Positions 1-31,313 of a stretch of 31,313 nucleotides of DNA are shown piece by piece. Source of the stretch: a virus; the IMG/VR virus record IMGVR_UViG_3300040801_006073, positions 1-31,313 of that record; one strand, written 5' to 3'. The notes under the pieces were generated by a model. That model was not told where the DNA came from and searched no databases. It saw only the letters and a program-made list of their open reading frames with translations. Made by a program: the position numbers and the translations under genes. Within the stretch, counting starts at the first letter, position 1. Every line of letters starts with the position of its first letter.

Positions 1-216
1 ATGTCACAAATGAAATGGTCAAACGGCAAACACGCATACAGAGGATCACGCAATAGCAGAGGTCAACGCTTTATGAGCAAGCTTGGCCTCGGAGGTATAC
101 AAAAGAAGATGAAAAGAAGAAAAAAGGCGCAATGGGGATTCCCAACAGCAGAGGAGCTCGGAATTCCTCCCGTACATAATCCAAAAGATGAAGGAGCGTA
201 TGAAGATGAGAATTAA
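1..216 (+). CDS. Small basic hypothetical protein
   Basis: A 71-aa protein I do not recognise. It is rich in Lys and Arg, especially around residues 33-42 (KKMKRRKKAQ), with an acidic tail, and has no membrane segment. The window opens exactly on its ATG, so neither a ribosome site nor a longer upstream start can be judged. Its last codons overlap the start of the next gene, which implies one transcript with the replication genes downstream. The basic stretch would suit nucleic-acid binding, but that is only inference. Confidence 0.6.
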   Translation: MSQMKWSNGKHAYRGSRNSRGQRFMSKLGLGGIQKKMKRRKKAQWGFPTAEELGIPPVHNPKDEGAYEDEN

Positions 217-403
217 AAACATCCCAAATGTACTTGATACAAGAGACTTACCGGAAGATCTTCATAATATGTACTCTCAAGCAAAAGATGAAGATGAAAA
301 AGAATTGGCAACGGCAGAAATTATGAAGTTTCACGGGATAACTCCTTTATGGGAAAAAGTATCAATTAATTCAAGAAAAAAAGACACAATTGAGTATGAG
401 TAA
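206..403 (+). CDS. Small hypothetical protein
   Basis: A 65-aa acidic, soluble protein of unknown function (MRIKNIPNVL...). In-frame ATGs also lie at 188 and 200. I chose 206 because AAGGAG at 191-196 then sits about 9 nt upstream, which is one of the few SD-like matches in this window. It overlaps the previous gene by 11 nt and its stop overlaps the start of the replication gene at 396. The tight packing supports a real early operon gene. Confidence 0.6.
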   Translation: MRIKNIPNVLDTRDLPEDLHNMYSQAKDEDEKELATAEIMKFHGITPLWEKVSINSRKKDTIEYE

Positions 404-1190
404 ACTTCGTATATTGACTAGATATGGACAAGTCCCTAATTCCATTCTTAATGATGGAGAAATTAGCTTGAGGGCTAAGGGGTTATTTGCCTTTTTGCAG
501 TCAAAACCGGATGACTGGAAATTCTCAATAGGAAGAATTTCGAAACAGTCTAAGGAAGGAAAATCAGCCATTCGCTCAGCACTAAATGAATTGGAGGCAA
601 TGGGCTTTTTACGCAGAACAGCGGTAAAAAATAGGAATGGAAAGTTTATTGGGTATGATTATGAATTGTCCGATTTACCGTCGTCGGAAAATCGAACAAT
701 GGCAGGAGAAAATGACGATACCCCCCTGTCCGATTTACCGTCGTCGGAAAAACCGTCGTCGGAAAAACCGTCGTCGGAAAACTATGACACCCTTAGTAAG
801 AAAGATCTTAGTAAACAAGAATTAGTAAAAAAGAAAAAAGATATTGTCGCGCAAAGCGCGACGGACTCTAGCTCAAACAAGAAATCAGACCCGGATCGTA
901 CAATGACACTTGAGCAATTTATTTCGTGGTGTGCACAGTCTCCTCATCAGCATATTCGTATCATCGGTGATTGGGCAGAGACAACAGAACCGGAATTCCA
1001 AACGGTCGGACAGTGGACGGCCTACATCAAAAGAAATCTCCGCCCGGCCAAAGAGCTTACTCCATTCACCCACGATCAGCTGTCCAGTGGATTCAGAAGC
1101 ATTAAAAAGGCAATTCACGAGGGATGGCTCAAAACCTACACAATGGAGACGCTCTTCAAGTTCATAACTAATCCAAGTATAGAAAAATAA
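396..1190 (+). CDS. Phage replication initiator-like winged-helix protein
   Basis: A 264-aa protein. Residues about 1-90 read as a winged helix-turn-helix of the type that opens phage replisome-organiser proteins: a 'RYGQVPNSIL' opening, 'SLRAKGLFAFL' and a helix pair ending 'ALNELEAMGFLRR'. A low-complexity linker of PSSEN/PSSEK units follows, then a Lys-rich stretch and a helical C-terminal part with several Trp residues. The family normally binds the phage origin and recruits host helicase machinery. The linker DNA is a tandem repeat array, as in lambda O-type genes that contain their own origin. The ATG at 396 overlaps the previous stop; a TTG at 390 is an alternative. The role is inferred from domain style and position. 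Confidence 0.7.
   Translation: MSKLRILTRYGQVPNSILNDGEISLRAKGLFAFLQSKPDDWKFSIGRISKQSKEGKSAIRSALNELEAMGFLRRTAVKNRNGKFIGYDYELSDLPSSENRTMAGENDDTPLSDLPSSEKPSSEKPSSENYDTLSKKDLSKQELVKKKKDIVAQSATDSSSNKKSDPDRTMTLEQFISWCAQSPHQHIRIIGDWAETTEPEFQTVGQWTAYIKRNLRPAKELTPFTHDQLSSGFRSIKKAIHEGWLKTYTMETLFKFITNPSIEK
667..782 (+). repeat. Iteron-like tandem repeats, candidate origin of replication
   Basis: The unit CCGTCGTCGGAAAA occurs four times, from 678, 738, 753 and 768; the last three are head to tail at a 15-bp period. A longer 25-bp copy beginning TGTCCGATTTACC occurs twice, at 667-691 and 727-751, exactly 60 bp apart. Each unit carries CCG...CGG half-site symmetry. The array lies inside the putative initiator gene, between its DNA-binding N-terminus and its C-terminal part, which is the classical place for a phage origin. 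The function is inferred. Confidence 0.6.
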
Positions 1191-1194
1191 ATAT

Positions 1195-1512
1195 ATGAGA
1201 TTCGATGAAAACAAAACACAAACGCGAGAGAGAGAGTTCTTTGATATAGACAATAGCAATGATCTTCGGATTATTCGCGAATTCGAAAGGGAAATTAATC
1301 CGTACGAAGGAAAAAGCTATACAATAGGCGAAAAAACCGTATTTTCTTTTGAAAAATATCTTCACGATAATGGAATATTTCGATTCAGCAAGAAATATCC
1401 GAATGGGGCAGTGATAGATCCGCAAGCATATAGACTCGCTTGGCTCAAGAGAAGGGCATTGGATGCACTCCGACACAAGAGATTTTTACTTGATAAAGAT
1501 AATAAAGCGTAA
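1195..1512 (+). CDS. Hypothetical protein
   Basis: A 105-aa charged protein, soluble and probably helical, with no family I recognise. It contains 'GEKTVFSFEKYLHDNG' and 'YRLAWLKRRALDALRH', the latter a basic amphipathic helix. It starts 4 nt after the replication gene and ends 4 nt before the zinc-ribbon gene, so it is part of the early replication operon. There is no SD, only A/T-rich sequence before the ATG. Confidence 0.6.
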   Translation: MRFDENKTQTREREFFDIDNSNDLRIIREFEREINPYEGKSYTIGEKTVFSFEKYLHDNGIFRFSKKYPNGAVIDPQAYRLAWLKRRALDALRHKRFLLDKDNKA

Positions 1513-1516
1513 ATAT

Positions 1517-2017
1517 ATGGAAAAGTTAGGAAAATATCGATGCAATAATTGTGGTCTCGGTCACAAACTTTATTTCTTCGATGAGCATGGGGAAGAAAAA
1601 ATCTATGAAAATTTTAGAAATGAATTTCTAGGAACTGAGAAGATTGAAAAATGCCCAAAATGCGGAAGTAAAAATGTACAGAGGCCAAGAAAAAAATCAC
1701 AACATCCTGAATATGTAAGAATTTGCGATGAGGAAGATAAAAATTTTGGAAAAATTGTGAGGATCGTCGGAGAAAGCCTGAGAAATGAATATGTTCCAAA
1801 AAGTGGTGGCGCTTATATCCCGATGTGGAAGGCATCTCCAGTGAAAAAGCCGAAGGTTGGGGATATGTATTTTTTTATCGGTCAGAACGGATTGGTATAT
1901 CAAGAAATATGGAATGACTCTTCAGCTCAAGAGTTTCAGTGGAATTCGTATAACGTTTTTAATTCAAAAACCGAGGCGGATATTACAAGAAGAATAATAA
2001 CTTTAAGAAATATATAA
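1517..2017 (+). CDS. Zinc-ribbon hypothetical protein
   Basis: A 166-aa protein. Its N-terminus has two Cys pairs, CNNC at about residues 9-12 and CPKC at about 47-50, which should bind one zinc ion. The rest has an aromatic-rich part ('GDMYFFIGQNGLVYQEIW') and no membrane segment. I chose the ATG at 1517 rather than the in-frame codon at 1463 because the latter lies deep inside the upstream gene. The function is unknown; a nucleic-acid-binding accessory role is possible from the zinc ribbon and the replication neighbourhood. Confidence 0.6.
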   Translation: MEKLGKYRCNNCGLGHKLYFFDEHGEEKIYENFRNEFLGTEKIEKCPKCGSKNVQRPRKKSQHPEYVRICDEEDKNFGKIVRIVGESLRNEYVPKSGGAYIPMWKASPVKKPKVGDMYFFIGQNGLVYQEIWNDSSAQEFQWNSYNVFNSKTEADITRRIITLRNI

Positions 2018-2019
2018 GT

Positions 2020-2397
2020 ATGGAGAATAAGAGGAATATTCAAGATGTTTATGAAAATCTTGATACGGTAAAAAAAGAGCTATCAGAAGCGAGAAAAACT
2101 CTAAAAGCGTTATTGGCAAATGAAAATTCTTACACATCTATTTTAGAAGAAATAAGAGAGCTAAAAGAAAAACAATTTCTCTTAAAAAATGAAATTCTTG
2201 AAAAAAATCCCGAACTTGGAAGAAAACTTGAGATCAACAAAGAAAAGGATCGGGAATTTAAAGAGATACTTGAGATTATGTTGATAAATGCTTTGCGTAA
2301 AGGAGAAAAAATAATACTCAATGATTCACTTGGTGGGGAGATATTTCCAAAAATCTCAGTATCATTCTCAAAAAAAAGACAAATGGAATTATTTTAA
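2020..2397 (+). CDS. Coiled-coil protein ending in a clamp-binding-like motif
   Basis: A 125-aa protein that is almost all helix-forming, with heptad-like Leu/Ile spacing over about residues 8-85 and a short C-terminal part. The extreme C-terminus reads KKRQMELF. The last five residues, QMELF, resemble the bacterial beta-sliding-clamp peptide (QLxLF type). With the replication genes upstream and a DnaQ-like exonuclease next door, a clamp- or replisome-associated role is plausible but unproven. It starts 2 nt after the previous stop. Confidence 0.55.
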   Translation: MENKRNIQDVYENLDTVKKELSEARKTLKALLANENSYTSILEEIRELKEKQFLLKNEILEKNPELGRKLEINKEKDREFKEILEIMLINALRKGEKIILNDSLGGEIFPKISVSFSKKRQMELF

Positions 2398-2417
2398 AAA
2401 CTCTAAGAATAAAAAAT

Positions 2418-3008
2418 ATGAAAAAAATTCTTTATTTTGACACAGAAACAACAGGGCTTAATCCACAAAAGAATGCTGTCATACAATTTGCCGGAATTGT
2501 GGAAATAGATGGTAATGTCCAAGAGGAAATAGAAATGAAAATTGCCCCAATGAGGGACGATGTTATTGAGGAAAAAGCGCTTGAAGTACACGGAATGAGT
2601 GTGGAACAAATAAAAGCCTTTCCTTCTCCAAAAGAGCAATATGAAGAGTTGAAGAAGATTCTCATAAAATATGTAGATCCGTATAACAAAAATGATAAAT
2701 TCACTCCGGCCGGATACAATGTTCGATTTGATATGGAGATGATGCATTCTTTTTGGAAAAAAAACGGTGATCCATATTTTGGAGGATTGGTGAATTGGAA
2801 ATGTATTGATGCGTTGCCGATAATGTATTTTCTAGATTTTACTGAAAAGGTATGCCTCGATGATTATAAACTCTCAACGGTGTGTGATCATTATGGAATC
2901 AGTATTAAGGCGCACGATGCCTTGAGTGATATAAGGGCGACAAGAGAGGCTATTTTGAAAATTCGAGAGAAAATGGATTTTTGTTCGAGGTGTGATTGTC
3001 CGTATTAA
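2418..3008 (+). CDS. DnaQ-like 3'-5' exonuclease (DEDDh)
   Basis: A 196-aa protein carrying all the metal-binding residues of the DEDDh exonuclease family: Exo I 'FDTETTG' with Asp8 and Glu10, Exo II 'YNVRFDMEMM' with Asp105, and Exo III 'HDALSDIRAT' with His166 and Asp171. The family removes nucleotides from 3' ends, either as a polymerase proofreading subunit or in repair and recombination. No polymerase is encoded in the window, so it may assist the host polymerase or process recombination ends with the RusA-like enzyme downstream. The protein ends in a Cys-rich tail (CSRCDCPY) not typical of the family. Confidence 0.88.
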   Translation: MKKILYFDTETTGLNPQKNAVIQFAGIVEIDGNVQEEIEMKIAPMRDDVIEEKALEVHGMSVEQIKAFPSPKEQYEELKKILIKYVDPYNKNDKFTPAGYNVRFDMEMMHSFWKKNGDPYFGGLVNWKCIDALPIMYFLDFTEKVCLDDYKLSTVCDHYGISIKAHDALSDIRATREAILKIREKMDFCSRCDCPY

Positions 3009-3096
3009 AAAGTATGGCTGGGGTGTCGGCACGGATATATTCATAGGAAAAAAATTTCTTTGCGGATATATAACAAACTACACCCTGGCTAAGAGT

Positions 3097-3154
3097 GAGT
3101 TGGATTCCAACTCCCTCTCAGTCTCGAGTTTTTCCCATACTCTCTCGAGACTGA
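3097..3154. repeat. Two adjacent inverted repeats between early genes
   Basis: A 17-bp near-perfect palindrome (GAGTTGGA-T-TCCAACTC) lies at 3097-3113. It is followed by an 11-bp stem with arms at 3118-3128 (TCAGTCTCGAG) and 3144-3154 and a 15-nt loop. No long U-run follows, so these are not obvious intrinsic terminators. They fill the roughly 200-nt stretch (3009-3214) that I think holds no gene. They could be protein-binding or RNA-processing sites, or the edge of an inserted segment. Confidence 0.6.
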
Positions 3155-3214
3155 AAGGGGGTGAGGATTATTTCACTTCCAAAAAAGAGTTCTTTTATTT
3201 TAAGAGGTGGCGTA

Positions 3215-3421
3215 ATGAGCGATGATACCGGTCTCGGAGGCGATTATGAAAAGTGTAGTCAGTGCTCAGAACTCATTGACCTCGATAGAACACCTTATAT
3301 CGTGGTTCGTGATCACTGTAGCAATAGTGAGCATTACCTGCATTTTAATGGTTGTTTCACTCCGTTTAATATTTTCCACGACTTTGAGGTTGTGGAGACC
3401 CCACAGAGGAGAAGACGATGA
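3215..3421 (+). CDS. Small Cys-rich protein
   Basis: A 68-aa protein with CSQC at about residues 14-17 and further Cys and His residues, which suggests a small zinc-binding fold; the C-terminus is basic (RRRR). I chose the ATG at 3215 because AGAGGTGG (3203-3210) sits just upstream. An in-frame codon at 3161 is less likely. Together with the next gene it uses better SD sites and richer GC than its neighbours, which hints at a separate origin. The function is unknown. Confidence 0.6.
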   Translation: MSDDTGLGGDYEKCSQCSELIDLDRTPYIVVRDHCSNSEHYLHFNGCFTPFNIFHDFEVVETPQRRRR

Positions 3422-3606
3422 GCTTTCCTATTCACGTGACTGAGGTGTGCTGGTGGTGTCATAATCCGCTCAAGATGAAGATTGTAGACGATCGCAAACA
3501 TTTCTGCAGTATGAAGTGCCACTATCAATACAAGCAAGCTCAGAACGCTGAGCGTAAGCTTGAAGAAGAGCGAGAAGAGATGTGCCAATTCGCTGAAGGC
3601 GATTAA
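3418..3606 (+). CDS. Small MYM/TRASH-like zinc-finger protein
   Basis: A 62-aa protein with the pattern CWWC near the N-terminus and FCSMKCHYQY about 15 residues later, which looks like a treble-clef (MYM/TRASH-type) zinc site. A Glu-rich helix follows. A good SD, AGAGGAG at 3405-3411, lies 6 nt before the ATG, and the start overlaps the previous stop. The partner and function are unknown. Confidence 0.65.
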   Translation: MSFPIHVTEVCWWCHNPLKMKIVDDRKHFCSMKCHYQYKQAQNAERKLEEEREEMCQFAEGD

Positions 3607-3613
3607 CTCAACA

Positions 3614-3633
3614 GGGCAAGCAATGTCTTGCCC
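3614..3633 (+). terminator. Hairpin after zinc-finger gene, possible terminator
   Basis: A perfect 7-bp stem, GGGCAAG (3614-3620) with CTTGCCC (3627-3633), and a 6-nt loop, located 8 nt after the stop of the zinc-finger gene. The sequence after it (CTCTCTCACTCC) is pyrimidine-rich rather than a U-run, so it is at best a weak terminator and could be a processing or pause site. Confidence 0.4.
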
Positions 3634-3690
3634 CTCTCTCACTCCTTTGTTCCAACAAATAATTTGGAGGGAGTGATAAGAGAAGAAAAT

Positions 3691-3879
3691 ATGAAAAATA
3701 ATATAGGAAAATTAGAAAAACTTTATATCAGATTTGGTAAATCAGTTTTTGGCTTTGACAAGAATATTCTTTTACAAAAGATATCCAATGGATACATTGT
3801 CGGCAATGAATATAGGGAGACCTTTGATGAGGCAATGGACCTTTTGAAAGAAGAATTGAATAAACATTTTAAGGAATAA
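3691..3879 (+). CDS. Small hypothetical protein
   Basis: A 62-aa protein (MKNNIGKLEKLYIRFG...) of unknown function: a short beta-rich front with a 'NGYIVGNEYRETFDEAMDLL' segment, then a helical tail. It has the size and composition of many early phage accessory proteins. The in-frame codon at 3628 would place translation across the preceding hairpin, so 3691 is preferred. Confidence 0.55.
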   Translation: MKNNIGKLEKLYIRFGKSVFGFDKNILLQKISNGYIVGNEYRETFDEAMDLLKEELNKHFKE

Positions 3880-3884
3880 CTGGT

Positions 3885-4019
3885 ATGAAAGAAATACTGA
3901 GAGAACTTCTAAATAAAAAAATGTGGACATCTCTTTGGAGAGATTTTAAGGAATATTATTCACCCGAAGAAATCGGAAAAAGAATTGAAAAATTTACAGA
4001 AGAACTCAAAAGAAAATGA
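3885..4019 (+). CDS. Very small hypothetical protein
   Basis: A 44-aa helical, charged protein (MKEILRELLNKKMWTSLW...). It starts 5 nt after the previous gene and its TGA overlaps the ATG of the RusA-like gene in an ATGA junction (4016-4019). That translational coupling, plus normal codon use, supports it as a real gene. It might be a partner of the resolvase, but nothing in the sequence shows this. Confidence 0.5.
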   Translation: MKEILRELLNKKMWTSLWRDFKEYYSPEEIGKRIEKFTEELKRK

Positions 4020-4378
4020 AACCTCTCAAAATACCAATAAAATGTCCGTCGTGGAATGAATTCAATAATCGTCGTGTTCATTGGGCCGTGCACAAAAAGA
4101 AAAGAGAAGAGATAATGAATGCGGTTGGATATGCAATATACGAGAATGAAAACTGGAAAAACATTTCTTTTTCTCAAAAGGTAAATATCGAAATAGAGGC
4201 GCATTTCAAAAATTCAAATAGACGTGATCCCGACAATCTCTATATTAAGCCGATTCTCGATTTTTTGGTAAAGAGGGGGATACTAGAAGATGATTCGGGA
4301 AAATATATCAATTCAATAAAATATAAAGTAAAGACAAAACAGCAAGAAAATTGCATACTACTAACAATACATATATGA
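4016..4378 (+). CDS. RusA-like Holliday junction resolvase
   Basis: A 120-aa protein, the usual RusA size. The conserved acidic cluster of the family is seen in 'RRDPDNLYIKPILDFL' and 'GILEDDS', which supply the metal-binding Asp residues of the endonuclease. RusA enzymes cut four-way DNA junctions symmetrically as dimers. In phages they resolve recombination or replication intermediates before packaging, which fits its place just before the packaging genes. It is coupled by 4-nt overlaps to the genes on both sides. Confidence 0.85.
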   Translation: MKPLKIPIKCPSWNEFNNRRVHWAVHKKKREEIMNAVGYAIYENENWKNISFSQKVNIEIEAHFKNSNRRDPDNLYIKPILDFLVKRGILEDDSGKYINSIKYKVKTKQQENCILLTIHI

Positions 4379-4956
4379 AGAACAAAACATTTCTTATTAT
4401 AATCGCACTTGTTTCCATAATAGTTTTTTTTGTGGCCACAGTTAATGTTTTGAAAAAAAACTTACCGCAAGAGGAAGATCAAGATGAAACAAAGAGTTCA
4501 ATTGTCAAAACAAAAGAATTTTTTCATTCTTGTTGGGAACAAAAAGAAGAATCTGACATCAATCGATATGGATGTGAATTAGCTGAGCTCACCAATCAAG
4601 AAAGACACAATGAAGAGTTGGATCGATTAAAATATTCGCAATGTCTTGAAAATATCGCTTACCGGAAAGTGATGGATATGCGATCGAGAGAATATTTCGA
4701 TCACGAAGACGCGCAAGGGAATCACATATATGAAGATATATTTGATGAATGCAGTCAAATTGGAAATTCTATTGTTGTTGCAGGGGAAAATCTTTCTGTT
4801 TCGTATGAGACACCAAGACAAGCTCATTTGGCGCTTATGGACTCTCCTACCCACAAAGACAACATTCTCAAGGAAGAATATACACATATAGGCATTTGGT
4901 GCGATGATGTTATTAAGATGTGTGCACAGATGTTTTCGGGGACGAGAAATCGGTAA
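4375..4956 (+). CDS. Membrane-anchored CAP-domain (SCP/YkwD-like) protein
   Basis: A 193-aa protein. Residues about 5-25 form one strongly hydrophobic segment after a short basic start, so it is a membrane anchor or uncleaved signal. After a linker, residues about 65-190 match the CAP/SCP fold: 'LAELTNQERHNEELDRLKYS', 'YFDHEDAQG', 'AGENLS', 'DSPTHKDNILKEEYTHIGIW'. CAP proteins act outside the membrane; their biochemistry is poorly defined. Several Cys residues could form disulphides. It is out of place between recombination and packaging genes and may change the infected cell surface. The start at 4375 overlaps the resolvase stop. Confidence 0.85.
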   Translation: MKNKTFLIIIALVSIIVFFVATVNVLKKNLPQEEDQDETKSSIVKTKEFFHSCWEQKEESDINRYGCELAELTNQERHNEELDRLKYSQCLENIAYRKVMDMRSREYFDHEDAQGNHIYEDIFDECSQIGNSIVVAGENLSVSYETPRQAHLALMDSPTHKDNILKEEYTHIGIWCDDVIKMCAQMFSGTRNR

Positions 4957-4972
4957 TTATTTTATATGTAAT

Positions 4973-5536
4973 ATGGGCAAAAAGAATCCATCTTTGAGAC
5001 AAAAAAGGCTTGCGGAAAAAATCGCTGAAAACTTGGCAAATGGGGGAAAAACGCATTCTCTCAAGAAACTTCTCAAGGAAGCAGGGTATAGTGATACCGT
5101 GGCAAAAAATCCCGATAAAGTACTTGAAACAAAGACATTTCAGGACTTACTAACACAATATCTTCCGGAAAATAAAATCGCAAAAGTGCATAAGGAGGTT
5201 TTGGGAGCTTCCGCACATCAAGAATCTCTTTTTCCAATCGAAAAAAGTGACGCGGACATTAAAAAAATTATACGAAGTGTTCCCGGCGCAAAAGTTATTC
5301 AGATAGACGAGGTGGACATTTTTGAAGGAGAGGGAATTATAAAACAATATAAGAAAGTCTACTACACTACTCCAGCATATAAGTACCGACTCTCGGCCGT
5401 GGATATGGCGCATAAACTTCGAGGAACATACGCGCCCGAAAAACACGAAGTCAATTCTAAACAATTTTTAGTATCAATTTCAGTGGTAAAAAATCAAAAA
5501 AATGGAGGAGGTAAGAATACAATGGGAAATGAGTGA
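4973..5536 (+). CDS. terS: Terminase small subunit-like protein
   Basis: A 187-aa protein just upstream of the large terminase. Its N-terminal 70 residues ('LRQKRLAEKIAENLANGG', 'LLKEAGYSDTVAKNPDKVLE') form the helix-turn-helix typical of phage small terminases that recognise the packaging site. The rest is mixed with a beta-strand region and a Lys/Asn tail. In the ring complex it hands phage DNA to the large subunit. The last 35 nt overlap the large-subunit frame. Assignment rests on HTH style plus position. Confidence 0.72.
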   Translation: MGKKNPSLRQKRLAEKIAENLANGGKTHSLKKLLKEAGYSDTVAKNPDKVLETKTFQDLLTQYLPENKIAKVHKEVLGASAHQESLFPIEKSDADIKKIIRSVPGAKVIQIDEVDIFEGEGIIKQYKKVYYTTPAYKYRLSAVDMAHKLRGTYAPEKHEVNSKQFLVSISVVKNQKNGGGKNTMGNE

Positions 5537-6887
5537 GCGCCAAGATGAGGCGTATAGGTATCTCAATGATGATGTAACATCGGAGATCCTCTTTGGGGGT
5601 GGAGCTGGAGGTGGAAAAACATATCTCGGGTGTTCGTGGGCATTGATGTTATGCCTTAAATATCCGGGAGTTCGCGGACTTATTGGGAGAGCAAAGCTTA
5701 AAACGCTTAAAAAAACAACGGGAAAAACACTTTTTGAAGTGATGAGAAAAGAATGGAAACTTGTTGCTGACGAAGACTATTTCTATAACGACCAAAAATC
5801 AGAAATAAAATTTGCCAATGGCTCGGAGATACTGTTTCAAGATTTGTTTCTCTATCCATCCGATCCGGAGTTTGATGAATTAGGGTCATTGGAAATATCC
5901 TTTGCATTCCTTGACGAGGTGTCTCAGATTATTAAAAGGGTGAAGGAGGTTATCAAATCTCGCATACGATACCGATTGGATGAATATGGTTTAAGCCCAA
6001 AACTTCTAATGTCGTGTAACCCGGGGAAGGGATTTCCCTATACTGATTTCTATAAACCCTATAAAAACAAAATGCTTCCGGAGAATAAAAAATTTGTTAA
6101 ATCTCTTGTTGGAGATAATCCATTTATCTCAAAACACTACATAAAAAATCTTCGTTCGATTGACGATAAAAAAATTAAGGCAAGGCTTCTTTTCGGAGAT
6201 TGGGAATTTGATGATGATCCAAGCGCTCTTCTCACACTTGAGGCTATAACGGACTTATTTACCAATAAAGCCAAACAATCTGAAGAGGGGTATATATCCG
6301 GAGATGTATCAAGAAAAGGAAATGATAAAATGCCGATTATTTATTGGGAGGGACTTCAGGCCAAAGAGATTCACATTATTCCAAAAGAAATAAGAAAAGA
6401 CACAAAAAAATCCGCTTCTTTTATTGTGCAACTCGCAGAAAAAAAAGGAGTGAGACGTTCACATATTGTACTCGATGATGACGGTGTGGGTGGTGGCGTA
6501 GTGGACCAAGTGAGGGGGTGCGTTGGATTTGTCAATAACTCTTCCCCAATAAAACCGCCAAAGTGGGACAGCGAAAAGAAAAATAAACCGCTCAATTATG
6601 CCAATCTTAAAACGCAGTGTGCGTATAAATTCGCAGAACTCGCGGAAAAAGGGAAAATAGGAATAGATGATCCGGATGATTCTCAGATTCGAGAAGATAT
6701 ATCAGAGGAATTGGAGCAACTCAAGGAAGGAGGATTTGAAACGGAGGGAAAATTGCGACTCACGAAGAAAGAAAAGGTGAAAGAATTGATAGGACGGTCT
6801 CCGGATTATTCTGATACACTCATTATGCGAATGATTTTTGAGATAAAAAGAGATTTTACAACAAAACCAAAAATACGAGTTTTATGA
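5502..6887 (+). CDS. terL: Terminase large subunit
   Basis: A 461-aa packaging motor. The ATPase domain has Walker A 'GGGAGGGKT' (residues 32-40), Walker B 'FAFLDEV' (134-140) with catalytic Glu139, and a coupling motif 'SCNPG'. The nuclease domain has acidic metal sites at 'GDVSRKGND' (near Asp268), 'LDDDGVGGG' (about 324) and 'PDYSDTL' (Asp435/Asp438). The protein translocates DNA into the prohead through the portal and cuts the concatemer. The start is ambiguous: 5502, or ATG 5529 behind a GGAGGAGG stretch. I kept 5502 because 'IQWEMSERQDEAY' looks like the usual family opening. Confidence 0.93.
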   Translation: MEEVRIQWEMSERQDEAYRYLNDDVTSEILFGGGAGGGKTYLGCSWALMLCLKYPGVRGLIGRAKLKTLKKTTGKTLFEVMRKEWKLVADEDYFYNDQKSEIKFANGSEILFQDLFLYPSDPEFDELGSLEISFAFLDEVSQIIKRVKEVIKSRIRYRLDEYGLSPKLLMSCNPGKGFPYTDFYKPYKNKMLPENKKFVKSLVGDNPFISKHYIKNLRSIDDKKIKARLLFGDWEFDDDPSALLTLEAITDLFTNKAKQSEEGYISGDVSRKGNDKMPIIYWEGLQAKEIHIIPKEIRKDTKKSASFIVQLAEKKGVRRSHIVLDDDGVGGGVVDQVRGCVGFVNNSSPIKPPKWDSEKKNKPLNYANLKTQCAYKFAELAEKGKIGIDDPDDSQIREDISEELEQLKEGGFETEGKLRLTKKEKVKELIGRSPDYSDTLIMRMIFEIKRDFTTKPKIRVL

Positions 6888-7096
6888 TCATAAATTGCCC
6901 TTCTTGCTCAGGACCGATATTCAAGACAAAGACAGAGGATGTTTCTTTGTTTGAGTGTGTAACAAAATGTCCGCATTGCCGTAAAATTATAGAAATTGAA
7001 ATCCGCAGGGAGGTTGTTGTAATAATCAACGGGCACAAGGTCGATGGCCTCAGAAAGAGAGATGAGAATAATACACCTAAAATGAGAACATTATGA
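6884..7096 (+). CDS. Small zinc-ribbon protein
   Basis: A 70-aa protein with CPSC at residues 5-8 and CPHC at about 29-32, a four-Cys zinc ribbon reminiscent of phage Com-like translational regulators, followed by a beta-strand segment and a basic tail. It is joined to the terminase and to the next gene by ATGA overlaps. Com of phage Mu is an RNA-binding zinc-finger activator. The similarity here is only in size and Cys pattern, so the function is unproven. Confidence 0.65.
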   Translation: MIINCPSCSGPIFKTKTEDVSLFECVTKCPHCRKIIEIEIRREVVVIINGHKVDGLRKRDENNTPKMRTL

Positions 7097-7326
7097 TACA
7101 ATTACCACAATCACACAAAAGAAAAATGGCAGGAGCACAAAAGCTCATACTCGCACTCTTTGAAGAATACCGACGAACAAAGAAAAAGGTTCTTCTCGAA
7201 GATATTCAAAAAATTGTAAATCAGATTGGCATTCCATTTGCTATGAGAATACAGCCGGAAGGAGAAGAGAGACGGCCATACACAATGGAATTTAGACCAC
7301 AACTTGAAGAAAGCAAAAAGAGGTGA
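7093..7326 (+). CDS. Small hypothetical protein upstream of portal
   Basis: A 77-aa basic protein of unknown function with a helical middle ('LILALFEEYRRTKKKVLLEDIQKIV'). It starts in an ATGA overlap with the zinc-ribbon gene and ends immediately before the -10 box of the portal promoter; the promoter -35 lies in its last codons. It is the last gene of the early/packaging transcription unit. Confidence 0.6.
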   Translation: MIQLPQSHKRKMAGAQKLILALFEEYRRTKKKVLLEDIQKIVNQIGIPFAMRIQPEGEERRPYTMEFRPQLEESKKR

Positions 7327-7332
7327 TAGTAT
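7304..7332 (+). promoter_or_regulatory. Late-type promoter A (portal unit)
   Basis: A -35 TTGAAG at 7304-7309, a 17-nt spacer and a -10 TAGTAT at 7327-7332. Six nt later AACAATTTA begins at 7339, where transcription should start. The same 6-nt gap and 9-mer occur at four other promoters in the window, which is the main support. Confidence 0.75.
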
Positions 7333-7338
7333 AAGAGT

Positions 7339-7408
7339 AACAATTTACTTGAGTTTACGGACTCGCAGGTGTCAATCTATGGATTGCGCTCGCGAGTCCT
7401 TTTTGTTT
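7339..7408 (+). promoter_or_regulatory. Leader element A with mutually exclusive hairpins
   Basis: After AACAATTTA (7339-7347) comes a small hairpin GAGT-TTACGG-ACTC (7351-7364). A larger stem, GGACTCGC (7359-7366) with GCGAGTCC (7392-7399), encloses an inner CAATC/GATTG hairpin with a TATG loop and runs into TTTTTGTTT (7400-7408). The large hairpin looks like an intrinsic terminator and ends 2 nt before the portal ATG at 7411. The 3' arm of the small hairpin lies within the terminator 5' arm, so the two cannot form together. Confidence 0.75.
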
Positions 7409-7410
7409 AT

Positions 7411-9546
7411 ATGAATATTTTTCAAAAGATTTTTCGTGGAGTAAAAGAGACGGGAAAAAAGTTTTCCAGTATTCAAGATATTCGACTCTCTCGTTATCCG
7501 TTTCAAACGGGGAGAATTACCGGAGTAAGTGAGACAACAAGCAATCCCTCTCACGGATATACTGGTTGGGCGGCGTGGGCAATTTCGAAGAAATTTGAGG
7601 CATTGTCCTCTATTGAATTTAGGGAGTATCGAATGAATCAAAAAGGAGAGGTGGAAGAAGTGACTCAAAGTAACATAATATCTCTTCTCTATAAACCGAA
7701 TGACCGAATGACGAAAGGGATGTTTTTTTCGTATTTGTCGCTTTTTCTCGATGTGTGGGGGCGATGTCCCATACACATTGACCGAAACACAAATGGAAGT
7801 ATCGCTAATCTCTTTCCTGTTCGCCCGGATCTTCTCAAGGCCATATATGAAAATGATATACTTACTCGATATGAATTTCGTGTAGGATCGCGAGTGGCCA
7901 CTTTTCAAAAAGATGAAATCATAGACATATTCATACCTTCTCCCACTGATATGACCAAACCAGGAATATCACCGCTTCAAAAAGCTGGAATCGAAGTAGA
8001 TACAGACCTTACAGCCTCTCTTTGGAATCTTGGACTTTTGCAAAATAAAGCAGAGCCGGATGGAGTGCTTGAGACGGATCAGGAACTTACGGATGAGCAA
8101 TTTGAAAGACTCAAAACGGCGTGGTATGCGAGACACTCAAGCCCGGGGAACGCGGCGATTTTGGAAGCAGGTCTCAAATGGAAACCAACACAAAAAGATC
8201 ATAAGGAAATCCAATACAGAGAAACGCGAAAAGACGCAAGGGATAGTATTCTCACACTCCTTGATGTGCCGAAGGGATTGTATTTGAGTGATGATGTAAA
8301 TCTTTCAAATTCTGAAACGGCCTATAAAGCATTTCTCACGCTTACGATAGAACCGAGAATGAAGTTTCTAGAAGAGCATTTAAATGAATTTTTGGTGCCG
8401 TATTTTGACGAGGATGGATGGATCGAACATACTCCTCCTGTTTCGGATGACAGAGAAAAGACTGTTGATGAACTTCATAAACTCACCAATCTCGTCTATA
8501 CGGTAAATGAGTCACGAGAAAGACAAAATCTCCCTCCTATCGAAGGAGGTGATGTCTTGTATGTTTCTATGAGAGGATCTGTCGCAGGGGAAGACGAAGA
8601 TGAAGAAGAGGAAGAAAAAAGGCTGGAGATAAAGGCGATAAAAAAGGTCGGGTATGTCAAGAATGCTTCTCTCATTCGCTCAAAGATTCTTGCGCGAAAA
8701 AGAAAGCGTATTGCCATTACTCTTATGAGGAAAAAGATTGCTGAGAATGTGGAAAAACGTTTAATGGGAGGAGGAAAAAAGGTGTATACAATGGTAAATT
8801 CTAAAAAAAAAGACTATTCTGAGAAATTGAAAGCGGAGAGGAAGCAATATCTTAAAATTGCGGAAAATCGTGAAAAAAAATTCAAGAGGAGGCTTCAGGA
8901 GTTTTTTATGGAGCAGAAAAAGGCGATTCTTAAAAATCTGAAAGAAAAAAAGGACATAAAAGTGGATGATATTACTTCCGGAGCAGAGAATGAGGAAGGG
9001 CTGAAAAAAATATTTTTGGAAAGCTATCGGGAAAATATCAAAGACGGTGTCAGTGCTATTGCGATGCTACTCGGATCTGATGAAGTGAATGTGTTTGGAA
9101 GAGCAACGGTCAAATCATTTCTCGCGACGATGCCACAGAGATTTGCACGAAAAGTAAACGAAACGACATTTACTGCCATTAAAGACACCCTTTCAGAGGG
9201 AGTTGAGGTTGGGGAAACTATCGAAAAACTTCGTGATCGTATATCGGATGTATACGCAGAAGCTTCAAAGTCAAGAGCGGAGGCAATCGCAAGAACGGAA
9301 GTGGGAAGAGCTCAAAATATGGCACGGTTGGAAGAAATGAAAGCACTCGGGGCAGAAAAAAGAGTGTGGATGGCCGTATTCCGTAATACTCGGGAGTCGC
9401 ATAAAAATCTTGATGGAAAAGTGATAGGAATAGAGGAGAAATTCGATGTAGGAGGATATAAAGCACATTTTCCGAATGATCCGAGTCTTCCGGCACACGA
9501 ATCAGTTAATTGTCAGTGTAGTGTCGCCCCGGTTGTTGACGATTGA
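7411..9546 (+). CDS. Portal protein fused to Mu F-like head morphogenesis domain
   Basis: A 711-aa protein. Residues about 1-385 match HK97-type portals ('SNIISLLYKPNDRMTKGMFF', 'GISPLQKAG', 'LLDVPKGLYLSDDVNLSNSE', 'RQNLPPIEGGD'), which form the dodecameric DNA channel at one capsid vertex. A very acidic linker (GEDEDEEEEE, about 393) and a long Lys-rich helical region follow. Residues about 540-711 match the Mu F/SPP1 gp7 minor-head family, with 'AEAIARTEVGRAQNMAR' and 'VNCQCSVAPV'. These are usually separate adjacent genes; here they are one frame. I chose ATG 7411 because the in-frame GTG at 7369 would translate through the leader hairpin. Confidence 0.9.
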   Translation: MNIFQKIFRGVKETGKKFSSIQDIRLSRYPFQTGRITGVSETTSNPSHGYTGWAAWAISKKFEALSSIEFREYRMNQKGEVEEVTQSNIISLLYKPNDRMTKGMFFSYLSLFLDVWGRCPIHIDRNTNGSIANLFPVRPDLLKAIYENDILTRYEFRVGSRVATFQKDEIIDIFIPSPTDMTKPGISPLQKAGIEVDTDLTASLWNLGLLQNKAEPDGVLETDQELTDEQFERLKTAWYARHSSPGNAAILEAGLKWKPTQKDHKEIQYRETRKDARDSILTLLDVPKGLYLSDDVNLSNSETAYKAFLTLTIEPRMKFLEEHLNEFLVPYFDEDGWIEHTPPVSDDREKTVDELHKLTNLVYTVNESRERQNLPPIEGGDVLYVSMRGSVAGEDEDEEEEEKRLEIKAIKKVGYVKNASLIRSKILARKRKRIAITLMRKKIAENVEKRLMGGGKKVYTMVNSKKKDYSEKLKAERKQYLKIAENREKKFKRRLQEFFMEQKKAILKNLKEKKDIKVDDITSGAENEEGLKKIFLESYRENIKDGVSAIAMLLGSDEVNVFGRATVKSFLATMPQRFARKVNETTFTAIKDTLSEGVEVGETIEKLRDRISDVYAEASKSRAEAIARTEVGRAQNMARLEEMKALGAEKRVWMAVFRNTRESHKNLDGKVIGIEEKFDVGGYKAHFPNDPSLPAHESVNCQCSVAPVVDD

Positions 9547-9563
9547 TACGGGTGTGCTATACT
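9536..9563 (+). promoter_or_regulatory. Late-type promoter B (host-recognition unit)
   Basis: A -35 TTGACG at 9536-9541 (inside the last codons of the portal gene), a 16-nt spacer and a -10 TATACT at 9558-9563, then 6 nt to AACAATTTA at 9570. It is the best match to sigma70 among the five related late promoters. Confidence 0.8.
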
Positions 9564-9569
9564 AAAAAC

Positions 9570-9643
9570 AACAATTTAAATTGAGTTTACGGACTCTCAG
9601 CTAAGCATTTACGAATGCATACGGCTGGGAGCCGTTTTTTTTT
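9570..9643 (+). promoter_or_regulatory. Leader element B
   Basis: AACAATTTA at 9570-9578, then the same 14-nt hairpin as in leader A, GAGT-TTACGG-ACTC (9583-9596). The large stem pairs GG + CTCTCAGC (9591-9601, one bulged A) with GCTGGGAG + CC (9624-9633). The inner hairpin is GCATT/AATGC with a TACG loop. Nine T residues follow (9635-9643), making this the most terminator-like copy. The next ATG is 23 nt further on, a longer gap than at the other copies. Confidence 0.75.
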
Positions 9644-9666
9644 AAGAAAAAATAATAAGAGAAAAT

Positions 9667-9864
9667 ATGGAAAATCAAGAACCCCTCGTATCAATGTATG
9701 ACCCTAACGTTGATGCATATAGGCAAGTAAAACTTTCACTTGCAAGAAAATTTGTTGAAAATGTTGAATCATTGGTCAAGCAAATTGAAGAAAAAGAGAC
9801 AGAAATTGCAAAGGAAAAAGCGTATCAAGAATCTCTCGCAACGAAGATGCCAAAGCAAGAATAA
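9667..9864 (+). CDS. Small coiled-coil protein
   Basis: A 65-aa protein, helical from about residue 20 on. I do not recognise a family. Its C-terminus, ESLATKMPK-QE, repeats nine residues found in the prohead protease (residues about 45-53), and the DNA agrees at 24 of 27 bases (9829-9855 versus 15154-15180). It is the first gene after leader B. A scaffold or assembly role is possible but unsupported. Confidence 0.6.
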   Translation: MENQEPLVSMYDPNVDAYRQVKLSLARKFVENVESLVKQIEEKETEIAKEKAYQESLATKMPKQE

Positions 9865-9880
9865 TTAAAAAAATAGTTAT

Positions 9881-10372
9881 ATGAACACACAAAAAGAACG
9901 TGGCAACTGGCAAGCCAAATGGAAAATCGAAAAGTTTGCCAGTGAAGAGGCTAAGAGAAAAGGGGAAGTATTTGAGGTAAAAGAATTTGCCCCAAACCTT
10001 CTTGTAAACGGAGGAATCAATGCCTTGTTTACTCTTCTTGCAGGAGGAGGGGGAACGGGCTTTGACAATGCAAATTCTTATATTGGTGTTGGTGATAGCA
10101 ATACCGCCGAAAGTGCGAGTCAGACAGACCTTCAAGCATCAACAAACAAGTTGCGAAAGGGTATGAATAGCGGGTATCCTACCTATGGAACAAACCAAAA
10201 AATGGTGTTCCAGGCGGACTTCGGTTCATCTGACGCAAATTATGACTGGAATGAGTTTGCGGTATTCAATGCTTCTACAGGAGGAACAATGCTCAACAGA
10301 AAAGTATCTTCACAAGGAACAAAAGCATCAGGGCAGACTTGGACACTTACGCTTGAAATTACGCTTTCATAG
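9881..10372 (+). CDS. Phage structural protein of unknown role
   Basis: A 163-aa protein: a charged N-terminal 35 residues, then a beta-rich, Gly/Asn/Ser/Thr-rich part ('NLLVNGGINALFTLLAGGGG', 'SYIGVGDSNTAESASQTDL', 'DWNEFAVFNAS', 'TLTLEITL'). This resembles a family of small virion proteins seen near tail or fibre genes; I infer a surface or fibre-attachment role. It starts behind A/T-rich sequence without an SD. A terminator-like hairpin follows the gene, so transcription may drop before the propeller gene. Confidence 0.65.
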   Translation: MNTQKERGNWQAKWKIEKFASEEAKRKGEVFEVKEFAPNLLVNGGINALFTLLAGGGGTGFDNANSYIGVGDSNTAESASQTDLQASTNKLRKGMNSGYPTYGTNQKMVFQADFGSSDANYDWNEFAVFNASTGGTMLNRKVSSQGTKASGQTWTLTLEITLS

Positions 10373-10395
10373 AATGTTTTAGTAAAGTAAAAATG

Positions 10396-10425
10396 ACAAG
10401 CCCTGCTTTTTAGTGGGGCTTGTTT
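10396..10425 (+). terminator. Intrinsic terminator-like hairpin
   Basis: An 8-bp GC-rich stem, ACAAGCCC (10396-10403) with GGGCTTGT (10416-10423), a 12-nt loop, then TTTAATAA. The U-run is short, so termination may be partial. It separates the 163-aa structural gene from the propeller gene, for which no clear new promoter is visible. Confidence 0.6.
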
Positions 10426-10435
10426 AATAAGAATT

Positions 10436-11515
10436 ATGGCATACGAATTAACAGAATTAGATGAGCTTGTTTTTGACGCTATAGCAGAAGAGTCATCATT
10501 GGTCGCAATAGACCCGACTCATTTTGCTGTTGCCTATTATGGAAGTGCTGGCGGTGTTATAAAAACATTTTCAATAGACGGTAGTTATAATATAACAGAA
10601 ATTGATAGCTTGACACACGATGTTAGCTCTTCAGCAAACTCTTTAATAAAAATCGACTCTAGTCATCTTATGCTTTCTGCAATGTGTGGAGGTGATAATT
10701 TTATAAAAATATTCTCAATAGACGGTAGTTATAATATAACAGAAATTAAAAGTTTCGCACACAGTACAACAACAGGTAAAGCAACTTCACTTGTAATGAT
10801 AGATTCAACTCATTTTATGTTGGCGTTTAGTGGGGGTGATTGTATTATAAAGACCTTTTCTATAGATGAATTGTACAATATTACTCAAATTGATGCTTTA
10901 ACTTTTGATACTGGGTATGGTTACAGTGCTTCGTTAGTAAAGATAGACTCTACACATTTTATGCTAGCTATTGATAATGGGGATGCTACAATAAAAACCT
11001 TTTCGATAGATGGCAGTTATTCAAATATAACAGAAATCGATAGCTTTATTCACGACTCTGGAGATGGTGGAGACGAGTCTTTAGTCGTAATTGACTCAAC
11101 TCATTTTATTCTTATTTATAAGGGTTATGGTAGTGATGGTTTTATAAAAACATTTTCAATAGACGGTAGTTATAATATAACAGAAATTGATAGCTTGGAG
11201 TACGATAATTCAATTGGTATTTTTGGGTCTTTGGTAAAATTATCTGATACTACTTTTTTAGCGACTTATCGAGGGGATGGAAGTAATGTTAAAATGTTTT
11301 CAATAAATGAAAGCTATGAAATTACGGTAATCGGATCAGGCGTTTTCACTAACACAATAGATGGAAAGTCTTCATTGGTAATGATAAACCCGACAAATTT
11401 CATTGTCGCATATGACATTGGTGAAGAAAATGGAAGGATTAAAACATTTTCTTTTATTGATACAGTTGAAATGATTGGATTAGAAGAAATAAATTCAGAA
11501 TATAGTTATTTTTAG
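10436..11515 (+). CDS. Seven-bladed beta-propeller repeat protein, probable host-recognition
   Basis: A 359-aa protein made of about seven 48-50-residue repeats with the pattern 'SLVxIDSTHFMLA...IKTFSIDGSYNITEIDSL'. The FSI core recurs seven times, and the N-terminal strand 'ELTELDELVFD' matches the tail of a repeat, as expected for velcro closure of a propeller. No catalytic motif is visible, so binding to a surface ligand is the natural guess. Codons here are more A/T-rich than in the capsid genes, suggesting separate acquisition. The last residues (EYSYF) lead 1 nt before the fibre gene. Confidence 0.75.
   Translation: MAYELTELDELVFDAIAEESSLVAIDPTHFAVAYYGSAGGVIKTFSIDGSYNITEIDSLTHDVSSSANSLIKIDSSHLMLSAMCGGDNFIKIFSIDGSYNITEIKSFAHSTTTGKATSLVMIDSTHFMLAFSGGDCIIKTFSIDELYNITQIDALTFDTGYGYSASLVKIDSTHFMLAIDNGDATIKTFSIDGSYSNITEIDSFIHDSGDGGDESLVVIDSTHFILIYKGYGSDGFIKTFSIDGSYNITEIDSLEYDNSIGIFGSLVKLSDTTFLATYRGDGSNVKMFSINESYEITVIGSGVFTNTIDGKSSLVMINPTNFIVAYDIGEENGRIKTFSFIDTVEMIGLEEINSEYSYF
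10557..10612 (+). repeat. 56-bp direct repeat, copy 1 (propeller gene)
   Basis: A perfect 56-nt match to 11142-11197, 585 bp (195 codons) away and in the same reading frame, so it encodes the same propeller strand pair in blades about four units apart. Identity at DNA level in an otherwise diverged repeat suggests recent gene conversion or unequal crossover. Confidence 0.85.
11142..11197 (+). repeat. 56-bp direct repeat, copy 2 (propeller gene)
   Basis: The second copy of the repeat at 10557-10612, identical over 56 nt and in the same frame. Confidence 0.85.
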
Positions 11516-11516
11516 T

Positions 11517-14500
11517 ATGGCTTTCTCTGGCACTATATCTAATACAAAAATGTTTGTTAACGGGATAGAAAGCCCGTCTTATGAATGTGAGATTGGTGAC
11601 ACTGTAAAATTTCAATTAGAGGCATCGGCTATAGCTGGAGTTGATAGAATACAGATATGGGTTAGAGAAGAACCATATGACGGTAGCACGATAACTTCTG
11701 GAGAGTATACATTGGTATCTGGAGATATATACAATGGAGTTTACGAATTTGAATTTGTCGTCCCAGCACAGTACACAGACTTGACTGATATAAAAATTGG
11801 ATTGGACGGAAATTATTATAACATAATACCGTATGACAATAATGGAGACTCCAACATCGGATGGAAGGAGACTTTCACTGTAAATGAAATTACGGTAGCA
11901 ATATCAAACTTAGACGGAAAAGTTGCAATGCTTAAGGGTACCCTTCCTCTTAACCTCAATCAAAATCCAGCAGGGGCTTTATCGTGGAATGTTTCGCAGA
12001 GCTACAATGACAGTATTTTTAGCTGGAGCAGTGGAGAGGATACAAGGCTGGAGATATTGGAGGCAGGTGATTATATTCTTACAGCAAACATTCCGCAAAA
12101 TTCTTCAATACAGAGGTCGAACATTTTAGTTTATGTTTATGTGAATGGTTCCAAGGTAGACGTCGGACAGGGAGCGAGTGCATACATAAGAAACGGGAGT
12201 AACCACACAGAAAGCAGTGCTTATATCTCTGCTTTTTTGCAGGGATTATCCGTTAATGATTATGTTGAGATATTCGTAGAGATTGAGGGGGCTTCTGGAA
12301 CATTAAACGCAGAAACGCATACTTTATATGTAGAAAAAGTTGATGATAAAGTTGTCTTTTCTGCAAGAGGTACGGAGACCATAGCTGGGACAGATATAAA
12401 CCAGGCGTCCGATTTCAAATGGGAGACAGAAGACAGAAAAGATTCTGGATACACACACTCAACATCCGTTGACCCGAATGAGATAACATTAGATGAAGCT
12501 GGAAATTATTTAGTTCTCCTTACGATTCCGGAAACAAGTTCTGTATTAAGAAGTAATGCTGGAGCGAGAATCCAGTTAGATGGTACTACGGTTGGAGAGG
12601 CGAAACAGGGATATATTCGCAACAGTGAACAGGAAAACTCATCAATACATTATGCTGGAGTTGTTCAGTCTTCGAGTCCGAATCAAGTTCTTAGTGTATT
12701 AATGTCGATTGACGGAGAAACGGGAATTGTCACAGTTCCAACTGGGACAAGTGGTAACATTGTTATTATAAAGCTACCAGACAATAAGGTATATTATGGA
12801 AAGGCAACTCAAGTGGGGGGATCTGATGAGTGGGCTCCAAGTACTGAATCGGACGTAAATTGGGCAACTGATGAGATTATAGATACCTCTATATATACGC
12901 ATTCCACATCCTCAAACAATCACCAGATTACGGTTAAAGAAGATGGTGATTACTTCTTTACTTTCAATGTTGGTTTGAGCAGTGTTAGTGCTAGAGCAAA
13001 CACTAGGATTAAGATTTATGTAAATGATATAGAGCAAGAAGGTTTTCAAGCGAAACACGCTTATATAAGAAATTCTAGTGGACACAATGACAGCTCATTG
13101 GTTACGAGTGGTTTATTAGACGGGTTGTCTATTGATGATGTTATAACAGTGACAGCTCAAGTTGAGTCTATTACTGGAATTGATGATACGACACCAGCAG
13201 AGTTACTGTTGGTGAAAAAAGAGGCTGTAGTAGTAGTCTCTATATCAGAATCAGGCTCTGGAAGTGAAATAATCCAAAAAACTCAATCGGCATCTTTGGT
13301 AGACGTAGAAGAAGTAGGTTCCGGAGCGGAAGACATTATTGCAGAAACGGGTTTCATCCTTACACAAAGTGGAAGCCTTGTAGAAGTTTGGGAGCTTTAC
13401 AAACCAAGAGAGGCAATATTGAAAGAAGAAGGACAAGCAAAAGAAGTTTCTGATGAGGGAATATCTGGAAGTGAAGTTTTCGCCAAAGCAACATCATACA
13501 TAGGAGAGAGCGGAATAAGTTCCGACATTGTATCATTTCTAGCGTCTATCACTTTAGATGAACAAGGGACTTTGAGCGATATCTTGGAGGCTTCCAACGT
13601 CTTTGTCCTTTTGGAACAAGGAGTAGGAGCCGAAGAGATACAGGAGAAGATAGAAACACTTCTTGTAGAAAGCGGAATCGGAAGTGAAGAGATAGTCTTT
13701 GGCATAGTTGTTCCATTATTGGATACGGGTGAAGGTGATGAGCAGTTTTCTCTATCAAATATTTTTGAAATTGTTGACATAGGAGAAGGAGGGGAGGCAT
13801 TAAACGGAAAAAATGTTTTTGTATTACAAGATAGCGGAGAAGGAGATGAAAATATTTCGATCATTTTTAGTAATCTCGTTCTCGGCGAAGATATAAACGG
13901 AGGAGAGAATATCACTCTTTCAGCTATGGCGTTTATATCGGAAGGTGGGGTGACACAGGAGAATCTATCTAAACAAGTAAGCGCATTTTTATCTGAAATT
14001 GTGATAGGAAGTGATAGTGCAGATGTCCGCGCTCTTTTGGAGGCGTCTGAAGAAGGAAATTTGAGTGATCTCTTGTCTATAATGCTACAGACGCCTATTG
14101 TAGATGAAGGGATTGGGGCTGATTCAATCCTTACAAAAGCCCTAGCGCAAGTACTTGAGGAAGGATCCGGAGATGAGCTTATTAAAGCTCTTGTAAGTAT
14201 TGGAGTACTTGATGATGCAGTTTTTTCTGATAAAGAAACTATTCGGGTGTATGTAACAGAGAAAGAGGAGGGTGTATCTGAAGATTCTTTCTCTATATCA
14301 ACAGAAGCTTCCGTAGAGGACAGTGGTGATGCGGAGGAAACATTAAGAAAGGCATACGTCGTAAAAGATTCAGGAGAAGGAGAGGATGAGTCCTTATTGG
14401 CTGTATTTTACATTAAAAAAGCAACTCTCAAAAATGGATATGGCGGTACTATTCGCGTAATGGCCCATAAAAAGTATTTTTCCCTCAAAGGAATGAAAAG

Positions 14501-14576
14501 AAAATATTCTGTACAGCTCAAGAAAAAAACACTCAACATGAAGGATAATAAAAAATCATTTATCATTAAAAAATAG
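11517..14576 (+). CDS. Large fibre-like protein with jelly-roll and acidic repeats
   Basis: A 1019-aa protein, the largest in the window. Residues about 1-125 form a beta-rich N-terminal domain. Three roughly 130-aa repeats follow (about 130-560), each with 'GDYIL/GNYLV/GDYFF', 'RSN/RAN', 'AYIRN' or 'GYIRN' and '...xxIxGxxG', resembling C1q/TNF-like jelly rolls. Residues about 570-960 hold about 20 short acidic repeats near 18 residues long (core GxGxExI...V...D/E). The last 50 residues are very basic ('KRKYSVQLKKKTLNMKDNKK'). I infer a trimeric tail or head fibre. No lyase motif is seen. The start is 1 nt after the propeller stop. Confidence 0.75.
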   Translation: MAFSGTISNTKMFVNGIESPSYECEIGDTVKFQLEASAIAGVDRIQIWVREEPYDGSTITSGEYTLVSGDIYNGVYEFEFVVPAQYTDLTDIKIGLDGNYYNIIPYDNNGDSNIGWKETFTVNEITVAISNLDGKVAMLKGTLPLNLNQNPAGALSWNVSQSYNDSIFSWSSGEDTRLEILEAGDYILTANIPQNSSIQRSNILVYVYVNGSKVDVGQGASAYIRNGSNHTESSAYISAFLQGLSVNDYVEIFVEIEGASGTLNAETHTLYVEKVDDKVVFSARGTETIAGTDINQASDFKWETEDRKDSGYTHSTSVDPNEITLDEAGNYLVLLTIPETSSVLRSNAGARIQLDGTTVGEAKQGYIRNSEQENSSIHYAGVVQSSSPNQVLSVLMSIDGETGIVTVPTGTSGNIVIIKLPDNKVYYGKATQVGGSDEWAPSTESDVNWATDEIIDTSIYTHSTSSNNHQITVKEDGDYFFTFNVGLSSVSARANTRIKIYVNDIEQEGFQAKHAYIRNSSGHNDSSLVTSGLLDGLSIDDVITVTAQVESITGIDDTTPAELLLVKKEAVVVVSISESGSGSEIIQKTQSASLVDVEEVGSGAEDIIAETGFILTQSGSLVEVWELYKPREAILKEEGQAKEVSDEGISGSEVFAKATSYIGESGISSDIVSFLASITLDEQGTLSDILEASNVFVLLEQGVGAEEIQEKIETLLVESGIGSEEIVFGIVVPLLDTGEGDEQFSLSNIFEIVDIGEGGEALNGKNVFVLQDSGEGDENISIIFSNLVLGEDINGGENITLSAMAFISEGGVTQENLSKQVSAFLSEIVIGSDSADVRALLEASEEGNLSDLLSIMLQTPIVDEGIGADSILTKALAQVLEEGSGDELIKALVSIGVLDDAVFSDKETIRVYVTEKEEGVSEDSFSISTEASVEDSGDAEETLRKAYVVKDSGEGEDESLLAVFYIKKATLKNGYGGTIRVMAHKKYFSLKGMKRKYSVQLKKKTLNMKDNKKSFIIKK

Positions 14577-14581
14577 GCAAT

Positions 14582-14899
14582 ATGAACATAGAAGTATACA
14601 CAAATGACAAACAATATGAACTAGAGTTTAGCTTAACTAATAGTGATGGAAGTGTAGTAGATATCACCGACACAACAATACTCCTTAAAGCACAGCACGA
14701 AGACGAAAATTCTCTTTCCGTGAGTGGATCGATGGAGATTATCGATGGGGCAAGTGGAACATGTAAGTATCGAGTCGCCGAAGAAGACTTCGAGAAAAAG
14801 GGGGTATATTACGCAGAAATAGAGGTGACTTACACCAATGGCCAAATAATAACATTCGGAGATATTACAGTTACAGCGAAGAATGACTTGCCAAAGTAG
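14582..14899 (+). CDS. BppU-like Ig-fold structural protein
   Basis: A 105-aa beta-sandwich protein: 'YELEFSLTNSDGSVVDITDT', then 'GTCKYRVAEEDFEKKGVYYA' and 'ITFGDITVTAKNDLPK'. This pattern matches the N-terminal domain of baseplate upper protein (BppU) and small phage Ig-like proteins that link receptor-binding proteins to the virion. It follows the fibre gene by 5 nt and closes the host-recognition unit before promoter C. Confidence 0.7.
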   Translation: MNIEVYTNDKQYELEFSLTNSDGSVVDITDTTILLKAQHEDENSLSVSGSMEIIDGASGTCKYRVAEEDFEKKGVYYAEIEVTYTNGQIITFGDITVTAKNDLPK

Positions 14900-14929
14900 T
14901 TGACGGTGATTTGATGTTTGTGGTAGTAT
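14900..14929 (+). promoter_or_regulatory. Late-type promoter C (capsid unit)
   Basis: A -35 TTGACG at 14900-14905, an 18-nt spacer and a -10 TAGTAT at 14924-14929, then 6 nt to AACAATTTA at 14936. It starts one base after the preceding stop codon. Confidence 0.75.
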
Positions 14930-14935
14930 AAAAAT

Positions 14936-15010
14936 AACAATTTAACTTGAGCTCAAGGGCTCCATACTCAAAGAATCTACGGATTCCACGGTGTGGAGTC
15001 CTTTTTGTAT
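14936..15010 (+). promoter_or_regulatory. Leader element C with covarying small hairpin
   Basis: AACAATTTA at 14936-14944. The small hairpin is GAGC-TCAAGG-GCTC (14949-14962), a compensated change from GAGT/ACTC in copies A and B. The large stem pairs GGGCTCCATAC (14957-14967) with GTGTGGAGTCC (14991-15001), with an inner GAATC/GATTC hairpin and TACG loop, then TTTTTGTAT. The protease ATG follows at 15022. Confidence 0.75.
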
Positions 15011-15021
15011 ATATAAGCGAT

Positions 15022-15975
15022 ATGAAGAAATTCAAAATTAAAGGACTTGCCAGTGTAAAAGCGCTCGAAGAGAAAGGAGTGATAGAGGCGTACGTTTCTA
15101 TTTTTGGAAATATTGACCAAGCAAACGAAATTGTGGAAAAGGGAGCTTTCAAAGAATCTCTAGCAACAAAAATGCCAAAGGTTGTATGGTCTCACGACTG
15201 GAATGAGGTTATTGGAGTACCTCTTGAGGCCACAGAAGATGAAAAAGGACTTCGCGTGAAGTTTCAACTCATACTTGATGTACAAAGAGCTAAAGAGGCG
15301 TATGCACTCATCAAGGCTGGCGCTGTCGATGAGTTTTCTATTGGGTACAAGATAGAAGAGGATGATGTCGATGAAAAAGGAGTAAGACATTTGAGAAAAT
15401 TACGACTCTATGAAATATCTCCGGTACTTGTCGGATGCAATGACAAGACGGAAGTTATATCGGTAAAATCCGGAGAAGAAAAAGATGATTCTGAGGAAGA
15501 GCCGGAAGAAAAGGGTGAAGTGTCGGATGTTGTAGATGATCGCGATAAAAGAGAAGAGAAATGGGAAAAAATAAAAGATGTCAATAGGATTATGGATGCC
15601 TTTTGGACGGCCTATTTTGACGAAGAAACAGAAGTAAAAGAATTTGATGCGATGCTCACGGAGACAATCGGACTCCTCGGGGAGCTTGTGGGAGAAGCGG
15701 AAAAATCCGATAAAGTACAGCCTCTTGTAAAAGACGCTAATCCCGAAAATCTTAATTTGTCGCGAAATCGGGAAATAGTGGAAGAGGCGATGAAAATTTT
15801 GCAATCTGTCGCGGTGTTTAAGACCGCACACGAGGCTCCAACTCAAGAGGTCGATGAGGAGGAGGAAAAAAAGGACGACTCGCAAACTCTCAAGATTATT
15901 CGAAGAGAAGCGAGAAAAGGCGTCAAATCTCTCAATCAAGTTTTATTTACTATAAAACGGATTGAGGAAAAATAA
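15022..15975 (+). CDS. HK97-type prohead protease with long C-terminal extension
   Basis: A 317-aa protein. The first 165 residues match the U35/HK97 prohead protease: catalytic His58 in 'VVWSHDWNEVIG', Ser106 in 'DEFSIGY', and Glu131 in 'LYEISPVLVGCN'. It cleaves capsid and scaffold after prohead assembly. The remaining 150 residues are acidic and coiled-coil-like, longer than a plain protease and possibly a built-in scaffold, since no separate scaffold gene is seen. I chose ATG 15022 over the in-frame TTG at 14947, which lies inside the leader hairpins. Confidence 0.88.
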   Translation: MKKFKIKGLASVKALEEKGVIEAYVSIFGNIDQANEIVEKGAFKESLATKMPKVVWSHDWNEVIGVPLEATEDEKGLRVKFQLILDVQRAKEAYALIKAGAVDEFSIGYKIEEDDVDEKGVRHLRKLRLYEISPVLVGCNDKTEVISVKSGEEKDDSEEEPEEKGEVSDVVDDRDKREEKWEKIKDVNRIMDAFWTAYFDEETEVKEFDAMLTETIGLLGELVGEAEKSDKVQPLVKDANPENLNLSRNREIVEEAMKILQSVAVFKTAHEAPTQEVDEEEEKKDDSQTLKIIRREARKGVKSLNQVLFTIKRIEEK

Positions 15976-15996
15976 TTGGTCGGTAAATGTAAAAAT

Positions 15997-17109
15997 ATGA
16001 AGAAAAATGAAATAGTCCTTCAGGATGCTGAGGGAAAAGAGATCCCTCTTTCTGAGCTTGTTTCTGAGGCTACGGAAGCATCTCTTAAGGAAATGGGTCT
16101 TGAATTGGGAGAAAATGGTAAGCTCAAACTTACCGAACTTCCAACGGAAGTAAAAGAAGAAGTTGATTCTAACGTTAAAAGAGCGGAAGTATCAGCAAAC
16201 TTCATTAAGCAAAATGTTCTTCCGGAACAAAAACACAAGGAATATGGCGTAAAAGCTGTAACCTCTGAAACCACTTCTATGGGGCACACGATCCCTACGG
16301 AATTAGCAACGAGAATCCTTGAAAAAAAGGAAGAACAAGCAGTTATCCGAAATCGTTCTTTTGTTTTTCAAATGGCAGGTAAATTTGACTTGCCCGTAGA
16401 AAACGTGACGGTAACCGGGTATTGGATGAGTGAGAATGTTGCGATTACTGAAAGCAACCCAACGCTCGCAAAGAAATCTTTCGAAGATAACTGGGTGGCG
16501 GCTCGCGTATTGGTACCGTGGCAGTTGATGAACTCAACTCCTATTGCTATTGAGTCCTATATCGCAAACCTTATGGCTCGCAAACTTGCGAATGCTGAGG
16601 AGTCTAAGTTTATTGGAGGAGATGGTGATAATGAGCCTCTTGGAATTCGTGATGGTGCTTCAAGCATTTCGTCTATTGCTCAAGCAGGTGCAGGACTTGC
16701 TATTGATGATCTCAAGAAGCTCTTCTATGAAGTTCCTTCTCAGTATCGCAAAGGAGCAACCTTCCTTACTTCAGGAAATGGAAAGCTCTATACTGACTCT
16801 CTCAAAGATTCTAATAATCGTCCGTTATTCGATCCCGCCCAAGTATTGGAAAAACTATTCGGAAAAGATTTTGATGAAAGCTCAAATATTCCGGAGAACC
16901 TTGGAGACGGAGGAAATGAGACGGAGGTATATTTTGGGGATTTCTCGTATTATCACATTAAAGAGGGAACTACTCTTTCAATGGATAGCGACAAGATAAT
17001 CTCTAAGCTCCAAACCGAACTCGTTGCATATCAAGCAATTGACGGAGGAGTAACTATCTCAGATGCATTCCGTAAACTTACGGGAGTAAAAGTAGTAACT
17101 AGCTCATAG
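15997..17109 (+). CDS. Major capsid protein, HK97 fold
   Basis: A 370-aa protein in the standard place after the protease. Residues about 1-85 form a helical, charged delta-like region that the protease would remove. The rest matches the HK97-like capsid family: 'GHTIPTELATRILEKKEEQA' (E-loop region), 'ARVLVPWQLMNSTPIAIESY', 'LANAEESKFIGGDGDNEPLG' and the C-terminal 'AYQAIDGGVTISDAFRKLTG'. The start at 15997 follows A-rich sequence; an earlier in-frame codon at 15976 is unlikely. Confidence 0.92.
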   Translation: MKKNEIVLQDAEGKEIPLSELVSEATEASLKEMGLELGENGKLKLTELPTEVKEEVDSNVKRAEVSANFIKQNVLPEQKHKEYGVKAVTSETTSMGHTIPTELATRILEKKEEQAVIRNRSFVFQMAGKFDLPVENVTVTGYWMSENVAITESNPTLAKKSFEDNWVAARVLVPWQLMNSTPIAIESYIANLMARKLANAEESKFIGGDGDNEPLGIRDGASSISSIAQAGAGLAIDDLKKLFYEVPSQYRKGATFLTSGNGKLYTDSLKDSNNRPLFDPAQVLEKLFGKDFDESSNIPENLGDGGNETEVYFGDFSYYHIKEGTTLSMDSDKIISKLQTELVAYQAIDGGVTISDAFRKLTGVKVVTSS

Positions 17110-17129
17110 TTTCTATGGCATTTGTTTCT

Positions 17130-17148
17130 CTGCCCACACTGTGGGCAG
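17130..17148 (+). repeat. Perfect 19-bp palindrome after capsid gene
   Basis: CTGCCCACA-C-TGTGGGCAG, a strong hairpin with no following U-run on the + strand. It sits 21 nt after the capsid stop. It could lower readthrough, protect the capsid mRNA 3' end, or bind a protein. Confidence 0.7.
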
Positions 17149-17181
17149 GAAAGAGATGCTATAACAAGTAATAATATAAAT

Positions 17182-17331
17182 ATGGCACAAGCAAAAAAAG
17201 AAGAAGGTAAAAAGGTGGAATTTTTGAAAAATTTCCGAGGATATGTCAAAGGAGATATTGCTGTTTTTCAAGGAGAAGATGAAAAGCTTGCAAAAGAACT
17301 CATCAAGCAAGATGTTGCTAAAAAGGCATAA
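17182..17331 (+). CDS. Small SH3/KOW-like capsid-proximal protein
   Basis: A 49-aa basic protein: a short Lys-rich head, then 'VEFLKNFRGYVKGDIAVFQG' and a helix 'EKLAKELIKQDVAKKA'. Small proteins of this type often follow phage capsid genes and may decorate or join the head. The same fold and spacing recur at the C-terminus of the next, enzyme-like gene (VEF, GY, GD, A, F, G and IK shared). I chose ATG 17182 because an in-frame start at 17122 would include the palindrome. Confidence 0.65.
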   Translation: MAQAKKEEGKKVEFLKNFRGYVKGDIAVFQGEDEKLAKELIKQDVAKKA

Positions 17332-17343
17332 TCATTCTTTGAT

Positions 17344-17384
17344 TTGGATTCGAATATATCGAATCCAAGATGAAGGAGTGATAT
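17344..17384 (+). promoter_or_regulatory. Strong hairpin plus real Shine-Dalgarno before Stealth-like gene
   Basis: A 10-bp perfect stem, TTGGATTCGA (17344-17353) with TCGAATCCAA (17359-17368) and ATATA loop, followed by AAGGAG (17373-17378) 6 nt before the ATG at 17385. Most genes here lack an SD, so this gene seems to carry its own translation signal. There is no U-run, so the hairpin is probably not a terminator. Confidence 0.6.
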
Positions 17385-18266
17385 ATGGATGTCGTATATA
17401 TATTGGGAACAGGCTCCCTTTGGGGCAATAACGAAATTCGATATTCTCTCCGGAGTATTGAGAAGTTCTTTGATTTTGAAAAAGTTTTTGTGGTCGGGGA
17501 ATATCCACAATGGATGAAGGGTGCAATTCATATTCCGGCAAAGGACGAAACACAAATAAAACAAGAAAACGCTCTCAGAAAACTCCTTGTTGCTTGCAAT
17601 GACACAAGAATCAGCGAAAAGTTTGTTTTGATGAATGATGATTTTTTCTTTCTCGAAAAGAGGGAAAATATTCCGTATTATAGCCGAGGATCTATCGATG
17701 AGGTTATTAAAAAACATCCAATAGGATCAGGGTGTTATTTCCAGTCTCTTGTAGATACAAGAAACGCACTGAAAAACACCGGAAAAAGGAAAATCATTGA
17801 TTACGGAGTACATTCACCGTTTGTCTGCGAGAAAAAAAAGCTTGTAACGGCTATGGAATTTGCGCAAAAAAAAGGAGCACACTCACTAAGGACTGTTTAT
17901 GGCAATCTTTTCTTTATACAAGCGGAAAAAATAAATACCGCCTCTAGAGATTTTAAGGTTCGCGGAGAGCAATTTGATGAGAAATTGGTGAAAGATTGGT
18001 CGTTTTTGTCTTCGGATGATTCTCTCGTTTTGTCGAAAGACTTTCGGACATTTTTACAAAAGAAATTTCCGAAAGTCTCTCAATTTGAAAATGATGGAGG
18101 AGAGGGTATATCTGCCACGCCAGGAGTTCCACTTGATGGGATTGCTGTCGAGTTTATAACAAGCAGTAACGATGGATATGCGAGAGGCGACAGGGCAATA
18201 TTTAGAGGGACAGAGAGAGAAAAAGCTTTGAGGTATATAAAAGAAGGTATATGCAGGCACAGATAA
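17385..18266 (+). CDS. Stealth-like sugar-phosphate transferase with virion-type C-terminal domain
   Basis: A 293-aa protein. Residues 1-230 resemble the Stealth/capsule phosphotransferase family: 'DVVYILGTG', 'NNEIRYSLRSIEKFF' (15-29), 'VFVVGEYPQW' (34-43), 'NDDFFF' (84-89) and 'DYGVHSPF' (139-146). That family transfers sugar-1-phosphate to glycans; the two Asp of NDD are its hallmark. Residues about 250-293 repeat the fold of the 49-aa protein just upstream. The location between capsid and connector genes, with the shared domain, suggests the enzyme is attached to the head or modifies it. Activity is inferred. Confidence 0.68.
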   Translation: MDVVYILGTGSLWGNNEIRYSLRSIEKFFDFEKVFVVGEYPQWMKGAIHIPAKDETQIKQENALRKLLVACNDTRISEKFVLMNDDFFFLEKRENIPYYSRGSIDEVIKKHPIGSGCYFQSLVDTRNALKNTGKRKIIDYGVHSPFVCEKKKLVTAMEFAQKKGAHSLRTVYGNLFFIQAEKINTASRDFKVRGEQFDEKLVKDWSFLSSDDSLVLSKDFRTFLQKKFPKVSQFENDGGEGISATPGVPLDGIAVEFITSSNDGYARGDRAIFRGTEREKALRYIKEGICRHR

Positions 18267-18715
18267 CGATCAAGGGAGATCTAGCAAAAAAGATCGCATA
18301 CATCACGAAACACGAACCTTTTGCGGTAAAGAAGGCAGTCTCCAGAGCAACACTCTTTATGTGGTCAAAGGCTTCTAAAAATACGCCGAAATGGAGAGGG
18401 GAATTAAGGAAAGCGATGTCGTATAAAACAGAGGGGTTTCAGGGTGTGGTCGCTAATAGACTTGAGTATGCCGAGGGAGTACACGAAGGAACTGAACCGC
18501 ATTGGGTCCCAATGAAGGTATGGAAAGATGATAATTCCTCTTTCTCTAAATGGGCGACGGAGCACGGTATTCCTCCTTTTCTCCTTGCTCGCTCCATAGC
18601 GGCCAAAGGAACCAAAGGGCAACCGTGGTTTAAAGAGACAGTGAAGGATCATCAAAAAAGAGTGTGGGAGATTTTTGAGGAAGAAATTAATAAAACAATG
18701 AAGAAAAAAGTATGA
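18251..18715 (+). CDS. HK97 gp10-like tail/connector protein
   Basis: A 154-aa protein with the usual features of the gp10-like family: 'FMWSKASKNTPKWRGELRKA', 'LEYAEGVHEGTEPHW', 'WFKETVKDHQKRVWEIFEEE'. These proteins take part in joining the tail to the head. The gene overlaps the Stealth-like gene by 16 nt and the gp6-like gene by 4 nt. In most HK97-type phages it comes after gp6, so the local order is slightly changed. Confidence 0.75.
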   Translation: MQAQITIKGDLAKKIAYITKHEPFAVKKAVSRATLFMWSKASKNTPKWRGELRKAMSYKTEGFQGVVANRLEYAEGVHEGTEPHWVPMKVWKDDNSSFSKWATEHGIPPFLLARSIAAKGTKGQPWFKETVKDHQKRVWEIFEEEINKTMKKKV

Positions 18716-19263
18716 TCGTTAATCTATCAGAACTAAAAACCTATCTCGGGATTGAATCAGTAGCGGAACAAGAGGTTCTCAAGCAGTGTCTGCGATATGG
18801 AGAGGCTTTTGTTTCCGGATATATCGGAAAGGCACTGGAAGAAGCGACATTTACAGAATATTTCGACGGGGGAAACCCTTCTGTGCTTCTCAAAAATACT
18901 CCTATTTCTTCCATAACAAGCGTCCAGGAGAATGCAGGAACACAAGAAAACCCGGACTGGGAAACGGTCGACGGAGATGAATATTTTTCTGATCTTACGG
19001 CTGGTGTTATCCGGCATGAAACGGCATTTACGAAAGGAATTGGCAATGTAAAGGTGGTATATGTCGGAGGGTATACGCAATCGACGCTTCCGTCTGACCT
19101 CGGAATGGTGATTGTTGAAATCGCTTCTATGATTTATAAAAGAAGACGCTCGCAAGGAATAAAAAGCGAATCAATATCCGGAGGAGGGAGCATTGACTGG
19201 GCGGAAAACCTTCTCACTTATCAAAAAAATATTCTCAGTAGATATAGATCTCTTCGCGTATGA
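18712..19263 (+). CDS. Head-tail connector, gp6-like
   Basis: A 183-aa protein with the typical adaptor opening 'SELKTYLGIESVAEQEVLKQ' and 'YGEAFVSGYIGKALEE', then a beta region ('VLLKNTPISSITSVQENAG', 'GNVKVVYVGGYT') and 'PSDLGMVIVEIASMIYKRRR'. This is the helical adaptor that docks under the portal. It is coupled by ATGA overlaps on both sides. Confidence 0.85.
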   Translation: MIVNLSELKTYLGIESVAEQEVLKQCLRYGEAFVSGYIGKALEEATFTEYFDGGNPSVLLKNTPISSITSVQENAGTQENPDWETVDGDEYFSDLTAGVIRHETAFTKGIGNVKVVYVGGYTQSTLPSDLGMVIVEIASMIYKRRRSQGIKSESISGGGSIDWAENLLTYQKNILSRYRSLRV

Positions 19264-19562
19264 ATGCAACATTTGATAGACATTTTACAACAAAAAGACT
19301 CCTCTCGACGGCCAATAAGTCAAGCTATATCGATGCTTCAAGCGGAGTAGGTCATCTCAGGCAGATGAGCGAAAGACTCGAAAAAATAAACTCGATACAA
19401 TATGGCCAAGGATGGGAACTCTTCGTAGAGTATGATACGGACATCGTGGCGACGGATAGAGTGATTGTGGACGGAGAAAATTATGATGTGCGAGGAGTAA
19501 GAGAGGAAAATTTCAACTCCATTCGGTTTAAAAAATGTGCTCTTGTTAAAGAAAAAACATAG
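19260..19562 (+). CDS. Head-tail joining / head closure protein
   Basis: A 100-aa beta-rich protein in the position of the stopper (SPP1 gp16/HK97 gp7-like). The segment 'ATDRVIVDGENYDVRGVREE' matches the family pattern of a strand-turn 'D.v.idG..Y.V..v'. It would seal the channel below the connector after packaging. It begins in an ATGA overlap. Confidence 0.72.
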   Translation: MNATFDRHFTTKRLLSTANKSSYIDASSGVGHLRQMSERLEKINSIQYGQGWELFVEYDTDIVATDRVIVDGENYDVRGVREENFNSIRFKKCALVKEKT

Positions 19563-19565
19563 TGT

Positions 19566-19979
19566 ATGTGGCTAACCCTTATTAATAAAATCCAAGAGAA
19601 ACTGAAAGCGCACACGGGAGAAGGTGAACCTCTTGTGGAAGTGTTTCCTTCTCATAAAACAAAGTTCTCCGGGTATCCATCGGCTACATTTGAACCATCG
19701 GAAAAAGATGAAGATTTCAGGACGAATGTAGAGAATGGTGCAGAATACACTTTTGAGATAGTGATTCATCAAGAAGTGGAAAATACCGGGCTTGAGAATG
19801 CTATACGGATTCTTGCCTCTGTCATATCTGATATTGAGGCGGATTTCCGAGAAGATTATCTCTTGGGCGGTACGGTTCGATTGGTTCGCCCTGTGGGAAG
19901 TCAGTGGGGGGAATATGCAGAATCAGTCGGATGGGTAAAATATGCGACACTTAAACTCATAATTGAAGTAGATGTATGA
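19566..19979 (+). CDS. Tail terminator/completion protein
   Basis: A 137-aa protein in the slot of the tail-terminator (gp17/gpU-like): N-terminal helix 'WLTLINKIQEKLKAHTG', 'YPSATFEPSEKDED', 'EYTFEIVIHQEVE', and a final strand pair. The start is 3 nt after the previous stop. Assignment combines size, order and the pattern. Confidence 0.7.
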   Translation: MWLTLINKIQEKLKAHTGEGEPLVEVFPSHKTKFSGYPSATFEPSEKDEDFRTNVENGAEYTFEIVIHQEVENTGLENAIRILASVISDIEADFREDYLLGGTVRLVRPVGSQWGEYAESVGWVKYATLKLIIEVDV

Positions 19980-20119
19980 TGAAAAATATGGAAAATAAGG
20001 CTCTTAGGCCAAAGAAAAATAAACAGGTGTTTTTTTATCCGGATTACGGAATATCCGTGGAAGCGGAAAGTCGAGAGGAGGCGGATAAAAAAGTACTTGC
20101 CAAGAAAAAGAAAAAATAG
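19976..20119 (+). CDS. Very small Lys-rich protein before tail-tube unit
   Basis: A 47-aa protein (MMKNMENKALRPKK...) with a central 'QVFFYPDYGISVEAESREEA' and a Lys-rich end. In-frame ATGs lie at 19976, 19979 and 19988; the first two overlap the previous stop. It resembles tiny proteins often found between tail terminator and tube genes. The -35 of promoter D lies within its last codons. Confidence 0.6.
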   Translation: MMKNMENKALRPKKNKQVFFYPDYGISVEAESREEADKKVLAKKKKK

Positions 20120-20125
20120 TATTAT
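20097..20125 (+). promoter_or_regulatory. Late-type promoter D (tail unit)
   Basis: A -35 TTGCCA at 20097-20102, a 17-nt spacer and a -10 TATTAT at 20120-20125, then 6 nt to AACAATTTA at 20132. Confidence 0.75.
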
Positions 20126-20131
20126 ACACAT

Positions 20132-20206
20132 AACAATTTAAATGGACTTACGGGTCCCGATATTCGATTGAGCGTATGCGCTCCGGATGTCGGGGCTTTT
20201 TGTTTT
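20132..20206 (+). promoter_or_regulatory. Leader element D
   Basis: AACAATTTA at 20132-20140. The small hairpin is GGAC-TTACGG-GTCC (20144-20157), a fully different stem around the same loop as in A and B. The large stem has 13 continuous pairs (20154-20166 with 20184-20196, including G-U), an inner AGCG/CGCT hairpin with TATG loop, then TTTTTGTTTT. The tail-tube ATG is 8 nt further on, at 20215. Confidence 0.78.
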
Positions 20207-20214
20207 ATACGCTT

Positions 20215-21183
20215 ATGCTCGGAAAAAAATATGCAATAGGTATCGCGAAAGAGGGAACTCGAGGAACTGGAGAAGCTTCTCCTGATGTGTGGATCCCTAT
20301 GGTGGAACCGGCTTTCATTAATCCAATGAAAGAATATATCCAAAATGAATCAAACTACGGTGTGATCGTGGATTCGGTGGATGCTGTTATTGATAAAGAA
20401 TGGGCAGAGCTTGAAATTCCAAAATATATCGCCGGAGATAAAACTATTGGATACTTTTTGCTCGGGGCTTTGGGACAAGTTTCCTCCGAAATCAAAGAAA
20501 CAACTGCGTATGAACACACTTTTAGCCTTCTCGGTAATTCCGACAAGCATCAATCTTTTACTCTTGAAATGAAAAATGACCTTGAACAATTGAAACACGC
20601 TCTCGGGATGTTTAAGTCTGTGAAGCTCTCCGGTGCCAAGGGTCAATATTTGGAAGTCTCAGCATCTCTTTCGGCAAAGAAGGGTACAAGTTCATCTAAT
20701 ACACCTTCTTACGCACAGGAGAATAATTTTTTTTCAAAAATGATTACTTTCAAGCACGCGTCTAACCTGGCAGGTCTTTCGGGTGCGTCAAATTCAGAAA
20801 TTGCCTCTTTTGAACTCTCTCTTGATAAGGACGTAGAAGAACTTTTCGTTCTTGGAAGTACGGAACCAACAGAAATCGTCAATAAAACTTTCTCAGTGGA
20901 ACTTAATCTAGAGGGGTATTTTGATGCGACGACACTCAAGGATCTATATGAAGCAGGAACAGAACAGGCGGTAGAGATTGACATCCTCTCTCCGGTAACC
21001 ATAGGAGCTTCAAGCAATCCTCGAATCACGATAAAACTCGCGAAATGTCATATAGAAGAATGGAGTCCTTCCGGAGGAATGGGAGACCAAATCAAGCAAA
21101 CAATGAGACTCAAAGGAAAATACAGCATATCGGAAAGTTCTATCGGATCGGTTGTGGTGGTAAATGAGCAGGAAAGTTACTAG
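20215..21183 (+). CDS. Major tail (tube) protein
   Basis: A 322-aa protein with the look of the phage tail-tube family: 'YAIGIAKEGTRGTGEASPDVW' at the start, several beta-strand repeats ('SFTLEMKNDLEQLKHALGMF', 'FSVELNLEGYFD'), and a C-terminal 'QIKQTMRLKGKYS'. It stacks in rings to form the tail tube. It follows leader D and precedes the tail chaperones, as expected, though a reverse-strand insertion interrupts this order. ATG 20176 is in frame but lies inside the leader hairpin. Confidence 0.85.
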   Translation: MLGKKYAIGIAKEGTRGTGEASPDVWIPMVEPAFINPMKEYIQNESNYGVIVDSVDAVIDKEWAELEIPKYIAGDKTIGYFLLGALGQVSSEIKETTAYEHTFSLLGNSDKHQSFTLEMKNDLEQLKHALGMFKSVKLSGAKGQYLEVSASLSAKKGTSSSNTPSYAQENNFFSKMITFKHASNLAGLSGASNSEIASFELSLDKDVEELFVLGSTEPTEIVNKTFSVELNLEGYFDATTLKDLYEAGTEQAVEIDILSPVTIGASSNPRITIKLAKCHIEEWSPSGGMGDQIKQTMRLKGKYSISESSIGSVVVVNEQESY

Positions 21184-21196
21184 GTGAAAATAAAAA

Positions 21197-21238
21197 AAAC
21201 CGCCTGAAGCGACTTTGGCGAGCTACTTCAAACGGTTT
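21197..21238 (-). terminator. Intrinsic terminator of the reverse-strand genes
   Basis: Read on the minus strand, AAACCG-tt-TGAAG pairs with CTTCA-gg-CGGTTT, followed by TTTTATTTTC. It is about 175 nt beyond the stop of the reverse gene at 21412. It also lies just after the tail-tube stop, but on the + strand no U-run follows. Confidence 0.75.
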
Positions 21239-21246
21239 GAGAACCT

Positions 21247-21411
21247 ATGGACATTATAACAGAATTTATGAGATACGCAAATAATTGCTTTCCCAAAAAT
21301 CATCCGAAAAGCTGGAACGAGATGTTATTTCATTTTGTATATGGATTATTGAGAGTATTGCTGTTTCTTATTCTGTTTGGCGGATTTGTCGGGATAGTTA
21401 AGGTTCTTTGA
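21247..21411 (+). CDS. Small membrane protein
   Basis: A 54-aa protein with a polar half ('YANNCFPKNHPKSW') and one membrane helix at about residues 31-53 ('VYGLLRVLLFLILFGGFVGI'). It ends one base before the stop of the convergent gene and lies opposite that gene's 3' untranslated region. The composition is plausible for a real gene, but there is no SD. A role in lysis or exclusion is possible; I have no direct support. Confidence 0.45.
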   Translation: MDIITEFMRYANNCFPKNHPKSWNEMLFHFVYGLLRVLLFLILFGGFVGIVKVL

Positions 21412-22341
21412 TTATTTAATGTCGGGAGTATAAGTGCATCTGCAAAAAGGACGAGATTCTTTTTTATGAAGAGGTCTTGAGCAATGTTTTACGGGAAGAA
21501 GTTTTTGCTTTATGGCTTGGTCTATCGTAAGGGTTTTTTCTGAAAGCTCTTTACATGCCGGGCAACTGTCATCAGTCGCCAAAATGGAAACCCTTTTTAC
21601 CTCGGGAAAGTCTTTTTTGAGAGAGTGAAGTTCCATCTCGCTTGACTTTTGCAAGAGAGTGTTAGGATCCTTTCCTTGGTCATAAACGGTAATTGCCATT
21701 GTGTAATACAAAGAACTTAGATCTCCATACGAAGATTTTTTGATGAGTTCATTGGCAATAAAATTATAGATTGACCATTGAACATCCTTGAAAGAAAAGT
21801 TCTTTTCTCGAAGCATTTTGATTTCTTGAGAAATTCGATTTCGTGAAAGAGAAAATCTATCCGCTATATCAGGAAGAGATTCCCAATTTCTTTCTTCTCG
21901 GATAGCAAGAACATCCTCTTCTTTCATAAGATATTTTTGTTTCAGTGGATCGTCCTCGGAATATTCTATGTATACCGTTTCTTTGCAAGAAGGGCATTTC
22001 CGTTTTCGTTTCGGTTCAGTGGGAAATTCCACTTGACAGTATGGGCAAAGATAAGGAGGTATAAGGGGTTTAGGTGGTGTGTATGGCGGATATTCAAATT
22101 TAATGGGAGCATCGTCTGTGACTGAGAATGAGAATTTTTCCTCTTCTTTAGGAGTTTTTAGGAGGTATTTGGCAATATTGAAAAATACTGCAAAAACTAT
22201 CATAGATATAATCAAATGAGAAAAAAGCTCAAAGATATTAGAGGAAAGAATGATGTACAAGATATATAAGAACGAGAAGAAGGTTGTAGCACAAGAAAAT
22301 ACAAATAGGCCTACGGATGGAGAAGTTGATTGAGAGGACAT
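21412..22341 (-). CDS. Reverse-strand membrane zinc protein (probable moron)
   Basis: A 309-aa protein on the opposite strand to the tail operon. Residues about 10-75 hold two membrane segments. At about 100-125 a zinc ribbon follows (CPYC...CPSC), then a Lys/Glu-rich helical part with an HTH-like 'LPDIADRFSLSRNRISQEIK'. A C-terminal part has 'DDSCPACKELSEKTLTIDQA' and 'RPFCRCTYTPD', which resembles the Cys/His end of Mu F-like proteins. ATG 22341 is preferred to the in-frame start at 22419, which overlaps the upstream gene. Orientation and own terminator suggest prophage-stage expression. Confidence 0.7.
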   Translation of the reverse strand: MSSQSTSPSVGLFVFSCATTFFSFLYILYIILSSNIFELFSHLIISMIVFAVFFNIAKYLLKTPKEEEKFSFSVTDDAPIKFEYPPYTPPKPLIPPYLCPYCQVEFPTEPKRKRKCPSCKETVYIEYSEDDPLKQKYLMKEEDVLAIREERNWESLPDIADRFSLSRNRISQEIKMLREKNFSFKDVQWSIYNFIANELIKKSSYGDLSSLYYTMAITVYDQGKDPNTLLQKSSEMELHSLKKDFPEVKRVSILATDDSCPACKELSEKTLTIDQAIKQKLLPVKHCSRPLHKKESRPFCRCTYTPDIK

Positions 22342-22348
22342 AGTTATT

Positions 22349-22510
22349 TTACCCCTTAAAAGTAAATCCACAATCTTTGCATTTGTGATGCTTTGGGAGA
22401 AGAAGGAGAAGGAGACCAAGAGGAAAAAGAAGAATAACGAATACCCAAATCCAAATACTACGACTTGATTTGGTTTTCTGACTTTTACAAGAGGAGCAAG
22501 AGAGTTTCAT
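22349..22510 (-). CDS. Tiny membrane zinc-ribbon protein
   Basis: A 53-aa protein: CSSC at residues 5-8, one membrane helix (about 20-38, 'IWVFVILLFPLGLLLLLLP'), and CKDC at 44-47. The Cys pairs flank the helix, as in LITAF-like or small zinc-ribbon membrane proteins. It ends 7 nt before the 309-aa gene on the same strand, which shares the zinc ribbon plus membrane design, so the two probably form an operon and may act together. Confidence 0.65.
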   Translation of the reverse strand: MKLSCSSCKSQKTKSSRSIWIWVFVILLFPLGLLLLLLPKHHKCKDCGFTFKG

Positions 22511-22539
22511 AGGCAATAATTTATTAAATTTATATTTTA

Positions 22540-22568
22540 AGAGTAATCCCCTAACATAATAAAGTCAA
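22540..22568 (-). promoter_or_regulatory. Possible promoter of the reverse-strand operon
   Basis: On the minus strand, TTGACT (22563-22568), a 17-nt spacer and TACTCT (22540-22545) lie 30 nt before the ATG at 22510. The -35 is good and the -10 weak. It falls in the short gap between the reverse operon and the tail chaperone gene. Confidence 0.35.
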
Positions 22569-22574
22569 ATATAT

Positions 22575-22868
22575 ATGGAAAAGCCAAAAAAAGAAATTCA
22601 ATCACCAAGAGGTGTCAAATTTGAGATATTTGAATATATAACAGGAAGAGATATTAAAAAGGTGTCTGAAGTGGTGTCTCAACAAGGGAGGGGAAAATCC
22701 ATTGATGCAATGATTGAGATAGGCCTTATATCTATAGAAGGATCTAATGAGAATCTATCTGAGAGACTCTTAGATCTTCACGGAGAAGATTATGTTTTTA
22801 TAATTCAGAAAATATCAAATCTTTTTAATATAGGGCAAGAAAAAAAAACAGAAGAATCTATGAGATGA
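22575..22868 (+). CDS. Tail assembly chaperone, upstream frame (gpG-like)
   Basis: A 97-aa protein directly before the tape measure, the place of gpG-type chaperones. It opens with 'PRGVKFEIFEYITGRDIKKV', matching the usual 'itGrD' motif, and has a helical remainder. It coats the tape-measure protein during tail assembly. Nine A residues near its 3' end and an open downstream -1 frame point to a programmed frameshift yielding a longer fusion. Confidence 0.82.
   Translation: MEKPKKEIQSPRGVKFEIFEYITGRDIKKVSEVVSQQGRGKSIDAMIEIGLISIEGSNENLSERLLDLHGEDYVFIIQKISNLFNIGQEKKTEESMR
22841..22847 (+). promoter_or_regulatory. Probable -1 frameshift slippery site
   Basis: A-AAA-AAA in exactly the phase required for -1 slippage of the gpG frame, inside a run of nine A (22840-22848). 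The -1 frame is open from here through the downstream ORF start at 22865, with no stop between. Confidence 0.75.
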
Positions 22869-23044
22869 GAAAAATGATCTCCGGGAGCAAAGGAAATGCT
22901 GATGAAATGATGAAGGCAATGTTTGTCTGCAAGTTTATGGGATGGGATTATCATACTTATCTCAATCAACCTTGGGAGTTTATTGATGTAATACTTAGTT
23001 ATATGCAGGTTGAAAACGAATATTTACAGAAAAATAAAAGATAA
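22865..23044 (+). CDS. Tail assembly chaperone, frameshift extension (gpT-like)
   Basis: A 59-aa open frame in -1 phase to gpG that starts in an ATGA overlap (22865-22868) and ends just before the tape measure gene. The residues ('MMKAMFVCKFMGWDYHTYLN', 'PWEFIDVILSYMQVENEY') resemble the T part of G-T chaperones. It is probably made mainly as a fusion to gpG through the A-run; separate initiation at the ATG is the alternative. Confidence 0.75.
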   Translation: MRKMISGSKGNADEMMKAMFVCKFMGWDYHTYLNQPWEFIDVILSYMQVENEYLQKNKR

Positions 23045-23046
23045 AT

Positions 23047-24654
23047 ATGGCGACAAAAAGTAATCTACAAATAGTCATAGACGCAAAGAACAATGCTACG
23101 GGGACACTCTCAAAACTCGAAGGAAGTGTTGATGCTGTCTATTCGAAACTAAAACTCATGGCGACTGTTGCAGGAACTGCATTTGCTGGATTTTCAACAC
23201 TAGGACTAAAAATGGCGGGTGATTTTGAGTCCGCTGAAGCTGGTTTCAGAGCAATCCTTGGAAGTGCGGAAAAAGCAAGTGCAACAATGGAAAGAATCAA
23301 AGCTGAGGCGGCCGCAACACCTTTTGAACTTAAGGGGCTCACAGAAGGAACTCAAGCTTTGGCTTCAATAACAAAAGATGGGGATAGTGCTATCGACACA
23401 CTTCTTGATGTTGGAAAAGCAATAGCAACATCTGGAAAAGGACAAGCTGAGCTTGATCGCGTGATAATGAATCTCCAACAAGTAGCATCCACCGGAAAAG
23501 TTACTGAAATGGATATACGACAATTTCAAGGGGCAATTCCTATTTTTAACGATATTCTTGAGGCTTCAAACTTAACGACAGAAGAACTCAAGGAAAGTGA
23601 AAACTCAGCGACTCTTCTCTTTGATGCATTTAAAAAAGCTGGTGAGGCTGGCGGAATAACCGCTGGAGGATTTACAGAACAGGCAGGGACTCTGAATCAG
23701 TTATACAGCAATGCGAAGGATACAGTGGCAATATTTAGCACTGAATTTGTAAAACAAACTGGCCTTTTTGATCTTGCAAAAAAAGCTTTTGAAAACTTTT
23801 CTAATTTTATTATGGAAAATAAAGACTCCATAATAAATTTTGCAAACTCCCTTGGAGATGGGATAAAAAATATCATTGATACCATAATCACAATGAAGGA
23901 CAATATAATGCAAGTAGTTGAAGTTATTTGGGAGTTTGTTGAACCTTCTTTCTTAAGTATGAAAGAAACTCTTATTGAATCATGGCAAAGAATAATGGAA
24001 GCTATTGACCCAATTAAGCCGGAACTGGAATTTATAGCAAAACTTTTTGGCGTGATAATAGTTGGAGCAATTATTGTTTTTGCAAATACCCTCGCAAAGG
24101 TTATCGAGATAGTTTCAAACTTAATAACGGGGTTTATTGAGATGTTTTCCGGCGCAATTGAATATATTTCTGAGGTTTATCAGGGATTTTTTCATCTCAT
24201 AAAAGGAGAAAACGATCTTGCTGTACAAGCATTCAAAGATGCCTGGGAAGGGCTCAAAACATTTTTTAAGGGGCTTTTTTCTACAATTTATGGTGTTGTC
24301 AGGCCATTGATTGAACCTATTATTGAAATGATTAATGCTGTGATCTCTGGATACAATAAAATCCCAGGAGTAGGCGATATAAACAAAATAGAAATCCCCA
24401 ACAGTGGTGGAGCTCGTGCCGTGGGCGGATCAGTAATGATGGGTCGTCCGTATATGGTGGGAGAGCGCGGGCCGGAGATGTTTGTGCCCTCTCAATCAGG
24501 AAGAATTGAAAACAGTCCTTCGGGAGGTTCGACGGTGCATATTGTGAATAACTGGGACTTCCGTGGTATGGTCGGGGATCCGGAAGAATTCAAAAAAACC
24601 GTCATTGATGAAATAAACAGGAAACAAGAACTCTACGCATTGGGGGCAATGTAG
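23047..24654 (+). CDS. Tail tape measure protein
   Basis: A 535-aa protein. Its N-terminus ('NLQIVIDAKNNATGTLSKLE', 'FAGFSTLGLKMAGDFESAEA') and 'TPFELKGLTEGTQALAS' match the tape-measure family. Hydrophobic stretches lie at about 335-375, and the C-terminus has 'GRPYMVGERGPEMFVPSQSG'. The protein sets tail length and forms the DNA exit route. From the usual 0.15 nm per residue the tail would be near 80 nm, on the short side for siphophages. Confidence 0.9.
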   Translation: MATKSNLQIVIDAKNNATGTLSKLEGSVDAVYSKLKLMATVAGTAFAGFSTLGLKMAGDFESAEAGFRAILGSAEKASATMERIKAEAAATPFELKGLTEGTQALASITKDGDSAIDTLLDVGKAIATSGKGQAELDRVIMNLQQVASTGKVTEMDIRQFQGAIPIFNDILEASNLTTEELKESENSATLLFDAFKKAGEAGGITAGGFTEQAGTLNQLYSNAKDTVAIFSTEFVKQTGLFDLAKKAFENFSNFIMENKDSIINFANSLGDGIKNIIDTIITMKDNIMQVVEVIWEFVEPSFLSMKETLIESWQRIMEAIDPIKPELEFIAKLFGVIIVGAIIVFANTLAKVIEIVSNLITGFIEMFSGAIEYISEVYQGFFHLIKGENDLAVQAFKDAWEGLKTFFKGLFSTIYGVVRPLIEPIIEMINAVISGYNKIPGVGDINKIEIPNSGGARAVGGSVMMGRPYMVGERGPEMFVPSQSGRIENSPSGGSTVHIVNNWDFRGMVGDPEEFKKTVIDEINRKQELYALGAM

Positions 24655-24658
24655 CTTT

Positions 24659-25417
24659 ATGATTGATATATTTTTTGATAATGAAAATCTCAACGACACA
24701 CCATATCATGTGGTGGATTTTGGTCATGAGAGTGTCGCAGATAAAAGATTGAATAATTATGAGCTCGCTCGCTCTCGTGGGGTGGTTATGGTGAGTACGG
24801 GAAGGAGCGCTAAACGAATAGAAGTAAGAGGATTTATCCAAGGAGCTTCTGTGGGGGATCTTGATTCTCATATCGACGGACTTTTTGAGATTTTGGAAAG
24901 AGAAGGGAAAAATTTGGACATTTCGTATGCAGGAGGAACGAGAAGATATAAAAATGCGTACGCAGAGACGACACGGCTCACCAAGAGACATCCTACTATG
25001 GCAGAGTGGTCAGCGGTGTTTGTGGTGCCTTCAGGAGTGGGACAGGCGACTTCTCAGACAAGCGTGGATGTGGAAAATGTAACTGATGATGTGTATGAGG
25101 GGTCAATAGCTATCGCAGGGACGGCGTACCCTCTTCCTACGGTAACGATTGTATTTGATTCAAATACTGCCGGAGAAACGATTGAGTTGCTTCTTAATGG
25201 AAATAAGATAACGATTAATAAGGGATCAGCGTTTTCAGTCTCCGATGAGGTTATTTTGGACTTTCAAGCGCAAAAAGTGACGCTAAATGGAACGGAAATA
25301 GAATATCAGGGAGTATTCCCTCGGTGGGAGATAGGGACGAATGAGTATTCTCTTACACTGGATGGAACGGCTCGGCAGTATGATGTGAATATTTCGTATT
25401 TTCCAATGTATCTATGA
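24659..25417 (+). CDS. Distal tail protein (Dit-like)
   Basis: A 252-aa protein after the tape measure, where Dit lies in Gram-positive-type siphophages. Residues 1-130 follow the N-terminal Dit domain ('YHVVDFGHESVADKRLNN', 'GRSAKRIEVRGFIQGASVGD', 'LDSHIDGLFEILEREGKNLD'). The second half is a beta-sandwich with 'YPLPTVTIVFDSNTAGETIE'. It forms the ring joining tube to tip. The ATG at 24659 follows the tape stop by 4 nt, and the end overlaps the next gene by 4 nt. Confidence 0.78.
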   Translation: MIDIFFDNENLNDTPYHVVDFGHESVADKRLNNYELARSRGVVMVSTGRSAKRIEVRGFIQGASVGDLDSHIDGLFEILEREGKNLDISYAGGTRRYKNAYAETTRLTKRHPTMAEWSAVFVVPSGVGQATSQTSVDVENVTDDVYEGSIAIAGTAYPLPTVTIVFDSNTAGETIELLLNGNKITINKGSAFSVSDEVILDFQAQKVTLNGTEIEYQGVFPRWEIGTNEYSLTLDGTARQYDVNISYFPMYL

Positions 25418-26595
25418 AACGATTTTTTGCCAAAGTGTATGACGGAGCTTCCTTCGTGGGCACGTGGAGTGACGTGGCTTCTGTTGTTTCGTTTTCTTCG
25501 GAAATGAACAGTGGACTCTCTCCGCTTACTCTACGACTTGCCCGGGGAGAAAATGACTTCGGGGAAAATCTCGATGTTAAACTTGGAAATTATGTGAGGG
25601 CATATTGCGCTGACAAAGACAGTGAGGAGGGAGTATTGGTATATTCCGGGTATATTTCTCGGTATATTCCCCTTGTGGATGGGACAACGGAATATGTAGA
25701 AGTTACGCTCTTGTCTTTTTGGGAACAATTGGCTCGGATGATTCTCGAATCTTCGGGAGATACTGAAGTAGCTTATCTCTCAGAGGATCCTTCTGATATT
25801 CTCAAGGATCTTCTTGATAAATTTACGGCCAATGGAGGAGTACTTGATTATGGGGTGAGTTCTGTGGAAGTGACGGGATCGACAGTTTCGTATACTTACA
25901 ATACCAATACTTATCAAGAGGCGCTCAAAAAAGTGATTGAGTTGTGTCCGGATGATTGGTTTTTTCGTGTGGGAGCGGATGATTTGATTTATCTTTCTGA
26001 GAAGTCAGAGACGGCCGAACACCTCTTCCGGATGAATGATCATATACTTCTCTATAAGCCGGAAAAAAGGACGGAGAATATGGTCAACGAGATATATTTT
26101 CGTGGAGGGGGAACTCTCTATAAAAAGTATGTCGCAAGTGGCTCGGTATCTACGTATGGGCATTTTGCCAAGAAAATCGTGGATGAGCGAATAACAGTAG
26201 GTGCTACTATGGATCTTATTGCCAATCGCACACTTAATGCATTGAGCGAACCGGAGATTCGAATAACTCTGAAAATTCTTGATAATAATAATGGAGGGGG
26301 AAAGGGGTATGACATTGAGTCAATTAAGGTGGGAGACACGTGTAAGATTCTCGGAGTGACTGAAAAAGGGAATAATGTATGGGATGAATTGGTATGGGAT
26401 ACGGATTCGTGGGATTATGATATAGCCAATGCATCAGCTACTGTACTTCAAATACAAAAGATAGAATATCACCCAGACTATGTAATACTCGAAATATCCA
26501 ATCGTCAGCCCGACATCGCAAAAAGAATTGAGGATATAAACAGGAATCTTGTCGCCTCTCAGACGGCGGACAACCCCTCGACACCATCAACATAA
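25414..26595 (+). CDS. Tail tip / baseplate hub protein
   Basis: A 393-aa protein after Dit. It begins 'FFAKVYDGASFVGTWSDVAS' and includes 'GNYVRAYCADKDSEEGVLVY', 'YQEALKKVIELCPDDWFFRV' and 'ENMVNEIYFRGGG', the pattern of hub/Tal-like tail proteins built from gp27-like barrel domains. The C-terminal end is a flexible Ser/Thr/Pro tail. No lysin domain is evident. The -35 of promoter E lies in its final codons. Confidence 0.72.
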   Translation: MKRFFAKVYDGASFVGTWSDVASVVSFSSEMNSGLSPLTLRLARGENDFGENLDVKLGNYVRAYCADKDSEEGVLVYSGYISRYIPLVDGTTEYVEVTLLSFWEQLARMILESSGDTEVAYLSEDPSDILKDLLDKFTANGGVLDYGVSSVEVTGSTVSYTYNTNTYQEALKKVIELCPDDWFFRVGADDLIYLSEKSETAEHLFRMNDHILLYKPEKRTENMVNEIYFRGGGTLYKKYVASGSVSTYGHFAKKIVDERITVGATMDLIANRTLNALSEPEIRITLKILDNNNGGGKGYDIESIKVGDTCKILGVTEKGNNVWDELVWDTDSWDYDIANASATVLQIQKIEYHPDYVILEISNRQPDIAKRIEDINRNLVASQTADNPSTPST

Positions 26596-26606
26596 AGTGA
26601 TAGGAT
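26578..26606 (+). promoter_or_regulatory. Late-type promoter E (fibre/lysis unit)
   Basis: A -35 TCGACA at 26578-26583, a 17-nt spacer and a -10 TAGGAT at 26601-26606, then 6 nt to AACAATTTA at 26613. It is the weakest match of the five to sigma70 consensus but has the same layout. Confidence 0.65.
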
Positions 26607-26612
26607 AAAGAC

Positions 26613-26685
26613 AACAATTTAATGGACTTACGGGTCCCGAATCGCAAATGCCTATGGGTAAAGCGACTCGGGGCTTTTTGTTTTT
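26613..26685 (+). promoter_or_regulatory. Leader element E
   Basis: AACAATTTA at 26613-26621, then GGAC-TTACGG-GTCC (26624-26637) as in D. The large stem pairs GTCCCGA (26634-26640) with TCGGGGC (26668-26674), continues after one mismatch as TCGC/GCGA, and has an inner TGCC/GGTA hairpin with a TATG loop. The U-run TTTTTGTTTTT runs directly into the ATG at 26686 with no gap at all. Confidence 0.75.
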
Positions 26686-27186
26686 ATGAAGAAGAAAAAG
26701 GAAATACAAGTCGGATGCTGTTCTTATTGTGATGTAAAGATTTTTGACGTGAAAAAAAGAACTCAAGAAAAAGTGGTCAGAATGGCAAAGAGGAAACTTC
26801 CGGAATATCGAGAACATACATTTGAGCTAAGTAATGAATCACTTATGCGAGTTGGAGTATGTCAGAAATGCAAAGATGTTCTTGTAGAAGGTTCTTCTGA
26901 TGCAGAAGTGATCGCCGAAGCAATCCTCAACCGACATAAAGAGTGGTGGAAAAAGAATGAGAAGAAAGAGCACATTCCTTTTTATAATTCGATTTTTGTA
27001 GTGGATGTGAATTCGAGTGAAGAAAAGTTTTCAGAAAAAAGAAAAGCATTGGAAGAGGAAAAGGAGATGACGAGAGGGTGGCAGACAGAAAAATCTAAAA
27101 GTAAGAGTAAAATCCTTCTTCCCAGTGGAGAAAGATATGAAAAAAGTTTCGCAGATTATAAAAAACAAGTATGTGGCCATCAATAA
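26686..27186 (+). CDS. Zinc-binding hypothetical protein
   Basis: A 166-aa basic protein with CSYC at about residues 12-15 and CQKC at about 59-62, which could form one zinc site. The C-terminal half is Lys/Glu-rich and helical. It is the first gene of the unit with the collar fibre and lysis genes and overlaps the fibre gene by 16 nt. The ATG directly abuts the leader U-run, so there is no room for an SD. The function is unknown. Confidence 0.6.
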   Translation: MKKKKEIQVGCCSYCDVKIFDVKKRTQEKVVRMAKRKLPEYREHTFELSNESLMRVGVCQKCKDVLVEGSSDAEVIAEAILNRHKEWWKKNEKKEHIPFYNSIFVVDVNSSEEKFSEKRKALEEEKEMTRGWQTEKSKSKSKILLPSGERYEKSFADYKKQVCGHQ

Positions 27187-27827
27187 CCTATACATTTTCA
27201 CCCTCAACTATCGCAAAATCATCTGAAGTCAATCAGAACTTTAGTGATATTCTCGCTGAAATCGTAAAAGGTATTCCTACGGGTTCGGGAAAACTATGGT
27301 TTACGGATAGCGTACCCTCGGGGTGGCTCTTGTGTGATGGTTCGGCAGTATCTCGCACGACATACGCACGACTTTTCGCTGTTATCGGGACGATATATGG
27401 ATCCGGTGATGGATCGACGACATTCAATCTTCCAAATTTTAAGGGAAGGGTGCCCGTAGGGAAGGATATCGGACAAAGTGAGTTTGATTCTCTTGGAGAG
27501 TCAGGTGGAGAAAAGGCTCATACACTGACACAAGCGGAAATGCCAGAGCACAATCACGATGATGGAACTCTTACCGCTAGTAGCGCAGGGGAGCATGGAC
27601 ACCCTGTAAGACATAGGAACGATAGAGACACAAACTTGAATGTAGATGTGGGGAAAGCTTCACCTTCTGATACTGGACAGGGAAGTCTCAGTACAAATAC
27701 TAGCCTCTTAGGAAATGCAGGCGCACACGGACACGATGTCTCCGGAAATACAGGAAACGCAGGAAGCGGAAACGCACATAATAATCTTCAGCCATACAGA
27801 GTAACTAATTACATCATCAAAGATTAA
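27171..27827 (+). CDS. Tail collar-domain fibre protein
   Basis: A 218-aa protein. After a 35-aa lead-in, residues about 36-105 are the phage tail collar domain ('KLWFTDSVPSGWLLCDGSAV', 'FAVIGTIYGSGDGSTTFNLP', 'NFKGRVPVGKD'). A His/Gly/Asn-rich tip ('MPEHNHDDG', 'GAHGHDVSGN') and the usual end 'NLQPYRVTNYIIKD' follow. Such proteins are short fibres, and the histidines can bind metal along a trimer axis. It probably contacts the host surface. Confidence 0.87.
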   Translation: MWPSITYTFSPSTIAKSSEVNQNFSDILAEIVKGIPTGSGKLWFTDSVPSGWLLCDGSAVSRTTYARLFAVIGTIYGSGDGSTTFNLPNFKGRVPVGKDIGQSEFDSLGESGGEKAHTLTQAEMPEHNHDDGTLTASSAGEHGHPVRHRNDRDTNLNVDVGKASPSDTGQGSLSTNTSLLGNAGAHGHDVSGNTGNAGSGNAHNNLQPYRVTNYIIKD

Positions 27828-27831
27828 AAAT

Positions 27832-28197
27832 ATGTCTCAGGAGAAAAATACTATTTTTGAGATGTGGAAAGAAGGCTTCAAAGAAGGGCAAAAACACACC
27901 AAGCCTTCAGATCAAACCCTCAACTTTATGAAGGGAGTTCGGAAAGATTTGGATGATTTAGATCATGCCTTCAAGACGCATTTAGACAATCACACCGCTA
28001 TGACGAGAAAAATGAATTGGATTCTTATTGGTTTTATCACAACGGCTTTCTCTGCTGGTGGGGCGTGGTTTACCGTAGCTGATACCGTCAAACGCCTTGA
28101 GGGGAGCGTGCTCATAGATAAAGACGGACAAATTTTTAATGAGCGAGTTCAGTCACTCGAACAAAGACTACAAATATGCGAAAAAAATTATCGATAA
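27832..28197 (+). CDS. Coiled-coil single-TM protein, XhlA-like
   Basis: A 121-aa protein with a soluble helical first half, a membrane helix at about residues 62-82 ('WILIGFITTAFSAGGAWFTV') and a coiled-coil C-terminus ('FNERVQSLEQRLQICEKNYR'). Size, layout and place upstream of the amidase resemble haemolysin XhlA-type accessory lysis proteins. A spanin-like or holin-partner role is possible. It starts 4 nt after the fibre stop. Confidence 0.6.
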   Translation: MSQEKNTIFEMWKEGFKEGQKHTKPSDQTLNFMKGVRKDLDDLDHAFKTHLDNHTAMTRKMNWILIGFITTAFSAGGAWFTVADTVKRLEGSVLIDKDGQIFNERVQSLEQRLQICEKNYR

Positions 28198-28325
28198 AAT
28201 GTTGCAAAAGAAATGTTGTGATCGTTGGCACTGGTGGAGGAGAAGGGTTTTATATGTGTCAGATTTGTAAAAAAAGTTATCCAATAAAAGAAAAATATGA
28301 AAAAAGTATTCACCAGTGCAAGTAA
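28176..28325 (+). CDS. Tiny zinc-finger protein in the lysis cluster
   Basis: A 49-aa basic protein with CC at residues 9-10 and CQIC at 28-31, ending HQCK, so a compact zinc site is likely. It overlaps the preceding gene by 22 nt and the holin candidate by 29 nt. Overlaps on both sides reduce certainty, but the Cys pattern is unlikely by chance. The function is unknown. Confidence 0.5.
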   Translation: MRKKLSIKCCKRNVVIVGTGGGEGFYMCQICKKSYPIKEKYEKSIHQCK

Positions 28326-28476
28326 GATGGTATTCCTTATTATGGCCATCTCTTCATCAGTAGGGCTCTTTACCGGGAAGCTTTCAGAGGAAAATTTTAT
28401 GATGCTTACCTCGGGAGCATTTGCTTTTTATTTCTCAAATAAGCCGAAAAATTCAGAAGGAGAAATTATTAAATAG
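28297..28476 (+). CDS. Holin-like small membrane protein
   Basis: A 59-aa protein with two hydrophobic stretches (about 11-26, 'MVFLIMAISSSVGLFTG', and about 35-48, 'MMLTSGAFAFYFS') and a charged tail ('NKPKNSEGEIIK'). It lies 6 nt before the amidase gene, the usual position of a holin that lets the endolysin reach the wall. Identity rests on topology and position. Confidence 0.65.
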   Translation: MKKVFTSASKMVFLIMAISSSVGLFTGKLSEENFMMLTSGAFAFYFSNKPKNSEGEIIK

Positions 28477-28482
28477 ACGTGT

Positions 28483-29457
28483 ATGGAAATTATTGGAAAA
28501 TGCTTATCACTTGAAGAGTTCAAAAAATATGTAAAGGAAAAAGATTTTGGATCGCTTCCTCCAACATTTATGGTTCTTCATCATACATGGAAACCAACAA
28601 AGGCAGATTGGCAAGGAGAAAAAACATTGCTCGGCATTAAGAGGTATTATGAAGGAAAAGGATGGAACGCCGGACCACATCTTTTTATTGCTGAAGATGG
28701 GATATGGCTTTTCACTGATATGTATGATGTAGGGATTCACGCTGGAGTGGGAAATGGAAGCCTTAAAACAGGGTATTCCATTGGTATTGAGGTTGTGGGT
28801 AATTATGATGGTGAAAAATGGAGTGGAGAGACGAAAAAGAATGCTCTCGGGGCAGTTGTCGCGCTTCAAAAAAAGCTTGGCATAGATGAATCAAAAATAA
28901 TGTTTCATAGAGATTTTTCGAAAAAGTCTTGTCCCGGATGGGCAATCACAAAAAATTGGGTTTTTTCAGAGATTAAAAATTTTGGAAATAACGATAAAAA
29001 AAATATGCAAATGGATTCAAAAATGAAAGATGAGATAGGGAAATATCAAGATATTCTCAAGCATGATAAAGATTATAAAAAATACGCTGAGCATCAATTT
29101 GGCGACAATCTCGACGAAAAAGATGTATTCCCACCCCTCAAAGAATTGATGAGCGGAATGAGAGATCAAAGGAATTATTACAAGGAAGAGGCGGAGAAAT
29201 CTCCAAAAGTAGTGGAAAAGATTGTAGAAAAACCAGTAGAAGTCATAAAAGAAGTGGAGAAAATTGTGGAGAAACCCATTGTCAAGAGAGTTCAAGTTCC
29301 GGTATATAAAGACACTGCTGAAACACTCGAAAAACTGGAGAGGAAAGAAAAAGAAGTAAAGGAATTACAAGAGGCGCTTAAAAAACACAGTGGAATCTAT
29401 AAGATTCTTGTGGATGTGAAAAGTGGGTTGCAGAAATTGTGGAATATAATTAAGTAA
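28483..29457 (+). CDS. Endolysin: N-acetylmuramoyl-L-alanine amidase
   Basis: A 324-aa protein. Residues about 25-165 form an Amidase_2 (T7-lysozyme-like) domain with zinc ligands His33/34 ('VLHHTWKP'), His86-region ('GIHAGVGNG'), and His142 plus Cys150 ('FHRDFSKKSCPG'). It cleaves the bond between MurNAc and the stem peptide. The remaining half is a highly charged coiled coil with 'VVEKIVEKPVEVIKEVEKIV' repeats and no recognised wall-binding domain. There is no signal peptide, so export depends on the holin upstream. Confidence 0.9.
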   Translation: MEIIGKCLSLEEFKKYVKEKDFGSLPPTFMVLHHTWKPTKADWQGEKTLLGIKRYYEGKGWNAGPHLFIAEDGIWLFTDMYDVGIHAGVGNGSLKTGYSIGIEVVGNYDGEKWSGETKKNALGAVVALQKKLGIDESKIMFHRDFSKKSCPGWAITKNWVFSEIKNFGNNDKKNMQMDSKMKDEIGKYQDILKHDKDYKKYAEHQFGDNLDEKDVFPPLKELMSGMRDQRNYYKEEAEKSPKVVEKIVEKPVEVIKEVEKIVEKPIVKRVQVPVYKDTAETLEKLERKEKEVKELQEALKKHSGIYKILVDVKSGLQKLWNIIK

Positions 29458-29483
29458 TTATACTATATGTTGTGGTTTTTGTA

Positions 29484-29512
29484 TTGACACGAAAATACCA
29501 TTGTTTTATAAT
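29484..29512 (+). promoter_or_regulatory. Perfect consensus sigma70 promoter
   Basis: TTGACA (29484-29489), a spacer of exactly 17 nt, and TATAAT (29507-29512). This is the only fully consensus promoter I see in the window. It lies after the endolysin and reads into a structured region without an open frame, not into a protein gene. Confidence 0.85.
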
Positions 29513-29518
29513 TACAGC

Positions 29519-29682
29519 GTAAAAAAGTTTTTTATATAAATAGGGCTGATCCCCCTCAAAGAGCAAACGGCACAAACTCGTGTCGATATTTCTGGCGTAG
29601 GTTCTAAAAGGATCAACGCCGAAAGGCAAAACAAACAATATGTTTGCTCGCCTACGCTAGAAATATGGGTACGAGTTTTTTT
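29519..29682 (+). ncRNA. Structured non-coding RNA with long stem and pseudoknot potential
   Basis: Downstream of the consensus promoter, a stem of about 27 bp pairs 29574-29601 with 29651-29678: AAACTCGT/ACGAGTTT, an internal loop, ATATTTCT/AGAAATAT, then GCGTAGG/CCTACGC. It ends in seven T. Inside are GCC-GAAA-GGC and CAAAC/GTTTG hairpins. GAGCAAAC (29561-29568), outside the stem, is complementary to GTTTGCTC (29642-29649) in the loop and competes with the CAAAC/GTTTG hairpin. The 5' part has AGGG/CCCT and A6/T6 pairs. No open frame of note. I recognise no known family; regulatory RNA or 6S-like mimic are options. Confidence 0.65.
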
Positions 29683-29687
29683 GTTTG

Positions 29688-29756
29688 CCACTGTTAGCAT
29701 TTTCATTGCTTGTGCAAAGTAGTGGCTAACAGAGTACCCCCCGTCACTACAGAGTA
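29688..29756. repeat. Inverted and direct repeats, possible integrase/regulator sites
   Basis: CTGTTAGC (29691-29698) pairs with GCTAACAG (29725-29732), flanked by CCAC and GTGG in a permuted order. ACAGAGTA occurs directly repeated at 29729-29736 and 29749-29756, 20 bp apart (two helical turns). These could be arm-type binding sites near the integrase; the purpose is unknown. Confidence 0.45.
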
Positions 29757-29784
29757 ATTTCTGAGGGTGGGAAAATCATACTAT

Positions 29785-29913
29785 ATGAAAAAGTATGTTA
29801 TATTCCGTGCTTCTATTACCAGAAATGGTAAAAAGATATATGCACGAGATTATAAATTAAAAGGGTTTCCTATTTACATAGGAGATACAAAAAAGCCTAC
29901 CGCTAAGCGATAG
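29785..29913 (+). CDS. Small basic protein
   Basis: A 42-aa protein (MKKYVIFRASITRNGKKIYA...GFPIYIGDTKKPTAKR). It has a two-strand beta look and strongly basic charge, as seen in small phage proteins encoded near integrases. A terminator-like hairpin follows 17 nt later. The start is behind A/T-rich sequence. It may bind DNA, for example as an excisionase-like factor, but no motif proves that. Confidence 0.55.
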   Translation: MKKYVIFRASITRNGKKIYARDYKLKGFPIYIGDTKKPTAKR

Positions 29914-29930
29914 ACTTTTCCCCTAAAATT

Positions 29931-29965
29931 GAGGCTCTTGCTTTAACTGGTGGAGCCTCTTTTTT
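29931..29965 (+). terminator. Intrinsic terminator
   Basis: A 7-bp stem, GAGGCTC (29931-29937) with GAGCCTC (29953-29959), followed by six T (29960-29965). It ends the transcript of the 42-aa gene and would also stop leakage from the upstream non-coding RNA promoter. Confidence 0.8.
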
Positions 29966-29984
29966 GATTGAAAAACAATCAAAA

Positions 29985-30013
29985 AATCAATAAATTCGAA
30001 AAATTCATTGATT
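29985..30013. repeat. A/T-rich inverted repeat
   Basis: AATCAATAAATT (29985-29996) pairs with AATTCATTGATT (30002-30013) with one A-C mismatch. It is near-symmetric and very A/T-rich, in the gene-free stretch 29914-30416. It may be a regulator or host-factor site. Confidence 0.5.
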
Positions 30014-30098
30014 TTATAAAGTGCTTTTCATGTAGATTGTTGTTAGAGGGAAATGTTTTTTTGTTTGGAAATATCAATGTAAACCTTTACTTGTCTGC

Positions 30099-30137
30099 TG
30101 TCAAGGCTTGACAATTGATTTCTTAAAATAGTATATC
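30099..30137 (+). promoter_or_regulatory. Putative operator overlapping a promoter
   Basis: The 15-bp palindrome TGTCAAG-G-CTTGACA (30099-30113) contains a consensus -35 TTGACA (30108-30113). TAGTAT (30129-30134, spacer 15) or TATATC (30132-30137, spacer 18) are possible -10 boxes, neither optimal. A repressor bound to the palindrome would block the promoter. No repressor gene is visible in this window. Confidence 0.5.
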
Positions 30138-30158
30138 ACATAATTTGAAAATCGAAAA

Positions 30159-30188
30159 TTGATATTAATTGATATCATTTGACAAAAA
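30159..30188 (+). repeat. Three helically phased 10-bp repeats
   Basis: TTGATATTAA, TTGATATCAT and TTGACAAAAA lie end to end at exactly one per 10 bp (30159, 30169, 30179), so they all face the same side of the helix. This is typical of cooperative protein binding or intrinsic DNA curvature. It lies upstream of the integrase promoter. Confidence 0.55.
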
Positions 30189-30230
30189 ATTAAAACTCAT
30201 ATAAACCGAGAGTGTAAACAAATAAAGTTT

Positions 30231-30267
30231 CGCTTGTGTCCTTCGGGACGACATCTCGTAGAGGTGT
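30231..30267 (+). other. Two tandem small hairpins in integrase upstream region
   Basis: GTCC-TTCG-GGAC (30238-30249), with an extra-stable UUCG tetraloop, is followed at once by ACATCTC-GTA-GAGGTGT (30251-30267, one G-U pair). They sit directly before the -35 of the integrase promoter and would form in RNA from an upstream start. The role is unknown. Confidence 0.55.
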
Positions 30268-30268
30268 G

Positions 30269-30298
30269 TTGGTAGCCAAGTGGAGAAGATGTTATACT
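30269..30298 (+). promoter_or_regulatory. Putative integrase promoter
   Basis: TTGGTA (30269-30274), an 18-nt spacer and TATACT (30293-30298), about 119 nt before the integrase ATG. It lacks the AACAATTTA signature of the late promoters, so it is probably controlled differently. Confidence 0.5.
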
Positions 30299-30306
30299 TG
30301 ACGTGT

Positions 30307-30416
30307 AAAGTATTTTTTATTCTTAAAGAATACTTTATATGGTACACAAGGGCGTCCGCACTCCGTTTCCTAGGCCTACCAACCGAAGAAACGGCTCAGG
30401 CGGGCGTCCTTGTTTT
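30307..30416 (+). promoter_or_regulatory. Integrase leader with long terminator-like hairpin
   Basis: First hairpin AAAGTATT/AATACTTT (30307-30314 with 30329-30336). Then a 14-bp stem, ACAAGGGCGTCCGC (30346-30359) with GCGGGCGTCCTTGT (30400-30413, two G-U pairs), encloses a 7-bp CCGTTTC/GAAACGG hairpin. The stem runs into TTGTTTTATG, so the integrase ATG at 30417 follows almost immediately. The layout copies the late leaders (structure, T-rich, ATG) although the sequence does not. Confidence 0.65.
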
Positions 30417-31313
30417 ATGTTAATCAATGAGGCAATGGAGGAATATCTGGAATGGAAGTTGTCGCACTCTTCTGAGGCGACATACGACGTGTACAGGAGG
30501 TGTATGAGGAGGTTTTGTGAGTTTTTCGGAGGAGGGGAGGAAGATATAACTAATATAAAAATAACAAGGGTGACGGAATGGCAAAATTCCATAAGAAAGA
30601 AAATGGCGCCACAGTATGTATGTCTTCATCTGATAATTCTAAAAGATTTTTTCGGATACTGGGCAAAACAAGGAAGAAAGATTTTCGATCCGGCAATCAT
30701 ACGGATCCCGAAAGCTCGGGCAAATTCTCATCAAGCAATATCCAAGGAAGAATACGATCGAATGCTCTTATACTTCCGGGGGAGATATGATTATATATCT
30801 CTCAGAGATGAATTAATTATCCGCCTTCTATGGGATACCGGATGTAGGGTGAGTGAGTTGTGTTCGATTGATCTCGATGATATAGATATACAAGCCCAAT
30901 ATACTTTCATTGAAAATAGAAAAAATAAGAGGATGAGACGCGTATTTTGGAGCGATGAGACGGCCGATGTGATGAAAAAGTATGTAGGAATACGTATATG
31001 TCTCTCGCAGACACAATCTCTTCTTACAGGGGCTATGGCGACAAGCAGGATAACAACGAGAACGGTTCAGAGAGTAATTAAGAGTATTGCCGAAAAATCA
31101 GGAATCAAAAAAAAGATTACTCCGCATAGTTTCCGGCACGGATGGGCACGGTATAGAAGAGATCAAGGAGCTCAACTCCCCTTCATACAAAAAGCCCTCG
31201 GACATATCAATCCGGCTTCCACATTCGTCTATGAGCAATATTCTGATCCCGAAATGACCCAACTAGCACAAAGTTTTTTCGCTTTACAAAAGCGAGAAAG
31301 TGTGTCAAAATGA
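30417..31313 (+). CDS. int: Tyrosine recombinase / integrase
   Basis: A 298-aa protein. The N-terminal 100 residues form a SAM-like core-binding domain ('MEEYLEWKLSHSSEATYDVY'). The catalytic domain has Arg144 ('DTGCRVSEL'), 'HSFRHG' with His237 and Arg240, His263 ('LGHINPAST'), and the nucleophile Tyr272 ('FVYEQY'). It would integrate and excise the phage by site-specific recombination. It is the short XerC/D-like type without an arm-binding domain. ATG 30417 is chosen; an in-frame ATG at 30339 would translate through the leader hairpin. The stop is the last codon of the window. Confidence 0.92.
   Translation: MLINEAMEEYLEWKLSHSSEATYDVYRRCMRRFCEFFGGGEEDITNIKITRVTEWQNSIRKKMAPQYVCLHLIILKDFFGYWAKQGRKIFDPAIIRIPKARANSHQAISKEEYDRMLLYFRGRYDYISLRDELIIRLLWDTGCRVSELCSIDLDDIDIQAQYTFIENRKNKRMRRVFWSDETADVMKKYVGIRICLSQTQSLLTGAMATSRITTRTVQRVIKSIAEKSGIKKKITPHSFRHGWARYRRDQGAQLPFIQKALGHINPASTFVYEQYSDPEMTQLAQSFFALQKRESVSK

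Follow-up and report, generated by a model that had tools for sequence, protein, structure and literature searches.

The window considered here, meaning the whole stretch of DNA that was analyzed, corresponds to a complete virus record of IMG/VR (IMGVR_UViG_3300040801_006073; 31,313 nt). Its genes follow the order of a temperate tailed phage, comprising replication and early functions, terminase, portal, a host-recognition-type block, protease, capsid and connectors, tail, fiber and lysis, and integrase (Table 1). A CAP/YkwD-domain protein of secreted type is encoded just 5' of the terminase genes. The unit that follows the portal gene was assigned a putative role in host recognition from its position and its repeats; one of its proteins is built of 144-nt (48-aa) repeats, and the 1019-aa protein encoded after it is repeat-rich and without family. 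The capsid unit includes a Stealth_CR2-like protein (phrog_7999, E 7e-45, with a Pfam match below cut-off) that is glycan-phosphotransferase-like and unexpected among head genes. Within the tail unit a gene for a 335-aa protein lies on the opposite strand. Its product has a stretch resembling a zinc ribbon, and visual inspection suggests a likeness of its C-terminus to SPP1 gp7/Mu-F-type proteins; the gene looks like an inserted moron. Between lysin and integrase a perfect sigma70 promoter (TTGACA-17-TATAAT, 12/12) precedes a highly structured RNA of about 170 nt (z -7.2, -60.6 kcal/mol) with a long stem and a terminal U-run. This is a candidate phage small RNA with no Rfam match nearby, and two successive terminator-type hairpins lie past it (AAAAAGCCTACCGC...; GAGGCTC...GAGCCTC TTTTTT).

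Shine-Dalgarno sequences are absent at almost all gene starts of the window, the starts being A/T-rich and often preceded by T at -1. Taken with the sigma70-type promoters described below, this suggests a non-model host; taken with the lack of close relatives, it suggests a host group far from those of the model phages, for which Patescibacteria would be a guess. A promoter of the Bacteroidota type was considered and is not found at the five sites described below, which have sigma70-type -35 and -10 hexamers.

Table 1. Positions of the five promoter-leader copies and of the surrounding genes and features in the window.
Feature	Position	Strand	-35	Spacer (nt)	-10	9-mer	Leader RNA or remarks
CAP/YkwD-domain protein	4351..4956	+
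77-aa basic protein, last gene before copy 1	7093..7326	+					No family
Copy 1, portal unit	7304..7405	+	TTGAAG 7304	17	TGA + TAGTAT 7327-7332	7339-7347	H1 7351-7364 (GAGUU UACG GACUC), terminator 7359-7399, U-run 7400-7404
Portal fused to Mu-F-like/SPP1 gp7-like domain	7411..9546	+
Copy 2, host-recognition unit	9536..9643	+	TTGACG 9536	16	TATACT 9558-9563	9570-9578	H1 9583-9596 (GAGUU UACG GACUC), terminator with nine U at end
Host-recognition-type unit (putative)	9667..14899	+					phrog_23653 protein, repeat protein, 1019-aa protein
Repeat protein	10436..11515	+
Copy 3, protease/capsid/connector unit	14900..15007	+	TTGACG 14900	18	TAGTAT 14924-14929	14936-14944	H1 14949-14962 (GAGCU CAAG GGCUC), then terminator
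HK97-type protease, major capsid protein, connectors	15022..20119	+
Stealth_CR2-like protein	17385..18266	+
Copy 4, tail unit	20097..20202	+	TTGCCA 20097	17	TATTAT 20120-20125	20132-20140	H1 20144-20157 (GGACU UACG GGUCC), then terminator
Tail unit	20215..26595	+					Minor tail protein, tape measure, distal tail protein
335-aa protein, apparent moron	21412..22419	-
Copy 5, fiber/lysis unit	26578..26680	+	TCGACA 26578	17	TAGGAT 26601-26606	26613-26621	H1 26624-26637 (GGACU UACG GGUCC), then terminator
Collar/fiber and amidase endolysin unit	26686..29457	+
Candidate small RNA with promoter	29484..29689	+
Two successive terminator-type hairpins	29890..29975	+

The late genes are divided by a promoter-leader element whose most constant part is the 9-mer AACAATTTA. 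Five exact matches occur in the window, all on the plus strand and all at gene junctions, compared with a mean of 1.01 and a maximum of 4 over both strands of shuffled sequence. With one mismatch allowed there is no excess (19 vs. 22 expected), and the exact copies are therefore not surrounded by a halo of degenerate ones. The 9-mer is invariant in all five copies, while the flanks on both sides have diverged. A -10 hexamer of the form TANNNT stands exactly 6 nt 5' of it in 5/5, the spacing that an earlier note on this DNA had reported; an extended -10 (TGn) is present in four copies. Promoters alone occur at chance level (43 vs. 41.9 and 37 vs. 36.9), and the combination of promoter and 9-mer is above chance. 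Given ordinary behavior of the host polymerase, transcription would start at the first A of AACAATTTA. Counted from this A to just past the first five U, the leaders measure 67-72 nt, close to the 66-74 nt proposed earlier, and the gene content agrees with the assignment of the copies, one each, to portal, host-recognition, capsid, tail, and fiber/lysis units.

A small hairpin, H1, starts 2-4 nt past the 9-mer. The earlier note had drawn it with a 6-nt loop, and it is better described as 5 bp with a tetraloop (UACG in four copies, CAAG in one) closed by a U.G pair. After H1 comes a long hairpin with a U-run, and the 3' arm of H1 is at the same time the base of the 5' arm of this terminator, so that the two structures are mutually exclusive in every copy. 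The hairpins, previously taken to be sequential, are thus alternative structures that cannot coexist in full. When growing prefixes of the leaders are folded, H1 appears first in 5/5 and is displaced only once the last terminator bases are made; forcing H1 on the complete leader costs 6-11 kcal/mol in the predicted folds of all five copies. With H1 held, the terminator is about 6 bp shorter at its base and is parted from its U-run, or is replaced by a weaker fold. The terminator folds themselves have z-scores of -3.2 to -5.7 and energies of -23 to -30 kcal/mol, to which the U-run is added. The terminator tip forms a further small hairpin whose stem has 5 bp, or 4 bp in copy 5, and whose loop is UAYG in 5/5; RNA in the H1 state can therefore present two similar UACG/UAYG hairpins side by side. 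Structure prediction and covariation agree on an antiterminator hairpin exclusive with an intrinsic terminator in all five leaders. That a dedicated multi-copy promoter-leader element is present, as had been proposed, is strongly supported; the regulatory system, which the earlier note had left undefined, would rather be of a specific type, attenuation/antitermination, since the hairpins are alternative and not sequential.

The pattern of divergence between copies follows these structures. Three of the five pairs of H1 show two-sided changes between copies and 25/25 cells of the alignment stay paired, a property that is lost in slid versions of the alignment used as a control. In the terminator tip all five pairs show two-sided changes while the UAYG loop is kept. 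An H1-like partner for the terminator arm arises in shuffled upstream sequence in 2-4% of cases per copy. Within this one genome the 9-mer has thus stayed fixed and the loops nearly so, while the stems diverged by compensatory change, which would be hard to explain without selection on pairing. Because the five copies are paralogues within one genome, only two or three independent versions of the stems underlie the covariation.

The placement of the leaders constrains how the late genes can be transcribed. In copies 1, 2, 4, and 5 the -35 hexamer falls inside the 3'-terminal part of the upstream gene, and in copy 3 it begins one base beyond that gene; the hexamers thus start between 22 nt ahead of the gene end and 1 nt beyond it. 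None of the five junctions has a separate terminator 5' of the promoter; the sole terminator is the one downstream of it. The next start codon follows 5-26 nt past the leader, the portal ATG standing 5 nt past the end of the copy 1 leader. Since no terminator precedes the promoter and the start codon is so close downstream, polymerases that start at the local promoter and those coming from the upstream unit must both cross the leader terminator for the late genes to be expressed. A strong terminator in this position makes sense if it can be switched off, which points to regulated read-through of the late units. Start codons are also present within the leaders; those of copies 3 and 4 open frames running into the start of the downstream gene, and those of copies 1 and 5 open frames ending on an ATGA overlap with it.

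The best explanation of these features, and probably the correct one, is that the five leaders are terminator/antiterminator switches opened together by a trans-acting factor. In the mechanism proposed, a housekeeping-type promoter would initiate each late unit at the first A of AACAATTTA and the nascent RNA would fold H1 first. By default the longer, stabler hairpin would displace H1 by using its 3' arm, transcription would stop at about 70 nt, and the same hairpin would also catch RNA polymerase arriving from the upstream unit. In the lytic phase, H1 would be held by a trans-acting factor that recognizes the 5' AACAAUUUA and/or the UAYG-type hairpins; a phage RNA-binding protein is the most likely candidate. 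The held H1 would strip the terminator base off the U-run, and the five late units would be read together. A sigma-dependent pause at AACAAT could give the factor time to load and is offered as a lead. Opening of the fold may also free the translation start, since the stem ends near the start codon and Shine-Dalgarno sequences are lacking. Because each block has its own promoter and the same leader, a single signal could release the entire set of late genes at once.

Among the window proteins scanned with PHROG, Pfam, and NCBIfam, none matched an N, Q, NusG/LoaP, ANTAR, or CAT-domain family. Small early genes without family are candidates for the factor, among them the gene for the 77-aa basic protein next to copy 1, a candidate regulator by position only. 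The predicted structure of this protein is a two-helix model of low confidence (pLDDT 65), and neither it nor the model of a second candidate regulator (pLDDT 35) is informative. A further step would be to see in the leaders a new class of phage antitermination, with a 9-mer and UACG hairpin at each late unit, a phage factor not previously described, a switch acting on elongation, and possibly a pause combined with capture of RNA structure; this reading is put forward tentatively.

The same anatomy has been weighed against other arrangements. In one resembling that of lambda Q, the 9-mer would act as DNA, a sigma pause near +16 would load a Q-type protein, the terminator would be ignored, and H1 would be secondary. 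If transcription starts at the 9-mer, its AACAAT occupies +1 to +6 and fits a -10-like NANNAT, and the pause-inducing -10-like element of the lambda late promoter is at precisely these positions (PMC4604602); NANNAT is the form given for HK022 put (PMC9378689), and a promoter-proximal terminator comes next in both the lambda late promoter and the phage leaders. However, a NANNAT at a given position would be expected by chance in a few per cent of cases, and the compensatory change and loop conservation of H1, as well as the conserved TTA beyond the hexamer, are left unexplained. With the scans also giving no match to a Q family, this arrangement is considered unlikely. As an objection to the preferred switch model, the terminators might be leaky and without regulation, promoter and partial terminator together setting fixed levels and the hairpins also stabilizing the mRNA 5' end. 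Competition between H1 and the terminator could by itself set a fixed leak, every leader lies directly 5' of a gene, and the scanned window proteins yielded no factor. Such attenuators would nonetheless need neither an invariant 9-mer nor conserved loops, and the terminators, at the energies given above, are strong on paper; we hold fixed leakage to be doubtful.

Each copy is a complete promoter-RNA-terminator unit and could in principle encode a small RNA of about 70 nt that functions elsewhere, the phage then having five genes for it and read-through downstream being incidental, but this is improbable for copies that occur only at the starts of late units, 5-26 nt before a start codon, where the downstream genes have no other promoter space. 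Attenuation controlled by translation, in which ribosomes at a conserved (A/T)TG at the foot of H1 would choose the fold, is very improbable, for although TTG or ATG stands there in 5/5 and several of the leaders contain a frame that is open or continues into the gene, the frames differ in length and sequence among copies, the (A/T)TG pattern follows from the pairing of H1, and there is no Shine-Dalgarno sequence.

In its logic the proposed switch resembles several known leaders. ANTAR leaders, such as those of the eut cluster (EutV) and nasF (NasR), occur several per cluster and carry two small hairpins with conserved loops, and the antiterminator shortens the terminator and parts it from its U-run (PMC3369936). 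The likeness lies in several leaders of one cluster responding together and in antitermination by an RNA-binding protein. In contrast to ANTAR targets, the phage loops (UUACGG/UCAAGG, NUAYGN) lack the residues A1 and G4, the terminator shares bases with the first hairpin and has the second as its tip, the leaders serve late genes, and no ANTAR-domain protein was matched by Pfam among the window proteins scanned. In the RAT elements of BglG, LicT, and SacY the antiterminator is likewise exclusive with the terminator (PMC3369936), but the RAT stem is interrupted by two asymmetric internal loops whereas H1 is a plain 5-bp hairpin, and the scanned proteins include none with the CAT domain of LicT/SacY systems. 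The LoaP-dependent dfn leader, in the part of its description available here, has a UNCG-tetraloop hairpin followed by a leader terminator (PMC12691694); UACG in four of the phage H1 loops (CAAG in one) and UAYG in all terminator tips recall it. The overlap of hairpin and terminator and the presence of five leaders are features of the phage not seen in that part of the LoaP description, and a LoaP-type NusG paralog was not found among the window proteins scanned. Lambda pR' with Q shares with the leaders a late promoter and a leader terminator and, if transcription starts at the 9-mer, a -10-like sequence at +1 to +6 (PMC4604602), but lambda has one such promoter and the phage five, H1 has no counterpart in pR', and no Q homologue was found in the window proteins. 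A conserved 5' single-stranded motif followed by a small hairpin recalls lambda nut. HK022 put is also an RNA of about 70 nt with two hairpins at a promoter (PMC9378689) but, unlike the phage leader, is not itself a terminator.

The boxA consensus GYTCTTTAANA (PMC5725501) is absent from the five leaders. AACAATTTA forms the 3' part of the E. coli rrn boxA region (a 36-mer found 7 times per genome, median), a resemblance that was rejected as probably coincidental, since the phage leaders lack the boxA core. Start-associated sequences of cluster K mycobacteriophages are also present in multiple copies at gene starts of one phage (PMC3203893); they are located in the non-structural half, are ribosome-site-like, and have RNA hairpins that are not supported by covariation. 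As the defining features of ANTAR, RAT, boxA, and lambdoid Q were looked for and not found, no membership in these systems is claimed. Rfam gave no family above its gathering threshold, in line with the earlier statement that no named RNA family has this pattern. In a keyword-limited literature search no phage came up that carries a leader of this kind before every late unit, a result that argues only weakly for absence.

Searches with a covariance model built on the leaders return all five copies, with E-values of 1e-10 to 1e-12, and give no further credible match among 69 other, distant virus loci (1.07 Mb) or in 24 whole virus records. The exact 9-mer with the H1 pattern has no match in IMG/VR; promoter plus 9-mer gave 22 single matches there, which were rejected, being mostly in evident coding frames and none with hairpins. 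A scan of 3.29 Mb of strand sequence for H1 overlapping a terminator returned no other match with the 9-mer before it. Occurrences of AACAATTTA near TerL in some Bacteroidota-type loci were likewise set aside, as they look like the 3' end of coding sequence. Searches of INPHARED gave no close phage, and a distant-mode BLAST with copy 1 gave short chance matches only. The best TerL relatives in IMG/VR have 43-46% identity and none carries the element; IMG/VR scans with TerL, portal, capsid, replication, and integrase proteins returned relatives of 22-46% only, or nothing, and GTDB genome scans with protease and lysin returned nothing. One distantly related virus contig, L076, has large tandem repeat arrays of 18 nt and 12 nt (989-1534 and 5200-5607). 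The element is established for one genome only, the relatives compared all being distant.

Lambdoid phages typically switch on their late genes by antitermination at one late promoter. In the phage described here the same RNA switch stands at five late modules of one genome. The kind of mechanism is a variant of known attenuation; what appears to be new is that a phage has it at each of its late units, and the RNA signature. The five diverged copies make the model directly testable with small reporters, and a defined RNA, the 9-mer with the UACG hairpin, provides a bait for the regulator. Such a switch would explain how several independent late promoters can be silent in the lysogen and fired together.
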